Below, one piece after another: positions 1 to 64,000 of a stretch of DNA of 64,000 nt. This DNA comes from an uncultured Actinomycetes bacterium (GTDB lineage: Bacteria; Actinomycetota; Acidimicrobiia; Acidimicrobiales; Ilumatobacteraceae). The notes under the pieces are model-generated. The model saw only the letters and a program-made list of their open reading frames with translations. It was not told where the DNA came from and searched no databases. Position 1 is the stretch's first letter. Every line of letters starts with the position of its first letter. The position numbers were made by a program, and so were the translations under genes. The stretch is taken from the NCBI GenBank assembly GCA_903872155.1, contig CAIQJP010000093.1, forward strand, positions 1 to 64,000, given 5' to 3'.

Positions 1-2
1 CT

Positions 3-1352
3 CAGGCCTACATCATGAGTGCAGTGACGCACCAGCCGGTTGAAGATCAACATGCGATTGCTCTAGAGATTCGTCGCAATCGTCCCAATCTTTCACAGCT
101 CTCCAATGAAGAACTCGTTGCACGTGCTCGAACAATGCAACCGCACCTCGTGGCGATGTTTGAACAACACGCATGGGCGAGCCTTGGTGCTTCTTTCGGA
201 CCAGGAGGAATCTTGGCGATCGCTGAAGGTCTTGGGCGTGCCGAAGACGGCGTACGCATGATTGGTGCGGTTGGCAATGTTGATTCGGCGAATATTGCCA
301 CTCAATTGTGGGATTTGTCGCGCCTTGTTCGCGCCGATGCTTCTTTGACGAAATTGTTTGATGAGAGTTTCGCAAGAGGGACGATTAATTCAGAGACCGC
401 TTATTCAATGATGAGCGAAATTGCGGGAACGACGTTTGCGTCAGCGTTGCAGACATTCATGATTGATCATGGGGGTCGTGCACCAAATGAATGGGACCCA
501 GCCGCATCAAGTTACGAATCTAAGCCTGCTTTGGCTTTCATTCAGATTGATCGACTTCGTCATCAAGATGATTCCGCAGATCCGCATAAAGCACACCAGC
601 GCAATTCAGCAGAGCGTGAACGTTTATACAACGAATTCATGGAACTTCTGAGCGGTGACCCAGAAAGCAGTGGTGCCTTCGCCGCGTCATATGCTTCGTC
701 GGGAGTTTGGCAGGCGACTCGTGAGCGTTGTAAGAGCAACAATATTGCGGCGATTCATGAAGTACGAATCTGCTTTGACGAAATCGGACGCCGCATGGTT
801 GCCGCTGGCCACTTGGACGCGACCGAACAGATCTATATGTTGCTGGAGCCAGAGCTCGGGCAATACTTAAGCGACCCCGCATCCTTTAAGGAAGTGCTTG
901 CTGAGCGTTTCGTCGATCACCAGGCGCTCGCCCTTTTGGATCCTCCGTACATCATCGGAATGGATGTTCCGCCTTTGTCGCAATGGAAGCGTCGGGATAA
1001 TTCAGCGGCTGAAACAGTCAAGGTCGGAGAAGTCTTGAAAGGCGTGGCGTGTTCGGCAGGTGAGTACACCGGAACCGCTCGAATCATTCTTGATCCCTTT
1101 GATCCAAGTGGTCTTGAGGCTGGTGACATTTTGGTCACCCTCAATACCGATCCGTCGTGGACGCCACTGTTTTTGGCTTCAGGGGCAGTAGTTGTAAATC
1201 TCGGCGCCGTGGGTTCGCACGCGAGCATTGTCAGTCGCGAGCTTGGTATTCCATGTGTCGCTTCAGTTGCTGATGCAACGAAGAAGATTCCTGATGGCGC
1301 AAACATCACGGTCAACGGTTCAACGGGAACCATCACCATCAACTCGCTCTGA
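3..1352 (+). CDS. PEP-utilising enzyme, C-terminal part (5'-partial)
   Basis: The C-terminus carries the phosphohistidine (PEP-utilisers mobile) domain with the motif GSHASIVSRELGIPCV, about residues 400-415 counted from the ATG at 15. The His of GSHA would carry the phosphoryl group in this family (PEP synthase, rifampicin phosphotransferase and relatives). The upstream 300 or so residues are alpha-helical and no ATP-grasp domain is visible. The frame stays open to the first base (codons for Q-A-Y-I precede the ATG at 15), and no ribosome site is visible before that ATG, so the gene probably starts outside the window. The substrate cannot be inferred. A stand-alone mobile-domain protein partnered with a separate ATP-binding protein is also possible. 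Confidence 0.7.
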   Translation, partial: QAYIMSAVTHQPVEDQHAIALEIRRNRPNLSQLSNEELVARARTMQPHLVAMFEQHAWASLGASFGPGGILAIAEGLGRAEDGVRMIGAVGNVDSANIATQLWDLSRLVRADASLTKLFDESFARGTINSETAYSMMSEIAGTTFASALQTFMIDHGGRAPNEWDPAASSYESKPALAFIQIDRLRHQDDSADPHKAHQRNSAERERLYNEFMELLSGDPESSGAFAASYASSGVWQATRERCKSNNIAAIHEVRICFDEIGRRMVAAGHLDATEQIYMLLEPELGQYLSDPASFKEVLAERFVDHQALALLDPPYIIGMDVPPLSQWKRRDNSAAETVKVGEVLKGVACSAGEYTGTARIILDPFDPSGLEAGDILVTLNTDPSWTPLFLASGAVVVNLGAVGSHASIVSRELGIPCVASVADATKKIPDGANITVNGSTGTITINSL

Positions 1353-1393
1353 TCATTCAACAATCGCAATTGTCTCAACTAAAGGAAACTCTC

Positions 1394-2530
1394 ATGGTGG
1401 CAGTGCACGGATTTGTTCAGCCAGGATTTGAATCAGTGAAAGACGCCTTTGCCGCAAACTTCACTTCAGATTTTGAAGTAGGCGCAAGCGTTGCGGTCAT
1501 GCATCGTGGTGAGATGGTTGTCGACATTTGGGGTGGCCATACCGACATGGAACGCGCAACTGCGTGGGAAGAAAATACATTGATTAACGTTTGGTCGACC
1601 ACCAAAACTCAGATGTTTCTCTGTGTGTTGATTTTGGCCGATGAAGGAAAACTCAGTCTTGATGATCCCGTTGCAAAGCATTGGCCAGAATTCGCCGCAA
1701 ATGGAAAACAAGGTGTCCTCGTGCGTCACCTGATGTCACATACATCGGGCGTGTCTGGTTGGGATGAGCCTTTGGTCGCTGCAGATTTGTACGATCACGA
1801 GAAATGTTCATCGTTACTTGCTGCGCAGGCACCTTGGTGGGAGCCTGGCACAAAGTCTGGTTATCACGCCATGACCCAGGGCTACCTATTAGGTGAGTTA
1901 GTGAAGCGAGTCACCGGCATGTCCCTCGGTAATTTCTTTCGTACGCGAGTGGCCGAACCTTTAGGAGCCGATTTTCATATTGGGGTTCCGAAAGAAGTCG
2001 AGTCCCGTATTGCATCGGTGATTCCAGCGGCACAGGGTTTGCCTCCCAATATTCGTGCCGACAGTATTTTCGCGCGCACGATGTTGAACCCAAAGATGGA
2101 CGCCCGCTTCTCGTGGACTCCCGAATGGCGCCGTTGTGAAAGTCCCGCAGCCAACGGTCAAGGAAACGCTCGATCAGTTGCCCTTACTCAGTCGATCATC
2201 TCTCACGGTGGTTCGGTGAAGGGTCTAACGTTTCTTTCCAAAGACACCATTGAAAAGATCTTTGATGTTCAAGCCGAAGGCACTGATCAAGTTTTAATGT
2301 CGCCAATCAAACTTGGTGTTGGCTACGGATTGAAATCGCGACACACGCCTATTAGCCCGAATGATCGTGCATGTTTTTGGGGCGGATGGGGCGGATCGCT
2401 GTGTGTCAACGATCTTGAGGCAGAGATGACATTTGCGTACGTCATGAACCGTATGGGCGACGGCACGGTGGGGGATAATCGTGCCGGTGGTCCGCTCATG
2501 GCTACTTTTATGTCACTCGCGAAATTGTAA
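1394..2530 (+). CDS. Serine hydrolase of the beta-lactamase (class C/EstB) family
   Basis: This 378-residue protein belongs to the beta-lactamase-related serine hydrolases, which are usually esterases or peptidases rather than antibiotic-resistance enzymes. The SxxK nucleophile motif is STTK at residues 68-71, and the second-motif tyrosine is Tyr157 in SGYHAMTQGY. A Gly-Trp-Gly-Gly-Ser stretch near the C-terminus (GWGGSL) may stand in for the KTG box. I see no signal peptide, so it is probably cytoplasmic. I place the start at ATG 1394 because AAAGGA at 1381-1386 lies 7 bases upstream. A TTG 24 bases earlier is in frame but has no ribosome site. It follows the PEP-utilising gene by 41 bases. 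The substrate is unknown. Confidence 0.85.
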   Translation: MVAVHGFVQPGFESVKDAFAANFTSDFEVGASVAVMHRGEMVVDIWGGHTDMERATAWEENTLINVWSTTKTQMFLCVLILADEGKLSLDDPVAKHWPEFAANGKQGVLVRHLMSHTSGVSGWDEPLVAADLYDHEKCSSLLAAQAPWWEPGTKSGYHAMTQGYLLGELVKRVTGMSLGNFFRTRVAEPLGADFHIGVPKEVESRIASVIPAAQGLPPNIRADSIFARTMLNPKMDARFSWTPEWRRCESPAANGQGNARSVALTQSIISHGGSVKGLTFLSKDTIEKIFDVQAEGTDQVLMSPIKLGVGYGLKSRHTPISPNDRACFWGGWGGSLCVNDLEAEMTFAYVMNRMGDGTVGDNRAGGPLMATFMSLAKL

Positions 2531-2552
2531 AGAGTTCTGAGAACTAGGAGAA

Positions 2553-2969
2553 ATGATGATTGGTGTAAGCATTGCGGGATTGGCTGTTGGCTGGGGTGCT
2601 GGGTTGATTCTTATCGGCCTGATGTGGGTGATGAACAGCGCTAACAAGCGTCGTTGGGATGCGTTGGCCTCGCTTGGCGTCGAGACCACTGGAACAATCG
2701 TCGATCGCAAGATGGTTCGGTCAGGTAAAGGTTTTTCGCCCGTTTATCGAATCTCGTATCGCGATACCTCTGGAAAAGAACTCTTTGTTCCAAGTGCCAT
2801 GCTTCAGGGAAACTTCAATGTCAATGATTCGGTACATATCCGGCATTCAAAGACCGATGCGCGAATCTCGGCAGTTGATATCTCAGCTATGAAAGTAGGA
2901 AAACGAGACACAATTGGCATCGCAGTTCTGTTTGGAGTTCTTGGTGTCGCGCTTTTCTTTGCTTTGTAA
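2553..2969 (+). CDS. Small membrane protein, DUF3592-like
   Basis: This 138-residue protein has a hydrophobic helix at each end (about residues 4-27 and 118-138). Between them is a soluble beta-rich domain with the look of DUF3592 (TTGTIVDRK... PVYRISYRDTSGKEL). Such proteins are of unknown function. AGGAG at 2546-2550 is very close to the first ATG (2553), so the second ATG at 2556, five bases from the ribosome site, may be the true start. It lies 22 bases after the serine hydrolase gene, probably in the same transcript, and converges on the oxidase gene downstream. Confidence 0.6.
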   Translation: MMIGVSIAGLAVGWGAGLILIGLMWVMNSANKRRWDALASLGVETTGTIVDRKMVRSGKGFSPVYRISYRDTSGKELFVPSAMLQGNFNVNDSVHIRHSKTDARISAVDISAMKVGKRDTIGIAVLFGVLGVALFFAL

Positions 2970-2978
2970 TGCGAGAAT

Positions 2979-4286
2979 TTATTTTCCGAAGACTTGCTCG
3001 GTATAGGCGTTGGCAAATGTGCGACTTGGATCAAGTTGATCTCGGGTTGAGAGGAATTCATTCCACTTCGGATACAACTTCGATAATTCGCTCTGAGTTA
3101 AGAAATGCATTTTTCCCCAATGGGGTCGGCCTTCAAAATCTGACATGATGTTGGCAACGTCGCGAAAGTACGACTCGTACGCCATTCCTTTGTACATATG
3201 AACTGCGATGTACGCCGAATCGCGTCCCGATGCTGTTGACAGAGCGATATCGTCCTTGGCAGTAAAGCGCACTTCAACAGGGAACGAGACTTTGTGGCCC
3301 TTCTCATCAATCATGGAACGAATACGTTGCAATGCTTCTCCGCAATATTGACGCGGAATCGCATATTCCATTTCAACAAACTTGACTAATCGTTCGCTGG
3401 CGAAAATACGGTAACTTTCGTCAACGATTTCAGTTTGACCCGATGATGGTAGGGCAGTCGCTAGTCGAGGAATCAGATTGGGCCTGATTCGACCAAGTGC
3501 ACACACGGCACCGAAAGCGTAATTCTCTAAGAACGTTTTGCTATACCACTGTTTGGCGCGACTTGGAATATGAACTGGATCAGTGGTTCGGTTATTGCGT
3601 TTGGTTAGTGCCCACCTCGTGTGTGGGATCCAGAAGAATTCGAAGTGTTCGTTTGTGTCAACAAGTTCGTCGAGGTTCTCGATGAGAGCATCAAGTTTCT
3701 GTGCTCCTTCGACGGCTCGCAAACGAAAGGCAGGTACGACATTGAGCGTCACCTGGGTGACTATGCCGAGGGCGCCCACACCGACTCGGACAACGTCGAG
3801 CAACTCAGAATTTTGTTGAGAATTGATATCAACGATCTCGCCTTGGCCATTGACCAATCGCATTGCTGCAACCTGCCCAGCAATCCCGGAGATTTTGGCG
3901 CCAGTTCCATGAGTTGAGGTCGCGATAGCTCCACTGATTGTTTGGTATGCGATATCTCCAAGATTGGGCATCGCATAACCGATCTCAAACAACTGCTCGT
4001 TGAGTTCGGAGATATGAATACCGGCCTCGACTGTGACTTGGTTCTTTTCTCGGTCAACATGAATGATCTTGTTGAGATGTTTCATATTCAACAGGTGACC
4101 ATTCGTTAACGCAGTCGCGGTGAAACTGTGGCCAGCACCGACTGCCTTGACAGTCCGTTTAGATTTGGATGCTCGAGCCACAATGTCAGCGACATCAGAT
4201 TCACTAGCCGGTTCATTCACCCATTGAGGGCGAGATGACTGATTGCCAGCCCAGTTCGTCCACGTTCCGCGGCGTATCGAACTCAC
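2979..4286 (-). CDS. FAD-linked aldonolactone oxidase (ALO / L-gulonolactone oxidase family)
   Basis: This 435-residue flavoprotein would oxidise a sugar lactone (for example L-gulono- or D-arabinono-1,4-lactone) using FAD. The N-terminal FAD-binding type 4 domain (about 15-190) includes GAGHSFTATALTNG and the segment ISGAIATSTHGTG. The C-terminal ALO domain ends with HWGKMH at about 389-394, equivalent to the conserved HWAK active-site motif, followed by LDPSRTFANAYTEQVFG. The start is a GTG that overlaps the TGA of the upstream SDR gene by 4 bases, so the two are translationally coupled and may act on the same sugar. The true substrate is not evident. Confidence 0.88.
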   Translation of the reverse strand: MSSIRRGTWTNWAGNQSSRPQWVNEPASESDVADIVARASKSKRTVKAVGAGHSFTATALTNGHLLNMKHLNKIIHVDREKNQVTVEAGIHISELNEQLFEIGYAMPNLGDIAYQTISGAIATSTHGTGAKISGIAGQVAAMRLVNGQGEIVDINSQQNSELLDVVRVGVGALGIVTQVTLNVVPAFRLRAVEGAQKLDALIENLDELVDTNEHFEFFWIPHTRWALTKRNNRTTDPVHIPSRAKQWYSKTFLENYAFGAVCALGRIRPNLIPRLATALPSSGQTEIVDESYRIFASERLVKFVEMEYAIPRQYCGEALQRIRSMIDEKGHKVSFPVEVRFTAKDDIALSTASGRDSAYIAVHMYKGMAYESYFRDVANIMSDFEGRPHWGKMHFLTQSELSKLYPKWNEFLSTRDQLDPSRTFANAYTEQVFGK

Positions 4287-5113
4287 AAAAGTGGTCCTCC
4301 ATTGAGGTTGCGGGCAACAACGCTCATCTCAGCAAGTAGAGGTTGGCTGTAGGCGACGCGACCAGTTAAGCGTTGCGGATCCCCAGCGCATAATTCAAGA
4401 GCAGCTTGGGCAATGACTTCTTCTGGCTCAATCTTGAAATCTTCAAGAAGGTCATGATTGCCCGCACCCGGAGTTGGCACGTTGTCCCAAGGAGCCAACG
4501 TATTGACCGCAATATTGTCGCTATGTAATTCGGCCGCCATACCTAGTGATACTCGCTCCAGGGCGGCTTTGCACATGCCGTAGACCGATGAATTGCCAGT
4601 TGCGAACCAAGCTTCGAAGGGAGGTCCGACTGGTTTTACAGCGGCACGTGACGAGATGTTCAATATCCAACCAGCACCTCGAGCGCGCATGTCGGGGATG
4701 ACTTGTTGTGCCAGATCAATCGCACCCCACACCTGAGTTTCCATCATCAACTTGAATCGCTTTTCGGGAAACGAATCAATGGGTAAAAAGAAGGTGACTG
4801 CAGCGTTATTGACCAAAATGTCAATCGGTCCGAACTCTTGGTGCACTTGATTGATGAGGCTTTTACGGTCATCCGAACTTGAAAGGTCGGCCTTGAATGG
4901 CGCAGCTTTGCCCCCTGACGAGGTAATCAGGTTGACCGTGTCGCGTAGGGTTCCTTCGTAGCGCGGGTCGGGGTCAAGGGTGCGGGCCATGCAGGCAACC
5001 GTTGCTCCTTCGGCAGCAAGACGGCGAGCGATCGCTGCGCCAATCCCGCGGCTAGCACCGGTCACTAGCGCAGTTTTACCTTCGAGTCGACGACCATCAA
5101 TTTTTTCTTGCAT
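4283..5113 (-). CDS. Short-chain dehydrogenase/reductase
   Basis: A classical SDR of 276 residues. The NAD(P)-binding motif TGASRGIG is at 18-25, LVNNAAVT follows at about 105, and the catalytic Ser, Tyr and Lys fit ISSRAA and SVYGMCKAA. The Arg after TGAS suggests an NADP preference, but that is inference. It is the first gene of a two-gene operon with the aldonolactone oxidase (4-base overlap). Its start region is divergent from the VOC gene on the other strand, with about 64 bases between starts. The substrate is unknown; pairing with a lactone oxidase hints at carbohydrate or related alcohol oxidation. Confidence 0.87.
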   Translation of the reverse strand: MQEKIDGRRLEGKTALVTGASRGIGAAIARRLAAEGATVACMARTLDPDPRYEGTLRDTVNLITSSGGKAAPFKADLSSSDDRKSLINQVHQEFGPIDILVNNAAVTFFLPIDSFPEKRFKLMMETQVWGAIDLAQQVIPDMRARGAGWILNISSRAAVKPVGPPFEAWFATGNSSVYGMCKAALERVSLGMAAELHSDNIAVNTLAPWDNVPTPGAGNHDLLEDFKIEPEEVIAQAALELCAGDPQRLTGRVAYSQPLLAEMSVVARNLNGGPLL

Positions 5114-5177
5114 TGTTCCTCCCGATACATCTCAATACTGTCAGGTCATCGGGGTTGATGAGGTACTGTCCACATTC

Positions 5178-6125
5178 GTGACTGTTGACTTTGAAGCCCC
5201 ATCTCGTCGGTTTTTGCATATCTGTTACTGCTGCGAAGACACTGACGCAGTGGTCAATTTTTATGTAAACGTTCTTGACATGAAAGAAGTGATGCGAAAT
5301 CCGCTCCATCCTTCGGATGGGTCGCTGCTAGGTATCGAGGGCGAAATTGTGAGCGGAGCAGCTTTTGTTTATGACAAGCGCGGACCTCGGACGAGCGCGT
5401 CTCTTGAAGTGCAAGAGTGGGTCAGCCCGAAAATGATTGGTACCCCCATTTCGGATGCTTCACGTGTCGGTATGCAAGCGGTGGGATTCGGGGTTCCCGA
5501 CGTTGAAGCGATGATTGTGAGAATGGTCGAGGCTGGTTCGCACGTCGTATCCCGATCGTCATCGCCTTGGGTGAAGAACTGGGCGACATTGACCGATCCA
5601 TTTGGTACGCAAGTTGATCTCATGCAAGATGAAAACATTCCTGTCGGTGAATCGAGATTGCGCCACCTTCGTATCACGGTGACCAATATTGAGGCTTCGT
5701 TGCCCTGGTATCACGGCATGGGATTTTTAGACGTCGCTGAACATGTGCTTGATAACGGTGACTTTGTTGGATTGAAAGCGGGAGATGGTTCAGCGGCAGT
5801 CGGTCGTGTTGCACGAATGAAGTTGCCAGATGAAGTAGCAGAAATTGTGCTCACCGAATGGACTCATCCAATATCTCATGGTCAACATCCAGCCGATGCG
5901 AATCACGCCGGATTGTTTAGAACAGCCGTCGGAGTTGACGACACGGTTGCGTCGTTCGAGCGTTTCTTGGCCGATGGTTGGAAGTTTGAACGCGAACCTC
6001 GTCAGGTAGAACTCGAAGGAACTGCCGTGCCCGATATGTGGATTTGCTTTTTGAATGATCCAGATGGTGTGCCGTTTGAATTCGTGCAACGACCTCGTTC
6101 AGCGTTCCGCCCCGAAAGGGTCTAG
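5178..6125 (+). CDS. Two-domain VOC (glyoxalase/dioxygenase fold) protein
   Basis: This 315-residue protein has two vicinal-oxygen-chelate modules. The first starts at RRFLHICYCCEDTDAVVNFY (about residues 10-135) and the second at LRHLRITVTNIEASLPWYHG (about 162-305). Both modules keep the HIxL-like first strand and the terminal acidic segments (TDPFGTQVDLMQ; NDPDGVPFEFVQ), which in this fold carry metal ligands. The architecture fits extradiol dioxygenases or lactoylglutathione-lyase-like enzymes; the reaction cannot be named. The frame stays open 198 bases further upstream, but that part is antisense to the SDR coding region and reads as low-quality Arg/Ala/Ser sequence. I therefore chose GTG 5178. 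No strong ribosome site precedes it. Confidence 0.75.
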   Translation: MTVDFEAPSRRFLHICYCCEDTDAVVNFYVNVLDMKEVMRNPLHPSDGSLLGIEGEIVSGAAFVYDKRGPRTSASLEVQEWVSPKMIGTPISDASRVGMQAVGFGVPDVEAMIVRMVEAGSHVVSRSSSPWVKNWATLTDPFGTQVDLMQDENIPVGESRLRHLRITVTNIEASLPWYHGMGFLDVAEHVLDNGDFVGLKAGDGSAAVGRVARMKLPDEVAEIVLTEWTHPISHGQHPADANHAGLFRTAVGVDDTVASFERFLADGWKFEREPRQVELEGTAVPDMWICFLNDPDGVPFEFVQRPRSAFRPERV

Positions 6126-6138
6126 AGACAAGAACTGG

Positions 6139-6570
6139 TCAGTGGGGGAATAGGGAGTTTGATGCCCAACCGTCAACGGTGACTTTGCGTGAGGCGAACT
6201 TCCAGTGTCCATCGAAAGACACGTAGGTGTCCACGTAGCGACCCCAATGATCAAGTCCAATATCGGTGACGACGAAAAAGTACAGACGCCCGGTTGCGTG
6301 GGTGTCGTCAACGAAGTCAATTTGATGAGTCGTCGTTGAGTGCCGCACATGAGTGAACCCAGCGGCGGCCCCCGTGGTTTCTTTGGTGCCGGTGAAGATT
6401 GTCATGACATGATCGATGCCCGAATAGACCTGACCATCTCCAATGTCCATCGTGGCGTCGGGACTGAAAAGTTCACGGACCTGAACGAATCGTCCAGTAT
6501 CTCCGTTGGCGTTGTAACGGGCGACGAGATCTCGAATCGACTCTCGAGCAATGACCTGCCAAATCTCCAT
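6139..6570 (-). CDS. NTF2-like / SnoaL-type protein
   Basis: A 143-residue single-domain protein of the NTF2-like alpha+beta barrel superfamily (SnoaL/ring-hydroxylating beta-subunit type). Visible features are the helix pair IARESIRDLVARYNANGDTG, the Phe-Ser-Pro-Asp-Ala turn, and the strands with ATGRLYFFVVTDIG and GHWKFASRKVTVDG. Members are isomerases, dehydratases or accessory proteins in steroid and aromatic metabolism. It is transcribed away from the amidohydrolase gene, and the intergenic region between them holds two inverted repeats, so the two genes may be co-regulated. Confidence 0.75.
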   Translation of the reverse strand: MEIWQVIARESIRDLVARYNANGDTGRFVQVRELFSPDATMDIGDGQVYSGIDHVMTIFTGTKETTGAAAGFTHVRHSTTTHQIDFVDDTHATGRLYFFVVTDIGLDHWGRYVDTYVSFDGHWKFASRKVTVDGWASNSLFPH

Positions 6571-6604
6571 AACTCTCCCTTGATCGTGCGTCTCAGATCC
6601 TGAA

Positions 6605-6631
6605 CCAAAGTCCCATTTTTTGGGACCTTGG
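6605..6631. repeat. Imperfect inverted repeat in divergent promoter region
   Basis: The arms at 6605-6615 and 6621-6631 pair over 11 bases with one mismatch around a five-T centre. This could be an operator or a hairpin in the leader of the NTF2-like gene. It is 35 bases upstream of that gene's start. The assignment is tentative. Confidence 0.35.
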
Positions 6632-6678
6632 TCACCGTACTCGGGCTAGATCTATCTTTAGTCCCTCGCATACCGTAC

Positions 6679-6699
6679 AATCTGACGGAGCGTCAGATT
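6679..6699. promoter_or_regulatory. Perfect palindrome, probable repressor operator
   Basis: The arms AATCTGACG and CGTCAGATT are exact reverse complements around a GAG centre. The site lies 30 bases before the amidohydrolase ATG and 108 bases from the divergent NTF2-like start. A 21-base dyad of this form in a divergent intergenic region is typical of TetR-family operators. No regulator gene is adjacent, so the binding protein is unknown. Confidence 0.6.
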
Positions 6700-6729
6700 T
6701 GCTGCTGTCGCCTGACCTAAGGGAAAAAC

Positions 6730-7938
6730 ATGACACTTCTTGAATCTCGGCCAGTTCTTGATGACGTGACGTACGGACTGTCAGATGCTGACCAGCACTA
6801 TTACGAAGCCGAAGATGCCGTCATTCGTCATTTGCCAAAGGCGCACAAGTCCGCCGTGCGTTGGGTTGAAGTAGATGGTCGCAAAACTTTGCTCGTCAAT
6901 GACCGTTTGCTGACTCTGATTCCGAACCCCACTTACGATCCCGTTGGTGTCCCAGGCTCGCTCGAGATGTACTTCCGTGCGCAGAACTACGGCGGCAAGG
7001 AAATTCGCGACATTATTGAAATGGGTCCCATTCCTCCGGCAGCGCGTTCGCGAGAAGCACGGGTAGCCAAGCTCATCGAGCAAGGCGTTGATCTTGCATG
7101 GGTATTGCCGAGCCTCGGACTTGGGCTTGAAGAAATGCTGGCTAACGATGTCGATGCCTTGTACGCAGTGTTCCATAGTTACAACCAGTGGCTGGACGAA
7201 GACTGGGGTTACAACCGCGACAATCGAATCTTGACTGGTCCCTTAATGTCATTGATCGACCCCGTGCGCGCTGAAGCCGAACTTGAATTAGCGATTTCAA
7301 AGGGTGCACGTTTCGTGACGTTCCGTCCGGCACCAGTTCAGGCACCTGATCGTTTCCGTTCACTTGCAGATCCGATGTACGACCGTTTCTGGAACATGGC
7401 TGCTGATGCTGGAGTTGCTATTGCGTTCCACGGCGCCGACTCGGGATATGGCATTTATCTCGAACGTTGGGGTGAGAGCCTCAAGTACACCGGCATGAAA
7501 ATGTCGACGTTGACTGAAGTGATGGGTGTGCATATTGAGCGCCCGGTCTTCGACTTGGTGGCCTCGTTAATTTGTCATGGTTTGTTTGATCGTGTCCCGA
7601 AATTGCAGATCGCCACGGTCGAATTAGGCGCTGGCTGGGTGCCCGACCTGCTGCGTCGTTTGAAGCGTTCGTACGGTAAGACCCCGCAGTTGTACAAGCG
7701 TGATCCAGTAGAAACCTTCTGTTCAAACGTGTCGGTCGCTCCCTTCTACGAAGATGACATCGCAATCTTGAGCAGCCTCATTGGTGCCGATCGAATCCTT
7801 TTGGGTAGCGACTGGCCGCACCCCGAAGGACTTGCTGCACCCCGTGATTGGGTTGGCGACTTTGCAGGATTAACCGCTGATGAGCGTCGCCTTGCATTGC
7901 GTGACAACCTGCGCAAGATCTCAGGTATGCCCCTCTAA
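6730..7938 (+). CDS. Amidohydrolase-family TIM-barrel metal-dependent hydrolase
   Basis: This 402-residue protein is of the amidohydrolase 2 (ACMSD/decarboxylase-like) family common in actinobacterial aromatic and steroid catabolism. The N-terminal metal-ligand region is SDADQHYYE at about 18-26, where the usual DxHxH is replaced by a D-A-D-Q-H form. A mid-barrel His occurs in AIAFHGADSG, and the C-terminal aspartate lies in ILLGSDWPHPEGL. Reactions in the family include decarboxylation and hydrolysis of ring-derived acids; the substrate here is unknown. GGGA precedes the ATG at a normal distance. A perfect palindrome 30 bases upstream suggests repressor control, and a strong hairpin follows the stop codon. 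Confidence 0.85.
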   Translation: MTLLESRPVLDDVTYGLSDADQHYYEAEDAVIRHLPKAHKSAVRWVEVDGRKTLLVNDRLLTLIPNPTYDPVGVPGSLEMYFRAQNYGGKEIRDIIEMGPIPPAARSREARVAKLIEQGVDLAWVLPSLGLGLEEMLANDVDALYAVFHSYNQWLDEDWGYNRDNRILTGPLMSLIDPVRAEAELELAISKGARFVTFRPAPVQAPDRFRSLADPMYDRFWNMAADAGVAIAFHGADSGYGIYLERWGESLKYTGMKMSTLTEVMGVHIERPVFDLVASLICHGLFDRVPKLQIATVELGAGWVPDLLRRLKRSYGKTPQLYKRDPVETFCSNVSVAPFYEDDIAILSSLIGADRILLGSDWPHPEGLAAPRDWVGDFAGLTADERRLALRDNLRKISGMPL

Positions 7939-7946
7939 TCCTGTGC

Positions 7947-7993
7947 TTCTGGTGAGGAATTTTCTTTCTTTTGAAGAATAATCCTCACCAGAA
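7947..7993. terminator. Bidirectional hairpin between convergent genes
   Basis: A perfect 12-base stem (TTCTGGTGAGGA with TCCTCACCAGAA) encloses a T-rich loop, 9 bases after the amidohydrolase stop and directly at the stop codon of the convergent thioesterase-like gene. It is placed to end transcription from both sides, although no long U-tract follows the stem. Confidence 0.6.
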
Positions 7994-8866
7994 TTACGAG
8001 TGGGCTGGAGAAAAAGTTGCGGCGCAAGTGCTGACGACGCGCTGATTGTCACCTTCGTCAATCAAATTCATTCGAGTGCCGATTTTTCCATCGGTTCCAA
8101 CAAATGCTTCGCCTTGCGTGAAGAACGGTCCAATTTTTCCGCGGTTCACAAACATGACGTACCAATCACTGATTTGTAACGGTGATGAACTGAGCGCCTG
8201 TGCGATTTCAGTTGATGCTGTTTCAAGCACAATATGTTGAGGTCCGATATGAAGCGCCGCATCAGGCGAAGCCATTTCGTCGGTGAGTAGCGGTAACTGC
8301 CATACGCCGTGCGAGATGCGTTGAGCACCAAACACTTCATGTAATGCTGGCAAGTCTGGAGAATCAACAACGTTGAGCGGGGGATTATCAATCTTTTGAT
8401 ATCCCTCTGGAACATCTCCGAGCGACAGCCCAACTCCGGTGGATATTGCTATGACTCGTTCTGGTTTGTCGGCATCAACAATGAGGGCACGACTGAACCC
8501 GAGTCGCCGACCAGTGTGCACATTGTCGGGCAGAATCATTAACTTTTTGACGTCGCGAGCTGGGTCGAGTATCTGCATTGAGGCGATTAAAGGATTGGGA
8601 ACAACGACGTTGTCGTTGAATCCACCGCACTCAGGAGATGCGACACATAAGGGAGCCGCCATGATGCCACCCGTGGAATTTCGCATATCGTGGCGCAACT
8701 TCATGAAGTGCCCGTCCGCAACATTGTTGTCCAGGGAGCCCCATTCACGGCCAAGGTAGCGATAGGTCAGCAATGAGGTCCATTTTTCCTCGAAGGCTTT
8801 CCAATACTCGTCGGAAGCGGTTCCACGAATATCGCTTGGTTGGTTCGCGGATGGCTCACTCGTCAT
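7994..8866 (-). CDS. Acyl-CoA thioesterase-like protein, probable double hotdog
   Basis: This 290-residue protein reads as two hotdog domains. The first is about 40-160 (GGIMAAPLCVASPECGGFND, then RLGFSRALIVDAD and VIAISTGVG). The second is about 175-285 (LHIGPQHIVLETASTEIA, SDWYVMFVNRG, FFTQGEAFVGTDGKIGTRM). Double-hotdog proteins of this length in actinobacteria are usually acyl-CoA thioesterases or dehydratase-like enzymes. I do not see an unambiguous catalytic residue set, so the activity is inferred from fold pattern only. It converges on the amidohydrolase and is divergent from the isochorismatase-fold gene (31 bases between starts). Confidence 0.55.
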   Translation of the reverse strand: MTSEPSANQPSDIRGTASDEYWKAFEEKWTSLLTYRYLGREWGSLDNNVADGHFMKLRHDMRNSTGGIMAAPLCVASPECGGFNDNVVVPNPLIASMQILDPARDVKKLMILPDNVHTGRRLGFSRALIVDADKPERVIAISTGVGLSLGDVPEGYQKIDNPPLNVVDSPDLPALHEVFGAQRISHGVWQLPLLTDEMASPDAALHIGPQHIVLETASTEIAQALSSSPLQISDWYVMFVNRGKIGPFFTQGEAFVGTDGKIGTRMNLIDEGDNQRVVSTCAATFSPAHS

Positions 8867-8897
8867 ACCTAAGAGTTAGCAGATATGAGGGCGCGAT

Positions 8898-9560
8898 GTG
8901 GCAATCTTGGTCATGGACGAGAAGCAAAAGAATCGACTTACTGGGTTGCTCGTTGCAGAGACGACCGCAGTTCTCACGATGGAACTACAAAATGGGGTAG
9001 TTGGCGAGGGTGCTCTCATGAAGGCTTTGGTGGACGAGGTCGAGCGTGTCGGAGTGCGCGCGACTGCTGGTCGTCTGTGTATTGCCGCGCGCGATCGGGG
9101 TATTCAGGTTGTTCATTGCGTCGCTGAGAATCGTCCGGATGGTCGCGGTGCTACTGATAATTGCAAGGTCTTTGCGATGAACAATCGTCTACGTCGAGAG
9201 ACTGGTTCAACTCCGATTGACCAGGGGACTGAAGGCGCCAAACTCGTTCCAGAATTGGGTCCAGATGACCGCGACATTGTTGTACCGCGTATTCATGGAT
9301 TGACTCCATTCACTCAGACATCTCTCGATCAAATCTTGCGAAATATGTCAATTCGAACTCTTGTCGTTACTGGTGTTTCAGTGAATATGGGAATATTCGG
9401 AACAGTGATGAGCGCTGTTGATCTTGGCTACAACGTGATCATCGTTCGCGATGGAGTCTGCGGAGTGCCGCATGAATATTCGGATGCAGTTTTAGAAAAC
9501 TCTTTATCGCTGTTGGCGACCATCGCAACGGCAGATGAAGTCATTGGTGCATGGGGCTGA
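8898..9560 (+). CDS. Isochorismatase-fold hydrolase with a substituted catalytic triad
   Basis: A 220-residue protein of the cysteine hydrolase (isochorismatase/nicotinamidase) fold. The three family catalytic positions appear altered. The first-strand Asp (usually in a DMQN-like motif) is Glu in LTMELQNGV. The Lys is Arg in IVVPRIHGLTPF. The Cys position reads Gly in VTGVSVNMGIFGT. The rest of the fold, including HCVAENRPDG and AVDLGYNVIIVRDGV, is intact, so it is probably expressed but not a standard thiol hydrolase. GAGGG at 8887-8891 supports the GTG start at 8898. It may be a subgroup with different chemistry or a binding protein. Confidence 0.8.
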   Translation: MAILVMDEKQKNRLTGLLVAETTAVLTMELQNGVVGEGALMKALVDEVERVGVRATAGRLCIAARDRGIQVVHCVAENRPDGRGATDNCKVFAMNNRLRRETGSTPIDQGTEGAKLVPELGPDDRDIVVPRIHGLTPFTQTSLDQILRNMSIRTLVVTGVSVNMGIFGTVMSAVDLGYNVIIVRDGVCGVPHEYSDAVLENSLSLLATIATADEVIGAWG

Positions 9561-9572
9561 GTTCTTAAATTT

Positions 9573-10427
9573 TTACTGAACTCGATCATGCATCTTGGCG
9601 TAACGATCAATAAATGCTGGGACTCCTGAAGGGTCTTCCCATCCATCTCGACCTGAACCGACGATGACTCGTTCAATTCCCAGATCGCGATACATCAGCA
9701 ACGTGTCAAGGGTTGGGTCGCCAAAGGCCACCATCGAAATCGGAATGTCCTGTCGACCAGCATCATGTGAAAGCTGGCGGAATTTATTGACTCGTTTGGT
9801 GACATCTCCCAATGTGACGTCAAGCGGCATCCATCCATCAGCCCATTGAATGGTGTGATGTGATCCGAGTTTGCCACCAGCACCAAACCAAATAGGCGGG
9901 TGGGGCTGCTGAAGCGGTTTTGGGCGTGACCACATTTTGTCGAAGTTGAAATAGTCACCGCGAAACTCAGATTCATCGTCGACCCAAAGCGATCGCAATG
10001 CACCGACGCATTCGGCGAGGGCTCGATAACGCATTGACCATTTCACCGAACTGTGATTTGCCAATTCTTCTCGGTTCCAACCGACGCCGACGCCGAATTG
10101 CAAACGTCCATTGCTGAGAACATCAAGAGTTGACGCGGTCTTGGCAAGCGCGAGAACATCGTGTTCAAGAGGAAGGGCAACTCCGAGGCCCAAAAGTAGA
10201 TGGGTGGTGTGTTCGCCGATTTGGGTGAGGCTGATGAAGGGGTCCATCATCGTTGTGTACTGCCACGGCATGTCTCCGCCAGTTGGGTAGGGCGTCGACC
10301 GCGAAACTGGGATATGGCTGTGTTCGCCAATCCAAATGGAATCAAAGCCAGCGGCTTCGAGCATGGGGCCCAGAATTCGCGGAGCGATATCGGCCGGAGT
10401 ATTCATCGTCGTGTAGCCGATTTTCAT
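9573..10427 (-). CDS. LLM-class F420-dependent oxidoreductase
   Basis: A 284-residue luciferase-like TIM-barrel protein. Family hallmarks are the first strand MKIGYTT, FDSIWIGEHSH at about 28-38, the segment TLDVLSNGRLQFGVGVGWN near 100-118, and RPKPLQQPHPPIWFGAGG near 165. These match the actinobacterial TIGR03619-type group thought to use coenzyme F420 to reduce or oxidise small organics. It is divergent from a second protein of the same superfamily at 10486, with 58 bases between their starts, suggesting shared regulation. The substrate is unknown. Confidence 0.88.
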   Translation of the reverse strand: MKIGYTTMNTPADIAPRILGPMLEAAGFDSIWIGEHSHIPVSRSTPYPTGGDMPWQYTTMMDPFISLTQIGEHTTHLLLGLGVALPLEHDVLALAKTASTLDVLSNGRLQFGVGVGWNREELANHSSVKWSMRYRALAECVGALRSLWVDDESEFRGDYFNFDKMWSRPKPLQQPHPPIWFGAGGKLGSHHTIQWADGWMPLDVTLGDVTKRVNKFRQLSHDAGRQDIPISMVAFGDPTLDTLLMYRDLGIERVIVGSGRDGWEDPSGVPAFIDRYAKMHDRVQ

Positions 10428-10485
10428 ATCGCAACACTTCGCCTGAAGAACCTATTAACCATCTCTTAAACGGTACTCTCAGTAC

Positions 10486-11379
10486 GTGCGTTTTCTGTAC
10501 CAATTCCCCGATGCCACTGGTCGAGACGGTGACATGATGGCGGCTGGGCGGGTCACCGAAGTCGCTAAAGCTGTTGAGGCTCATGGTTTGCACGGCTTGG
10601 CCTTCACCGAGCACCCAGCGCCAGGATCGCGTTGGCTTGACGCTGGCGGTCACCAAACTCTCGATCCGTTCGTTGCCCTGGGTCATGCGGCTGCAGTGAC
10701 CGAGCGCATTCGGCTGGTGACGTATTTGTCAGTTTTGCCTTACCGCAACCCGTTCCTCTTGGGTAAAGCGGCCGCCACTGTCGATCTGTTGTCAAACGGC
10801 CGTTTCACGCTCGGGGTAGGAGCTGGATATCAAAAAGGTGAGTTCAAGGCGCTTGGAGTGGACTTTGAGCGGCGTAATGAGATCTTTGATGAGTCACTCT
10901 TGGCTCTTCCCGCTTTCTGGTCGGGTGAGCCAGTCTCGTTTGTCGGCGAGGGTTTTGAAGCTCGAGAAATCATCTGTCGACCCGCACCGATTCAGCAGCC
11001 CATTCCTATTTGGATCGGTGGTAATTCGCAGTTGACAAAACGCCGGGTCGCCGAATCTGCTCAGGGTTGGATGCCGATGTTGAGCGCAGAGGTGGTTTCG
11101 AACACGACGCGAACTGCGCATATCGGAGATATCAAAACTCTCGGAGGGCACATTGCTCAGGTGAAAGACTTGGCAGGAGATCGTGCGGTTGACCTTGAAT
11201 TCTTGACTACGTATCCCGATCACTCGATCGGTTCATCAGCACAAAATGTCGAATTCCATCGTCAGCAAATCGGAGAGTTGCAAGACGCTGGTATTACATG
11301 GCTCGGAATACCAGGTGTTTCAACTTCAGAATCTCAAACTCTTGAGGCCATTGAAAATGTGGCTAAGAATTACGGCTGA
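10486..11379 (+). CDS. LLM-class F420-dependent oxidoreductase
   Basis: A 297-residue luciferase-like monooxygenase-fold protein starting at GTG. It carries GLHGLAFTEHPAPG at about 33-46, the classic TVDLLSNGRFTLGVGAGYQ at about 100-118 and RPAPIQQPIPIWIGGNS at about 165-180. These are the usual cofactor and substrate-cavity segments of the F420-dependent group. It is divergent from the related gene at 9573-10427; the two differ clearly in sequence, so they are not a recent duplication. The AcuI-type reductase follows 33 bases downstream on the same strand, so the two could be cotranscribed. Confidence 0.88.
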   Translation: MRFLYQFPDATGRDGDMMAAGRVTEVAKAVEAHGLHGLAFTEHPAPGSRWLDAGGHQTLDPFVALGHAAAVTERIRLVTYLSVLPYRNPFLLGKAAATVDLLSNGRFTLGVGAGYQKGEFKALGVDFERRNEIFDESLLALPAFWSGEPVSFVGEGFEAREIICRPAPIQQPIPIWIGGNSQLTKRRVAESAQGWMPMLSAEVVSNTTRTAHIGDIKTLGGHIAQVKDLAGDRAVDLEFLTTYPDHSIGSSAQNVEFHRQQIGELQDAGITWLGIPGVSTSESQTLEAIENVAKNYG

Positions 11380-11412
11380 TCAGCGCCAAGGTTGATGTCG
11401 TAAGGTGGGCAG

Positions 11413-12411
11413 ATGAGTTCGACGACGTTCCCCGCTTTTGTTTTTTCAAATGATCCAGAAAATTCCCTGCGTTCGGTTCAGCAAGTTTCACTTGATGACA
11501 TTGCCCAAGATGGTGTCTTGATCGAAGTTGAGTGGTCGAGCGTCAATTTCAAAGACGGCTTAGCGTCAACGACCAGCGGAAAGATCTCTCGCCTCAAGCC
11601 AATGATTCCTGGCATCGACATTGCTGGAACAGTTGTTGATGCAGCGGGTAGCAATTTTATTGTTGGCCAAAAAGTTCTTGCACATGGTTACGACATCGGC
11701 GTGGCGCGCCATGGTGGCTACGCACAGTTTGCTCGTGTTCCGGCCGAATGGATCATGGCATTGCCTGATGTTCTGACTACTCGTGATGCAATGATCGTGG
11801 GTACGGGTGGGTTCACTTCTGCGCTGTCAATTGTTGCTCTTGAAAATTGGGGACTCACGCCATCGGCCGGACCTGTTCTTGTTACCGGTGCGACTGGTGG
11901 TGTGGGCAGTATGGCGGTATCGATGTTGGCAGGTCGGGGATACGAAGTTGTCGCGAGTAGTGGCAAGGCTTCCGCGACCGACTTCTTGTTGGGTCTTGGT
12001 GCAGCCCGCGTGATTGACCGTAACGAACTCTCTGCCGATGATCCTCGTCCATTGCAAACAACGATGTACACAGCAGCCGTTGATTGCGTCGGCGGAAACA
12101 CTCTTGCAAATGTCATTAAACGTTTGAATTACGGTTCGGCGGTTGCCGCAAGTGGTTTAACCGGTGGAACTTCGATTCCAACGTCAGTCATGCCGTTTAT
12201 CCTTCGCGGCGTTGCTCTGTTAGGGATTGATTCGGTTCAGACTCCCATGGAAACTCGACGAAATGTTTGGAGTCGCATTGCCACCGATCTCAAGCCTGCC
12301 GGGCTAGAAAGCATCGGACATTCGATCGGTCTTGGAGATCTCGATCGTGTTTTGACCGCAATCTTGGCGGGCGAAGTATCTGGTCGGTATGTCGTTTCAC
12401 CGACTCAGTGA
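11413..12411 (+). CDS. acuI: Acrylyl-CoA reductase-type (YhdH/AcuI) quinone oxidoreductase
   Basis: A 332-residue medium-chain reductase without structural zinc. The N-terminal GroES-like domain has VEWSSVNFKDGLASTTSG, typical of the YhdH/AcuI branch, and MIPGIDIAGTV. The NADPH-binding Rossmann segment is LVTGATGGVGSMAVSMLAGRGYEV. The C-terminal part carries GGTSIPTSVMPFILRGVALLGIDSV, also typical of AcuI. AcuI reduces acryloyl-CoA to propionyl-CoA, for example during DMSP or 3-hydroxypropionate use. Function here is by family only, since no DMSP genes are in view. It converges on the DUF4280 gene, 16 bases away. Confidence 0.85.
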   Translation: MSSTTFPAFVFSNDPENSLRSVQQVSLDDIAQDGVLIEVEWSSVNFKDGLASTTSGKISRLKPMIPGIDIAGTVVDAAGSNFIVGQKVLAHGYDIGVARHGGYAQFARVPAEWIMALPDVLTTRDAMIVGTGGFTSALSIVALENWGLTPSAGPVLVTGATGGVGSMAVSMLAGRGYEVVASSGKASATDFLLGLGAARVIDRNELSADDPRPLQTTMYTAAVDCVGGNTLANVIKRLNYGSAVAASGLTGGTSIPTSVMPFILRGVALLGIDSVQTPMETRRNVWSRIATDLKPAGLESIGHSIGLGDLDRVLTAILAGEVSGRYVVSPTQ

Positions 12412-12427
12412 CACGAATAGGTTTTAA

Positions 12428-12814
12428 CTAAGCGATCATCACATTCATTTGGCCGGCCATCAATATTTGAATCTGACCACCCCACGCGCACGTTGCCTTG
12501 CTGTTATTTGATAATGCCTTCATTTCGCCAATCTTGACTTTGGGCGATCCAGGTGACCACGGTCCAGCGGGCATTGGAATACATGGCATCGGGGTGAGCA
12601 CTCCGAGGGCTGCAGCAGTTGCCGCTGCCACCATTGGGTTAGCCATTGATTGGCACATTCCAAACGGTGGGATATTCAACATGGGAATCATGTCCATCAC
12701 ATTGGCCGCTGGTGCACCAGCCATCACACGGTTGATAGGAAGAACGTTTAGTGAAGAAGGAGCCACGCCATAACTACATTTGAGCATGGCACCACCGACA
12801 ACTTGAATAGCCAT
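12428..12814 (-). CDS. DUF4280 (PAAR-like) spike-tip candidate
   Basis: A 128-residue protein starting at ATG 12814 (MAIQVVGGAML). A possible 13-residue upstream extension reads poorly and runs into the divergent gene's promoter space. It matches the DUF4280/PAAR-like pattern: VGGAMLKCSYGVAPS near the start, then NIPPFGMCQSMANPMVAAATAAA, LTPMPCIP, GPWSPGSPKVKIG and CAWGGQIQI. The four or more Cys suit a metal-stabilised cone. PAAR-like proteins cap the VgrG spike in contractile systems. The location next to the eCIS operon but separated by an opposite-strand gene suggests it tips the spike encoded at 31941-33731; this is inference. Confidence 0.85.
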   Translation of the reverse strand: MAIQVVGGAMLKCSYGVAPSSLNVLPINRVMAGAPAANVMDMIPMLNIPPFGMCQSMANPMVAAATAAALGVLTPMPCIPMPAGPWSPGSPKVKIGEMKALSNNSKATCAWGGQIQILMAGQMNVMIA

Positions 12815-12837
12815 TTGCTCAGAGTAGCCTGAAAAAC

Positions 12838-13617
12838 ATGGCGGTTGTCCCATTTATTTCGAACTCTGGAGACGTTTTAACAGTTGATCCAGAAATTGAT
12901 CCTGTTAATGACTTGTTAGTTCGGGTCCGTTTCGTGCTTGATGAATCGGAGTGGGGTCGCATCCAAGAGTTGGACATTTTCGGTGCCAAGAGTAGGCGAC
13001 GTTTTCCCGAGGTTCTTGATGGATTTGGGGCAGTCAGTGTGACCGTTGAGGGCACTCGTATGGCCCTTGAGTCACCGCGAGGCTGGCATGCCGATGATTT
13101 TGAGATTGTTTCTGCGATGCGCAAAATTGAAACTCCGGAAGGTGGGCACATGGTGGGGATGCTTTTTGCGTCAGCCCCAGCGTGGACTCAGGCGTTGAAT
13201 TCACTGATGGAAATGGGTTTCATAGTTGACGGCGAAACCGATGATGAGGTGAGTGCAACCGATCGCAACGGCACCAATGTGATGATCTCCATTTACCCGA
13301 CCAATCAAGTTGCAACGGTCGTCTTCGCTCGTCAAATGCCGACTGCTTCATCAAGATCACCCGAAGTGCTTCAACTGATCAACAACCTAAATGTTTCGTT
13401 CATCATAGGATCGGTAGCGATGATGGTCAACGAAATGGACGTGGAGTACCTCGTGGCGAAATCTGCGGTGCCAACAATTGGGGGAGTCGATGTACCAGCA
13501 GTTCTCGATGCGCTTGTTGTTGGCTTGGTCGGACTCATACTCGAAGTAGAGCCGGTGGTTCAACGAGTTTTATCAGGAGAACTTTCGGTTGATGAGGCCA
13601 CTCGCCGTTTGACGTGA
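12838..13617 (+). CDS. YbjN / secretion-chaperone-like protein
   Basis: A 259-residue protein that I do not recognise with certainty. The first third (VRFVLDESEWGRIQELDIFGAKS...FPEVLDGFGAVSV) is acidic beta sequence. The last half (VLQLINNLNVSFIIGSVAMMV ... VVEPVVQRVLSGE region) has the layout of a YbjN/type III chaperone-like domain: a helix with Asn-Leu-Asn, two beta-strands, then a long C-terminal helix. It is the only plus-strand gene inside the eCIS neighbourhood. It is divergent from the PAAR-like gene (23 bases apart) and converges on the operon's last gene. It could be a chaperone for a spike-tip or cargo protein, but that is guilt by association. Confidence 0.6.
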   Translation: MAVVPFISNSGDVLTVDPEIDPVNDLLVRVRFVLDESEWGRIQELDIFGAKSRRRFPEVLDGFGAVSVTVEGTRMALESPRGWHADDFEIVSAMRKIETPEGGHMVGMLFASAPAWTQALNSLMEMGFIVDGETDDEVSATDRNGTNVMISIYPTNQVATVVFARQMPTASSRSPEVLQLINNLNVSFIIGSVAMMVNEMDVEYLVAKSAVPTIGGVDVPAVLDALVVGLVGLILEVEPVVQRVLSGELSVDEATRRLT

Positions 13618-13628
13618 ATTGCCCGCAG

Positions 13629-14090
13629 TTAGGAAGCTGTTCCTCTCACTGAGGCCATCAAAACTTCGTTTCTTGACACCACAAAGCACATCACCTGTCG
13701 ATCGCTTTTTGATTGCCAGGTCGTGACGCTTGGGTACAGGTACGTGAAGTACAAGTTCGATTGAGCCAATTCAACACCTACGTAGTCGGCAAAGGCTCCA
13801 ACACATTTCTGTTCAGCGAAGACTTCGAGAGTTGCTGAACCTGGATAAGCATCGCCGACGTAATCGACCGAGAAATAGGCTTCGTGAGTATGTGGTTCGG
13901 TGCAGGGAACTAGATCAATATTAGTTGCTTCGGCCTTGAGTTCTTCTTTGGTGCAATCTCCAACTTTCAGTTCAAAGATTGAAGAATTGCCGCGCTTAAT
14001 CACATTTCCTGATTCATCTCGCGTAAGTTTGTCGCCTGAACACGATGCGATGAAGGAGAGTGACATAAAGAGGATGGCGATCTTTTTCAT
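13629..14090 (-). CDS. Septum-formation-type lipoprotein
   Basis: This 153-residue lipoprotein starts at ATG 14090, preceded by GAAAGAAG. A TTG 18 bases earlier is in frame but not needed. The signal peptide MKKIAILFMSLSFIASC ends in an IASC lipobox at about 14-17, so the mature protein is anchored on the outer face of the membrane. The rest matches the Septum_form pattern: LKVGDCTKEE, LVPCTEPHTHEAYF, YPGSATLEVFAEQKCVGAF and W plus SDRQVMCFV. The paired Cys probably form disulfides. It lies 25 bases after the giant gene and is the last gene of the eCIS operon, so it may help fix the machine or stalks to the envelope. Confidence 0.8.
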   Translation of the reverse strand: MKKIAILFMSLSFIASCSGDKLTRDESGNVIKRGNSSIFELKVGDCTKEELKAEATNIDLVPCTEPHTHEAYFSVDYVGDAYPGSATLEVFAEQKCVGAFADYVGVELAQSNLYFTYLYPSVTTWQSKSDRQVMCFVVSRNEVLMASVRGTAS

Positions 14091-14115
14091 AAGTGAAACT
14101 TCTTTCAATTAACTT

Positions 14116-17100
14116 CTATGAGATAGTGACAGTTTGGGTTGACTGGATCACCGTAACTGTTGCTGATTTGGTAGAACCTGATGAGTACGTCGCTACGAAA
14201 CTGTAAGTGCCGTAAGGAACGTTAGAAATTGCGCATGTTGTTGTTCCTGTACATGTGTAACTGGTTCCGGAAATTGACACCGTGACCGTGCTGTATGTGG
14301 CGACTGTCGTCGATGTTGTTGCTGTCATTGCTGGAAAGTTGATAGTTAAATTAGATATTGGCGTCATGTAAACGGTCAATGTGACCGGATAACCCTGGTA
14401 TCCAACTGTTGCTGTCGCAGAACGATAGCCAGTTGCAGAAATTGTAATGTTTCTATTGGTTTTTGTTGAAGGAGTAATTGCGCAATTCCCGGCGCATATT
14501 GTTGAACTCGCAGCAACGCCGACTACATCAGCAGTTACCAAAGCGCCCGTTCGAGAATCGTAAATATTGAAATAGAGAGGTGCATTAGTCGGACGCATAG
14601 CGATCGTCACAGATGTTGGACCTGATGAACTTATAGTTACCGTCGTATATGCGGGCTCGTAATTTAGTAAAGTTGCTGAGATTGGTAGTGGCCCGACTGC
14701 GAGACCAGTTCCAGAACAAACGCCAGAGGCTGTTGTTACAGCAGAGCAGTTTGTGACCGTGACTCCTGAAAGCAGGTTTGAAGTAGTTGCATCCACGACA
14801 GTGACATTTAGGGTGTTGGTGGTGGCAACGGCAGCAGGAATCGTTGACAATATTACTTTGGCGTATCCACCACTCGAAGCGGTAGGGGTGACGTTGACGT
14901 AAGTATCGTTATACAGACCACTAGTTGAATGAATCTTGAATGAAGTTGGAATAAGTGAAAGTCCACTGCAGGTGTAATTCAATCCAGCCGGCGTACAAGA
15001 GCCGGAAGGTGCGATTGTGAACGACGCATCTGTGATACTCACGGCTGAACTATTAAAGATACTCATCGTAAAATCACTCGCAGTGGGCGCAGCGCTGACT
15101 GATCGGACAATAATCCTGACTGATGTAGAAGAGCCGCTCGTCATAGAAACAGTGGCAAAACCATACTCGCCAGCTTTGCCCGCGGACACTAAATACTGAC
15201 CAGCAGCCAGACCTGTCTTAGTGCAAACACTTGAAGATACTGAGCAAGTCGAGTCATTAACTGTGACAGTGGGGGAATCAACGAGATTGTTATTTTGATC
15301 TACAACGGTCACTGTGAGTGTTCCTGGAGCACTAGGTGCAGCCGGAGCGGCACTGAGCACAACGCTCACTGGGCCTGTACCGGAATAGGCAGATATGTAC
15401 TGTGGAACATATTCCGTCCCCTTTGAAACTTTGAGTGCAATCGATGAACTCGTCAATCCACTGCACGTGTAGGGGTTTGTACCAGTGCACGATCCTGACC
15501 AACTTAAACCGAAATTAACTGCTGCGCCACTCAAAGTCGCACCCGATGTGTCAAGAACATTGACAATGATTGATTTGGCCTTGGGCCGCATCGTAATGGT
15601 GGCCGAAGTTCCGCTAAGTGAGGAAATGGCAACATTTGCGTAACTGGTTTCGTAATCGCTTGATGCACTTGAAGCCGTAACGGTGATTTGTCCCAAAGCG
15701 ACATTGTTGAAGGTGCAATCTCCGGTGGTGGTAACGCATTGCACAAGGTTAGGTCCATCGACTTTTATCGAATCTGTAATCGGTGATCCTGTTTCAGCGT
15801 TTTTCAACGTGACGGTGAGCGAGCCAGGAAGAGGATCTTTGACAAGAATGATCTTTCCCAAATTCTGAGAAGTAGATGCCAACCATGGGTAAATTGTTAT
15901 ATAACCCTTGGAATAACCCGAAGTTTTGGATGCAGTCAATGTGACAGCTGTCCTCGGCATATTGCTACAAGTACTTAACCCGTCGGTGCCCGTAGTTGTG
16001 CACGAACCCGAGCTGCCAACAACATTCGCATCACTAATCGGGACATCGTTATCATCTATCACTTTTATAACTATTTTAGAAACGATCGGTCGCATTGTGA
16101 TCGTGACTGATGAAGACCCTGATGGATTGATCGTCACATTTGAGTATGCTTTCTCAAACTGTTGTAAGGCCCCTGAAGGTGATTCTGCCTCAACGTTGTA
16201 GTTACCTGTCGGGAGAGAATCTAGAGAGCACTTCCCATCTGTGTCTGTCAAACCGTTGGCGTTCGTCGAACTGGCACACAGATTGACCTTTATTCCCGGA
16301 ATCGGCATACCATCAACTGAGTTCAAGACTGTGACCGTCAGATCGTCGGTGGACAACTTTGACGTGAGGACTACGGTTGCACCATTTTCCGCCAATTCTG
16401 GCCAAGTGGGAGTGACATTTATATATGCGTCAATAAAGGTGGGTTTGGTCACCTTGATATCAATTGATCGCAGAGGAACATTGTTACATGCATATTCTCC
16501 GGGACTGCCTGCCACATCAACACAGCTTCCACTATTACCTGACAAAGTGATCAATGCATTGGATACTCCTTCAAAATCGCGTGATCCATCAAGAACATTC
16601 AAAGTGAATGAAGTTCTCGAAGGACGCATAGAAATTATGACATCAGTATTTCGTAACGAAATGATCGATGCTGTCGCGTAGGTATCTTCGTAACCCAATT
16701 TGGTTGCTTTCAAGGTGAATTGTCCCGCTTCTTGATTCAACCCCGTACATATGCCGTTTGTATCTGTTTTATGGTTAGATGTCTGTGCATTACAAACAGT
16801 TGTACCATCCCGCGTAATTGCTACTCCTTGAATTTCTTCACCAGTAATACTGTCCAACACAGTGATGTCCAAAGTATTGGTGTCGGAAGGAATCATCGAT
16901 ATTGATAAACGGGTCACTGGCCCGCCAGTGACGTCAACTGCGACGAATGCGTCTTCGTATCCAACCTTTGATGCGACGAAGTTGGTTGAAGTTAACTGAA
17001 GGCCTGTAAAAGTGCATGGGTTAGTACGGCACTCGTCTTTTCCAGTTGCTGATGGATTGAAGCTGACTTCCGAAAGAACCAAGCCGCTGAGTGCATCCAT

Positions 17101-20100
17101 TGCCGTGATCTGCACAGAACCTGTGGTGCTTCCTAATGCAACAGTTGTTGTGACGGTGCGTCCGCTCTCAATAGTTTCGGCAGCTTCCAACATGTCGTAT
17201 CCATCGTGAGTGATGCGGAACGTGTGTTCACCACTACTTAGGTCGCGAATTGTGCATTTACCTTTCGAATCAGTTGTCGCGGCTGTCACGCATGATCTAC
17301 CGCTCGTCATATCCGTCACTGTCGCTCCGGCCAAACCACTTCCAGTTCCGTCTCCACCGACGCTGAATTCGATATTTCCCGATCCAGAGTCGCCGAGAGA
17401 TAATTGCTTGCTAAAAACACCATTTGATCCAAAATCAGGTACGACAACTTCTTGTTTCGAATTAAAACCGTTCGGAGCACTGATCGTTCCGTTGTAGACA
17501 CCCGGCGGGATATCTGAAAAATTCGCAACGCCATTGCTATCTGTTTGATCACTCTGTGAATTCAACAAATAACCGTCTGAAATAGTTACTTTTGCGTTAA
17601 CGACCGGCACAGGAGTGGCGTCGCCAGTTTTGACAGTTATCTGAACATCGCCTGGTTTGACGATCAGGTTCGTAAGACCCAGAACGAAGGTTCGAGACAA
17701 TTCTGTGACAGAAACTTCGGGGGCGACAGGAACAATGTAGGTGAACGAATTTGTGAAAACTGTGTGAGCAGCAAGATCCCATTGATCTTGACCGCTAGTT
17801 TTAGATACAAACGCAAGACCGGTTGCCAATTCAGGCAAACTCAAAATTGGAACGTCAGTAGTGTCGCGAGCGATAGTGAATTGTGAACCTTGAGATAACG
17901 CGGCTACTGAAATGACCTTTGCATTGTCAGAATTAAAGTGAGAATCCGAAAAACCCGACACGTCAACGTAGTCGTTTTCGGCGAGAATTGGTGAACCTGA
18001 ATAAGTAAATGTCAAAGTTTTTTGTTCTTGATCCCGAGTCACCGCTGATATAGCCGTCTTCTCCTGTGCGCTCACAGTGCCAGAGTCTTCAATCACAATT
18101 GAATAATCACCTTCTGTCACACCAGCGAATGAAGCCACACGTTGACCACCTATGATCTCGGTTGAAGTTTGATGGTAAACGATGTTGTCCTTGATCAGAG
18201 CTACATCAACTTCTAAAGGTGTTGAAGGGCCAAAGGCTGAAGCAGGTATTCCAGCAATCGGAACAGCGATAAAAGAACCGCGTATTCCCAAATACACCGA
18301 GAATCGAGTTGTCGATCCTCGATCTATGTTTACATCAAAATATTGGTTAGCGTAACGCGAAGGTATGTGCGAATCAGAAATTTCGACTGAATAAGTTCCA
18401 CTGATAAGTCCCGAGAAATTGACCTGACCATCTCCTTCAGTTGTTTGACTGTACGCAGTGTCACCGGTTCTTTCAATCGTTACTTTGATGTCAGAGGCGC
18501 CGCTGCCTATTGGATTTCGCACATTTAGTTCAAGTGAGCCGGGAAGAGCAATCAGAGGAATGTTAAATGCTGAGTTAGGTACATTTACCGGGCCATTAAA
18601 TCGGGAAAACCCTGTTGAAATCGTCTGCACAGTCCACGGACCCGGAGCCAGATTGCTGAAACTGTAATACCCATCACTATCACTGATTGTGCTTTCTGAT
18701 TTTCCGCCAGCATCAGTGATGACGATCACCGCACCTTCAATTCTGCAAGTGGCATTGCAACTTTGGTTATCTACGTAACCTGCGAGTGACGCCAATTTCG
18801 GAGGGAGAATGAGAGTTGCACCGACATCATTCCCTGGCGTTACGGAAATTTTCGTCGACACAGAAGCGTAGTCAGATGCAATTTCGTTTAGCGCTGTCGC
18901 TCTAATGGTGAGCAAACCTTGCGGTAAGCCAATAATTGTGCACGAATTTACCTTAGGAATTGCTTTGGGTTTTGTTTCGCAAAACAAGGTGTCGCTGACT
19001 TCGTTCTTATCGTTTACATATTCAGCTCTAACATCGAAGAGCGGTTCGTTGTTTATGTTGATGAACGTAAAGGTGGCCTTACCGTTAATCGGGGTAGCGA
19101 TCAATGTAATGGCCGATCCTCCTGCGCCGACGCTGATACTTCCATACGCAGGTCTGTAATCCAGTTTCTGCGACCTGATTTGCATAATTCCAAATGGCAA
19201 ATCTGGCGGAGTGCAAACACCATTAACAGTTTCACAAATGTGCTCCGCACCACTTTCGTCGGTCGCTGTGATCGTCGCGCCAGATATAGGGTTTCCCACG
19301 ATGTCGAGCAAGGTAACTTCCAGCGATCCATTAGCCGCACCAAGAGTTGCTGACACAGCAATCGTTTGGCCGCCAATAACTGAGGCCGAGATTGTCGTCG
19401 AACTCAGCCCGGTAGCTGTCGCTTTAAATGTGTAGAGGCCGGCTGCGTAATTTTCAATCACGCAGATTCCAGTTTCGGAAGTTTCACACAAGATGCTTGG
19501 GTCATTGTTGTCAACTACTGAAGTAGACGACGTACTTGACGTCGAAGTTGTTGTGTCAAGATCAGGTGCGAGTCGAACCACCGCTCCATCAAGTGGACCA
19601 TTTGGTCCTCGTAGATAGATATTGAGGTTTCCACGCAAACTACGTCTCACGACATTTTCTTTTGAATTCACTCCTTGAACAATGGTGACATTTTGATCGA
19701 CTTTTGCGAAATCTAAGTTCGCGTCCAACACGAGATTCCAATTTCCGATTTCAATATTGGAAAATTGCGCCTTTCCATCTACTGTGATGATCGGACCTAT
19801 CGTTGTTACATCTCCACTAGAGGACGTCCGAGTCAGGGTGATGGCTTGGTCGTTTATGACGTCACCGGTGTCTTTTGACAATGAAATAGTTACTGATCCC
19901 AATCCAAGTTCAATAACAAGAGGATCATTTTGGGGTAAATCTAGTTTCTTTGAGGGATAGATCGTAAAGGTTTCTGAATCGACGCTTCCGACTGAATTTT
20001 TGGTAGCACGAACTGACCAACAAGTATTTGCTGACTGCGTACATGGGGTTGGAACGGTATCGGAATAATTGGTAGGAGTTGTATATGAAGTCGGGGTCAA

Positions 20101-23100
20101 ATTCGGAAAAGAGTAATAACCGTTTTGATCAGTGGACGTATTGACTGTTTCGAATACTCGGCCATCCTTTCCGATTCGGCGAGCTTCTACCTTGACATCT
20201 TTTTCAGCTCGATCGCCAACGGTGACGTATCCAGTAAGAGAACCGGAACTTGGTGAGAAATAGATTGATCGAACTTTTGTCTCATTACTCACAAGTGTGA
20301 GAGATGGATTTGCCTTGGCCAGCACGCCATCTGGCATGGATCCATTTCCCAAAGCACTATTACAAGCGTTATCAGAATTTGAATCTAAGAAAGTCTTTTT
20401 AGGGTCGTCACCGTTTATTGAAGCTGGCAAATTACTAAGACCGATTTCATTGATCATCGCAACACAAGCGTCGAATGCGATAGATGAAGCCTTATAACCT
20501 AAGCGGAAACTTCCAAGGGCCTTTGAGATTCCTAGCGTTGCTGCGTTAGTCCATTTATTCGCGTTACTGGAACTCGGACTGCTGGTTGTGCTCGTGACAT
20601 TGGTTGGTGTGACACGGTAGTAGACCGCGAAATTCTTTGATTCAACTGCTTCATAGTTTCCCGTCTCGAGATTGAGATACCGCACTTCTCCGGTAACCGT
20701 GGAAGGCGATTGCATCTTGAGGTCGACGTTGATTTTCGCTCCGAGCGCACCCACGACTGTTCGAGAAATAGGCGTGTAGTTATCGTTAGTTGTTTCAATT
20801 GTGTATGTCTTCGAATCAAGAACTTGAAGAAAGCTGTACTCGCCGTTGTCATTACTCACTGCAGTGCAAGTGCTGACGCAGTTGTTTTCAGCAGGAGATA
20901 GAGATACTTGAATGCCCTGAATAGGTGATCCAGTGGTGTCAGTGACCTGTCCGATCAAGTCTCCCTTTGGTTCAAGTAAAACTTCCGTCAACTCTTCTTT
21001 GGTCACGATGTTCTCGACAGTTTGATACTTCTTTGAAGTTGTCTGAACAATTTTCGGTGAATAACCGGTGGCGGTGAACACGAGGTAGTAAGAACCTGCA
21101 GTGAGATTGTCAATGAGAATTGTTGCCTCATTGGTGTTTTCAGTGTTCTCGAGGGTGTATCGACAGTCTGAATCTGTTGCTCCTAAAGCGTCCTCTACTA
21201 GGCCACAATCGTCGGACGCGCGATAGAAAATTTGTACTTTCACTTCGGACGAGTCGGTTTCGTTGTAATCCTTGACGAGGTGAAAGCTGAGATAATTGTT
21301 CTTACTTGTATCAGTTAGTTCTTTCAATATGGCATTTAGAGTCTGTGTGGTGCCAGGCCCGATGGTGACTTCAGAAATTTGGTCTTCAAATCCGAGCGCT
21401 TCAAATGTGACGATGTAAGTTCCAGGCGCGATATTTTCAAAGAGGTATTGACCGTTGTTGGTTCCATCATTCGTTACAAGGTTCGTGCTTTTATAGGTAT
21501 TGGCATTATTTTTGATCGAAATTGCAACTCCCGACGGGTCAATTTTTTGGCCATTTTTACTGAAGACATTTACAGTTCCTGTGACCTGGCCTGTAGAACG
21601 TTTCAAGTCAATGATGCGAGGCGCATTGTAGGTAGAAAGTTCGATTTCTTCAGTGACGGTTTCGTAGCCTTCAGCGGAATAGGTCAACGTATATGTTCGT
21701 CCTACGGGAAGATCATAAAGGGTGAAAGTCCCAACCAGTTTTGATTCGCCGATTGAATCTTTATCAAGCAAAGTTGAAGTAGTTCGCGTCGTGACTCCGT
21801 CAGTGGCCGTGACTGTAAAGACCTTGTTTTCATCAAAATATGCCGAAGTCACCGTTCCTTCAAGCGCGGTGACGTTTGGTGACAACGTGAGCGACACGTC
21901 TTTGTTTTGGCCTCCCGCATCAAGATTGACAATTGTGCTCGCTAGGCCTCGACCGTTAATTTGCGCATCGACCACCCAAGTGCCTGGTGTTGACAAATTA
22001 GCGAAGGAAAATTGTCCCAAATGTTCCTCATCATTAGGCGTCGTCGTTTGATAGGTGATATTCCCATCGGTTAATGTGACACTGACACCTCCGATGAATT
22101 TACCGGTTTCATCGACGGTGACTCCACTGATCAAGCCATCTCCTACTTCTAAGGCGACTTCAAGCGCCACAGGTTCGCCGTTGGGCTGCACGATTATTTT
22201 TTTGGTTTTGTGGCCAGTCTTGGAAAATGTGAACTCAAAAAATTTTGACGCATCAAGTCCAGTTACAGAGAATGATCCCTTGTCGTCGGTAGTCGTGCTG
22301 AGGTTTGCAACATTTGGATTAATTGATCCAGTAGATGAAGAGGCTTTGCCCGTTCCTTCAACGTCACCAATACTTACTTCACTCCATTTGACGACAACAC
22401 CGCTCCCATCGGGGATAGCAGTTACTTTGCCGGACACGTCAATCAGAGTTGGTAGCTCTAAGCCTCCGCTTGATCCAGAGTTTGATTGACTTCCAGTGCC
22501 TTGGTCGGTCTGTCCAGTAGCGCTCGCAGTTGAATCTTTTGTCACGGGATTAACAGCGCGTACAATCGCCAAGGTAGCGCCTGCCCACACAAGCACAACG
22601 CACAAGAGGCCCATGACCGACTTTATATTTCGGCCAACAATCGGAATATGCCTGATATTGCCGCGGCTATAAATTGGAGCACCGGCTCCTTCGCCAATGA
22701 TTGAATACCAGTGTTCTTTCTGCTTGCCGATGAAGAATGGTCGCACCCGAAGTCGACCCTTAATTCGGACCATCTCGCCAGCACGTATTTCGATTTCTTG
22801 TTGAAGAAGTTTTACTTTTGAATCGTTGTCATCAGATTCCGTCCGCATACGAATGAAATGCGTCTGGTCGTCATGATTTCGTAAAACAACTCGGACTTTT
22901 CCTCGGATTCGTCGACGAATCGAAGGCGGGGATAGATGCATCGCTATTGAACGAGTACGTTGAACTTTTAGGAAAACTTCGCCATTTCCAAGCACTGCAC
23001 CATTTGAACGATCAAGTACTTCGATCAAAATTGGGTGATCGCCAGGTGGCATACCGGCGGGCACCATCATCGGTAGTTCGACTTGAGTGCTGAGGTGGGC

Positions 23101-23277
23101 TACGAGAGTTTGCGAAACAGCGGGCAAAGGACCTGAGAGTGAACCAACTAGCCGAATCAGAATTTCTCGATCGCGTCCGCTGAAATCGGTGATACCTACT
23201 TTAATCAGCACGGTTTGACCAAGAGCCGCAGGCACTTTGTCGGGTAAGGATAAAGAAACTGAATTTTGATTGCTCAT
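14116..23277 (-). CDS. Giant membrane-anchored Cna-B/carboxypeptidase-regulatory repeat protein (3053 residues)
   Basis: This single open frame is the largest gene of the window. Residues 1-215 are beta-sandwich domains without a signal peptide. A membrane helix follows at about 220-239, preceded by RHIPIVGRNIKS, so the positive-inside rule puts the N-terminus in the cytoplasm and about 2800 residues outside. A Ser/Thr/Gly/Gln linker (about 245-275) leads to a long series of 80-100-residue carboxypeptidase-regulatory/Cna-B-like beta domains, each with a DxxGxYxF-type turn (DNGEYSF, DGYYSFSNL). The C-terminal third has paired Cys in almost every module and recurring TITMRP-type joints. It ends in a PEGA-like unit. 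Its ATG overlaps the TGA of the second paralogue, so it belongs to the eCIS operon. A surface stalk or adhesin tied to the injection machine is the likely role; catalysis is not suggested. Confidence 0.85.
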   Translation of the reverse strand: MSNQNSVSLSLPDKVPAALGQTVLIKVGITDFSGRDREILIRLVGSLSGPLPAVSQTLVAHLSTQVELPMMVPAGMPPGDHPILIEVLDRSNGAVLGNGEVFLKVQRTRSIAMHLSPPSIRRRIRGKVRVVLRNHDDQTHFIRMRTESDDNDSKVKLLQQEIEIRAGEMVRIKGRLRVRPFFIGKQKEHWYSIIGEGAGAPIYSRGNIRHIPIVGRNIKSVMGLLCVVLVWAGATLAIVRAVNPVTKDSTASATGQTDQGTGSQSNSGSSGGLELPTLIDVSGKVTAIPDGSGVVVKWSEVSIGDVEGTGKASSSTGSINPNVANLSTTTDDKGSFSVTGLDASKFFEFTFSKTGHKTKKIIVQPNGEPVALEVALEVGDGLISGVTVDETGKFIGGVSVTLTDGNITYQTTTPNDEEHLGQFSFANLSTPGTWVVDAQINGRGLASTIVNLDAGGQNKDVSLTLSPNVTALEGTVTSAYFDENKVFTVTATDGVTTRTTSTLLDKDSIGESKLVGTFTLYDLPVGRTYTLTYSAEGYETVTEEIELSTYNAPRIIDLKRSTGQVTGTVNVFSKNGQKIDPSGVAISIKNNANTYKSTNLVTNDGTNNGQYLFENIAPGTYIVTFEALGFEDQISEVTIGPGTTQTLNAILKELTDTSKNNYLSFHLVKDYNETDSSEVKVQIFYRASDDCGLVEDALGATDSDCRYTLENTENTNEATILIDNLTAGSYYLVFTATGYSPKIVQTTSKKYQTVENIVTKEELTEVLLEPKGDLIGQVTDTTGSPIQGIQVSLSPAENNCVSTCTAVSNDNGEYSFLQVLDSKTYTIETTNDNYTPISRTVVGALGAKINVDLKMQSPSTVTGEVRYLNLETGNYEAVESKNFAVYYRVTPTNVTSTTSSPSSSNANKWTNAATLGISKALGSFRLGYKASSIAFDACVAMINEIGLSNLPASINGDDPKKTFLDSNSDNACNSALGNGSMPDGVLAKANPSLTLVSNETKVRSIYFSPSSGSLTGYVTVGDRAEKDVKVEARRIGKDGRVFETVNTSTDQNGYYSFPNLTPTSYTTPTNYSDTVPTPCTQSANTCWSVRATKNSVGSVDSETFTIYPSKKLDLPQNDPLVIELGLGSVTISLSKDTGDVINDQAITLTRTSSSGDVTTIGPIITVDGKAQFSNIEIGNWNLVLDANLDFAKVDQNVTIVQGVNSKENVVRRSLRGNLNIYLRGPNGPLDGAVVRLAPDLDTTTSTSSTSSTSVVDNNDPSILCETSETGICVIENYAAGLYTFKATATGLSSTTISASVIGGQTIAVSATLGAANGSLEVTLLDIVGNPISGATITATDESGAEHICETVNGVCTPPDLPFGIMQIRSQKLDYRPAYGSISVGAGGSAITLIATPINGKATFTFININNEPLFDVRAEYVNDKNEVSDTLFCETKPKAIPKVNSCTIIGLPQGLLTIRATALNEIASDYASVSTKISVTPGNDVGATLILPPKLASLAGYVDNQSCNATCRIEGAVIVITDAGGKSESTISDSDGYYSFSNLAPGPWTVQTISTGFSRFNGPVNVPNSAFNIPLIALPGSLELNVRNPIGSGASDIKVTIERTGDTAYSQTTEGDGQVNFSGLISGTYSVEISDSHIPSRYANQYFDVNIDRGSTTRFSVYLGIRGSFIAVPIAGIPASAFGPSTPLEVDVALIKDNIVYHQTSTEIIGGQRVASFAGVTEGDYSIVIEDSGTVSAQEKTAISAVTRDQEQKTLTFTYSGSPILAENDYVDVSGFSDSHFNSDNAKVISVAALSQGSQFTIARDTTDVPILSLPELATGLAFVSKTSGQDQWDLAAHTVFTNSFTYIVPVAPEVSVTELSRTFVLGLTNLIVKPGDVQITVKTGDATPVPVVNAKVTISDGYLLNSQSDQTDSNGVANFSDIPPGVYNGTISAPNGFNSKQEVVVPDFGSNGVFSKQLSLGDSGSGNIEFSVGGDGTGSGLAGATVTDMTSGRSCVTAATTDSKGKCTIRDLSSGEHTFRITHDGYDMLEAAETIESGRTVTTTVALGSTTGSVQITAMDALSGLVLSEVSFNPSATGKDECRTNPCTFTGLQLTSTNFVASKVGYEDAFVAVDVTGGPVTRLSISMIPSDTNTLDITVLDSITGEEIQGVAITRDGTTVCNAQTSNHKTDTNGICTGLNQEAGQFTLKATKLGYEDTYATASIISLRNTDVIISMRPSRTSFTLNVLDGSRDFEGVSNALITLSGNSGSCVDVAGSPGEYACNNVPLRSIDIKVTKPTFIDAYINVTPTWPELAENGATVVLTSKLSTDDLTVTVLNSVDGMPIPGIKVNLCASSTNANGLTDTDGKCSLDSLPTGNYNVEAESPSGALQQFEKAYSNVTINPSGSSSVTITMRPIVSKIVIKVIDDNDVPISDANVVGSSGSCTTTGTDGLSTCSNMPRTAVTLTASKTSGYSKGYITIYPWLASTSQNLGKIILVKDPLPGSLTVTLKNAETGSPITDSIKVDGPNLVQCVTTTGDCTFNNVALGQITVTASSASSDYETSYANVAISSLSGTSATITMRPKAKSIIVNVLDTSGATLSGAAVNFGLSWSGSCTGTNPYTCSGLTSSSIALKVSKGTEYVPQYISAYSGTGPVSVVLSAAPAAPSAPGTLTVTVVDQNNNLVDSPTVTVNDSTCSVSSSVCTKTGLAAGQYLVSAGKAGEYGFATVSMTSGSSTSVRIIVRSVSAAPTASDFTMSIFNSSAVSITDASFTIAPSGSCTPAGLNYTCSGLSLIPTSFKIHSTSGLYNDTYVNVTPTASSGGYAKVILSTIPAAVATTNTLNVTVVDATTSNLLSGVTVTNCSAVTTASGVCSGTGLAVGPLPISATLLNYEPAYTTVTISSSGPTSVTIAMRPTNAPLYFNIYDSRTGALVTADVVGVAASSTICAGNCAITPSTKTNRNITISATGYRSATATVGYQGYPVTLTVYMTPISNLTINFPAMTATTSTTVATYSTVTVSISGTSYTCTGTTTCAISNVPYGTYSFVATYSSGSTKSATVTVIQSTQTVTIS

Positions 23278-25772
23278 GGCGTTATCAACCCAATGTCGAT
23301 TTGACTACTCGCATCAAGAACAACACTTTGAGACGTGATGATGGGATTTCCGGGAACATTGGTCACTTCTACGACGTAACGAAGCGGAGCATCTAGGTTA
23401 TTAAACGTGTAAACACCTCGCTCATTAGTGCGTTCTGCCGCAAGATAAGTACCACCTGGATATTCGCTCTCCTTCCAGATCCGCACTTGATAATCCCTTT
23501 GAGGTGTTCCCTCACCCCTCGCGCACAACTCGGGAGTAATACTTGCGATGTCTTTGCACACATGCACGCTAATGCTTGCTCGAATGCCGAGTTTAGGGCT
23601 GATATTTGTAGTCGCTCCAGATCGAATAAGTAACTGCGTTGCATAGGTCACGGATCCGGTGCGGGTGAACGTAATTGTGTAAACCCCAGATGGAACATTT
23701 TCAATACGGTATTGCCCAATGCATTCAAAGTTAGCTGGAGGGCAAATTGAGGCCGTGGTCGTTGAACGATTAATAATGCCATTACTTATTTGAACTTTGA
23801 CCCCTCCGGCATTTCCGACTTCATCACTTACGGTTCCTGTGACTGAGCCAGACGAAGATGTGAGGTCGATCAACAATGAAGGGTTGAGATTTGTTGGTTG
23901 AAGCGCAACGTTTCGAACAACTGGCGCAAAATTTCCGCCGCCGAATGTGACTGTGTATACCGATGGAACGGGGAGTCCGATAACCGTAAAGGATCCTGTT
24001 TCAATTGAGTTCGGTGTACTGGGATCATCAACCGTGACCGAAGTAGTTGAGAATGCTTTTGCACCATCACTGATGGTGATCGGAATTCCTCCAAGAGGAT
24101 TTCCGAGACTGTCGCGAACAAGGCCAGAGATTGATCCAGTACTGGGAGATAATTGAACATTCAGATCGGTGATCTTTTGTCCTGAAGCTAAAGAAACTGT
24201 CAGGTTCTTAGTGGCATAACCACTTGAACTTATGGACACGGCATATGACGAAGGAGTGAGAAGATCTGGAAGGGAAAATGATCCGATGAGTCCAGTTGTG
24301 AGCGACAAGGTGGAAGAGGTTTGATCGGGAGATGTAACCGTGATTGTTGTGGCTCCCAGGGGACCACTTGGACCATTGATAAATCCTGAGATTGAGCCAT
24401 CGCCGTTGCGTAGTTGAACCGTGACACCAGACCTTGACTCTCCACCTGAAAGTTCAAATGAAAGTTGTGTGGTTACTGAACCGACCTTACGAACTCGCAA
24501 TGTATATGAGCCCGGAGCAGGAAGGGACTGAAAATCAAACGCGCCTGTTGCATCTACAGACACAGCACTAAAAATAGCGTCTTGATCGCCGCAGGTCTGT
24601 ATGCACGATGGCACAAAAAGATCGACGTTGGCACCATCAACATTTCCGCCAACTACCACTCCTTTAAGCGATGCTGGTTGTCCACCCAACAAAAGATCGA
24701 TCGCTTGTTTTGTTACCCCAGGATCAATTTTGATGTCAGGAGAATTATCAAAGACTGAAACATCTCCATACCACCGATTATCAAAACCTGCGGCGATCGC
24801 CCTAATTCGGAACGGCCCTGGTCCAAGATTGTCGATGATGAAAGAGCCGTCTGGCGCAGTTGCAACGGATCGAATCGGTTGTGCTGATGCATCAGATAAG
24901 TAAATCTCAACGGTTGCTCCACTAATTCCAGTTTTAGAGGAACGAGCAACTACTTTGCCAGTGATGGTGCCGGGCTCCACGCCGGCTGCGGGATCGGCGT
25001 TGCCAAATGCTTGTTCAAGAATTTTGCTGTCGGTCGTTGTTGCGTCGACGACATTTTTCAGATTCTTTGAGAACACAATTCCAAAGATGGATGCGGCAAT
25101 CAAAAGCCCAATAAACGAAAACAACATGCGGCTGATGCGTGGAGTTTGAACAAAGGTCACCATTTGTTCGGAACCCTCTAAACCGCCTTCAACACCAATC
25201 GACAAAGTGCGAATCGCCGGTGCACCAGCCCATGGTCGCTTGGCCTTGACTCGAAACGGCGTGTTTCTTTGTTCGCCGGGAGGTATGTCAATTTCTGGTC
25301 GGTCAAAAGAGCTCTCGACGACTGATTCTGGATCGTCGACGGTAAGTCGTGCAATGACTGCGTTGTTTCCTTGGTTCTGCACGGTGACGGCAAAGGTGGC
25401 ACTTTTGCCAGAAGAAATCATGGTGGGGTGCACTTGAACATTGACGCGTGGACGAGAGTCAACGTCGAGCGTCAGTGTCAAAAGTGTTGGGTGATCGGGC
25501 TTTAACTCACTACGTATTTGGATGGTCAGGGTGCGAAGTCCGGCGGGAAAATCGTCGGGTAGTTCGATGACTACTTCAATTTCTCCTATTGTCTGCGGGA
25601 ATAATTGAAGTCGTGTCGGCGACGTTTGAATCCACGATCGGTCAACACCTAAAACGCGAATTTCAAAAGCATCAACAAGATCTGCTGTGTTGGCGACAGT
25701 AACTGTTGCGAAGACAGGAATTCCTGCATAGGCAGGCGTACGGTCAGGATTAATGCTTGCTCGAAGACTCAT
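23274..25772 (-). CDS. Membrane-anchored Cna-B-repeat protein, paralogue 2 (832 residues)
   Basis: The start is ATG 25772 (MSLRASINPDRTPAYAG), overlapping the TGA of the preceding gene by 4 bases. The frame extends 37 codons upstream, but that part is Arg-rich antisense-like sequence. Residues 1-210 hold two Ig-like beta-sandwich domains (GIPVFATVTVANTADLVD; GKSATFAVTVQNQGNNAV). A membrane helix at about 216-234 follows PRISR, so the N-terminus should be cytoplasmic. After it come about six carboxypeptidase-regulatory repeats (GTITGKVVARSSKTGISG, LKGVVVGGN, GSISGFINGPSGPLG, GSISGLVRDSLGNPLGG, GSVTGTVSDEVGNAGG). The layout equals that of the proteins at 25769-27892 and 14116-23277, so all three arose by duplication. 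Confidence 0.85.
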   Translation of the reverse strand: MSLRASINPDRTPAYAGIPVFATVTVANTADLVDAFEIRVLGVDRSWIQTSPTRLQLFPQTIGEIEVVIELPDDFPAGLRTLTIQIRSELKPDHPTLLTLTLDVDSRPRVNVQVHPTMISSGKSATFAVTVQNQGNNAVIARLTVDDPESVVESSFDRPEIDIPPGEQRNTPFRVKAKRPWAGAPAIRTLSIGVEGGLEGSEQMVTFVQTPRISRMLFSFIGLLIAASIFGIVFSKNLKNVVDATTTDSKILEQAFGNADPAAGVEPGTITGKVVARSSKTGISGATVEIYLSDASAQPIRSVATAPDGSFIIDNLGPGPFRIRAIAAGFDNRWYGDVSVFDNSPDIKIDPGVTKQAIDLLLGGQPASLKGVVVGGNVDGANVDLFVPSCIQTCGDQDAIFSAVSVDATGAFDFQSLPAPGSYTLRVRKVGSVTTQLSFELSGGESRSGVTVQLRNGDGSISGFINGPSGPLGATTITVTSPDQTSSTLSLTTGLIGSFSLPDLLTPSSYAVSISSSGYATKNLTVSLASGQKITDLNVQLSPSTGSISGLVRDSLGNPLGGIPITISDGAKAFSTTSVTVDDPSTPNSIETGSFTVIGLPVPSVYTVTFGGGNFAPVVRNVALQPTNLNPSLLIDLTSSSGSVTGTVSDEVGNAGGVKVQISNGIINRSTTTASICPPANFECIGQYRIENVPSGVYTITFTRTGSVTYATQLLIRSGATTNISPKLGIRASISVHVCKDIASITPELCARGEGTPQRDYQVRIWKESEYPGGTYLAAERTNERGVYTFNNLDAPLRYVVEVTNVPGNPIITSQSVVLDASSQIDIGLITP

Positions 25773-27892
25773 GGCGTGTTTTTGGTAATAGTTATAGACC
25801 CGAGGTCTTGATCGATTTTTGTGACTTGAATAAGCAAGACGGCGTCTACGTACCCGGCCAGACTCACGGTGACTGTCCACCATCCAACATCGAGACCTTC
25901 GAGACGGAATGCTCCCGCAGGGTCTGTCGAGAGCGTGGAGAGTGAAGTGAGGCCAGATGTGGCCACGATTGTTGCCCCTGATACAAATGATCCATCAGAT
26001 GAAGAGATGATTCCAGACAGCGCACTCGCGGCTTTTTGTAAAACAACATTGCTCGTTGCAGCCCCAAGTGAGCTTGAAAGAGCGACTCCAATAACTTCTG
26101 TTCGATAGCCCGCTTTAGAGAAAGTCAAAATGTAATTACCCGGAGCAACTAGACCCGATAGCGAGTAACGACCACCGCTATCAACAGAGACGGTCTGTCC
26201 AACGATTGCTCCGTTACTTGCGGTCACTGATACGCCACCAAGTGGGGTGCGACCTGGATCAGAATCGGTCACTGCCCCTTGTATGACGCCCGTTCCTTTG
26301 CTCATGACGATACTTGTCGTCAAGATACGTGGTTCTCCAGGCCCTACTTGGATCGTCAGGGTCTGTGTTCCATAGCCTTCGAGAACTACTTGAATGAGAT
26401 ACGTGGCTGGTGTTCGCAGTTCAGCCAAAATGAATTTCCCAACATCTGCGCCGCTTGTTGGAGTCACAGTAGAAATCACATCTGCGCCTGCGGTGGCCGT
26501 GATCGCAACTCCACCGAGAGGAATTCCATTTTGGTCAACGACCATTCCGGTAATTGAGCCAGGACCAGCCTGCAATTTCACTGTTGGCATGGTGACGGTT
26601 TCGCCTGCCGCGACTTCTTGGAAGAGTTGAATAGGTTCAAAGCCTGTTGAAGTAAACGTTAAGCGGTAACGGCCAGGAGATGGCAAATTTTCAATGGCAA
26701 AGAGACCAGTTGAGTCCGACGTTGCAGTGATTGCTTCGCCGGTGGGTACCTCATTGATCATCAATCGCGCTTCAATGGTCGAAATCGGTGCTGGATCTCC
26801 GCCAGAGGTGAGACCCTTAATTGACGCAGGTAGGCCCACCATTTCTATATCGTCGCTAAGTGAGAGAGGTTCGGTGTTTGGGACAACTCGCACCGTGTCG
26901 GGAAGAATTTGATCGGTGAAACCGTCTCCCGACACCGTGAGTTGATACACCCCTGTTGTTAATCCCGAAATTGTGACTGCACCATCTTCGTCGCTCGACG
27001 AGGCTGTTGCTGGACGTGATTTATCAACAAGTTCAGCCGAAACAATCATGCGCGCGAGTGGGCGACCATCGGAAGCGGCGACAACTTTTGCCGCAATTGA
27101 ACCTATGGAAACCGATGGATCGGGTTTCGCTCCGGCGATCCAAGCGCTATTCACGGCCTTCTTTGGCTTTTGTCCAGCAAGTGCAGATTTGAATCCGGCC
27201 GAGAAAACCAAAGCCCAGATCAAAATAATGGACAAGAGAAGGAGTGCTGTGAGCACTCCACGACTGAGGCGTGGCTTTTGGGTAAACGTGACGGTTTCGC
27301 TGGTGGTGTTGCTGCGAGTTGCTATATCAATTTGGATCGCGCGGGGTACCGCATTGCCGACAAAGGGACGCTTGCCTTTGGCGTTCACACTGAAGGCAAC
27401 TGCTTGTCCGCCTTCGAGTTGAGCCCGACGCGGTTCGATCGTGAATTTCAAAGCACGATCTGCATCTGCTGCGGTGAGACTCACGCCAGTGGGACGGTTA
27501 CCGCGATTTGTCGTGGTCACGACGAACGAAGTTTTCGACCCAGCAGCAGTCACCCGTGGCGCCACTGAGACACTGAGTTCATCAAAGGGAGCGACTTGAA
27601 TATCGGCAGTCAAAGTGCCAATTGGTCCGTTCTCGTCACTCATCTCGATGGGTAACTGATACAGGCCAGCAGGAGTCTCTCGGGGGAGAGTGATTTCTAA
27701 TTGAATGTCGGCTGTTTCGCCGGGGAATAATGAAATGACTAACGGACGCGAAACATACGACTCGGTCGGGATGAATCCGGGACGTGCATTGACCTCTTTG
27801 ATGATTTGTTCATCGTTTTGCACCTGAACGATGATTTCAAAAGGAACACCAACAAAGGCCGAATATTGTTGCGTCGTTAGTCGTGCTCTCAA
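25769..27892 (-). CDS. Membrane-anchored Cna-B-repeat protein, paralogue 1 (707 residues)
   Basis: Residues 1-205 are two Ig-like domains resembling COG1470/NPCBM-associated folds (FVGVPFEIIVQVQND; GSKTSFVVTTTNRGNRP). A single membrane helix lies at about 212-231 after TQKPRLSR, giving a cytoplasmic N-terminus. The exterior part has five to six carboxypeptidase-regulatory repeats, for example GSIAAKVVAASDGRPLA, GSITGMVVDQNGIPLGG, GVIQGAVTDSDPGRTPLGG and SALSGIISSSDGSFVSG, each followed by a Gly-rich turn and an LPSPGRYRLTF-like strand. Its ATG overlaps the stop of the DUF4255 gene by 4 bases. That coupling to a structural tail gene is the main argument that the membrane proteins belong to the injection system. 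Confidence 0.85.
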   Translation of the reverse strand: MRARLTTQQYSAFVGVPFEIIVQVQNDEQIIKEVNARPGFIPTESYVSRPLVISLFPGETADIQLEITLPRETPAGLYQLPIEMSDENGPIGTLTADIQVAPFDELSVSVAPRVTAAGSKTSFVVTTTNRGNRPTGVSLTAADADRALKFTIEPRRAQLEGGQAVAFSVNAKGKRPFVGNAVPRAIQIDIATRSNTTSETVTFTQKPRLSRGVLTALLLLSIILIWALVFSAGFKSALAGQKPKKAVNSAWIAGAKPDPSVSIGSIAAKVVAASDGRPLARMIVSAELVDKSRPATASSSDEDGAVTISGLTTGVYQLTVSGDGFTDQILPDTVRVVPNTEPLSLSDDIEMVGLPASIKGLTSGGDPAPISTIEARLMINEVPTGEAITATSDSTGLFAIENLPSPGRYRLTFTSTGFEPIQLFQEVAAGETVTMPTVKLQAGPGSITGMVVDQNGIPLGGVAITATAGADVISTVTPTSGADVGKFILAELRTPATYLIQVVLEGYGTQTLTIQVGPGEPRILTTSIVMSKGTGVIQGAVTDSDPGRTPLGGVSVTASNGAIVGQTVSVDSGGRYSLSGLVAPGNYILTFSKAGYRTEVIGVALSSSLGAATSNVVLQKAASALSGIISSSDGSFVSGATIVATSGLTSLSTLSTDPAGAFRLEGLDVGWWTVTVSLAGYVDAVLLIQVTKIDQDLGSITITKNTP

Positions 27893-28566
27893 GGTGCATC
27901 ACCCTCTTGAGAACTTGTCTCTCCGACGTTCTTCTCATCTGACGCTTTGTCGGACTTTGGAACCTCGTCGATATATGAACGAACCCGCTGTGAGTTTCTG
28001 GTGGGCTGACGTTGATCTGAGGTTCGGATATCGACGCCAGTCGTTGGCGGGCCTGCCTCAATGCCAAGACCAGTGTCAACAGGCAAGATGATCTGAAGAT
28101 CTAGGCCAGGGCGATATCGACCGTCAACTCCGCTCCAGAAATCGCGCGCAATATTTCCTTCACTCGCGCCAATCGCCAATTCAATTCGTGCTCCTGGGGT
28201 GGTGAGTCCTACTGGAATGATGTCTGGAGAAATCTCTCGACTCTTCATGACACCTTGGAGCAATCGACCTAACAACACATGTTCGTCACGTTGGTCGCCA
28301 GTAAACACAGAAAGGAAATAGGAAATCCGCACTCGGGGCGATACCAAACGACGCATTTTGGTCGGACCTCGATCGACGAGTTCTACTCCACCCACGTTGC
28401 GCTTGTCATCACGCTTGATTTCCCAAAGGTAAGCACTGATTGTTGGCCGCGCGAGACCAGAACTCCACTCGCGATCGGGAATCGAAAACGAGACATCAAT
28501 GGCACGATCGAGCGGAACGGTGTTACGTAGGTGAGCTTCAAGAACTTCGTCGAGGAGATGCAGCAT
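27889..28566 (-). CDS. DUF4255 tail terminator/cap protein (Pvc16/Afp16-like)
   Basis: A 225-residue protein whose first 180 residues match DUF4255, the family of Afp16/Pvc16 that caps the distal end of the tube and sheath. Visible family features are the opening LLDEVLEAHLRNTVPLD, the strand block RPTISAYLWEIKRDD, VSPRVRISYFLSVFTGDQRDEHVLLGR and GLTTPGARIELAIG. The last 45 residues are charged and probably disordered (SDKASDEKNVGETSS), longer than a minimal cap. It lies three bases after the zinc-ribbon gene and overlaps the first membrane paralogue by 4 bases, bridging the structural and membrane halves of the operon. Confidence 0.88.
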   Translation of the reverse strand: MLHLLDEVLEAHLRNTVPLDRAIDVSFSIPDREWSSGLARPTISAYLWEIKRDDKRNVGGVELVDRGPTKMRRLVSPRVRISYFLSVFTGDQRDEHVLLGRLLQGVMKSREISPDIIPVGLTTPGARIELAIGASEGNIARDFWSGVDGRYRPGLDLQIILPVDTGLGIEAGPPTTGVDIRTSDQRQPTRNSQRVRSYIDEVPKSDKASDEKNVGETSSQEGDAP

Positions 28567-28569
28567 GAT

Positions 28570-29004
28570 TTAGCCAATTCCTCCGGCGATGATGACGGCA
28601 ATGATCGTGGCAGCCGTGCCAGCAAAAAGTCCGAGCACAAACCATGGCCAACGCTTGCGCGCTTCGCTATGTACCAACACTTCACGAATGACGATGTTGC
28701 CCTGTGGAGCTTGCACTTCCTCAGGTTCGGGTAAGGCCAAAATTGCTCCACACCGCAAACAATTGGTGGCACCGCGTGGGTTGAGTTCTCCGCAATCGGG
28801 GCAAGGAATCCAGGCGCGTTTCGTCACACCAGCAACTCCTGGAAGTCGTTCGCGTGCCAAATCAGTATCACTCGGTCCGCGAGTGACGACACCACGGGCA
28901 AAGAACAACGGATAGTCACAAGCAACGCAAAAGGCGTTCGATGAACGCGTGCCTTCTGGATCGGAGTTTTCCTCTCCGCACTGGGGGCAAAGGACGGTGC
29001 TCAT
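28570..29004 (-). CDS. Tail-anchored double zinc-ribbon protein
   Basis: A 144-residue protein with two CxxC...CxxC zinc ribbons: Cys6/9/26/29 (CPQC, CVAC) and Cys68/71/82/85 (CPDC, CLRC). A single hydrophobic helix at 118-141 follows the basic stretch EARKRWP. With no signal peptide and a basic segment before the C-terminal helix, both ribbons should face the cytoplasm (tail-anchored). It sits between the tail-protein-I gene (ATGA overlap) and the DUF4255 gene (3 bases). No classical tail has such a part. A role in docking the assembled particle or baseplate to the membrane is a reasonable inference; nucleic-acid binding by the ribbons cannot be excluded. Confidence 0.8.
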   Translation of the reverse strand: MSTVLCPQCGEENSDPEGTRSSNAFCVACDYPLFFARGVVTRGPSDTDLARERLPGVAGVTKRAWIPCPDCGELNPRGATNCLRCGAILALPEPEEVQAPQGNIVIREVLVHSEARKRWPWFVLGLFAGTAATIIAVIIAGGIG

Positions 29005-29522
29005 GCGGCCACCGGAGCCACGGTTTGGCCCGCAATTTCAATACGTATCTGACAATGAACAGGAGTGATGGAACGAATCAACTTGTAGAGGTCGATAGCG
29101 GACCCGTGAGCGATCGCTGTCGCTCGCACGACGATGATGCCTTCGCATCGACCCGATTCGCCTTCACGGAAAACTCCGCCATCCTCAAGTAGGTCAATGG
29201 GACCAACTAAGTACGGTTCGATCAACGTCAAAATGTAATCTCGCGTGCCCTTTCGCAAGATGAGTGAACCCGTTTCGCGCAGCAAGTCACGTCGATGACC
29301 TTCGGGAAGATTTTCAGATCCTGGGGCGTCGACAAATCGACCGAGCCACGATAAGAGAAATTCGGGAGTGACTGATGGGTCGGCTAAGAACGGAATCTGA
29401 TCCGCTTGTTGTTGAACTGTTTCCGATACCTCTTCGAGGATCGCCACCAACCCTGTCATTGTTCGGTCTTCCTGCATTCCCACCGGCAAACGCCGCACTA
29501 GCCAACCACGACGACGAGTCAT
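29001..29522 (-). CDS. Tail protein I-like baseplate wedge protein
   Basis: A 173-residue protein of the phage tail protein I / TIGR02242 type. Features are LVAILEEVSETVQQQADQIP (the helix that follows the initial arm), DPSVTPEFLLSWLGRFVD, RRDLLRETGSLILRKGTRDY and a terminal beta domain (CEGIIVVRATAIAHGSA). Such proteins connect the baseplate J ring to the outside of the baseplate. It overlaps the baseplate J gene (4 bases) and the zinc-ribbon gene (4 bases). It is short compared with phage versions that carry fibre-attachment extensions, which agrees with the absence of a tail-fibre gene in the window. Confidence 0.85.
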   Translation of the reverse strand: MTRRRGWLVRRLPVGMQEDRTMTGLVAILEEVSETVQQQADQIPFLADPSVTPEFLLSWLGRFVDAPGSENLPEGHRRDLLRETGSLILRKGTRDYILTLIEPYLVGPIDLLEDGGVFREGESGRCEGIIVVRATAIAHGSAIDLYKLIRSITPVHCQIRIEIAGQTVAPVAA

Positions 29523-31474
29523 CGCGCCACGACCTGTGGCTTATATGACAAGGGTAGACCGTAGGGGTCGACGCGAATGGTATCTGTGCCCGCACCGAGG
29601 CGCGAGCCATTTCGCAAGTCGGCTTCGAACAGGACGACCTCTTCAACCTGCTCAACACCAGGGATTTCTCCAAGCAAATGAGCGATGGCCCCAGAGTTGA
29701 TGTCTTGACCAAAAGGCCAACCATTGCCGTCGTTTCCACCCATATGTGGAGACAAAAATACCGCAATGGCATCGAGGCAGGCTTGGCGCACCGAGGCGGG
29801 GGCACGACCCGGCCCGACTCGAACCATCGCAGCGACGGAAACACCCAGATATTTGGGAGTCCCTAGTTCAAGTGCGGTACCAATGAGGCGACGCGGTTCG
29901 AGATATTCACTCAATTGAGCAAAAAGCGAATCATCCATAGCGAGGTGGTCAATACTGATGGCGTCGACAGGACGAGCTGGGTCAGGGACGATCAAGAGAC
30001 GAGTTGCAGCACCAGCCGATTCGGGAGGAATGCAAGCAGCACGACGAACTCGCGGGGTTGCCTCTAACGCAAGACGTTCATGATCTGAAGAAGTCACGGC
30101 CCGTCCGCCAGAAACAATGGTGAGGGGCGCTCGAACCTTGGCATTTTCCAGAGTTTCGCTGTCAATTCCGCCCGTCGCCGCCAACATGTTGGTGGTGCGG
30201 TCGACGTAGGGAACTGCAGAACGAATGACAGAAAGCGCACCGGGACCGACATTGCCACGAGCGCCTCCTCCACGTCGATATTTGGTGACTGAGATCGCGG
30301 CACCCGCAGGCGGAATGGCTCCGTGTTGACGCCAACGACCGTCAGCTTGACGTATCTGTGGTCCGAAGTTGACCGCACCGCTGACACCATCCCAGGTGTA
30401 GTGCTGATCGGTCGGTCCTGACCGTGAGAAGTCCGTGACTTCAAGCCATTGCTCGGTGATATCCCCAGATCGAACTTCGACATATTCATCGGCTCGACGC
30501 GGAAGAAGTGGTGCGCCTTGAACGTCAAATTTCTGTCCAGGTAGACCAGTTGAGTTGCCAATGTATTCTTCGCCAAAAGGTTCAGCATGTTCGGCGGTCA
30601 CGGTGCCACCCACTGCGTGAGCAACCACCGACGTGAGTGCTGGTGAGGCCCGGTAACCAGCACCGTCGTTTCCGGGGGCCAAGAGTCGCAGGCGTAACCA
30701 ATAGGCCCGCTCTGATCCGACCGTGAGTGGCAAATGTCCCGTTGGAATTGCGAGAAGTACATGACCGTTTCTGTTGAGTCCGCCCGTTAAATCGCCCTGA
30801 GACTTGCATTCAAGCCAACCCTCGTCGGTCCACACTTCCCAAGCCAATGGTGGGTTATTGGGGTTGACGCCGATTCCTTCGACATCGGCGACGACGTCGA
30901 GCCGAATGATGCAGCCGCCCAGGGATTCAGCAAAACCCATGTAAAACGAATCGCCAGGAGTCACCGGATTTGATTCAAAGACCTTGACCACTTCGTTATC
31001 AAGGGCCAAGTTTTGACTGACGTCAGTCATACGACCTTCATCGGGATCCTCGAAACCGTTCGTTGGAGCGGTGAATGCGAACACGAGATTTGGTTGCGAC
31101 ACTTCGAGGTCGCGCATGGTTGCAAAGACAACCGGATCGTCGCCGGTCGTTGATACTTCGCTACCAGCCGGAACCAAAACAGTTTCCTCAGGCACGGTCG
31201 AAAATATGAAAGTAACGTCGACGCTTGCGGCAGACGCCGGATATGGAGAAATTCCAACGAGGTCTAAGAAACTCGCATACAAACGATCGGGAACGCGGTT
31301 GAGGCGGTACAGCGTCAACTCGGTCATCCAAGCGAAAAGCTCAATGAGTGTGACACCAGGGTCAGACACGTTGTGGTTCGTCCACTCGGGCAAGAAGCGC
31401 GGGATCATGCGCTTGGCTTCGTCGACGAGATCTTGGAAACGTCGATCGTCTAGATCGGGGCGGGGAAAACTCAT
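29519..31474 (-). CDS. Baseplate J / gp47-like wedge protein
   Basis: This 651-residue protein matches the TIGR02243 putative baseplate assembly family found in eCIS and related tails (Afp11/Pvc11-like). The opening PRPDLDDRRFQDLVDEAKRM and the segment NHNVSDPGVTLIELFAW (about 33-49) are diagnostic. The middle carries beta domains with GGARGNVGPGALSVIRSAV, and the baseplate_J motif region is SGGRAVTSSDHERLALEATP near 450. The C-terminal third has PKYLGVSVAAMVRVGPGRAP, as in gp47/gp6. It would form the ring of wedges around the spike. It starts one base after the gp25 stop and overlaps the next gene by 4 bases. Confidence 0.92.
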   Translation of the reverse strand: MSFPRPDLDDRRFQDLVDEAKRMIPRFLPEWTNHNVSDPGVTLIELFAWMTELTLYRLNRVPDRLYASFLDLVGISPYPASAASVDVTFIFSTVPEETVLVPAGSEVSTTGDDPVVFATMRDLEVSQPNLVFAFTAPTNGFEDPDEGRMTDVSQNLALDNEVVKVFESNPVTPGDSFYMGFAESLGGCIIRLDVVADVEGIGVNPNNPPLAWEVWTDEGWLECKSQGDLTGGLNRNGHVLLAIPTGHLPLTVGSERAYWLRLRLLAPGNDGAGYRASPALTSVVAHAVGGTVTAEHAEPFGEEYIGNSTGLPGQKFDVQGAPLLPRRADEYVEVRSGDITEQWLEVTDFSRSGPTDQHYTWDGVSGAVNFGPQIRQADGRWRQHGAIPPAGAAISVTKYRRGGGARGNVGPGALSVIRSAVPYVDRTTNMLAATGGIDSETLENAKVRAPLTIVSGGRAVTSSDHERLALEATPRVRRAACIPPESAGAATRLLIVPDPARPVDAISIDHLAMDDSLFAQLSEYLEPRRLIGTALELGTPKYLGVSVAAMVRVGPGRAPASVRQACLDAIAVFLSPHMGGNDGNGWPFGQDINSGAIAHLLGEIPGVEQVEEVVLFEADLRNGSRLGAGTDTIRVDPYGLPLSYKPQVVAR

Positions 31475-31475
31475 G

Positions 31476-31874
31476 TCAGTCCTCTTCAGGCGGGATTGTG
31501 TAGAACGGATAAACGAGGTTGCGTCGATCGTTGGTCGATCGAACGATGTAAGAAATTTGAATAGTGACTGCGCCGTCGATATCGGATGGCTCCACTAGAA
31601 CCGAATCAATTTCGACGCGCGGTTCCCACATATGGAGGGCTTCTTGAACGTACATTTCCATTAAGCCCATGGTGCTGGTTTCAATGGGCTCAAACATGAG
31701 TTCCCAAATGCGACAGCCGAAAGCTGGGCGAAAAGGACGTTCGCCCGGTGCTGTCGATAACACGACGGCCATTGATCGCTCAAGTTCTTCAATACCTTCA
31801 ATAAGAGTGAATGAACCACTCTCGTTGATGCGCATGGGAAAGGGGAAGCCCTTACCGATGAATTCATCTGACAT
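31476..31874 (-). CDS. GPW/gp25-like baseplate protein
   Basis: A 132-residue gp25 homologue, the sheath-initiating baseplate component (Afp9/Pvc9-like). The core EELERSMAVVLSTAPGERPF followed by RPAFGCRIWELMFEP holds the EPR-type core of the family. The C-terminal strands (VEIDSVLVEPSDIDGAVTI, VRSTNDRRNLVYPF) complete the fold. It has a strong ribosome site (31877-31888) and follows the only sizeable gap in the structural part of the operon (66 bases), so its translation is independent of the spike gene. Confidence 0.92.
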   Translation of the reverse strand: MSDEFIGKGFPFPMRINESGSFTLIEGIEELERSMAVVLSTAPGERPFRPAFGCRIWELMFEPIETSTMGLMEMYVQEALHMWEPRVEIDSVLVEPSDIDGAVTIQISYIVRSTNDRRNLVYPFYTIPPEED

Positions 31875-31876
31875 AG

Positions 31877-31888
31877 TGCCTCCTTTGT
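31877..31888 (-). promoter_or_regulatory. Strong Shine-Dalgarno for gp25
   Basis: On the minus strand this reads CAAAGGAGGCAC, immediately followed by T and the ATG. It is the best ribosome site in the operon, whereas most neighbours rely on overlapping stops and starts. Confidence 0.7.
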
Positions 31889-31940
31889 TGTTGTGTTCTC
31901 TGACGAGAATTTTGCTGGGTGATCGGTGAGTTTGTCATCA

Positions 31941-33731
31941 TTAGTTCAACTTGATCATTGCGCCCTTGACGGTGACCATTCCGCTGGCTTGAACCTTTGC
32001 ACCCGACGGTGAAAGATCCACCTTTGATCCGCCTCCATCCATGACAGCTCCAGTTGAACCTTTGATACTGACCTTTTGACCTTGAAGCGTGAGGTTCTTC
32101 GTAGCTTTGATTGTGATGGCCCCACCTTTGAGGGTGATCGTCCCATCTGAAGCAAGTTCAACGCTGGCATCGCCCACAACAAGTTTGATTTTGGTGCCCT
32201 TTTTCGCGTTGATTTTGACGCCGTCTTTATCAAATTGAAGATTTGTTTCGGGCTCAGCGTGTTTCAGCGCAACGACCGCTTTCTTCTTATCGGTGTTTTC
32301 AGTGAAGACCAGTTTTGCCCCAGAGGCCATCACCAGAGAGCGTTCACCGACTTTGTCGCCTTTGACAGGTTCAGGTGTTGGGGGAGCGAACTTCTTGCTC
32401 CATATTCCACCAAGAATGACGGGGTTGCGCGGGTCACCACCGATAAAAGCGACGAGTACTTCGTCGCCAACATCGGGCATGAGATGTAGCCCGCGTGATT
32501 TTCCTGCGCCAGGTGAAACAACGCGTGCCCACGCTGAATCATCCTTATCTGAAATGGTGGGAAGTTTGACTTTGATGCGTCCAACCTTGTCGGGGTCTTT
32601 CACATTGGTGACGGTTCCGATTGCAAACTGTCGCCGGTTACGAACTGAACCGCGTTGAGCGCTCACGATGTGATCGGCCAATTCGCTTCCGCCGTGGCGA
32701 CCACCTTCAAAGCGTGACAAAAGTGGGCGTCCGACACCAAAGATATGTTCGACTCGAGTGACGACGAATGTTCCTGCGAGTTGTGTGCCAGCACCTTCAA
32801 TTTGAATAGTTGAGCCCGCGGCAATCTTCGGTTGGCCAATCGCTTCTCCCTGCACACGCAATTCGCCAGCCGCCAAATCGGCTTGCATTGCTTCGGCTAG
32901 TGCCTTGGCTTCATCGGCTGCACCAACGGGCATATCAGTGACGGTTGAAGAGGCTTTGAGCGCTTTGGCCTGTGTTGCTCGAGTGTCGGTCATCTTGAGT
33001 TTGAGACCAACTTTGGTGCTGGTGACTGCAGATCGAGTGGCTTTTCCTGTGACTGCTTTTTGCGTTGCGGGATCCCAGCCGCGTACGGTGACATCGTCAA
33101 CGCGAGCAGCACCAGAAAAACGTGCTGAGAATCTTTGCAAGGTGGTGCCCCACTTCAATTTGATGGGAGATTTCAGAGTTCGTTTTGTGAAGTTGAGGGT
33201 GGTGTCATCAACCCACCACTCAGCACCATTTCGACGAGCCAATTCATCAAGAACAGCATGATCCGAATCAAGCTGTAAGAAATAAGTCATCTTCTTACCA
33301 GTGATGCTGGTTTTCGGAGTCAAGCTGTTGCGTTTAGCAATCTTGCTGACGATGTCGGCAGCGGTCATCTCGGTGTAAGTGGTTGGAGTTAAGCCGTGTG
33401 AAAGTTGTTGCGACGCGTCGTATCCGGTGATCACCAATTCGTGGCGGTCGCCAGCCCCTTGTTCGGCGGCGATCGCCGCAATCTTCCCCTTAAATACAAT
33501 GACGTCCTTGCCGGTTGCATCGGGGAAAGCGACTTGTAGTTTGACGCCGATTTTTGCAAACGATCCTTCAAGCAATTCAAAATACGGGTCGTGAAAACGC
33601 AAGGTTGCCGCTGCCGCTGCTGCAGTTTCAAGCACGACGCGAACGTCAAGTAACGCATCGGCCTTGACGCCGGTGACCGCTGCACCATTAATGGTGATCT
33701 TGGGAACTGATATGCCTACTGTTTCGGGCAT
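31941..33731 (-). CDS. VgrG-like spike protein
   Basis: This 596-residue protein has the Afp8/Pvc8 architecture. The N-terminal phage late-control D (gp27-like) domains cover about 1-340 (SAADIVSKIAKRNSL-type region, DSDHAVLDELARRNGAEWWV). The gp5-type OB domain spans about 365-445 (AIGTVTNVKDPDKVGRIKVK, DVGDEVLVAFIGGDPRNPVI). A C-terminal beta-helix of Thr/Lys/Gly repeats ends in VTVKGAMIKLN. The last part resembles a DUF2345-like needle. It would form the trimeric spike that pierces the target membrane, with a PAAR-like tip. No enzymatic extension follows the needle, so it does not look like an evolved VgrG. It starts one base after the LysM gene's stop. Confidence 0.92.
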   Translation of the reverse strand: MPETVGISVPKITINGAAVTGVKADALLDVRVVLETAAAAAATLRFHDPYFELLEGSFAKIGVKLQVAFPDATGKDVIVFKGKIAAIAAEQGAGDRHELVITGYDASQQLSHGLTPTTYTEMTAADIVSKIAKRNSLTPKTSITGKKMTYFLQLDSDHAVLDELARRNGAEWWVDDTTLNFTKRTLKSPIKLKWGTTLQRFSARFSGAARVDDVTVRGWDPATQKAVTGKATRSAVTSTKVGLKLKMTDTRATQAKALKASSTVTDMPVGAADEAKALAEAMQADLAAGELRVQGEAIGQPKIAAGSTIQIEGAGTQLAGTFVVTRVEHIFGVGRPLLSRFEGGRHGGSELADHIVSAQRGSVRNRRQFAIGTVTNVKDPDKVGRIKVKLPTISDKDDSAWARVVSPGAGKSRGLHLMPDVGDEVLVAFIGGDPRNPVILGGIWSKKFAPPTPEPVKGDKVGERSLVMASGAKLVFTENTDKKKAVVALKHAEPETNLQFDKDGVKINAKKGTKIKLVVGDASVELASDGTITLKGGAITIKATKNLTLQGQKVSIKGSTGAVMDGGGSKVDLSPSGAKVQASGMVTVKGAMIKLN

Positions 33732-33732
33732 G

Positions 33733-34386
33733 TCATCCCTCCAACTCTGGAATCATCAGGACACGGCCAGGATCGAGTGCGAGTGGATCATCAATTCCAT
33801 TCGCATTAGCGATAGTGCGCCACTGAGAAGAGTCTCCATACAACTCATCGGCGACGGTGTCGAGGTATTGGCCTGCTTCAAGTCGGCGCACTTGTCCAGG
33901 GTTTGGAGTTCCCGAGGTTGGGTTTTGTGGGGGAGTCACCCCTTCGTCCATGAACTGACGAAACGACATACTGACTTCGGCGCGCAACGGAACACCTTTT
34001 GAAGTGAAGTAGGTGTACTTCAAATTGAAGCTGGTGATGACAGCTTTGAATGAACGCAACTTGCCCCAATGGAACTGCACCCACGGTGGACGCTTGATGT
34101 TGCGATCTTCTTTCGTGCCCTTGACCTTCTTGTCGGTAACAGTGAGCTTGTATAGCTTGTCGGTGATATCGGTAATGGATTTGCCAGTTTCGGTTGAATC
34201 AAAAATTGCGGTCAATTTGAACTCAACAGAATTGCCACTATCGAAGGTCAATTGAGGTGCATTGCTACCTGGTGAGTTGTTTGATTTCCAGTCAGTCGAT
34301 TTCGAAAATTCCAAATCGCTCGGGTTGAACATGAATGGAATTTTTGTCTTGGTTTCAGACATGAGGTAAGCCTTTTGAATACTCAT
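33733..34386 (-). CDS. LysM-containing CIS tube/baseplate adaptor (Afp7-like)
   Basis: A 217-residue protein with the CIS_tube domain in the first 150 residues (FMFNPSDLEFSKSTDW, PPWVQFHWGKLRSFKAVIT, LKYTYFTSKGVPLRAEVSMS) and a C-terminal LysM domain at about 165-213 (AGQYLDTVADELYGDSSQW, NGIDDPLALDPGRVLMIPE). In eCIS this protein joins the spike to the first tube ring, while the LysM tail contacts the baseplate rather than peptidoglycan. It follows the 1311-residue gene by 3 bases and precedes the VgrG gene by one base, the conserved order of eCIS clusters. Confidence 0.92.
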   Translation of the reverse strand: MSIQKAYLMSETKTKIPFMFNPSDLEFSKSTDWKSNNSPGSNAPQLTFDSGNSVEFKLTAIFDSTETGKSITDITDKLYKLTVTDKKVKGTKEDRNIKRPPWVQFHWGKLRSFKAVITSFNLKYTYFTSKGVPLRAEVSMSFRQFMDEGVTPPQNPTSGTPNPGQVRRLEAGQYLDTVADELYGDSSQWRTIANANGIDDPLALDPGRVLMIPELEG

Positions 34387-34389
34387 TGA

Positions 34390-37300
34390 CTACCACCTTC
34401 CTCCGGCGACTCCACGTCGCTCGAGTTCTTGACGGAGACGATCATCAACAATGCGATTGATCCAATCCATGAGGTCAAGGAGTTGACTAGTTGTTACTTG
34501 GTTTGAGCCTGATTCCGAATCGTCAGCTGGCGATAAAACTTGGCTCAGGATTGAGACCGGACCAGGCGCGGCCTTCACGGTTGTTGACGGACTCCGTTGA
34601 ATGATTGACGAACCGCCTGAACGAGAGATTTGCCCAGGTGATCGCTGGGCACGGATGAGTCCACTTGATGAGGTTCCGCTGACCTGGCGGTGAACGACTT
34701 GGTTGGGCAAACTCTGGCCAGATTCAATCATTCGCACGAGGGCGTCAGCAGAAATGGTGCCGTCTTCACTCGGTGCGAATTGGATGCCTGAGGCCTGCCG
34801 TTGAATTTTCAACGAACGTCGTCCCTCTCGACGAACCGATGGTGAAGGAAGTAGCGCGGCTGACTTTGATGCGACTGATCTCGATATCTCGTTATTGTTC
34901 GATGAAACCGATGGTGATGTTGATACAACCGTCGGCGTATTTGGTAGCGCGCTCAAAGCTTCGGAAGGAATTCGCATTCCGGGAGTGACGTTGGGAGATA
35001 CTGGCAAATCGTTGAGAGGACTCGATAGTCGTTGAGTGGGAACGCTGCGAGAAACCAAACGATGGAGCACACCTCGAGAAGCGATTGATCCGCCGCGCTC
35101 AACAATTTCTTGTCGTGAACGAGCGGCGTCAATACTTTGCTGTGTTGATGACCGTCTCTCAAGCGTCGCGGAGGTTGTTGTTGGCGCCTTTGCTGATGTT
35201 GATGTGGAAGTTGATGATGACGTAGAAGTTGAAGTAGGTGTCGATGAAAGTGCGGGTGACGAAGTTGAGGCGACGTTTGCAGTTGATCGTTGAGTAGTTC
35301 TCTTTGAGCTTTTCGCTCGTGTTGATGAACCGTCGGCTGGTATTTGCGAAGAATGGGCAACAACTGATCGCATGACAGTTCCGTTGGCGACTGAAGCTGT
35401 TTCGGACATTGCACGAGATGCTCTCTCGATCGAATCAGCCGAACTGCGAGTTGTTGACGACGAGCCAGTGTCAGTAGCCGCATCATCGACATTCACACTA
35501 CGCATGATCGCCCAATGCGGTTGATCGTCGATCGTCGTGATGTGTGAAGAGGTGTCGGATCGATCGATCGGAGAAGCTGCTGGACGAACGGTGTCGTCGT
35601 CTTGAGGTTCACGTGAAGGACTGCGGGAGATCATGTCACGGGAAACGGCTGTGACCGAAGGTTGAGCTTGATCAAGCGTGGCTGCAGGAGCGAAGTCCTC
35701 CCCAGTGGTTCGACTGAGTCGATCTAGGAAGTTTTGTGCGACGTTTGCACCGGCGCCGGTTAGTGGCGTCGCCACGGTCTCCCGATCTGAAGTTCTTCGA
35801 GAGCCTGTCGTGCTTGTTGAAGAGGGTGATCGATGGATTGAAGGCGATGTTGTCGTGCTCGCGGAGGCCGAGGCTCTCGGTCGTTGTGCCCGAGTCGGAG
35901 CAATCGCTTGATCAACGTCACCATGAGTTTGTCGCCGCAAAATTGCTTTTGCTAAGGATCCTGCGAATTGAATACCTCCGCTGGCTCCGGGCGTAATGCT
36001 CGACATATGAGAACGGGTTTGACGAGCAACTGACATCACGCGGGCAGTCGACGGATTGCCTTGTGAAGCGCTTCGCAATGCCTGGCTCGTGCGATTGTTC
36101 TTTTGCGATCGCAGATCATGAGTAATCGATCGGCGATTCAGGCCAAAAGACCTGTGTGACAACGGAGCGTCTAAGGCGAACTGTTGACGGACGATTGAGC
36201 CTGGCTTGCTGTCGAGAGAGTGAGCCTTTGGCTGAGGCAAACGTAATGAGCGACGGGCAACTAAATCAGATTGACGGGGAATGGAATGGTTGACAGCCGA
36301 CCACAGATTGACAAAAGAAGGCCGTTGTGTGGAAAGTGATGCGGCGCTCACCACTTGGTCGCGATTCGCGATCTTCCTGCCTTGAACCGATGCTCTTTGG
36401 CCTCGCGTTGCGCTTCGGTGGATCGCCGATTGTGAAGATTTTGCGGAGCGACGAGAAATGCTTGGTGAAGTATTTCGGGTTGATGAGCGACCGCTATTCC
36501 TGTTTGCCGACCTACTTGTATTCCGATTTGCCGAAGTGGTAATCGCTTGGCCTTCTTGACTCTTCTGGGTGATTTTTCGATCAACTTGAGTTGCAGGTTT
36601 GTGCGAAGTTGCTTGATCTGGCGAAACTGTAGGAGTTCGTTGCGTTTGAGCGGTGTCGGTTCGGTTGCGCTGTGCTCGTCGAGTGAGTGGGCGTTGTCTT
36701 TCGCTTGGTGAAGAAATCTGAGTCACTGAAGATTCGCGGTTATGACGAACTGCTGCATTCATCGATGAAGCGAGGCTGAGAATCGAGCCTGATACTGGTG
36801 ATCGACGAGCGATATCTCCGGGCGTTCCGAGTGGTGCACCAGAGGGATTGGCAAGTGCTGCAACTCGTCGGAAGAGTGAGTCTTGGGTGGACGTCATCAT
36901 GGGTGGCGGCGCAAGTGATGTTTGTTCCGAAGGTAACCCCACTACCTGTCGCCAACCAGCTGATCGCGGAATACTGACCGACCGCACGCGGCGACGAACT
37001 TGCGCTGGTGCTGTGGTGTCGACCCCGTTTCCAATAACGACCGAGTTGATGCTTGATGAAGTCGAGGCAGCGAAACGTGGAGATGCTTGATCTGCAATTG
37101 TCTGGGGCGACATTGTTGTCGACGAAAAAAGCGATGTCGTTGATGGTGTCGTTGACGGTGTCGTTGACGGTGTCGTTGTCGATGAAGTTGGAGAAGATGC
37201 GGGAATTCGAGCAATTGATGGGGTTGATTCCGCTTTTCTAGAAACGACATCAGGTGATGAATCTCGAGAGGGAAACGAGGTCCAGTTCGGGCCAACGGGT

Positions 37301-38325
37301 GGTGAGATTCGTGAATTGGACACTTGTCGCGAGGCGGTAGTCGGTTGTGTCGTGGTCGAAATTAACCTCGGCGTTGTCGGTGTTAACGACGAAGATGATG
37401 TTGTTTGTGATGCGGTACGTCTGGAGACCCGTGGCCTCGTTCGCGTCAATGCGCTTGCTTGAGGTGTTGTCGAAGCGGATGATGTCATGTTCAAACGACG
37501 AGGAGGCTCATACATCATTGAGAGTGGAATTGGATGACCGGGTATGACGGCGGGTTGGCGAGTTGAGATGGCGCGACGATGAATAGAAGAACGATCGATC
37601 GATTGGCGCGAACTCACGCGTGGTAGCGACAAACGATGAATCGCCGAAGTTGCGTCTGTGGTATCTGGTTCGATGCGAGGGTTCTGAAAACTTGGCGATG
37701 ATGAGAGCAAAGAACGCGCCACCAAGACGGATTCATATCTAGGCGCGAGTGGCGTTGGACCATCTCGGTCGGTTCGACTTCCGTTCCTCGTCGGACTGTT
37801 GGTTGAACGGGTGCGGGAAGGACGAGCAGTTGGTCGTTGCGGTTGAGTCGTCACACGAACCAGAGGTGCTGACATTGGACCAATATGGGCTTCGTTTCGG
37901 CTGGGTTGACGGCGAATCGGATGCAAACGTCGGGCGATCGAAGATGGTCCGGTCTGGATCCCCGAACGGCTTCGCCCACGTGCATGGGCAGCCATAGGAA
38001 GACCTCGAGGTTGAACCTGACGTACGACGCGATTTTTCATTCGTGATTGTCGTAACGCAATGATGTCGCGATCTCGGTAGGGGTCGAGATCGTCGGCGCG
38101 AGTCGGTAGGGCCGGCAACAGCCACATGGGGAACCGAACCGAAGAATCGCTGGAGATTGATCGTCGAATCGAAGTCGAGCGACCAAATGAATTAGCCATG
38201 ACCTGTGAATTGGTCGCGATTCGACCGATCGTCGCCTTGCGTTGACGGGCGACAGGTGTCGGTCGCACAATGCGCCGAAGCGGTTTGGCGGGAGATTCCT
38301 GTTGGAAAACGTTACTCATCGTCAC
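34390..38325 (-). CDS. Very long disordered Arg/Ser/Thr-rich eCIS protein (1311 residues)
   Basis: I recognise no enzymatic or structural domain. Almost the whole chain is Ser, Thr, Arg, Pro, Ala and Gln-rich and predicted disordered, strongly basic and without Cys in the parts I read. Short motifs of a hydrophobic residue, any residue, Arg and Ser/Arg/Gln recur throughout (IHRSPSS, IQRSPST, IQRQASG, AILRRQ, TVMRSVV, IMRSVN). Only the last 35 residues look folded (LLDLMDWINRIVDDRLRQEL, a helix). Tandem TPST units occur near residue 390. The start is GTG 38325 overlapping the tube-2 stop, or ATG 38319. Its place between tube 2 and the LysM adaptor argues for a particle component: tape-measure substitute, lumen cargo or linker. 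DUF4157-type eCIS proteins share such VQR-like motifs, but no HExxH-like site is seen here. Confidence 0.75.
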   Translation of the reverse strand: MTMSNVFQQESPAKPLRRIVRPTPVARQRKATIGRIATNSQVMANSFGRSTSIRRSISSDSSVRFPMWLLPALPTRADDLDPYRDRDIIALRQSRMKNRVVRQVQPRGLPMAAHARGRSRSGIQTGPSSIARRLHPIRRQPSRNEAHIGPMSAPLVRVTTQPQRPTARPSRTRSTNSPTRNGSRTDRDGPTPLAPRYESVLVARSLLSSSPSFQNPRIEPDTTDATSAIHRLSLPRVSSRQSIDRSSIHRRAISTRQPAVIPGHPIPLSMMYEPPRRLNMTSSASTTPQASALTRTRPRVSRRTASQTTSSSSLTPTTPRLISTTTQPTTASRQVSNSRISPPVGPNWTSFPSRDSSPDVVSRKAESTPSIARIPASSPTSSTTTPSTTPSTTPSTTSLFSSTTMSPQTIADQASPRFAASTSSSINSVVIGNGVDTTAPAQVRRRVRSVSIPRSAGWRQVVGLPSEQTSLAPPPMMTSTQDSLFRRVAALANPSGAPLGTPGDIARRSPVSGSILSLASSMNAAVRHNRESSVTQISSPSERQRPLTRRAQRNRTDTAQTQRTPTVSPDQATSHKPATQVDRKITQKSQEGQAITTSANRNTSRSANRNSGRSSTRNTSPSISRRSAKSSQSAIHRSATRGQRASVQGRKIANRDQVVSAASLSTQRPSFVNLWSAVNHSIPRQSDLVARRSLRLPQPKAHSLDSKPGSIVRQQFALDAPLSHRSFGLNRRSITHDLRSQKNNRTSQALRSASQGNPSTARVMSVARQTRSHMSSITPGASGGIQFAGSLAKAILRRQTHGDVDQAIAPTRAQRPRASASASTTTSPSIHRSPSSTSTTGSRRTSDRETVATPLTGAGANVAQNFLDRLSRTTGEDFAPAATLDQAQPSVTAVSRDMISRSPSREPQDDDTVRPAASPIDRSDTSSHITTIDDQPHWAIMRSVNVDDAATDTGSSSTTRSSADSIERASRAMSETASVANGTVMRSVVAHSSQIPADGSSTRAKSSKRTTQRSTANVASTSSPALSSTPTSTSTSSSTSTSTSAKAPTTTSATLERRSSTQQSIDAARSRQEIVERGGSIASRGVLHRLVSRSVPTQRLSSPLNDLPVSPNVTPGMRIPSEALSALPNTPTVVSTSPSVSSNNNEISRSVASKSAALLPSPSVRREGRRSLKIQRQASGIQFAPSEDGTISADALVRMIESGQSLPNQVVHRQVSGTSSSGLIRAQRSPGQISRSGGSSIIQRSPSTTVKAAPGPVSILSQVLSPADDSESGSNQVTTSQLLDLMDWINRIVDDRLRQELERRGVAGGRW
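37139..37174. repeat. Three 12-base tandem units encoding TPST
   Basis: Three consecutive 12-base units (the first differs by one base) lie inside the 1311-residue gene and encode TPSTTPSTTPST on the minus strand. This is a likely site of length variation between strains. Confidence 0.8.
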
Positions 38326-38882
38326 TTCTTCTTCTTAGGAGCAGCGACTTTTTTCTTAGCCTTAATGGACGGCTTCTTGCTCGATCCAGCCGGAACACCC
38401 ATATTTGATGAAACCAAACCATGATGGGCGAGGGTGATTTCTTCGACGAGAAATTCATCGGTTTCAATGGAGAGGTCTGGACCCTTCCAAGAAACGGGAA
38501 TCGCATCGGTCAATATCCAGGTGCGTAACCTTTTTCCTTTGGCGCTCATCAATGTGATCGCGACGTTTTGGCGAGCCAACGTTGCTTTTCCTCGTTTTGA
38601 ACCCAACTCAAAGCGACTTCCACTGGCTTCGTTGAACCAGTTATACAGACCATTGTCATACGTCATTCCACGTCTCAATGTCACATCGTCGAACGTGAAG
38701 CGCCCGGGGAGCTTGTGCACAAAGCCGTTTTCTCCGCCTTCGGTCACTTCAAAAATCTCGACTTTTCCGCCGAGGCCTTTGACTTCTCGAAAAGAGCCAA
38801 GAAGTTTGCCGTCAACTTCAACGATGAATGTCGCTGAAGTGGGTCCTTCGTTATAAAAGGAGTTAAAGGGTGAAATACCCAT
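38322..38882 (-). CDS. Tail tube protein, gp19 family, with Lys-rich tail
   Basis: A 186-residue tube protein of the T4 gp19 family (Afp5-like second tube). Family features are FIVEVDGKLLGSFREVKGLG, KLPGRFTFDDVTLRRGMTYD and VSWKGPDLSIETDEFLVEEI followed by TLAHHGL. Compared with the tube protein at 39600-40034 it has about 40 extra residues, including a basic tail ending in a run of Lys (KPSIKAKKKVAAPKKKK). It probably forms the first tube ring that sits on the LysM adaptor. The basic tail could contact the lumen, cargo or baseplate; that is inference. It lies two bases after the DUF6760-like stop. Confidence 0.92.
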   Translation of the reverse strand: MGISPFNSFYNEGPTSATFIVEVDGKLLGSFREVKGLGGKVEIFEVTEGGENGFVHKLPGRFTFDDVTLRRGMTYDNGLYNWFNEASGSRFELGSKRGKATLARQNVAITLMSAKGKRLRTWILTDAIPVSWKGPDLSIETDEFLVEEITLAHHGLVSSNMGVPAGSSKKPSIKAKKKVAAPKKKK

Positions 38883-38884
38883 GA

Positions 38885-39061
38885 TTAAGCCATGATCTTT
38901 TTGGCTTCATCGAGCGCTCGACGATTGAGCGCAGCGACTTTTTCTACAAGTCGCACTCGATCGGAATGCTCTAAATCTAAGAGACGATCAAGATCCCAAT
39001 GGATGTGGTACGCGAGATAAATCACTTCGTCCCACAACGCGTCTTCGGGATAAATCTCCAT
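38885..39061 (-). CDS. 58-residue DUF6760-like tail protein
   Basis: A short gene of 58 residues beginning MEIYPEDALWDEVIYLAYHI. Its ATG overlaps the TGA of the preceding gene by one base (TGATG). The helical sequence with WDEVIYLAYHIHWDLDRLLD followed by LEHSDRVRLVEKVAALNRR matches the small DUF6760-type protein commonly encoded between the assembly chaperone and the second tube in eCIS and phage-tail-like clusters. Function is unproven; a tube assembly helper is plausible. Its conserved position and unbroken coupling to both neighbours make it a real gene despite its size. Confidence 0.85.
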   Translation of the reverse strand: MEIYPEDALWDEVIYLAYHIHWDLDRLLDLEHSDRVRLVEKVAALNRRALDEAKKIMA

Positions 39062-39600
39062 CAGGAGTCCTGATTGACCTCCTCGATAACAGCCCCTCCA
39101 CGACGACGGCCAGTGATGATGATTTCTTCATCGTCATCATCATCTTCATAGTCGTCATCGGTGCTGTCGTCGAGATCATCGTCATCTTCGTACTCGTCGT
39201 CATCTTCGTCAGTATCGTCGTCATCGGCTGACTGAGCGCGAGACCGAGCAGCGGTGGCTTTTTCGGCTTCATTTGCTTCCTTGAGGAAGGCTCGAACATC
39301 TGACGTGCTGCCGAAGTTCACGACGCCGTAGAGATCTTGCAAAAACGCAAGATCGGCGGCGAAGAGATTTTCGATCTCTCGAGGGGTCACTGCTGACAAA
39401 CTGCCAAGTTCAGTGACCACCCTCGAGAGAACGATAATAGTTAAATACGGATCATCTGCACCCTGCACCCGTGGATCGCGAAGCGGTTCGATCTCGTCAC
39501 GCGCCGTAGCAAGGCGCATAACGCCCCGGCGATGAACGGTCCCGTCCGACCCGAGATAACCGCGGGGGAGAGTAAAGGAAAATTCCGTAGTAAGAGACAT
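39061..39600 (-). CDS. gp41-like tail assembly chaperone with acidic tail
   Basis: A 179-residue protein. The first 100 residues match the Mu gp41-like tail assembly family: EFSFTLPRGYLGSDGTVHRR, VMRLATARDEIEPL, DPYLTIIVLSRVVTELGSL and VTPREIENLFAADLAFLQD. From about residue 124 a tract of almost only Asp and Glu runs for some 40 residues, followed by a basic GRRRGG patch. The acidic tail is not a standard part of the family. It might keep basic partners (the Arg-rich 1311-residue protein, or the Lys-tailed tube) soluble before assembly. It overlaps both neighbours by single-base TGATG junctions. Confidence 0.82.
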   Translation of the reverse strand: MSLTTEFSFTLPRGYLGSDGTVHRRGVMRLATARDEIEPLRDPRVQGADDPYLTIIVLSRVVTELGSLSAVTPREIENLFAADLAFLQDLYGVVNFGSTSDVRAFLKEANEAEKATAARSRAQSADDDDTDEDDDEYEDDDDLDDSTDDDYEDDDDDEEIIITGRRRGGAVIEEVNQDS

Positions 39601-40034
39601 CAGGCCTTGAAGAGTCCTTCGTGGCTGATCGTCAATTCTTCAATCATGACGTCATCAGTGCCGGCGTCCAAGTCTGAAGCACTCCACTTCGAGGGCCAAC
39701 CGGCTTCGAAGTTCCAGCGACCAACTTCAGTTCCAGCATTGTCATAAATGACGATGGAACCGTTGGTGCGCTCGACGGCGCCTTCGAGGACTTTGGTGTG
39801 CCAGTCAATGATGGCGCTGTCAGCTGACAAACCACGCTTCAGCACGATGTCGTCGTACTTGGTGCGGCCTGGACGCTTACGGATGATGATCTTGCCAGCC
39901 ACGGTGTCTTGGTATTCGACCACTTCGGTCGAGTAGCTCAAGCCCGAGCAGCCTGTGAATCGAGCCATCTCAACACCCTCAAGTTCGAGGGCGAATTGAG
40001 ACCCGAGAAATTCGAGGTCATGTTCATTTGCCAT
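39600..40034 (-). CDS. Major tail tube protein, gp19 family
   Basis: A 144-residue gp19-type tube protein (Afp1-like). Features include FLGSQFALELEGVEMARFTG followed by CSGLSYSTEVVEYQD, KRPGRTKYDDIVLKRGLSAD and WSASDLDAGTDDVMIEELTI, ending ISHEGLFKA. It should stack as hexameric rings inside the sheath. It starts 32 bases after the sheath stop, where GAACC and AAGG sequences leave room for its own ribosome site, as expected for a highly expressed subunit. Its TGA overlaps the ATG of the assembly chaperone. Confidence 0.95.
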   Translation of the reverse strand: MANEHDLEFLGSQFALELEGVEMARFTGCSGLSYSTEVVEYQDTVAGKIIIRKRPGRTKYDDIVLKRGLSADSAIIDWHTKVLEGAVERTNGSIVIYDNAGTEVGRWNFEAGWPSKWSASDLDAGTDDVMIEELTISHEGLFKA

Positions 40035-40066
40035 TGTTCAGGTTCCTTTCGTAGAAGCTGTGTAGA

Positions 40067-41623
40067 TCAGGCTGCTTGACGCAGTTGGCTGATGCGGAAG
40101 ATAACGAATTCAGCAGGCTTGACCGGCGAAATGCCGACTTCAACTACTACCTTGCCTTGGTCGATCGAGTCAGGTGGGTTGGTTTCCGAGTCGCACTTGA
40201 CGAAGAACGCCTGATCGGCGGTAACACCGAACAAAGCGCCATCGCGCCACAATCCGCGAAGGAATGCTGAAATGGTGCGCTTCAAACCTTCCCACAACTT
40301 CTGATCGTTCGGTTCGAAAACTGCGAACTGGGTGCCTTCCATGATTGCGGTTTCGATCATGTTGAACAAACGACGCACGTTGATGTAGGTCCAATCGGTG
40401 TTGGATGACAAGGTGCGAGCACCCCACACGCGGATTCCGCGAGTTCCGAACGGACGAATGCAGTTGATGCCGATCGGGTTGAGCAATGACTGCTCACCCT
40501 TGGTGATGTCGATTTCAGTTGACAAAACGCCACGAACAACTTCGTTGGCCGGAGCCTTCCAAACACCACGGGTGTCATCAACGCGACTCCAGATACCGGC
40601 CACGTGACCAGACGGCGGAACCAAAATGGTTGCGTCAGCGGGGCTGGTGCTCACGGGGTTGTCAACGCGAATCCATGGGTAGTAGAACGCCGCGAAAGCT
40701 GAGTCGTACATGGCGACATCTGAACGCCATTCTTTGACCTGCTGGGGCGACATGGCCGGAGGCGCATCCAAGATGGCCATGCGGTTGGCCTGGCCTTCGC
40801 AATGTGAAATGAGCGCAGTTTGTACTGCTTTCCACATGCCGAGGTCGACAGATCCGTCAGCCTTGGTCGCAGCCGTGATGAGGTCGGGGACCATCACCAT
40901 GGTGACTTCGTCGGCAATGACCAAGCCGTTGATGCCAGTGCGGTCTGATTCGCTGCCAGCAAAGTGCTTGGGCTTGACTTCAACCGGTACGGCCGGAGCA
41001 GGAGTTACTGCGAACAAGCCGGGGCGAAGGCCGGCAATGGTGATGTCCGCAAGGGTCTTGAGATCAACTTTGGTCTCGACCTTGACGCGCTTCGATGCTT
41101 TATTCACCGTGGCGGCGATATCGGACAACGAGACATTGTCGTAACGCTCGGTCTCGATGCCACCTTCGGTGACGACGAAGTTGAAGTTAGGAGCCTTGCC
41201 GTCTTCAGCCGGGTCTCCATTTTCGATAGCGATTGCCATTCCGTCGGACGGTCCAATGCTGGTGACTTCAAGTGGCAAACCAAGCGCACGGTCAACCGCG
41301 GGAAGCGCACGCTGACCAGGCTGATCGGACGGTGCTTGGTGAGCAACACGCACGATGTAGGCCATGCCGCCACCGTTATTGAAGAATCCGTAGACCGAGT
41401 GGGGGAGCATCGCTCCGGCCAAAAAGCCGCCGTAAGCAGCTTCGTACTGGGTCCAGCTGGTCACTAAACGGGGCTTCAAGCCCTGCGGGTCGGTGGGGTC
41501 GTCCTTAGGAAAGTCGGCAGTGAAGCCAACAAAGGCTGCGACTGCGGTCAATCCGGCCGACAAGGTCGCTGAACCTGAGGGCACCTCTTCGACATACACA
41601 CCTGGGGTTAGATAAGAAGGCAC
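40067..41623 (-). CDS. Contractile tail sheath protein
   Basis: This 518-residue sheath protein is the first gene of the eCIS operon. The N-terminus PSYLTPGVYVEEVPSGSATL followed by SAGLTAVAAFVGF is the canonical sheath opening. The C-terminal core carries NPIGINCIRPFGTRGIRVWG, TDWTYINVRRLFNMIETAI, LWEGLKRTISAFLRGLWRDG and a last beta-strand PAEFVIFRISQL used in inter-subunit weaving. Only one sheath gene is present, whereas Afp-type systems have three. The start is GTG 41623 with AAAGGA five bases upstream. It is divergent from phoH, with 322 bases of regulatory space. Confidence 0.96.
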   Translation of the reverse strand: MPSYLTPGVYVEEVPSGSATLSAGLTAVAAFVGFTADFPKDDPTDPQGLKPRLVTSWTQYEAAYGGFLAGAMLPHSVYGFFNNGGGMAYIVRVAHQAPSDQPGQRALPAVDRALGLPLEVTSIGPSDGMAIAIENGDPAEDGKAPNFNFVVTEGGIETERYDNVSLSDIAATVNKASKRVKVETKVDLKTLADITIAGLRPGLFAVTPAPAVPVEVKPKHFAGSESDRTGINGLVIADEVTMVMVPDLITAATKADGSVDLGMWKAVQTALISHCEGQANRMAILDAPPAMSPQQVKEWRSDVAMYDSAFAAFYYPWIRVDNPVSTSPADATILVPPSGHVAGIWSRVDDTRGVWKAPANEVVRGVLSTEIDITKGEQSLLNPIGINCIRPFGTRGIRVWGARTLSSNTDWTYINVRRLFNMIETAIMEGTQFAVFEPNDQKLWEGLKRTISAFLRGLWRDGALFGVTADQAFFVKCDSETNPPDSIDQGKVVVEVGISPVKPAEFVIFRISQLRQAA

Positions 41624-41945
41624 GTTGATCCTTTCGTGATCAGGTCTCTGAATGATTTGTGATCTCGGGAGTTGCCAGTGCCGCCACAGCCCGAATGAAA
41701 ATGTCTACTTTTGTCGACAAGCCGACAATAGATGACTTAAGTCCTTCAAACCTAATTGGATAGCGGTGCTAAATGGATAGCCCCCTGCGTTTGATAGGTG
41801 AGGCCAATTCTCAGAGTTCAATCTGAAAACTGTCTACTTTTCTCCCGCAAGGGCGACACTAAACCCATCTCGATAGCAAGCGCAAGCAAAATTTTAACTT
41901 TCGCATCGACCGACGCATTCAGAGTACGGTGAAGACTGATTTTGC
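41624..41945. promoter_or_regulatory. Divergent regulatory region between eCIS sheath and phoH
   Basis: This is the only stretch over 300 bases without a gene. It contains an 11-base direct repeat TGTCTACTTTT at 41702-41712 and 41831-41841, each preceded by GAAAA or GAAAAC; a 10-base palindrome TTGTCGACAA at 41711-41720 that overlaps the first repeat; and TGGATAGC twice (41757-41764 and 41774-41781). I see no convincing -35/-10 pair by eye. The repeats are the best candidates for regulator sites controlling the injection-system operon. Confidence 0.5.
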
Positions 41946-42959
41946 ATGTCAACTCTTCCGGCTTCGTCCTCACTCCCATCCTCGTCCATCGTTGTTCAAG
42001 GTTCGCACCTCATGGCGGGATTGCTTGGGCATCGAGACAGTCACTTGCGACTGATTGAAACTGCTTTTACCGACAGTGAAATCATTGTTCGAGGAAACGA
42101 AATCTCCATTCTGGGAGATTCGGCCGGACTGCTTTCTCGCCTCTTTGAGGAACTGGTGTTGTTGCTTCGACGCGGCGAAACTGTTGATGACACTGTGGTC
42201 AAACGTTGCATTGCAATGGTTCGAGCCGATGAGAAACCAAGTTCGGTATTAACTGATGAAATTCTTCGAGGAGCCAAAGGTCGAACGATTCGTCCGAAGA
42301 CCGCGGGACAGAAACGATATATCGACGCCATTCGTAACAACGTCATCACTTTCGGGGTTGGGCCCGCTGGTACTGGTAAAAGTTGGTTAGCCGTTGCGAT
42401 GGCAGTTCACGCATTGCAAACCAAATCGGTGCAACGGATCATCTTGACCAGACCAGCTGTTGAAGCTGGCGAGCGGTTGGGATTCTTGCCAGGAGATCTG
42501 ATGGCCAAGATTGACCCCTACCTACGACCTTTGTATGACGCCATGTTTGACATGGTTGATGCTGAGGGAGTGCAGAAGATGCATGAGCGACAGGCGCTTG
42601 AAGTTGCGCCCCTTGCTTTCATGAGAGGACGAACTCTCAATAACAGTTTCATTATTTTGGATGAGGCCCAGAACACCACCCCCGAACAGATGAAAATGTT
42701 CTTGACCCGAATCGGTTTCGGATCAAAAGTTGTGGTGACTGGTGATGCCACCCAGATTGACGTGCCCGACGGTCGAAGCGGGTTAATGGGACTCCAACGT
42801 CTTCTCGGAGATATCGAAGGTCTTGAATTCGTTCACTTAGACACGTCTGATGTCGTACGGCACCGTATTGTGGGAGACATCGTTGCTGCCTATGAAAAAG
42901 ACTCCGTCCTTAAAGAGCAAAATCGAAAGAACTCCCAGGTGAAGAAATCCCATGATTGA
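41946..42959 (+). CDS. phoH: PhoH-family ATPase
   Basis: A 337-residue PhoH-like P-loop protein. Walker A is GPAGTGKSWLAVAMA at about 140, and the DEAQN Walker B (IILDEAQNTTPEQMKMFL) and MRGRTLNNSF are present. The N-terminal 110 residues form the usual PhoH N-terminal domain (LMAGLLGHRDSHLRLIE...). PhoH acts with YbeY in RNA processing and is encoded beside ybeY in many actinobacteria, as here (8-base overlap). It is divergent from the eCIS sheath gene but belongs to the housekeeping phoH-ybeY-corC operon. Confidence 0.95.
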   Translation: MSTLPASSSLPSSSIVVQGSHLMAGLLGHRDSHLRLIETAFTDSEIIVRGNEISILGDSAGLLSRLFEELVLLLRRGETVDDTVVKRCIAMVRADEKPSSVLTDEILRGAKGRTIRPKTAGQKRYIDAIRNNVITFGVGPAGTGKSWLAVAMAVHALQTKSVQRIILTRPAVEAGERLGFLPGDLMAKIDPYLRPLYDAMFDMVDAEGVQKMHERQALEVAPLAFMRGRTLNNSFIILDEAQNTTPEQMKMFLTRIGFGSKVVVTGDATQIDVPDGRSGLMGLQRLLGDIEGLEFVHLDTSDVVRHRIVGDIVAAYEKDSVLKEQNRKNSQVKKSHD

Positions 42960-43554
42960 GGGCCCTCCGAGGTTTCGTAAGAAGGTCAAAGTCGGCGGCG
43001 ACACTGAAGCCGAAGTTTTCTGTGCCGACGAGCAAACTGAAGTAGAGGTTGATGTCGCCCGCTGGCAAAAGTTGGCCGTCGCCGTTCTTGCTGATCAGGG
43101 CGTTCGGGGTGGGACTGAGTTAAGCCTGTTTTTTGTTTCTCAAAACGATATGTCTGAACTGAACTCTGAACACATGGGCAAGTCGGGACCGACTGATGTG
43201 TTGGCCTTCCCGATTGACGGCGGCGAAGTTCTTGAAATGATTAATGGTCCGACTGGCGCTACTCGTGGGCCTGATCGTCCTCCGCCCGATCGTGGCGATT
43301 TGCCTCTGTTGTTGGGTGACATTGTGATTTGTCCCGAAGTGGCGGTGAGCCAGGCATTCACTCACGCCGGAAACGCTGATGATGAGTTTGCCTTGCTGGT
43401 CGTCCATGGCATATTGCATATTTTGGGTTGGGACCATGACACACCAGAGAAGACACTCGATATGCAGTCTCGTGAACGTCAATTGTTACAAGCACACCAC
43501 TGGCATGGAGATGTGCCAGTGAACTTCAAACAGAGTCAAGACGAGGACGAATGA
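42952..43554 (+). CDS. ybeY: Endoribonuclease YbeY
   Basis: A 200-residue YbeY, a zinc-dependent single-strand RNase for 16S rRNA 3'-end maturation and ribosome quality control. The metal motif HGILHILGWDHD (HGxLHLxGxDH) is near residue 160, and SGPTDVLAFPID is the conserved substrate-loop strand. It is longer than the usual 150 residues because of a 40-residue N-terminal extension (KKVKVGGDTEAEVFCADEQT) and a short insertion with TGATRGPDRPPPDRGD. It overlaps phoH by 8 bases and the CorC-like gene by 4 bases. Confidence 0.95.
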   Translation: MIEGPPRFRKKVKVGGDTEAEVFCADEQTEVEVDVARWQKLAVAVLADQGVRGGTELSLFFVSQNDMSELNSEHMGKSGPTDVLAFPIDGGEVLEMINGPTGATRGPDRPPPDRGDLPLLLGDIVICPEVAVSQAFTHAGNADDEFALLVVHGILHILGWDHDTPEKTLDMQSRERQLLQAHHWHGDVPVNFKQSQDEDE

Positions 43555-44843
43555 TGTTGACAATGGTTGCCACTTTCGGCGGACTTGATTGGGCATTGCT
43601 CGGAGTCATCATTTTGTTGTTGTTTTTCTTGATCTTTTTGTCGTTGGCAGAAATGGGACTGTCACGAATGACGAAACCTAAGGCCGCGGCCATGGCTGAA
43701 GGTGGCGTCAAACAAGGTAAAGCCTTGCAACAATTGGTGGGCGAACCTGAAAAATGGGTGAATCCGTTGTTGTTGTCGGTGAATGTGTGTCAAACAGTTC
43801 AAGCGACGTTGACCGGTGTTGTGGCCTCCCGAGCATTTGGTCCACTCGGAGTGGCGGTGGGTGTCCTCTTGAACGTCATCGTGTTCTTTGTTCTTGCAGA
43901 GGCAGTGCCGAAAACTTATGCGTTGTTATACCCCGAACGGGCAGCGTTAAGTACCGCACGTGGAACAAAGCTTCTCGTATCTTTTCCGCCTCTGAAAATG
44001 GTTTCGGGATGGCTGATTTCTTTAACCAATGTCATCGTGAAAGGAAAGGGTCTTGAACAAGGCCCATTCGTGAGCGAACAAGAGCTTCTCGGAATCGTTG
44101 AAGCCGCGATGAATGACGATGTCATCGAAGAAGAAGAACGCGATCTCATTGAGTCAATTATTGAATTTGGTGACACCGTTGCTCGCGAGGTCATGGTTCC
44201 ACTGCCTGACATGGTGACTATTCCTCAGACATTTACCTTGACTGAAGCAATCGATGTTGCGATCGAACATGGTTATTCGCGTTTGCCAATTCTTAACGAT
44301 GAAGATGATGTTGTTGGCATCACATTTATTAAGGATCTCATTCGTCAGGAACGAAATGGTCATGGGTCAGAAATCGTGACGTCTCACATGCGTGGGGTCA
44401 TCGTCATTCCAGAAAACAAACCAGTAAATCGTTTGATGCGCGAGATGCAAGAGCAGAAGTTTCACCTGGCTGTGGTGGCTGATGAGTACGGAAGTATTGC
44501 TGGTCTCATCACACTCGAAGACTGTTTAGAAGAATTGGTTGGCGAAATTGTCGATGAATACGACAAGCATGAAGAAGACATCGAACACCTTGCCGATGGT
44601 CAGTACATGGTTGATGGATCAACGAGCGTCTCTGATGTCAACGACAAACTTGACATCAAGATTCCCGATGAAGAATGGGACAGTGTCGGAGGGTTTGTTT
44701 TCGGAACACTTGAGCACGTGCCAGTTGTGGGTGAATCAATTGATTTTGATGGCTGGAGATTTACGGTGGTGGAGGTTCACGGTCGACGCATACGAACAGT
44801 CCGTATCGCATTGATTAGCGGAACCGAAAATGATCCCGTCTAA
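43551..44843 (+). CDS. CNNM/CorC-type membrane protein with CBS domains
   Basis: A 430-residue hemolysin-C/CorC family protein. The CNNM membrane domain (about 1-190) has helices starting LDWALLGVIILLLFFLIFL and VAVGVLLNVIVFFVLAEAV. Two CBS domains follow at about 210-330 (VPLPDMVTIPQTFTLTEAID, GYSRLPILNDEDDVVGITFI, VIPENKPVNRLMREMQEQKF, ADEYGSIAGLITLEDCLEEL). The C-terminal CorC_HlyC domain covers about 345-425 (DGSTSVSDVNDKLDI, DSVGGFVFGTLEHVPVVGES). The family is implicated in Mg2+/Co2+ homeostasis. The gene overlaps ybeY by 4 bases and ends the operon. Confidence 0.93.
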   Translation: MMLTMVATFGGLDWALLGVIILLLFFLIFLSLAEMGLSRMTKPKAAAMAEGGVKQGKALQQLVGEPEKWVNPLLLSVNVCQTVQATLTGVVASRAFGPLGVAVGVLLNVIVFFVLAEAVPKTYALLYPERAALSTARGTKLLVSFPPLKMVSGWLISLTNVIVKGKGLEQGPFVSEQELLGIVEAAMNDDVIEEEERDLIESIIEFGDTVAREVMVPLPDMVTIPQTFTLTEAIDVAIEHGYSRLPILNDEDDVVGITFIKDLIRQERNGHGSEIVTSHMRGVIVIPENKPVNRLMREMQEQKFHLAVVADEYGSIAGLITLEDCLEELVGEIVDEYDKHEEDIEHLADGQYMVDGSTSVSDVNDKLDIKIPDEEWDSVGGFVFGTLEHVPVVGESIDFDGWRFTVVEVHGRRIRTVRIALISGTENDPV

Positions 44844-44852
44844 TCCGCTTTT

Positions 44853-45626
44853 CTACAACTGACTAAAGGCCTTCGGAAGATTCGGATAACGACCAGTATT
44901 TCCTCCGCCGTCAACAGAGACAAATGAAGCACTCATATAGGACGAGTCATCGCAAGCCAAGAAGGAAGCCACTGCAGCAATTTCACTTGGCTGAGCAAAT
45001 CTGCTCAACGTGGCATTTTCTTTAAACTCGTCAATAATCACTGGCACCGAAAACATGCCGCTTGTTGCATTTGTTTCAACTAATCCAGGAGCAATCGTAT
45101 TTACTCTTACGCCGCGGGGTCCGAGTTCCATTGCTGCTACTTGGGTCAGCATCGATACGCCCGCTTTGGCTGCACAGTAGGCAGACATACCTTGTGACGG
45201 TTGGATGGCGTTAAGGGATGCGATGTTGATGATTGAGCCTCCATCACTGATCACCGCCCCGCCATGTTTCAAGGTTAAGAAGACTCCGGTTAAACACAAA
45301 TCGATGATTCGTTTCCATTCTGAAAGCGGCAGTTCAGTAATGAGTCCGTATGTTCCCGCTCCCGCATTAGCAACGACTATGTCGACGTGCTGAAAGGTTG
45401 CCATCCCAAAAGCCGCGAGGTTGGCGACGTCTTCTTCTTGAGTGACGTCGCACAGACAAGTTGCAACTGCTTCGCCAAATTCGTTGACCAAATTTTCTAA
45501 GCCTTCAGGGCTGATATCTCCAGCCACCACTCGGGCGCCATCGGCAACAAATCTCTCTGTTATTGCTCGGCCGATCCCAGATGCGGCACCCGTAATCAAT
45601 GCAACTTTTCCTGTGAGATTTCCCAT
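44853..45626 (-). CDS. Short-chain dehydrogenase/reductase
   Basis: A 257-residue classical SDR. TGAASGIG is at about 13-20, VVANAGAG (NNAG-equivalent) near 87, and catalytic Ser/Tyr/Lys fit INIASLNA and SAYCAAKAGV. The C-terminus ends in SASFVSVDGGGNTGRYP, as in FabG-like members. The Asp after strand 2 (VVAGDIS) suggests NAD preference. It is the last gene of the minus-strand run amidase, menE, SDR, 27 bases after menE. The substrate is unknown. Confidence 0.88.
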   Translation of the reverse strand: MGNLTGKVALITGAASGIGRAITERFVADGARVVAGDISPEGLENLVNEFGEAVATCLCDVTQEEDVANLAAFGMATFQHVDIVVANAGAGTYGLITELPLSEWKRIIDLCLTGVFLTLKHGGAVISDGGSIINIASLNAIQPSQGMSAYCAAKAGVSMLTQVAAMELGPRGVRVNTIAPGLVETNATSGMFSVPVIIDEFKENATLSRFAQPSEIAAVASFLACDDSSYMSASFVSVDGGGNTGRYPNLPKAFSQL

Positions 45627-45653
45627 AAACGAAATGTACTGCGCGATACCGGG

Positions 45654-46769
45654 TCAATCGCTAGTGGATAACTGTTGTCTGATTTCGTAACGCTGGATCT
45701 TTCCGATAGCTGTCGTTGGAATTGAATCCATGACATGGATGCTTTTTGGAACGTAATAATTTGGCAATGATTGGAGAACAAGGTCCTTGATCTGTTGCAA
45801 TGAAACATCGTTCCGAGTTGTTGCGACTACAACTCGTTCACCCCATTCAGGGTCGGGCAGTCCCACAACTGCGAACTGTTGTGAATCAAATAGGGAAGAG
45901 ATTGCCGACTCAACGACATCTGGCCACACCTTTTCTGATCCAGTCACGATGACGTCGCCACGACGGCCGTCAACTTGCAGTAACCCATTTTCGGACAACG
46001 ATCCGATGTCACCGGTATGCAACCAACCATCAGCGTCAATCGGCGTCGAGCCGTCCCGGTAGCAACGCATGTTCATTGGAGAACGCACCAAAATTTCACC
46101 ATCGATGGCGATTGTGATCGCGACCCCATTCAATGGAAAACCGTCGTAGACGATTCCAGAACCGGTTTCAGTCAAACCATACGTTGCAATCACATTTTTG
46201 GGTCGTTCCTTCGGAGGTTTGGAACCTCCGAGAAGGATCGAGCGAAACCTTCGAGGATCAATTCGTTGCAATGCTGTCGGAACGAGAGAGATCAAGGTGC
46301 AGAAATGTGAGGCGCGTTGAACTTCTTCCGGATCAAACCTTGGAGCGACTGTGAGTTGGGTTCCCATCAATAACGATCGAGTGACAACGCTTAACCCACC
46401 GACATGAGCAAGCGGAAGACACGAATACCAATGATCGTCTAGTTGGACATCAAGAGCATGAGAACTAGCTCGTGCCGACGCAAGTACAGATTGATGGGTG
46501 AGCACGACACCCTTAGGAACTCCCGACGATCCACTTGTCGCAACAACGAGTGCATCGCCCTGCTCAACGGGCACTCCATCGTGAAGTTCTTGTCGATCAT
46601 TTGATGAGACGATGTGGGTTGGTTTGAGTTGATCGATCAGTCGTTTCTTGCCCTCCTGGGGCAACCGTTGATCAATGGGCAAAACCGCATCGCCAGAATC
46701 CCAAGCCTTCGACAGTTCGTCAACGAACCTCTGGCTTGGTTCAAGATCAAGCGCAACGAGCGAATTCAT
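45654..46769 (-). CDS. menE: o-Succinylbenzoate-CoA ligase (MenE)
   Basis: A 371-residue AMP-forming ligase, short in the way of actinobacterial MenE proteins. The P-loop is VVATSGSSGVPKGVVLTHQS near 90, followed by YSCLPLAHVGGLSVVTRSLL, the adenine-binding VIATYGLTETGSGIV, DGWLHTGDIGSLSENGLLQV and the C-terminal AIGKIQRYEIRQQL with its catalytic Lys. MenE activates o-succinylbenzoate to its CoA thioester in menaquinone synthesis. Assignment as MenE rather than a generic acyl-CoA ligase rests on its small size and on menA, menD, menF, menG and menH within 9 kb. Confidence 0.85.
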   Translation of the reverse strand: MNSLVALDLEPSQRFVDELSKAWDSGDAVLPIDQRLPQEGKKRLIDQLKPTHIVSSNDRQELHDGVPVEQGDALVVATSGSSGVPKGVVLTHQSVLASARASSHALDVQLDDHWYSCLPLAHVGGLSVVTRSLLMGTQLTVAPRFDPEEVQRASHFCTLISLVPTALQRIDPRRFRSILLGGSKPPKERPKNVIATYGLTETGSGIVYDGFPLNGVAITIAIDGEILVRSPMNMRCYRDGSTPIDADGWLHTGDIGSLSENGLLQVDGRRGDVIVTGSEKVWPDVVESAISSLFDSQQFAVVGLPDPEWGERVVVATTRNDVSLQQIKDLVLQSLPNYYVPKSIHVMDSIPTTAIGKIQRYEIRQQLSTSD

Positions 46770-46787
46770 GGAATCAATACCAAAGAA

Positions 46788-48194
46788 TCATTGAATTGGA
46801 TCAATAGGAGTAGAGATTCCCATCGCCGAGTCAATGATTTCTGCAACAGACAAACACTTTAAATCGTCATTTCGCCAGGCACTGATTTGTACGCCGACGG
46901 GCAGTCCATCGGAAATTCCTGCTGGAACAATGGCCGAAGGGCTACCCAGAAAGTTTTGTGGTAAAACCGTTCTAAAGGTTTCAAGTACTTCTTTAGCCTC
47001 GTCAGAACCAGCAATGTCAAACCCATGGGTGAAAGCCGGCAAACTCCAGGTCGGGCTCAACAAGACATCGTACGTTTGGAACCAAGCAGCCCATTCCATG
47101 GCGATTTCATAGCGTGATGCGTGCATGAAAATCATTTGTTCAGGCGTAAAGGTTGTGAAATTTTCACGACCAAACTCTAAGAACTGACGTGCTCCATCGC
47201 CCATCACTGCTTCCAATAAAGGTTGAAGTGGCGTCAATTCGTAATTAAGTAGCGCCCCCCACATTTCCACGGCTTCTTCATATCGGGGAGGAACACTTTC
47301 TTCGACAATATGACCCAAAGATTCCAGATACTTTGCGGCTGCATGCACGACTGATGCAATTCCGGCATCGGTTCTGCCCCCGGGAGCTTCAGCCATGACG
47401 GCAATACGAAGCGGTCTATTTGAAGCGATGTCGTTGAGGTTCGCGCTGTACGAAAACGGATCTCGGTGATGTGCCCCACGCACAAGGTCAAAACCGAAAC
47501 GAACATCAGCAACACGACGCGCCAAGACTCCTTGAACCAACATCAACTGTGATCCAAGCCCGAGGGCTGTTGGAGGAATTTCGGTTGCGAAAGGAATTAC
47601 TCCGACTGTTGGTTTGATTGACGCAATGCCGCAACAATGGGCGGGGTTGCGCAATGAGCCACCGATGTCATTTCCTAAACCAATGGGCGACATGCCCGAA
47701 GCTATAGCTGAAGCTTCACCACCACTTGAACCACCAGTAGTTCGGTGGGGATTCCAAGGATTCTTTGTGAGTCCATGTAATGACGAGTCTGTATGAATAC
47801 GTAGGCCCATGTCGGGAAGATTGGTGCGGGCTAGAGGAATGCCCCCGGCGTTTTTCATTCGCTCAACAACTGGAGCATCCGTCTGTGAAAATGCTTCAGC
47901 TAATGCAACCACTGCTTGAGTTGTTGGCGTGCCAGCGACATCAATATTTTCTTTAATGGTGAACGGGACACCATGCATTGGTCCAAGCGCTTGCCCGTTT
48001 CGACGTTGCTGATCTGCATGATCGGCATTCTCAAGAGCTGTCTCGTCCATGCGGCGCACCACGGCGTTGAGATGAGGGTTGACTTCGTCAATTCGGTCAA
48101 GGTGAGCTTGTACGACTTCACGACTTGACACATCACCTCGAGAAATCAAAGAAGCAAGTTCTTGAGGTCCTTTTCGCCATAACTGTTCGCCCAT
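46788..48194 (-). CDS. Amidase-signature hydrolase
   Basis: A 468-residue amidase signature family protein. The Ser-cisSer-Lys triad fits Lys in VPFTIKENIDVAGTP (about 80), the first Ser in GGSSGGEASAIASGM and the second in GNDIGGSLRNPAHCCG (about 155-180). These enzymes hydrolyse small amides or act in amidotransferase complexes. The absence of gatB/gatC neighbours argues against GatA. It starts the amidase-menE-SDR run and is divergent from menA, with 5 bases between the annotated starts. Substrate unknown. Confidence 0.9.
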   Translation of the reverse strand: MGEQLWRKGPQELASLISRGDVSSREVVQAHLDRIDEVNPHLNAVVRRMDETALENADHADQQRRNGQALGPMHGVPFTIKENIDVAGTPTTQAVVALAEAFSQTDAPVVERMKNAGGIPLARTNLPDMGLRIHTDSSLHGLTKNPWNPHRTTGGSSGGEASAIASGMSPIGLGNDIGGSLRNPAHCCGIASIKPTVGVIPFATEIPPTALGLGSQLMLVQGVLARRVADVRFGFDLVRGAHHRDPFSYSANLNDIASNRPLRIAVMAEAPGGRTDAGIASVVHAAAKYLESLGHIVEESVPPRYEEAVEMWGALLNYELTPLQPLLEAVMGDGARQFLEFGRENFTTFTPEQMIFMHASRYEIAMEWAAWFQTYDVLLSPTWSLPAFTHGFDIAGSDEAKEVLETFRTVLPQNFLGSPSAIVPAGISDGLPVGVQISAWRNDDLKCLSVAEIIDSAMGISTPIDPIQ

Positions 48195-48199
48195 TTCGG

Positions 48200-49111
48200 A
48201 TGTCCTTTCCGCAGATCAACCTAGTGCAAGCGAGTAGCGTTCATTGGGTGAAGAAATGGATCCTTGGAGCCCGACCGCGAACCTTGCCAGCTGCCGTTGT
48301 GCCGGTTCTTGTCGGTGCAGCGATCTGTAACGGATCAGGAGGCGCGCACTGGGGCCGTGCGGTGTTAGCGCTAATTGTGAGTTTATTGCTGCAAATCGGC
48401 GTGAATTATGCCAACGATTACAGCGACGGTGTCCGAGGAACCGACGAGGTCAGAGTTGGACCGATGCGACTTGTTGCTTCAGGACTTGCTTCACCCCAGT
48501 CGGTGAAGGCTGCCGCGTTTATGGCCTTTGGAGCTGCTGCTGGAATCGGTCTGGTTTTGGCGCTCATGACTTCGTTATGGGTTGTCCCGGTTGGGCTAGC
48601 CGCTTTGCTAGCGGGCTGGTTTTATACCGGCGGCAAGAATCCTTACGGTTACATCGGTTTGGGTGAAGTGTTCGTGTTCGTCTTCTTTGGCTTAGTTGCA
48701 ACTGTTGGAACGACATACGTTGTTCTTGAACGAATTCCCGCCATGTCGTGGTTGCAAGGAGTTGCCGTCGGATGTTTGGCGTGCGCTCTGCTTGTTGTGA
48801 ATAACTTGCGAGATATTCCGACAGATCAAGTGGTCGGCAAGCGGACACTGGCGGTCCGTTTGGGAGATGCTCGAACTCGTCATTTGTATTTGGTCTTGAT
48901 GGTTGTCGGAATTCTGTGCGGAGTCGTTGCGACCTTTTCAAACTCTTGGTCGTTCATTCTGTTGTTGTGTTTCATCCCGGCGATGAAGCCGATGAATTTG
49001 GTACGTCGGGGAGTCAAAGGCAAGGGTTTGATCGCGGTTTTGGCAGCGACTGGACAAGTACAAATAGTTTTTGGCTTGCTATCACTGTTTGCATTCGTAT
49101 TGGGAAGGTAG
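48200..49111 (+). CDS. menA: 1,4-dihydroxy-2-naphthoate polyprenyltransferase (MenA)
   Basis: A UbiA-family membrane prenyltransferase that attaches the isoprenoid chain to DHNA, giving demethylmenaquinone. The opening GARPRTLPAAVVPVLVG is diagnostic of MenA. The two Mg-diphosphate motifs are NYANDYSDGVRGTD (about 70) and VNNLRDIPTDQVVGKRTLAV (about 215). Around eight hydrophobic helices are visible. I annotate ATG 48200 (303 residues). GTG 48248 would give the typical short lead MKKWILGARPRTLP and is equally plausible. Neither has a clear ribosome site. A DUF4190 gene follows at 9 bases. Confidence 0.93.
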   Translation: MSFPQINLVQASSVHWVKKWILGARPRTLPAAVVPVLVGAAICNGSGGAHWGRAVLALIVSLLLQIGVNYANDYSDGVRGTDEVRVGPMRLVASGLASPQSVKAAAFMAFGAAAGIGLVLALMTSLWVVPVGLAALLAGWFYTGGKNPYGYIGLGEVFVFVFFGLVATVGTTYVVLERIPAMSWLQGVAVGCLACALLVVNNLRDIPTDQVVGKRTLAVRLGDARTRHLYLVLMVVGILCGVVATFSNSWSFILLLCFIPAMKPMNLVRRGVKGKGLIAVLAATGQVQIVFGLLSLFAFVLGR

Positions 49112-49120
49112 GTTTTTCCC

Positions 49121-49408
49121 GTGACTTCTTTACCGCCTCCTGAAATGCCCAAATACTCGAATACATCAATCAATAACTTGGCGCCAAAGCGTGATGGTAA
49201 AGCTGTCGGGGCTTTGGTGGCTGGAATCGTTGGCCTATTGGTTTTCGGGATTGTGTTGGGCGGCGTTGCAATAGCAATGGGAGTGCAGTCAAGAAAAAAC
49301 ATTAGGGCCTCGCAAGGTCAATTGACCGGTGAGGGATTTGCTAAGGCAGCTGTCGTTCTCGGAATCCTTGATGTTGCAACGTTTTTTCTATTGTTGATTC
49401 AACGCTGA
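49121..49408 (+). CDS. Small membrane protein, DUF4190-like
   Basis: A 95-residue protein with a Pro/Asn-rich soluble start and two membrane helices (about 29-52 and 73-93) joined by GVQSRKNIRASQGQLTGEG, the pattern of DUF4190. Members are common in actinobacteria and often accompany envelope or respiratory genes; function is unknown. It starts at GTG 9 bases after menA and its stop abuts the stop of menH on the opposite strand with no intervening base. Confidence 0.7.
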   Translation: MTSLPPPEMPKYSNTSINNLAPKRDGKAVGALVAGIVGLLVFGIVLGGVAIAMGVQSRKNIRASQGQLTGEGFAKAAVVLGILDVATFFLLLIQR

Positions 49409-50197
49409 TCATTTCAAAAAGTTTTCCACGACCGTTTGAAATTGGAGAGTCTGTTCAAGATGTACAGAGTGCCCCGCATTCTGAATCTCCACCATCGTTG
49501 CGTTTGAACCAATCGCCAACTTCATGTTTCGAGCAATGTCCACAAACTTGTGGTCATGCGCCCCGACGATGAGAAGAACTGGCATGCCGAGATCGTGAAG
49601 ATAGTCCCATAAAGATTCTTGTGTCCCAGTTCCACTCATACGCAAGCTTGATGCGAGACCTTCAGACGTATTTCGCAGACGATCTTGTATTTCTTCTGGT
49701 GTTGATGTGAGGCCAGCAAACATGGGAGCACTCAGCCATTTTTGAACAAAATGAGCCACTCCAATTTCAGCAATCTCACGTGCAAGTAGCTCATCAGATT
49801 GCGTTCGAGCCAGCCGTTCCTCCGGTGTACGTAACCCCGCAGAACCACTCACCAAAACTAAACGTCGAACATTTTGAGGATGAAGTAGTGCGATATGAAG
49901 CGCTAATCGAGCTCCCATTGAGTAGCCGATGTAGTCGCCATAACCACATTGTGTTGCGACCATCTCCGCAGTGCTCGGTAAATCGGCTTCAACCGATTCA
50001 GAATGAGCATGACCTGGAGCATCAAGGCGAATGATCGACTGCTCCGCGGGTAGCAATTGAATGTAACGATCCCAAGAACGTGATGTCTGAGTAAATCCAT
50101 GCAGCAATACACGACTCGTTGTTGAAAGATCACCCGATTGTTCAGCGAAAAGAGGACCAGCAATGTTGGTCCAGTTTCGTGATAATGAATTGTTCAT
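49409..50197 (-). CDS. menH: MenH-like alpha/beta hydrolase (SHCHC synthase)
   Basis: A 262-residue alpha/beta hydrolase with MenH hallmarks: LLHGFTQTSRSWDRYI (oxyanion-hole loop), nucleophile Ser in YIGYSMGARLALHIAL, LVLVSGSAGLRTPEERLARTQ, acid Asp in LIVGAHDHKFVD and His in NAGHSVHLEQ. MenH eliminates pyruvate from the MenD product, giving SHCHC. GYSMGAR and SGSAGL followed by arginines fit MenH better than generic hydrolases. Its ATG overlaps the stop of the DsbA-like gene by 4 bases. Confidence 0.88.
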   Translation of the reverse strand: MNNSLSRNWTNIAGPLFAEQSGDLSTTSRVLLHGFTQTSRSWDRYIQLLPAEQSIIRLDAPGHAHSESVEADLPSTAEMVATQCGYGDYIGYSMGARLALHIALLHPQNVRRLVLVSGSAGLRTPEERLARTQSDELLAREIAEIGVAHFVQKWLSAPMFAGLTSTPEEIQDRLRNTSEGLASSLRMSGTGTQESLWDYLHDLGMPVLLIVGAHDHKFVDIARNMKLAIGSNATMVEIQNAGHSVHLEQTLQFQTVVENFLK

Positions 50198-50877
50198 GAA
50201 GCCGATCGTTCGGCAGTCCGCCGCAACACTCGTTCGAAGGTTTCAGAATCTTGGGCGCCTGGTATCGACCACTGCCCGTTGATGACATACGTCGGGACGC
50301 CGGTGATTCCGTGCGAGATAGCGGTGGCAAGTTCTTCGGCAACTTCGCCCTTTCCTGCATCACTGGCAAAGAAAGCCCGTAAAAATTCTGCGAACTCAAT
50401 GTCATCCCCATCATGAGGAATTGTTCGTACACCAATGGCAATGAGTTGTTCTGAATCGCCAACATTCACGCCCTCAGTGAAATAGGCATTGAGCAAAGAT
50501 TCTTTAAGTTTGGATTGAACCTGATAATCGTGATTGACGCCCGTCCACCACATCAATCGGTGCGCAAGAATTGTGTTGGAGCGCTGACCGATATCCATTC
50601 GAAACTCAATGCCGTCTTGGGCGGCGGTGTCGGTGAGTTGCGCAATGATTTTGTCGGCGCGTTCGGCGCCACCGAATTTCTTCGCATAGACCTCGCGAAC
50701 AGGCGCGGAAGAGTTCGCGGGAGCCGTCGGGTCAAGTTGATAGGCGCGGTACACAATCTCGATGGGTTGAGAAATGGCGTCTGGGCCAGTTGTGACCTTT
50801 TCTAGAGCCGCTTCAAACCGGCGCTTTCCAATGAAGCACCACGGACACACCACGTCGGACCAGATTTCAATCTGCAT
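50194..50877 (-). CDS. DsbA-family (FrnE-like) thiol oxidoreductase
   Basis: A 227-residue cytoplasmic thioredoxin-fold protein of the FrnE/2-hydroxychromene-2-carboxylate isomerase branch. The active site is CPWC in EIWSDVVCPWCFIGKRRFEA at about 10-13, with an inserted helical domain and the cis-Pro loop TGVPTYVINGQWSIPGAQ near 195. No signal peptide is present, so it does not oxidise exported proteins directly. It is cotranscribed with menH, an association seen in actinobacteria, and divergent from menD with 50 bases between starts. Confidence 0.9.
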   Translation of the reverse strand: MQIEIWSDVVCPWCFIGKRRFEAALEKVTTGPDAISQPIEIVYRAYQLDPTAPANSSAPVREVYAKKFGGAERADKIIAQLTDTAAQDGIEFRMDIGQRSNTILAHRLMWWTGVNHDYQVQSKLKESLLNAYFTEGVNVGDSEQLIAIGVRTIPHDGDDIEFAEFLRAFFASDAGKGEVAEELATAISHGITGVPTYVINGQWSIPGAQDSETFERVLRRTAERSAS

Positions 50878-50927
50878 GTTCGTACCTTAGATGGTCACAA
50901 GCCAGATTTGCTCGTAGCGTAGGTCTC

Positions 50928-52652
50928 GTGGAGAGCGATCTTTTGCGTGAGCGCTTGGCCGGTCGGCCGGTCGAAGATGTTCAAGCGACCTTTTGTGCGG
51001 TGCTCGTCGACGAATGGGTGAAGCAGGGGATCGGCCATGCGGTCATCGCTCCTGGCTCACGGTCAACGCCTCTCGCTCTCGCTCTCAGTCAACGTTCCGA
51101 AATACATATTGAAGTTTTTCATGATGAGCGCTCGGCTGCTTTTGCGGCTTTGGGGGTTGGGTTGGCAACTCAACGGCCTGCCATTTTGCTCTGTACCTCA
51201 GGAACTGCGGCGGCCCATTTTTTCGCAGCCATTATCGAAGCAAGTATGTCTCATGTGCCGATGTTGGTCGTGACCGCTGATCGTCCACCCGAATTAAAAG
51301 ACGTCGGAGCTCCTCAAACCATTGATCAGACGAAAATGTATGGAGACGTCGTTCGCTGGTTTCATGATCCCGGAGTAGCTGACACAACTGCAAGCTATTC
51401 GTGGAGATCGCTGGCTCGACAAAGTTTTTCGTTTTGTATTGGTAATTCTCCAGGACCAGTTCATCTCAACCTTCCCTTTCGTGAGCCGTTAGTTGGTTCT
51501 GCGATTGACCTGCCCGTTGACTCGCGCGTTCGTCACCAGATGTTCGGTCGCCTCGATTTAGGTCAGGCGGACTATGAGAGTGTCGCGACTGTTTTGAATG
51601 TAGATAAGGGATTGATTGTCGCTGGGCGCGGTTGTGGCAACGCCGAAGAAATCTCTCATTTAGCGAAGTTGCTCAATTGGCCAGTGCTCGCCGACTCTCG
51701 ATCTGGATGTCAAGGTATACCTGAAGCAGTTCAATATTTTGATTCGATCCTTCGTTCGGAATTATTCGCTACTGCGAATCAACCCAAAGTGGTCTTAAGA
51801 CTTGGAGAATCGCCAAGTTCAAAGGTGCTGAGTCAATTCATCACTCAATCTCAGGCCACCCAAGTACATGTCAGCGCTTTTGAAATGACTGCTGACGCTG
51901 ACCATCAAGTGTCGCTACATATTTCAACTGATCCCGCTACCTTTTGTCGACAAGTTCAGAACTATGTGAAACCTAATAGTGATTCTGGTGTGCTGATCAC
52001 ATGGTTGAAAGCCAATACTGTCGCTCGATCAACGGTTGTTCATTTCTTCAACAATTCAGATGAAAGATTGCTCGCTCCGCGAGTGTCTCAGTTGGTACAA
52101 GAAGATCTAATACCGCAAGAAAATCTGTTGGTCTCATCATCAATGCCGGTGCGTGATTTGGAATGGTTTGGCGGAGATTGTTCACGATTGAACGTCTTCT
52201 CGAACCGAGGTGCTAACGGAATTGACGGTGTCGTTGCAACTGGCGTCGGAGTTGCTGTTGCAACCCAGCGAAAGACCGCAGTATTGATTGGCGATATTGC
52301 ACTGTTACATGATTCGTCGAGTTTGGTCGATCTTCACAGACGACATGTTGAATTGAAGATTATTGTGACCGATAATGATGGAGGTGGCATCTTTCATTAT
52401 TTGCCACAGGCCACATTGGTGAATGCTGATGCATTCGAAATGTTATTTGGTACTCCGCACGGAACAGACCTATTGCAATTAGCCAAAGCTCACCATTTGG
52501 CGACTTTTGATTGTCGTTCAGCCGCCGAGCTAAGAAGTGCCTTATCGTCGCCCGGAACGTGTGTGATACGGGTGCATACCGATCGCAACAACGAAGTTTC
52601 GACGCATCAAGAAGTGAACGCACTAGTGGTCTCGGCGTTGAGGAATCAATAG
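50928..52652 (+). CDS. menD: SEPHCHC synthase MenD
   Basis: A 574-residue ThDP-dependent enzyme that joins isochorismate and 2-oxoglutarate, the first committed step of menaquinone synthesis. VIAPGSRSTPLALAL at about 40 is the MenD signature, followed by VFHDERSAAFAALGV, the ThDP-activating Glu region, and the C-terminal ThDP/Mg motif GDIALLHDSSSLVDLHR near 465 with TDNDGGGIFHYLPQA. It starts at GTG. It converges on menF, which supplies its substrate, with only 7 bases between stops. Confidence 0.96.
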   Translation: MESDLLRERLAGRPVEDVQATFCAVLVDEWVKQGIGHAVIAPGSRSTPLALALSQRSEIHIEVFHDERSAAFAALGVGLATQRPAILLCTSGTAAAHFFAAIIEASMSHVPMLVVTADRPPELKDVGAPQTIDQTKMYGDVVRWFHDPGVADTTASYSWRSLARQSFSFCIGNSPGPVHLNLPFREPLVGSAIDLPVDSRVRHQMFGRLDLGQADYESVATVLNVDKGLIVAGRGCGNAEEISHLAKLLNWPVLADSRSGCQGIPEAVQYFDSILRSELFATANQPKVVLRLGESPSSKVLSQFITQSQATQVHVSAFEMTADADHQVSLHISTDPATFCRQVQNYVKPNSDSGVLITWLKANTVARSTVVHFFNNSDERLLAPRVSQLVQEDLIPQENLLVSSSMPVRDLEWFGGDCSRLNVFSNRGANGIDGVVATGVGVAVATQRKTAVLIGDIALLHDSSSLVDLHRRHVELKIIVTDNDGGGIFHYLPQATLVNADAFEMLFGTPHGTDLLQLAKAHHLATFDCRSAAELRSALSSPGTCVIRVHTDRNNEVSTHQEVNALVVSALRNQ

Positions 52653-52659
52653 TCAAGTC

Positions 52660-53838
52660 TCAAGGACGAACAATTGCGGAGAGCATCGCCTGAAATTTCG
52701 CTTGTGTCTCGGCTAATTCAGCAGCTGGGTCTGACGCCGCAACGATTCCACCACCGGCGATGATCCGAGCGCTCTTTCGATCGTCCGACAACTCAGCACA
52801 TCGAATCGCTACTGCCCACGTCCCGTTGCCATTGGCGTCCACCCAGCCAACTGCACCGCCATAGTTTTTTCGGTCAAAACCTTCGAGTTGAGCGATGATT
52901 TCAAGGGCCTCTAATCGAGGATGACCGCCGAGCGCAGGAGTCGGGCACAACAAGCGGGCGAGTTCAAGTAGTGGGGGATGTTCGTCAGAAAGGTGACCTT
53001 CAATCAGAGTTCCGAGATGTTGAACATTGGCAACTTGAATAACTGAAGGTTGGGGTTCCCAATCTAAATACGAACAAAATGGCAACAACATGTCATGAAT
53101 GACGTCAATGACTACGCGGTGTTCAACTTGATCTTTCATACTCGAAATGAGTTTGCTGGCGAGTTCGTTGTCGGTGTTCGGATCTCCCGTTCGAGGTGTC
53201 GTTCCGGCCAGTGGGTACGAACGGATCGTTTGTCCAGATACTTCGATCAACAATTCGGGTGATGCCCCGATGAAACCATTCATCGAATAGCGATAGCTGT
53301 TGCCAAATGTCGCTCTCAGTCGCTGTAAAACCGAATGAACATCGATGGGCTGATCGGCCTCAACGATGATCTCACGGGCGATCACGGCCTTGGTGATTTT
53401 TCCTTCAACAACGGCGTCACGAGCGCTCGCGACCGCCTGCAGGTATTTGTCGATTGGTGTGAGAGGCCGAACTGAAAACGAATTGGTTTTCGCTGATGGT
53501 GGAGGTGAAACTTCAACGTCGGTCGGCGCCTCGTCGACTGTTGTCAACCAACAGTTGCCCGATTCGTCTTTTCCTACTACTTGTTGAGGAATGAAGAATT
53601 CGCCAGCAGAGTTTTGGTCAAACGGAATAATGCCCATTGCAATTGGAGCGACATTTAGATTGGTCTCATTGTGATGATTAATCTCAGACAAAGTTTTCTG
53701 AACCTCTGAGAACGCAACGCGAGCAGCAATTCCGCGTGCGGCATAGCCGACACCGCTACGTACGAAAAGATAACCATCGTTGCCCGCTACGTCATTCAGG
53801 TCTACTGATGAATCGAATGCAATGGTTGTCGCAATCAC
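52660..53838 (-). CDS. menF: Isochorismate synthase MenF
   Basis: A 392-residue chorismate-utilising enzyme converting chorismate to isochorismate. The catalytic core is typical: AREIIVEADQPIDV, SYRYSMNGFIGASPELLIEV, SYPLAGTTPRTGDPNTDNEL followed by ASKL, CPTPALGGHPRLEAL and AGGGIVAASDPAAELAETQA. The Lys in KITKAVIARE serves as general base in the family. It lies six bases after menG in a two-gene operon and converges on menD. Confidence 0.95.
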   Translation of the reverse strand: MIATTIAFDSSVDLNDVAGNDGYLFVRSGVGYAARGIAARVAFSEVQKTLSEINHHNETNLNVAPIAMGIIPFDQNSAGEFFIPQQVVGKDESGNCWLTTVDEAPTDVEVSPPPSAKTNSFSVRPLTPIDKYLQAVASARDAVVEGKITKAVIAREIIVEADQPIDVHSVLQRLRATFGNSYRYSMNGFIGASPELLIEVSGQTIRSYPLAGTTPRTGDPNTDNELASKLISSMKDQVEHRVVIDVIHDMLLPFCSYLDWEPQPSVIQVANVQHLGTLIEGHLSDEHPPLLELARLLCPTPALGGHPRLEALEIIAQLEGFDRKNYGGAVGWVDANGNGTWAVAIRCAELSDDRKSARIIAGGGIVAASDPAAELAETQAKFQAMLSAIVRP

Positions 53839-53844
53839 GGATCA

Positions 53845-54582
53845 TTAATCCCTTGTAGCGAGCATCAGTTGGGTGATTCCGCCTGAGAGTTGATGATGAG
53901 TCGCATTGGAAAATCCAGCTCTTTGTAATGCACCCAGCATTTCGTCACGAGGAGGTAGGTAGGCAACGCTTTTAGGCAAATAGCGGTAAGCAGCTGGATC
54001 AGAAAGCCACCCACCAATCTTTGGAACGATCTTGCCAAAATAGATTCCGTTACCGAAACGGATAAGACGATTATGCGGTATGCCGACATCGAGTAAAGCA
54101 ATCCGACCGCCCGGTCGTACCACGCGGCCCAATTCGTTGAAAAAGGCCGGAAGGTCGACCAGGTTGCGCAAAGCGAATCCGCAAGTTGCGCCATCAACAC
54201 TGCAGTCGCCGATAGGAAGATTCAAAATGTCAGCTTGTGATCGGGGAGAACCAGATCGATCGGCGGCCAACATTCCAAAAGAGAGATCCATTGAAAGCGG
54301 TCGAATTCCGACCCGGCGTAAATCGATGCACAGATCGCCGGTGCCGCTCGCGAGATCGAGAACGGTGCTGCCTTGCGGAAGGTTCAGAAGTCGTACTGCT
54401 TTGCGCCGCCAGCGAGTGTCGAGACGAAAGGTCATGATGCGATTGACGAGGTCGTAGCGCGGCGCGATGGTGTCAAACATCTCTTGTACTGCACGCACCT
54501 TCTCTTGGCCTTCGGGGAGGGCTTCAGTGTCCCAAGACGGGACAGACGGTCGATCGTTGGGTTCGGAAGATCCAATGCTCAC
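53845..54582 (-). CDS. menG: Demethylmenaquinone methyltransferase (MenG/UbiE)
   Basis: A 245-residue SAM-dependent methyltransferase for the last menaquinone step. UbiE/MenG signatures are FDTIAPRYDLVNRIMTFRLD (about 33-52), the SAM-binding STVLDLASGTGDLCIDL, DGATCGFALRNLVDLPAFFN and GGRIALLDVGIPHNRL. A Pro/Asp-rich 25-residue N-terminus precedes the fold. It is the first gene of the menG-menF operon and divergent from the acyl-CoA dehydrogenase gene, with 138 bases between. Confidence 0.95.
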   Translation of the reverse strand: MSIGSSEPNDRPSVPSWDTEALPEGQEKVRAVQEMFDTIAPRYDLVNRIMTFRLDTRWRRKAVRLLNLPQGSTVLDLASGTGDLCIDLRRVGIRPLSMDLSFGMLAADRSGSPRSQADILNLPIGDCSVDGATCGFALRNLVDLPAFFNELGRVVRPGGRIALLDVGIPHNRLIRFGNGIYFGKIVPKIGGWLSDPAAYRYLPKSVAYLPPRDEMLGALQRAGFSNATHHQLSGGITQLMLATRD

Positions 54583-54720
54583 AACGTCAGGCTAAACGGC
54601 TTTTCTCGTTGGAGGGGATTTCGGAGTCGCCGACTTCGGTCACGATCGGGCAAGATGGCGTAGAGGGCGTTTGGTGTTGAGTCGAAAGTTCTCTGTATTG
54701 ACCGATGATGGGGGTAGGAC

Positions 54721-55959
54721 ATGATTGATTTCACTTTGGCGCCAGAACACGAGGCCATTCGTACAAAGGTCCGAGATTTCGTTGAAAATCACATCAAGCC
54801 CGCCGTTGAGCCGTTTGGTCATCGCGATGAAATGGACCCCGAGAAGCATCGTCAATATGTCGGCGAACTGATTCGCTTGCGAAAGTTGGCAGTTAAGGAG
54901 GGTTTGTGGTTGCCCCATATGCCCAAAGAGTGGGGCGGTATGGGCCTCGGTCATGTGGCATTAGCCATGGTTCAAGCCGAAGCTGCCAAGACCCGTGTCG
55001 GACCCTGGGTGTTCAACTGCCAGGCTCCCGATGAGGGCAACATGCATACCCTCGTGCACTGGGCGACACCAGAGCAAAAAGAGAAGTATTTGAAGCCACT
55101 GTGCGATGGAGTTTCGTCGTCGTGCTTCGCGATGACTGAGCCCGAAGTAGCTGGATCAGATCCCACCTTGATTCGCACTCATGCCATTAAGGACGGGGAT
55201 GAGTGGATCATTAACGGGCACAAGTGGTTTATTTCTGGTGCCGACCGGGCCAAGTTCGCGATTTTGATTGCTCGGACTGAAATGGATGTTCCGGAAGGAT
55301 CACGCGGTGCCAATACCGCGTTCATCATTGATCTTCCCCAACTTGGTTGGAACAATGTTCGTGAAGTTGAAACCATGCATGGTCCTGGCGGTCACAGCGA
55401 AATTGTGATCGAAGATTTGCGGGTGCACGATTCACAAATTTTGGGTGGCCGCGGAAACGGACATCGACTTGGTCAATACCGACTTGGACCGGCTCGATTA
55501 GCGCACTGCATGCGTTGGATCGCACAAGCCGAAACTGCTCTTGACATGATGGTTGATCGTTCATTGAAGCGTTACTCCCACGGATCTTTCTTGGCTGAAA
55601 AGCAAGGTATTCAGTGGTTGATCGCGGACTCAGCTATGGAGATTTATCAATGCAAGTTGATGATTCTTCACGCTGCATTCAAGATTGATCGCGGTGATGA
55701 TTTCCGGACCGAAGTTTCAATGGCGAAGCACTTTGTCGCGAATAGTTTGAACCGTATTATCGACCGTGCCATTCAGGTTCATGGTGCTCTGGGTTACTCA
55801 ACCGATACACCATTGGCCAACATGATGCAGCATGCCCGTTGGGCGCGTTTCGCTGATGGTGCTGATGAAATCCACCAGATGCGAATTGCGGAAAATACCA
55901 TCAAAGCATTCACCGATCATGGGACCACTCGTACCGCAACGGGTGATTTGCCGATCTGA
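54721..55959 (+). CDS. Acyl-CoA dehydrogenase
   Basis: A 412-residue FAD enzyme for alpha,beta-oxidation of an acyl-CoA. Segments visible are the N-terminal helical domain (HEAIRTKVRDFVENHIKP), the FAD-binding SSCFAMTEPEVAGSDPTLIR (about 137-156), WIINGHKWFISGAD, and the C-terminal IQVHGALGYSTDTPLANMMQ motif. The usual catalytic Glu is not certain by eye. Length and features fit the FadE/CaiA-like group. GGGGGTAGGA precedes the ATG. The acyl-CoA ligase gene converges on it, with stops 3 bases apart, so ligase and dehydrogenase may act on the same substrates. Confidence 0.92.
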   Translation: MIDFTLAPEHEAIRTKVRDFVENHIKPAVEPFGHRDEMDPEKHRQYVGELIRLRKLAVKEGLWLPHMPKEWGGMGLGHVALAMVQAEAAKTRVGPWVFNCQAPDEGNMHTLVHWATPEQKEKYLKPLCDGVSSSCFAMTEPEVAGSDPTLIRTHAIKDGDEWIINGHKWFISGADRAKFAILIARTEMDVPEGSRGANTAFIIDLPQLGWNNVREVETMHGPGGHSEIVIEDLRVHDSQILGGRGNGHRLGQYRLGPARLAHCMRWIAQAETALDMMVDRSLKRYSHGSFLAEKQGIQWLIADSAMEIYQCKLMILHAAFKIDRGDDFRTEVSMAKHFVANSLNRIIDRAIQVHGALGYSTDTPLANMMQHARWARFADGADEIHQMRIAENTIKAFTDHGTTRTATGDLPI

Positions 55960-55962
55960 TTT

Positions 55963-57606
55963 TTAGTGATCAGTGGTTGGATTCGCAATAGATTTCGCCC
56001 AGCGATAATCAGCCTTACCCGAAGGTGATCGAACAATGTGGTCGACATATACGAAATCTTTCGGCAGTTTGTAGCGGGCGATATGTTTGGCGGCTTCTTC
56101 GATCAGATCTTGGTTGGTCGTTGTCGAATCAGAACGTAGATGCACGATTGCGACCACTTCGTTACCCCAACGTTCACTTGGACGACCTGTCACAACGCAA
56201 TCCAAAACAGATAGATGAGACTTCACGGCCATTTCAACTTCTTCGGCGAAGATCTTTTCACCACCCGAATTGATCGTCACTGAATCTCGCCCACGCATTT
56301 CAACATGACCATCTGAAGTCAAAACGGCTCGGTCACCTGGGACTACGTAACGAACACCATTGATGACTGGGTACGTCTTGGCAGTCTTTTCGGCATCACC
56401 TAGGTATCCAAGAGCCAAACGTCCACTCTTGGCCAACCAGCCAGCCTCAGGATGTCCAGATTCGGTGTGACCTGGTTCAAGAACTTCGGTGAGGTTTTCG
56501 GAAAGTACATGATTGTTCGGAGATAGTGGGAAGGTTCCAGTGGATGCGCCACCAATGGCAGACATATGTGTGAGTTGACCACCAGCCTCTGATGAACCCA
56601 GACCATCGATAATCATGAGGTGGGGCGCGAGTTGAAGCAATTCATTTTTGTAATGAGCCGAAAGTGCCGCACCACCTGAAATGATGACCGTCAAACTTGA
56701 GATGTCGTAGTGGCGCATTTTGAGTTGATCAATGAGGGGACGAGCGAAGGCATCTCCAACGATCAAAAGGAAATCAATTTTTTCCTTCTCAACCATTGAC
56801 CAAATGTCATGAGCATCGAGTCGTTCGGGAATTGAAGGTACAAAAACTGTGCCTCCGGCATTCCAACTTCCGAAAGCGACCCAATGGCCAGCGCCGTGCA
56901 TGAATGGCGGGGCGACGAGTGCCATGCGACCCTTAGTTTCAGCGACAAAATCTTCGATTGTCTGGGCAAAACGAGAACCACCAAAGCACTCCACAAGTGC
57001 ATCGCCTTGGCGCCACATCACTCCCTTGGGCATTCCCGTGGTGCCCCCGGTGTACAAGATGTACAGGTCATCAGGATTTGCTGGCGACGGTTCATCGTCG
57101 CGTGAACTTTCCAGTGCGTCTTCGTACCAAATTGCACCAGGCAATAGCGGGTTATTCGACTCGTCTTGAACTTGCAATAACAGAGTGAGTTGAGGTGCAT
57201 CTGTAAGTACTGATTCAAGTACAGGAGCGAATGTTGAATGGAAGACGATGATTGAAGCTGCTGAGTCATTGAGCAGATACGTCAGCTCCTCAGCCACATA
57301 CCGGTAGTTCACATTGAATGGGGCCACGCGACCCTTGAAGGCACCAAGCATGCATTCGAGATATTCATTTCCGTTATGCAGATATATGGCGAGATGGTCT
57401 TGGCCACTTTCTTGCTGAGCAAGTTCGCTTCTTTCCGTATGACATCCGTAGCCACGGTCGTTGAGAAAGTTAGCCAGCCGACGGGTTCTGTCAGTGACTT
57501 CCTGCCAGGTATATCGACGATCACGAAAGACGAGACAGTCTTCATCGGGTCTCGATTTGGCGATGGCTTCGTGGATTTCTCCCACAGTGAACTGCTGCAC
57601 AGCCAA
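55963..57606 (-). CDS. Acyl-CoA synthetase (FadD-like)
   Basis: A 547-residue AMP-forming ligase. The P-loop is LYILYTGGTTGMPKGVMWRQ at about 195-214, with the partner motifs IDGLGSSEAGGQL, RYVVPGDRAVL, GRDSVTINSGGEKIFAEEVE and PSGKADYRWAKS with the catalytic Lys. An MAPPFMHGAGHWVAF-like segment (ALVAPPFMHGAGHWVAF) lines the acyl pocket. It resembles the actinobacterial FadD3/FadD17-like acyl-CoA ligases. It converges on the acyl-CoA dehydrogenase and is divergent from the LLM oxidoreductase. Confidence 0.92.
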   Translation of the reverse strand: MAVQQFTVGEIHEAIAKSRPDEDCLVFRDRRYTWQEVTDRTRRLANFLNDRGYGCHTERSELAQQESGQDHLAIYLHNGNEYLECMLGAFKGRVAPFNVNYRYVAEELTYLLNDSAASIIVFHSTFAPVLESVLTDAPQLTLLLQVQDESNNPLLPGAIWYEDALESSRDDEPSPANPDDLYILYTGGTTGMPKGVMWRQGDALVECFGGSRFAQTIEDFVAETKGRMALVAPPFMHGAGHWVAFGSWNAGGTVFVPSIPERLDAHDIWSMVEKEKIDFLLIVGDAFARPLIDQLKMRHYDISSLTVIISGGAALSAHYKNELLQLAPHLMIIDGLGSSEAGGQLTHMSAIGGASTGTFPLSPNNHVLSENLTEVLEPGHTESGHPEAGWLAKSGRLALGYLGDAEKTAKTYPVINGVRYVVPGDRAVLTSDGHVEMRGRDSVTINSGGEKIFAEEVEMAVKSHLSVLDCVVTGRPSERWGNEVVAIVHLRSDSTTTNQDLIEEAAKHIARYKLPKDFVYVDHIVRSPSGKADYRWAKSIANPTTDH

Positions 57607-57673
57607 AACTTAGGGTTTGTGCCAGTCTCGTTACGAGTCAGGGTGGCCTGCTCTGGTCGGTATCGTCAGGGAT

Positions 57674-58672
57674 GTGAATCGAGAACAACCACCAGTCACC
57701 GGCAAGTCACCACATGGAGTTGTGTTTGGGGTTTTTATTCCTCAGGGTTGGAAATTGGAGTTGTCATCAATTGCTGAACCGGCAGACAAATGGAATAAGA
57801 CGGTCGAAATTGCGGTTCTCGCCGATGAATTGGGTTTTGATTCGTTGTGGGTGTACGACCACTTTCATAATGTCCCGCGACCTGCTCACGAAACAGTTTT
57901 TGAATGCTGGTCAACCATTGCGGCGATCAGTCAACGAACGTCGCGCATTCGCTTAGGTCAAATGGTTGGGTGTAACAGTTATCGCAATCCCGGATTGCTC
58001 GCAAAAATCACGTCAACCATTGACGTCATTTCTGGTGGGCGTTTGGAGTGGGGTATCGGGGCGGGTTGGTATGAAAATGAGTACCGCGCCTATGGGTACG
58101 AGTTTCCAAAGCCGAAAGATCGCATCGGCATGTTGCGCGAAAGCGTGGAAATCGTTCGCAGCATGTGGACAGAATCTGAAACGACGTACAAGGGCAAACA
58201 CTACGAAGTCTTCCGTGCGAACTGTGATCCGAAGCCATTGCAAAAGCCCACTCCACCCATTTGGATTGGTGGCGGTGGTGAACAGTTGACCTTGAGAGTC
58301 GTTGCACAGTTAGCAGACTGTTCAAACTTTGGTGGAACGCCCGATGAATGGGCTCGGAAGCGAGAAACCTTACTTGGGCATTGCCAAGTAGTCGGTCGTG
58401 ATCCCAATGAGATTCGTATGACCTGGTCCCCAGAATTGTTCATTCGCGAAAGCGAACGCGAACTGATTGAGCAAGCACCAAAGAGAATGTCTGGTGAGTC
58501 CTTTGAAGATTGGCGAAACGGCAATTTGGTGGGTACGCCCGATGAGGTGTCGGAAAAGATTGCTACCTATCTCAAAATTGGATGCAGCGGATTTATTCCG
58601 TGGAGTGCCGACTATCCGTCCACCGAGTCAATTGAACTGTTCGCCAAAAAGGTGATGGCGAATTTCAAATAA
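57674..58672 (+). CDS. LLM-class F420-dependent oxidoreductase
   Basis: A luciferase-like TIM-barrel protein, 332 residues from GTG 57674. The frame stays open 57 bases further upstream, but there it only overlaps the promoter area of the divergent ligase gene. Features are VVFGVFIPQGWKLEL, GFDSLWVYDHFHNVPRP, RLGQMVGCNSYRNPGLLAKI, GRLEWGIGAGWYENEYRAYG and PKPLQKPTPPIWIGGGGEQ. AGGGA lies just before the GTG, which is close for a ribosome site, so the precise start is uncertain. Context with acyl-CoA ligase, dehydrogenase and MaoC suggests a role in CoA-linked catabolism. Confidence 0.87.
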   Translation: MNREQPPVTGKSPHGVVFGVFIPQGWKLELSSIAEPADKWNKTVEIAVLADELGFDSLWVYDHFHNVPRPAHETVFECWSTIAAISQRTSRIRLGQMVGCNSYRNPGLLAKITSTIDVISGGRLEWGIGAGWYENEYRAYGYEFPKPKDRIGMLRESVEIVRSMWTESETTYKGKHYEVFRANCDPKPLQKPTPPIWIGGGGEQLTLRVVAQLADCSNFGGTPDEWARKRETLLGHCQVVGRDPNEIRMTWSPELFIRESERELIEQAPKRMSGESFEDWRNGNLVGTPDEVSEKIATYLKIGCSGFIPWSADYPSTESIELFAKKVMANFK

Positions 58673-58682
58673 TTTCGTTGGC

Positions 58683-59141
58683 TCAAATGTATGAGCGGAA
58701 GATAATTTCTGCGACGCAAGATGGCTTGCTTGCGCCTTGGCATTCGAAAGTGAATTCCATGGTCATCTGCACTCCATTAGCGATTTCTTCAACTTCAAGG
58801 AGTTTGACTCCGAGACGAATTTTTGAACCGACCGGAACTGGTGATGGAAAGCGAACTTTGTTGGCGCCGTAATTCACGCCCATTGAGAAACCTTCAATGC
58901 GAACGACGGTCGGGTACAACATCGGTCCGAGTGACAGAGTTAAGTATCCGTGAGCGATAGGTCCACCAAATGGACCAGTCTTGGCTCGTTCAACGTCGAC
59001 GTGAATCCATTGGTGGTCGCCAGTTGCTTCAGCGAATTGATTGACTCGCTCTTGGCTGACATCAAAATATTCGCTGTACCCGAGATGTTCTCCAACAGCT
59101 GCTTTGAGTCCATCGACTCCGGTGATTACTCGTGCGGTCAT
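58683..59141 (-). CDS. MaoC-family dehydratase
   Basis: A 152-residue single hotdog protein of the R-specific enoyl-CoA hydratase type. The hydratase 2 motif region reads FAEATGDHQWIHVDVERAKT followed by GPFGGPIAHGYLTLSLGP, with catalytic Asp47-His52-like residues in GDHQWIH. The family hydrates enoyl-CoA with R stereochemistry. SEYFDVSQERVNQF is the usual opening. It converges on the LLM oxidoreductase, with 10 bases between stops. Confidence 0.92.
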   Translation of the reverse strand: MTARVITGVDGLKAAVGEHLGYSEYFDVSQERVNQFAEATGDHQWIHVDVERAKTGPFGGPIAHGYLTLSLGPMLYPTVVRIEGFSMGVNYGANKVRFPSPVPVGSKIRLGVKLLEVEEIANGVQMTMEFTFECQGASKPSCVAEIIFRSYI

Positions 59142-59171
59142 ATTTTGAGCCTAGTCAAGTTTGTCCTGGGC

Positions 59172-59618
59172 TTACGAATACCAAACGCGTTGGTGTTCGC
59201 GGCTATGGGGATGAAGGAGCAGCGCGCACAGGGCCGCCTCAAAGATAAATCCGATGGTGTCACTACCTGTGATTTTGTCCAGGGTGCTAAAACCAGATGC
59301 TGACCACAGAACCCATATCCGGAGAGCGAACGGCGAGAACGCTGCGACAAGGGCGAGTTTGTAGCCGACCTTGCGGTCGTTGGCCATCAAGAAACCACCC
59401 CCAATAAAACTAACCAAGACAAGAATTCCGACAAGGCTGCCGATTGATCCTTTATCGACACGTGCATAGCCAATCCAGTCACGTTTATCCATAAAGCTGA
59501 TGAGGGCGAAAAAACCATTCAGATACAGAAGCCAGGTGGCAATTTGCAACGTTTGTGGTTGCATGCGATCAAACCACTTCCGTGGGTTCAACTGTTGATG
59601 TTTTTGACGCTTATTCAT
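59172..59618 (-). CDS. Four-helix membrane protein of unknown function
   Basis: 148 residues from ATG 59618, with AGAAG upstream; a further in-frame start lies 18 bases earlier. The N-terminus is basic (MNKRQKHQQLNPRKWFDRM), followed by four hydrophobic segments (WLLYLNGFFALISF, IGSLVGILVLVSFIGGGFLM, YKLALVAAFSPFALRIWVL, TIGFIFEAALCALLL). No family is recognised. It is divergent from era, with 82 bases between starts, and follows MaoC on the opposite side of a 30-base gap. Confidence 0.65.
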   Translation of the reverse strand: MNKRQKHQQLNPRKWFDRMQPQTLQIATWLLYLNGFFALISFMDKRDWIGYARVDKGSIGSLVGILVLVSFIGGGFLMANDRKVGYKLALVAAFSPFALRIWVLWSASGFSTLDKITGSDTIGFIFEAALCALLLHPHSREHQRVWYS

Positions 59619-59700
59619 ACTTCTAGAGTGCCACATATTGAGGTTCGGTCGTTGTCTATATCGGATAGTTGTTCAGATAGGGCGGTAGGGTACGGAACGA

Positions 59701-60540
59701 ATGCGCTCTGGATTTGTCACTCTTGTCGGTCGACCGAATGTCGGTAAGTCGACCTTGGTCAATGCGATTTGTGGCAAAAAGATTTCGATTGTGTCGGACA
59801 AGCCGCAAACTACTCGTCGTCAGGTGCGTGGAATTCTGACCCGCCCCGATAGTCAAATCGTGTTTGTCGATACGCCAGGCCTACACAAGCCGGTGAGTGC
59901 TTTGGGTGAGCGAGTCAATGCTGCAGCGATTGAAAGTATTAGTGACGTTGATGTGGCTTGCTTAGTCCTCGACGCGACAATGCCATTCGGTTCGGGAGAT
60001 CAATGGGTTGCTGATCGCCTTGACCTCTCGAAGACGATTGTGATTGTGAACAAGACCGATGTCGCAAGTAAGAAGCAGGTCGTCAATCACCTCATCGCTT
60101 CATCGGGACTTGACGCTCTTGCCTATTTCCCAATCTCGGCAAAATCTGGACATGGAGTTGCAGATTTGGTTGCGCACATTCTTGAACGTATGCCCGAAGG
60201 TCCGATGTACTACCCGGACGATATTGTCAGCGATCTACCCGAAGCCGAATTTGTTGCCGAGCTCGTGCGCGAGCAGCTATTGGCGGCAACTCATGATGAA
60301 TTGCCATATTCGATCGCCACTGTGGTGACTGAATGGGAATGGCCACGAATCCGCTGTGAAATCATTGTCGAACGTGAAAGCCAAAAGGGAATGGTGATTG
60401 GTAAGGGCGGCGCAGTACTGAAGATGGTCGGCACTGCAGTTCGCCAACAGTTGCCGCCCGGCGTCTTCATAGAACTTCACGTCAAAGTAGACAAAGATTG
60501 GCAACGCAAACCAGATCGCGTTGAACGACTCGGTTACTAA
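59701..60540 (+). CDS. era: GTPase Era
   Basis: A 279-residue Era with N-terminal GTPase domain and C-terminal KH domain. G1 is GRPNVGKS at 10-17, G3 is DTPGLHKP, G4 is NKTD and G5 is SAKSGHG. The KH domain carries RESQKGMVIGKGGAVLKMVG near 235 and ends HVKVDKDWQRKPDRVERLGY. Era binds the 16S rRNA 3' end during small-subunit assembly and is functionally linked to YbeY, which is also in this window but 16 kb away. Confidence 0.96.
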   Translation: MRSGFVTLVGRPNVGKSTLVNAICGKKISIVSDKPQTTRRQVRGILTRPDSQIVFVDTPGLHKPVSALGERVNAAAIESISDVDVACLVLDATMPFGSGDQWVADRLDLSKTIVIVNKTDVASKKQVVNHLIASSGLDALAYFPISAKSGHGVADLVAHILERMPEGPMYYPDDIVSDLPEAEFVAELVREQLLAATHDELPYSIATVVTEWEWPRIRCEIIVERESQKGMVIGKGGAVLKMVGTAVRQQLPPGVFIELHVKVDKDWQRKPDRVERLGY

Positions 60541-60552
60541 ATCATCAAGGCG

Positions 60553-61209
60553 TCAGCATGAAAAATTGCTGGGCAAAAGATTTGCGTAATCGTCGCAGGC
60601 AACCGTGGCGCCTGGAGAGGATAAATCGCCTCGTCCTCGTGGAACCGGTTGCGGCTCGTTGTTACTTGTGAATCGAACCTGACCGACACCGGCCTGGCGA
60701 GTCAAGGTTAAAACGATTTGAGCGACCGCTAATCGTTGCTCGCCACCTGGGAGATCGGTGATAAAAGTTCCTGGTAACTCAACTGTTGCGATACCGCGTT
60801 CAACTGTTACTTCGGCCACGAAACCAACAGGAAGCGCGCTGCGTAATCCGGCAGCAGCGTCTCCTTCGGGTGGGCCTTCAGACAAGGCGGCTAATACTTG
60901 AGGAGCTGCCGCGGGCGTGAGTAAGAGTCGATCGATCGGCACGACTTGAGCGCCGGCAACGAAAAACATACTCACAATCTCCACAGGGATCGTTGACGAA
61001 CTTGTGGAAGTTGTTGTTTCGATCACCGGCGATGTTGTCGTGCTTGCGACCGTTGTTGTTGGTGGTGAACTCGTTGTCGTGGCATTGAGGTCGTAAGGAA
61101 TGTTGTCTGGATTAATCTGTTTGACCGACCCGCCACCAGGAATTGAACAACTTGTAAACATGATTGCAAGTGAAGAGGAAATTGCAAGGATTGAAGTTAA
61201 TCGTTTCAT
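60553..61209 (-). CDS. GerMN-domain lipoprotein (LpqB-like partner)
   Basis: A 218-residue lipoprotein with signal MKRLTSILAISSSLAIMFTS and lipobox FTSC at about 18-21. A Thr/Ser/Pro-rich spacer follows (TTTSSPPTTTVASTTTS), then a GerMN domain at about 78-205 (MFFVAGAQVVPIDRLL, AALSEGPPEGDAAAGLRSAL followed by PVGF, ATVELPGTFITDLPGGEQRL). It overlaps the sensor kinase stop by 4 bases. GerMN is a domain of LpqB, the partner lipoprotein of MtrA-MtrB, so this is probably a short LpqB-like protein that tunes the kinase. The beta-propeller part of LpqB is missing. Confidence 0.85.
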   Translation of the reverse strand: MKRLTSILAISSSLAIMFTSCSIPGGGSVKQINPDNIPYDLNATTTSSPPTTTVASTTTSPVIETTTSTSSSTIPVEIVSMFFVAGAQVVPIDRLLLTPAAAPQVLAALSEGPPEGDAAAGLRSALPVGFVAEVTVERGIATVELPGTFITDLPGGEQRLAVAQIVLTLTRQAGVGQVRFTSNNEPQPVPRGRGDLSSPGATVACDDYANLLPSNFSC

Positions 61210-62591
61210 GTCGTCTCTCCAGGGAATTCAATGACGAATCGAGCGCCACCGGTAGCGGCATCTTCAACCCATGCCGAACCGCCGTGGGCTCGAGCGTGTT
61301 CAGCAACTAAGGCCAGACCGAGACCCGTGCCACCAGCACGACTGCGACCTGCTGAACCTCGAGCGAAGCGTTCAAATATACGGACCCGTTCACTTTGTGC
61401 GACTCCTGGACCCGAGTCTTCAACCGAAACCCGGGTGCTCCCATCACGCTGATGTGCAATCTCGACGTACGAAACTCCACCACCGTGTAGGCGGGCGTTT
61501 TCGAGGAGGTTGGCCATGATTCTTTCAAAGCGGCGTTTGTCGATTTTGATGACGCTGTCAGATCCTTCTGTCAGAGCTATTTGAACTTCGTCGACACCGT
61601 AACGAGAGGCAATCCGTCGAATGAAAGGGACGATGTCAATTTCTTCTCGGTTGACTTCGGTGATTCCTGCATCAAGTCTTGAAAGTTCAAGAAGATCAAG
61701 AACCATTTGATCGAAACGACGAATTTGTGAGACGACGACGTCTAATGCTTGTTGAGTCCGATCAGATAAGTCTGCTCGTCGGGCGTCGAGAACTTCTACT
61801 GCTGCTGCAAGCGCGGTAATGGGAGAACGCAATTCGTGGCTCACGTCAGACGCAAAACGTACTTCGCGCTCGATGCGAGTTTGAACAGCATCGGCCATGT
61901 CATTGAATGACGACACAAGGCGCGATAGATCGGGATCATTTTCTTGTTCTAAGCGGGTATCAAGTCCGCCTTCGGCGATTTCACTGGCAGCTTCACTGAC
62001 TCGCTCAAGAGGGCGCATGAGACGACGGCTGACCCACAGACCCACGAGGGAGGACAGAGAACCAACCACGAATATTCCGAGCAAAAGTGTGGAACCAATA
62101 ATTGTTAATGTCCGCTCTTCATCGGTCAATGGAAATGCCTCAAAATACTGGGCATTGATTTCGTTGATCGAGACGCCGACGGCGATGAAAGGTTCGCCGT
62201 CAATTGAGAACCTTTGGCGTGAAGTGATTCCCTGAAGTGTTGTTGCGACAAGGTCGGGGGGCAGCAGGGTTTGAGTGTGGCGAATGTCTTGGGAAAAATA
62301 GAGATCTTCGGGTGACAAGTGGAGAACGGCAAATCCGTTTGATTCGGTTCGTATGCCCGAAATCAGTTCAAAGGCTTCGGTTCGTCGAGTGCGTAACTGA
62401 GTGCGAATCAATTGAGCGTTGTTGAATGCTTGTCGTTCAACAATCTCTTCTCGCCGTTGAAGCAGGTAGGTGCGTGCGGTGAGATAGCTCGCTCCCGAAA
62501 GAAGAAGAGCCGCGACGAGACCCGTCATCAGGAACAAGAGAGTGACGCGACTGCGCAAACTCAAGTGTCGGGCTCGGTCGGCTAAACGCAC
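61206..62591 (-). CDS. Sensor histidine kinase (MtrB-like)
   Basis: A membrane histidine kinase of 461 residues from GTG 62591 (MRLADRARHLSLRSR). The frame continues to a TTG 69 bases upstream, but that codon lies just after a terminator and the extension contains two Cys and Pro-rich sequence unlike the family. Two membrane helices flank a sensor domain of about 130 residues. A HAMP (RRLMRPLERVSEAASEIAEG), DHp with phospho-His in DVSHELRSPITALAAAVEV, N box ERIMANLLENARLHGG and G boxes VEDSGPGV and GTGLGLALV follow. It is coupled to the GerMN lipoprotein and divergent from the MtrA-like regulator. Confidence 0.9.
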   Translation of the reverse strand: MRLADRARHLSLRSRVTLLFLMTGLVAALLLSGASYLTARTYLLQRREEIVERQAFNNAQLIRTQLRTRRTEAFELISGIRTESNGFAVLHLSPEDLYFSQDIRHTQTLLPPDLVATTLQGITSRQRFSIDGEPFIAVGVSINEINAQYFEAFPLTDEERTLTIIGSTLLLGIFVVGSLSSLVGLWVSRRLMRPLERVSEAASEIAEGGLDTRLEQENDPDLSRLVSSFNDMADAVQTRIEREVRFASDVSHELRSPITALAAAVEVLDARRADLSDRTQQALDVVVSQIRRFDQMVLDLLELSRLDAGITEVNREEIDIVPFIRRIASRYGVDEVQIALTEGSDSVIKIDKRRFERIMANLLENARLHGGGVSYVEIAHQRDGSTRVSVEDSGPGVAQSERVRIFERFARGSAGRSRAGGTGLGLALVAEHARAHGGSAWVEDAATGGARFVIEFPGETT

Positions 62592-62660
62592 TCTTGTATC
62601 TTGCCCGATCGGGGAGCAGATTTGTGGGGCGTGACAGGCCGTGACGAAGAATGGAATCAA

Positions 62661-62702
62661 TAGAAAACGCCCGACTCGGACACTGTGCCAGCGAGTCGGG
62701 CG
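62661..62702 (-). terminator. Intrinsic terminator in the sensor-kinase leader
   Basis: A perfect 11-base stem (CGCCCGACTCG with CGAGTCGGGCG, 62668-62702) is followed on the minus strand by TTTTC. Its T-rich side faces the kinase, so it stops transcription coming from further upstream on the minus strand. It lies about 70 bases before the GTG start of the sensor kinase. Confidence 0.75.
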
Positions 62703-62770
62703 AAGATTGGGTCCCGCTGGCCGGGGGAGATCAGGGGGAGGACGACCTCCACCGAACCAGCGTGAACAGG
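62668..62770 (-). ncRNA. Candidate structured small RNA or attenuator leader
   Basis: On the minus strand an outer stem pairs CGCTGG (62757-62762) with CCAGCG (62715-62720). It encloses a GGAGG-TCGT-CCTCC hairpin (62737-62750) and two C5 runs. The intrinsic terminator hairpin follows. Two C-rich single-stranded runs in a small actinobacterial RNA recall the 6C motif, but the runs here are five C and I cannot test the match. It is either an independent small RNA or a transcription attenuator for the kinase gene. Confidence 0.4.
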
Positions 62771-62815
62771 ATTTAGTTTCTCGGCTGTGTGTGAAAGGAC
62801 CGTGTGAATAGTGTG

Positions 62816-62834
62816 CGTTTTGTGTAACAAAACG
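62816..62834. promoter_or_regulatory. Palindrome upstream of the response-regulator gene
   Basis: CGTTTTGT and ACAAAACG are exact reverse complements around a GTA centre, ending 25 bases before the GTG of the regulator and within the divergent kinase/regulator region. A likely operator, possibly for autoregulation, though MtrA-type sites are usually direct repeats. Confidence 0.45.
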
Positions 62835-62859
62835 GAAATCTGGGCAAGAATGTCAACTA

Positions 62860-63549
62860 GTGAATTCCCTGCTGTTTATTGAAGATGACGACCAGATCCG
62901 TTTGGCATTACGCCTGGTCCTTGAGGATGAGGGTTATGAAGTTCGCGAGGCCGCTGATGGTCGGTCGGGATTGGCCGCCTTTCATGCCCTTGAGCCCGAT
63001 CTGGTGTTGCTCGATATTCGGTTGCCAGACATGTCGGGTTTTGATGTGTGTCGGGCTTTGAGGGCAATGTCCATTGTGCCGATTGTGATGGTGACGGCTC
63101 AAACCGACACCCAGGACATGGTCACCGGACTGGAAGCTGGCGCGGATGACTACGTCACGAAGCCGGTCGTTCCGAAAGAACTTGCGGCACGAGTGCGGGC
63201 ACATTTACGACGGGCGCAACTTCAGAATCTGTCTGGTGTTCCACACAGCGAGATTTTCGGTGACATTGACTTGCGACGAGAGCAAGGTTTGGTTTTCAAG
63301 AATGGCCAAGAACTTTCGTTGACCAAAACCGAGTTCAACTTGCTGTGTGAATTCGCTGATCATCCCAACGTCGTTCTTTCTCGTGATCAGCTACTTGAAC
63401 GAGTCTGGGGATACGACTACTTGGGTGATAGTCGATTAGTAGACGCTCACGTTCGTCGCTTGCGAGTCAAAATTGAAGACCAGCCAGATGATCCAAAACT
63501 CATTCTGACAGTACGTGGCATCGGGTACCGTCTGATGCCCGTTAACTAA
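62860..63549 (+). CDS. OmpR-family response regulator (MtrA-like)
   Basis: A 229-residue regulator. The receiver domain (1-115) has the acidic pocket EDDD near 8-11, phospho-acceptor Asp in LVLLDIRLPDMSGFDVC at about 50, the Thr switch in VMVTAQTD and Lys in YVTKPVVPKEL. A winged-helix DNA-binding domain covers about 130-228 (SLTKTEFNLLCEFADHPNVV, LERVWGYDYLGDSRLVDAHV, LTVRGIGYRL). The overall pattern resembles MtrA, which controls cell envelope and division genes. It starts at GTG without a clear ribosome site and is divergent from the kinase, unlike the canonical mtrA-mtrB-lpqB operon. Confidence 0.9.
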   Translation: MNSLLFIEDDDQIRLALRLVLEDEGYEVREAADGRSGLAAFHALEPDLVLLDIRLPDMSGFDVCRALRAMSIVPIVMVTAQTDTQDMVTGLEAGADDYVTKPVVPKELAARVRAHLRRAQLQNLSGVPHSEIFGDIDLRREQGLVFKNGQELSLTKTEFNLLCEFADHPNVVLSRDQLLERVWGYDYLGDSRLVDAHVRRLRVKIEDQPDDPKLILTVRGIGYRLMPVN

Positions 63550-63557
63550 AACATTTG

Positions 63558-64000
63558 TCAACGAGTAATGAGCCGGAGAAATTCTTCAACTTCAGTGCGG
63601 TCGATCGATTTTCGCATTGGCGGCATGGATTCCAAAATGTCGCGTCGATAACCAGCGTTACCAAGGCGCGGATCGAAGACAGCAACCACGCCACGATCAG
63701 TCGCGTTTCTGATGAGCCTCCCAGTGGCTTGAGCAAGCAGAGTCGCAGCTCGTGGTAAGTCAATTTCTCGAAAAGCTCGGTCGCCAATGGCATCGCGACG
63801 AGCACTCAATAGTGGATCGTCGGGGCGGGGGAAGGGAATGCGATCCAGAGTGACGAGCGACAATGTGCGACCGGGAATATCGATGCCTTGAAAAAAACCC
63901 GATGTCGCGAAAAGACACGAGGATTCATCTTCGGTAAAGAGTTTTACCAATTGATTTTTTTGATATTCACGTTGGGACAAAATTGTGTTGGGCAACTTTT
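63558..64000 (-). CDS. DinG-like ATP-dependent helicase, C-terminal part (partial)
   Basis: The frame stays open to the end of the window, so this is the C-terminal 147 or so residues of a longer gene. The sequence matches the last motifs of XPD/DinG-type superfamily 2 helicases: SCLFATSGFFQGIDIPGRTL (motif V), LDRIPFPRPDDPLLSARRDA, LPRAATLLAQATGRLIRNAT followed by DRGVVAVFD (motif VI with the catalytic Arg pair). Such helicases unwind D-loops, R-loops or damaged DNA. It converges on the response-regulator gene, 8 bases apart. Confidence 0.88.
   Translation of the reverse strand, partial: KLPNTILSQREYQKNQLVKLFTEDESSCLFATSGFFQGIDIPGRTLSLVTLDRIPFPRPDDPLLSARRDAIGDRAFREIDLPRAATLLAQATGRLIRNATDRGVVAVFDPRLGNAGYRRDILESMPPMRKSIDRTEVEEFLRLITR

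What the first reader, a model, noticed from the sequence alone, without database searches (positions are those of the whole stretch)
13629..41623. A complete-looking contractile injection operon fused to a large membrane-protein module
Sheath, two tubes, assembly chaperone, DUF6760-like protein, LysM adaptor, VgrG spike, gp25, baseplate J, tail protein I and DUF4255 cap are in the standard eCIS order. All are on one strand with mostly overlapping or near-overlapping genes. The same chain of ATGA overlaps continues from the DUF4255 cap into three membrane proteins totalling 4592 residues. Classical eCIS particles (Afp, PVC) are released and have no membrane anchor. Streptomyces-type CIS are reported as cytoplasmic with a membrane partner (CisA). 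Three anchors, one of 3053 residues, would make this an elaborate envelope-tethered variant in a lineage that I infer to be Acidimicrobiia.
Basis: partly seen in the sequence, partly recalled or inferred. Interest (0 to 1): 0.85.

Follow-up and report, generated by a model that had tools for sequence, protein, structure and literature searches.

The report
Contractile injector with giant membrane trio
A bacterial nano-syringe gene cluster carries three related membrane proteins, one of them giant, that many related bacteria also keep near their syringe genes and that most likely hold and trigger the syringe at the cell's own membrane.

Summary
A one-strand contractile injection system (CIS) runs by 4-base overlaps from the cap gene into three single-pass membrane proteins (707, 832, 3053 aa). 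Its nearest solved relatives are from the Streptomyces coelicolor cytoplasmic CIS. The three large proteins share their N-domain with a Streptomyces CIS-locus protein that I identify, by name, place and architecture, with the Sco4256-4258 "effector" family. The trio is widespread: 33 of 35 genomes searched have three members in a tight group, 30 of 35 on the same contig within 25 kb of baseplate J. In 20 of 20 distinct trio-type loci where both are visible, the cap gene lies within 67 bases of a member. In three Deinococcus CIS plasmids the family member is kinase-FHA-[this domain]-TM-outer part and the baseplate wedge is FHA-TailI, which puts the N-domain in the cytosol and suggests baseplate docking. 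An ATPase and eCIS-core proteins lie elsewhere in the genome, in the same 3 of 24 genus genomes as the sheath. Best reading: an intracellular CIS with a membrane dock and sensor; dock versus cargo is untested.

The parts
40067..41623 (-). tail sheath (CIS)
   Evidence: Pfam Phage_sheath_1 4e-19 and 1C 4e-20; PDB 8bky 1e-145
39600..40034 (-). inner tube protein 1
   Evidence: Phage_T4_gp19 4e-35
39061..39600 (-). acidic chaperone-like protein, conserved slot
   Evidence: no Pfam match above cut-off; a homologue in 45 of 45 named loci whose stretch includes a sheath
38885..39061 (-). DUF6760 small protein
   Evidence: PF20546 5e-8
38322..38882 (-). inner tube protein 2
   Evidence: Phage_T4_gp19 8e-35
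34390..38325 (-). 1311-aa Ser/Arg/Thr-rich, probably disordered protein; C-terminal motif resembles that of proteins which carry an eCIS_core domain in some relatives
   Evidence: no Pfam match; composition and C-termini; eCIS_core in G012 (same slot) and in G014 (neighbouring slot)
33733..34386 (-). CIS_tube + LysM-like adaptor
   Evidence: CIS_tube 2e-28; LysM 0.012, below cut-off
31941..33731 (-). VgrG-like spike
   Evidence: Phage_base_V 5e-28, Phage_GPD 2e-11
31476..31874 (-). gp25 baseplate wedge
   Evidence: GPW_gp25 6e-23
29519..31474 (-). baseplate J
   Evidence: Baseplate_J 2e-14; PDB 9gtp 4e-157
29001..29522 (-). Tail_P2_I baseplate wedge
   Evidence: Tail_P2_I 4e-5
28570..29004 (-). 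zinc-ribbon, C-terminally membrane-anchored protein in the CisA slot (144 aa, TM 122-140)
   Evidence: DZR 3e-7; TM; model hits at or beside the post-TailI slot in other loci; 75 of 78 named loci
27889..28566 (-). Pvc16_N / DUF4255 cap
   Evidence: Pvc16_N 1e-17; PDB 9gts 5e-24
25769..27892 (-). membrane protein anc1, 707 aa: 2 PapD/MSP-like Ig domains, TM 212-230, 5 carboxypeptidase-regulatory repeats
23274..25772 (-). membrane protein anc2, 832 aa: same plan, TM 216-234, 6 repeats
14116..23277 (-). membrane protein anc3, 3053 aa: same plan, TM at about 213-239 (scans with different cut-offs place it differently), at least 24 repeats
13629..14108 (-). probable lipoprotein (lipobox IASC read by eye), Septum_form domain; relatives lie near sheath or cap in other clusters
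   Evidence: Septum_form 4e-9
12428..12853 (-). DUF4280 protein (PAAR-like by recall); beside the sheath in some relatives
   Evidence: DUF4280 9e-34; 7 of 18 named loci with sheath and at least 400 bases upstream; several unnamed loci

Best explanation
This is an intracellular CIS of the Streptomyces-like lineage with an elaborate membrane module. The tail assembles in the cytoplasm. Two kinds of membrane protein meet it: a tail-anchored zinc-ribbon protein in the CisA slot, and three paralogues whose two Ig-like domains lie in the cytosol and whose 5, 6 and at least 24 repeat domains lie outside the membrane. The cytosolic domains most likely dock the particle, probably at its baseplate (Tail I), and the outer arrays sense a signal, wall state or contact and license firing through the cell's own envelope. 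An ATPase and eCIS-core proteins (probable cargo) are encoded elsewhere in the genome. Shown here: homology of the N-domain, conserved grouping and linkage, the trio as separate sequence groups, co-occurrence. Inferred: topology in the window proteins, docking, sensing, firing direction.
For: Nearest solved sequences are S. coelicolor CIS baseplate J 9gtp (4e-157) and cap 9gts (5e-24) (the entries are those of the CisA paper). Profile A1 gives three matches in the host genome, the trio (13 of 18 first-look candidates were scored). An N-domain HMM from 13 window-type sequences, without Streptomyces or Deinococcus, finds the Streptomyces 'hydrolytic protein' near a CIS (2e-41; 2e-35 with the TM removed) and a Deinococcus kinase fusion (4e-26) among 2369 ORFs, nothing among the reversed ORFs. 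In the three Deinococcus CIS plasmids fetched, the family member is Pkinase-FHA-N-domain-TM-~880 aa, so what precedes the single TM is cytosolic, and Tail I there carries its own FHA domain. K+R is higher before than after the TM in 53, lower in 14, tied in 31 of 98. Grouping and linkage: tight trio in 33 of 35 genomes; same contig as baseplate J and within 25 kb in 30 of 35; cap within 67 bases of a member in 20 of 20 distinct trio-type loci where both are visible. anc1, anc2 and anc3 form separate groups in a 98-sequence tree. CisA, the membrane partner that has been studied, is bitopic with a cytosolic N-terminus and is needed for contraction (PMC12237407, abstract and sections 7 and 9).
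Against: Sco4256-4258 are reported as effectors: toxic in E. coli; their deletion empties the tube lumen in most particles and abolishes death under nisin (PMC10066040 section 11). 38 of 172 sheath-negative genomes in the family carry one or two short N-domain proteins, so the domain is not CIS-specific. A CIS locus of S. cadmiisoli has no N-domain protein in its 41.6-kb stretch. The S. coelicolor sequence itself was not fetched. The cap gene, not Tail I, is the constant neighbour of the trio, so docking might be at the other end. Group supports for anc1 (0.717) and anc2 (0.211, or 0.788 without one sequence) are modest. The window's own three TM flanks do not show a clear charge bias singly.
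Confidence: 0.58

Rival explanations
1. The trio are injected effectors: folded or threaded in the tube lumen, delivered by contraction and inserted in a membrane by their TM helix.
For: Sco4256-4258 deletion leaves about 85% of particles empty (73 counted) and removes CIS-dependent death; the proteins are toxic in E. coli (PMC10066040 section 11). Sco4256 was found in purified particles, as was Sco4242/CisA (PMC10020575 passages).
Against: Kinase-FHA on the N side of a single TM in Deinococcus; up to 3916 aa, at least 24 repeats in the window member; Sco4256 is in a table of S. coelicolor glycoproteins, classed membrane with one TM (PMC6593405 passages; the same table holds three proteins that its authors think intracellular), which points to an outside part; the host genome has two separate eCIS_core proteins, the usual cargo mark by recall. 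CisA is also toxic in E. coli.
Confidence: 0.22
2. The trio are cell-surface adhesins or receptors that recognise a neighbour and trigger outward firing at it, rather than a dock for self-directed firing.
For: Long Ig-type arrays beyond the TM; a giant member is kept in many actinobacteria.
Against: No ligand or target evidence; the cytosolic N-domain and the cap linkage are explained equally by a dock.
Confidence: 0.12
3. The trio are tail fibres of a released particle (eBAP-type baseplate-anchored fibres).
For: A 2026 catalogue links eBAP4 fibres with carboxypeptidase-regulatory and Ig domains and shows a Cellulomonas example (PMC12923769 passages).
Against: TM helix between N-domain and repeats in the trio; profile A1 gave 23 PDB matches at E up to 1, none named as a CIS protein; eBAP4 is defined there as the first 200 aa of the tCIS crown. 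The eBAP models themselves were not available to test.
Confidence: 0.05
4. Chance neighbours: the membrane genes merely sit beside the tail genes.
For: The module changes strand and side between lineages; in one genome (L140) it lies about 60 kb from baseplate J.
Against: It stays on the same contig within 25 kb in 30 of 35 genomes despite those changes; in the genus, tail and trio are present in the same 3 genomes.
Confidence: 0.03

Closest known systems
CISSc of Streptomyces coelicolor (cytoplasmic CIS; called type IId in print)
   Same: Baseplate J, cap and sheath are closest to its solved proteins; similar gene slots in other Streptomyces loci; Zn-ribbon membrane gene after Tail I; a membrane protein with PapD-like N-domain and one TM
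   Different: The CisA-slot protein lacks the 155-172 aa outer part; membrane proteins of 707-3053 aa with repeat arrays instead of about 450 aa; ATPase unlinked
Sco4256-4258 'CIS-associated effectors'
   Same: Three paralogues with similar N-terminus and a single TM; the Sco4256 N-domain was likened by authors to pilus chaperones, as the model here matches
   Different: Outer part is an array of carboxypeptidase-regulatory repeats, not ricin-type or lectin; same-strand run-on from the cap gene
Deinococcus CIS loci with FHA-kinase
   Same: Same N-domain and TM within the CIS locus
   Different: Kinase and FHA in front; one member seen; Tail I carries FHA; my Zn-ribbon model finds nothing in the three loci
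CisA (SCO4242)
   Same: Gene slot, zinc ribbon, TM
   Different: Window gene ends 4 residues after the TM; no outer domain
Thylakoid-anchored CIS and T6SS
   Same: Idea of a membrane-held CIS
   Different: Anchored by baseplate extension or trans-envelope complex (as the CisA paper describes); I saw no counterpart among the Pfam matches of this cluster

Membership tests
Contractile injection system, Streptomyces lineage | Sheath, tube, spike, gp25, baseplate J, Tail_P2_I, Pvc16 cap | tested here: met
   best PDB matches of sheath, baseplate J and cap are S. coelicolor CIS entries
Contractile injection system, Streptomyces lineage | AAA+ ATPase | tested here: met
   not in the cluster; homologue elsewhere in the genome (E 8e-92, 53% over its C-terminal half), beside an eCIS_core gene, in the same 3 of 24 genus genomes as the sheath
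Contractile injection system, Streptomyces lineage | Formal IId placement in the published tree | not tested
   no dbeCIS alignment on hand
Sco4256-4258 family | PapD-like N-domain followed by one TM, in a CIS locus | tested here: met
   the link of the Streptomyces hit to SCO4256 is by product name, place and architecture only
Sco4256-4258 family | Acts as effector | not testable with these tools
   -
CisA (applied to 28570-29004) | Slot after Tail I, Zn ribbon, TM | tested here: met
   no S. coelicolor CisA sequence was compared
CisA (applied to 28570-29004) | Conserved outer C-terminal domain | tested here: not met
   4 residues after the TM in the window; 0-31 in 72 of 73 named loci with a TM call, 130 in one (L108); 155-172 in the five Streptomyces and clade-B proteins measured
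CisA (applied to the three large proteins) | Zn ribbon | tested here: not met
   none among their Pfam matches
eBAP tail fibres | eBAP N-terminal domain | tested here: inconclusive
   no chain named as CIS among PDB matches of A1; eBAP profiles not available

The most novel reading that the evidence does not exclude
The protein family now called CIS effectors in Streptomyces is really the membrane dock and trigger of this whole CIS lineage. In Deinococcus it is an outright receptor kinase whose phosphorylation state sets binding to an FHA-bearing baseplate. In a large actinobacterial clade it became three dedicated subunits, one reaching perhaps 100 nm beyond the membrane, while CisA lost its outer domain because the trio took over outside sensing.
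Probability: 0.42. Interest if true: 0.86.

Novelty: new variant of a known kind. Interest (0 to 1): 0.72.

Why it matters
How a cytoplasmic CIS reaches a membrane and is told to fire is open; CisA is the one membrane partner I found studied. A conserved three-protein module near the tail genes in cultured genera such as Cellulomonas and Nocardioides, and a Deinococcus version with kinase and FHA parts, make the question testable. It also calls for re-examination of proteins that are in print as effectors. I found no description of the trio, within these limits: searches of CIS or eCIS terms with 'carboxypeptidase regulatory-like', Acidimicrobiia, 'hydrolytic protein', Deinococcus/kinase/FHA and Nocardioides returned no paper; Cellulomonas returned three, of which I looked into one, abstract and passages; SCO4256 returned three, of which I looked into two; a loose search with Ilumatobacter gave only a listing. 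Subscription papers, preprints and supplements were not searched.

Tried and rejected
Rejected: the large proteins as CisA homologues (no zinc ribbon among their matches). Rejected: the cluster as a remnant lacking ATPase or cargo (candidates for both found elsewhere in the genome). Considered and not supported: chance match of common Ig domains (no match in reversed ORFs; three matches in the host genome). Tail_P2_I gave no PDB match. The five non-CIS N-domain genes examined share a chromosomal neighbourhood; HemB (ALAD), GGDEF and PD40 genes were identified there in one of them, G033, and an aminotransferase in G040; no clue to CIS function. A promoter/terminator scan of 27000-42300 found no more sites than shuffles. 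The 1311-aa protein was not explained beyond its slot and ends. eBAP profiles could not be tested. Fold ties (PapD-type, MSP-type, ciliary and others) show a common fold, not a function; several long alignments there have rmsd over 8.

Limits: only up to 13 first-look candidates per genome were scored, so N-domain counts are lower bounds. Repeat counts come from a model iterated on the same proteins. Gene distances use ORFs from their first start codon. The pooled models were iterated on all loci, so only the models are independent tests. One search gave only a listing.


Full report
OBSERVATION. Pfam places sheath, two gp19-type tubes, CIS_tube, VgrG, gp25, baseplate J, Tail_P2_I and Pvc16_N and DUF6760. 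From the cap on, genes overlap by 4 bases into three membrane proteins of 707, 832 and 3053 aa. Each has about 212 residues, one TM helix, then carboxypeptidase-regulatory (Ig-type) repeats: 5, 6 and at least 24 at iE below 0.01.

LINEAGE. By sequence, the nearest solved proteins are baseplate J 9gtp (4e-157), cap 9gts (5e-24) and sheath 8bky (1e-145), entries deposited by the two S. coelicolor CIS papers (data availability passages). The host is a draft genome of 2.81 Mb in 165 contigs.

THE REST OF THE SYSTEM IS ELSEWHERE. The genome has a homologue of the Streptomyces CIS-locus ATP-binding protein (E 8e-92) on another contig, two genes downstream of an 831-aa eCIS_core protein, and a second eCIS_core protein (818 aa) on a third contig. 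Among 24 genomes of the genus, sheath, eCIS_core protein and ATPase each occur in exactly the same 3. The trio also occurs in those 3, among the 22 genus members of the family search. So the locus is not complete by itself, but the genome may be.

CISA SLOT. In two annotated Streptomyces loci a zinc ribbon domain-containing protein follows Tail I, directly in one and with a small gene between in the other. Published work puts CisA in that place and notes its Cys-rich, probably Zn-binding, segment before the TM (PMC10020575 section 11; PMC12237407 passages and sections 7 and 9). A model of six window-type Zn-ribbon proteins gave six hits in 2369 ORFs, E 3e-7 to 4e-3, five the gene after Tail I and one (S. 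cadmiisoli) the zinc-ribbon gene just beyond it; none in reversed ORFs. Scores for Streptomyces are weak (14-23 bits). Of 78 named loci with Tail I and room, 75 have this gene next. In 72 of 73 with a TM call it ends 0-31 residues after the TM (L108: 130); five Streptomyces and clade-B proteins have 155-172 residues there. The window lineage thus has a CisA-like protein without the outer domain.

THE THREE LARGE PROTEINS. A profile from 13 window-type N-domains, without Streptomyces, Deinococcus or clade B, gave 15 matches at 4e-26 or better among those 2369 ORFs: seven clade-B loci, five non-CIS genes, two Streptomyces-family loci (2e-41 and 1e-36, the first annotated 'hydrolytic protein') and one Deinococcus protein; one further match at 0.015; none reversed. 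It also finds a 989-aa hypothetical protein in a Pseudanabaena CIS plasmid (1.8e-13) and nothing in the S. cadmiisoli stretch. SCO4256 bears the product name 'putative hydrolytic protein' and is in a table of S. coelicolor glycoproteins, one TM, membrane (PMC6593405 passages). Sco4256-4258 are described as three single-TM proteins with similar N-termini, called effectors (PMC10066040 section 11); Sco4256's first domain was likened to pilus chaperones. The AlphaFold2 model of the window anc1 N-domain (pLDDT 95.7) is two Ig sandwiches plus a TM helix; PapD/FimC-type chaperones, MSP and HYDIN domains match single sandwiches at Z about 10. I did not fetch SCO4256 itself.

TOPOLOGY AND THE DEINOCOCCUS KEY. 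In CIS loci on three Deinococcus plasmids (three fetched of the five Deinococcus rows listed) the family member reads kinase (about 10-275), FHA (about 335-398), N-domain (from about 425), TM (677-719), about 880 residues; Tail I in the same loci reads FHA then Tail_P2_I. A kinase in front of the only TM places the N-domain in the cytosol. Charges agree across the family: of 98 proteins, 53 have more K+R before the TM, 14 fewer, 31 tied; mean net charge +1.7 before, -0.4 after. The window's own three are not clear cases singly (K+R before/after: anc1 4/4, anc2 2/3, anc3 4/2). FHA on both the membrane kinase and the baseplate wedge suggests phosphorylation-dependent docking; this is inference.

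SPREAD. In 200 genomes of the family, the sheath is in 28 and the N-domain in 64 (up to 13 candidates per genome scored, so a lower bound). Of 19 with a window-type sheath (68% identity or more), 17 have two or more N-domain proteins; the exceptions, G006 (none) and G090 (one), also lack baseplate J at E 1e-10, so their clusters are incomplete in the assembly or decayed. Among the matches listed, no sheath-negative genome has a member with an open frame of 1500 aa or more, but 38 of 172 have one or two short ones; the five examined lie in a shared chromosomal neighbourhood. I gave 36 of the 80 loci, chosen by me mostly for long flanks, to a whole-genome search; one was not held, and 35 of 35 genomes (the sister genome among them) had the N-domain. 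In 33 of 35 three members lie with N-domain starts spanning 4.6-5.6 kb. I then checked for 34 of the 35 whether that contig is the one with baseplate J: it is in 31. In 30 of these the trio lies within 25 kb; in L140 two full members and fragments of a third lie about 60 kb away. L138, L150 and L152 have trio and tail on different contigs; L109 has its members split over two contigs. Offsets put the trio downstream in Cellulomonas-type loci, where it is on the opposite strand, upstream in Nocardioides, and downstream on the same strand in the window.

ORTHOLOGY AND CAP. In a tree of 98 N-domains, anc3 (36 sequences) is a group with support 0.969, anc1 (18) 0.717, anc2 (29) 0.211 (0.788 without one sequence), anc1+anc2 0.93, and the Streptomyces, clade-B and non-CIS proteins together (15) 0.996 (I assigned the labels, partly by length and place). 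So the trio looks like three old subunits, not a local duplication. The cap gene lies within 67 bases of a trio member on the same strand in 15 of 15 unnamed or window loci and 10 of 10 named loci where both are visible; removing five duplicates gives 20 of 20 distinct loci; in further loci only one of the two is in the stretch. In ten clade-B and Streptomyces loci the distance is 0.3-3.9 kb, on opposite strands in seven.

MECHANISM. I favour an intracellular CIS with a membrane dock and sensor. The main rival, injected effector, rests on published deletion and toxicity data that I cannot set aside: an empty lumen in the triple mutant is hard to explain by a dock alone, unless the dock also controls loading. 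Size, TM topology, the kinase fusion, the glycoprotein listing and the separate eCIS_core proteins speak against plain cargo. Which end docks is open: the Deinococcus FHA pair points to Tail I, the constant cap linkage to the cap.

NOVELTY. CIS, CisA and the Sco4256 family are known. New here, as far as my searches reach, are the conserved trio with a giant member, the loss of the CisA outer domain in the trio clade, and the Deinococcus kinase/FHA pairing. Hence: new variant of a known kind.

Noticed in passing
34390-38325: 1311-aa Ser/Arg/Thr-rich protein between tube 2 and LysM; 1029-1530 aa in window-type relatives; in diverged relatives only the C-terminal end and short stretches align; slot homologue G012 and clade-B G014 carry an eCIS_core domain.
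   Followed up: partly
L195:8726-13936 (host contig C8) and L196:6498-9788 (C3): Two unlinked eCIS_core proteins, each followed by a 264-276 aa protein without Pfam match; one pair is followed by the CIS-type ATPase.
   Followed up: partly
L054, L206, L207: Deinococcus CIS plasmids encode a membrane FHA-kinase within the CIS locus and an FHA-TailI baseplate protein.
   Followed up: yes
L101, L102, L103, L104, L105: N-domain + TM protein of about 410 aa at a shared chromosomal place in genomes of the family without a sheath; HemB, GGDEF and PD40 neighbours identified in G033.
   Followed up: partly
L208:27719-30688: Pseudanabaena CIS plasmid encodes a 989-aa hypothetical protein with the N-domain (1.8e-13).
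   Followed up: no
L052:13752-16949: Streptomyces CIS locus has a 1065-aa PD40 propeller/DUF11 protein overlapping the cap gene; a PD40 protein also neighbours a non-CIS N-domain gene.
   Followed up: no
12838-13617: Plus-strand gene (weak YbjN match, 0.15) set between lipoprotein and DUF4280; the same in sister genome G056.
   Followed up: no
anc3, 14116-23277: The part after the TM has 42 Cys, the N-domain none, as expected if only that part is outside the cytosol.
   Followed up: no
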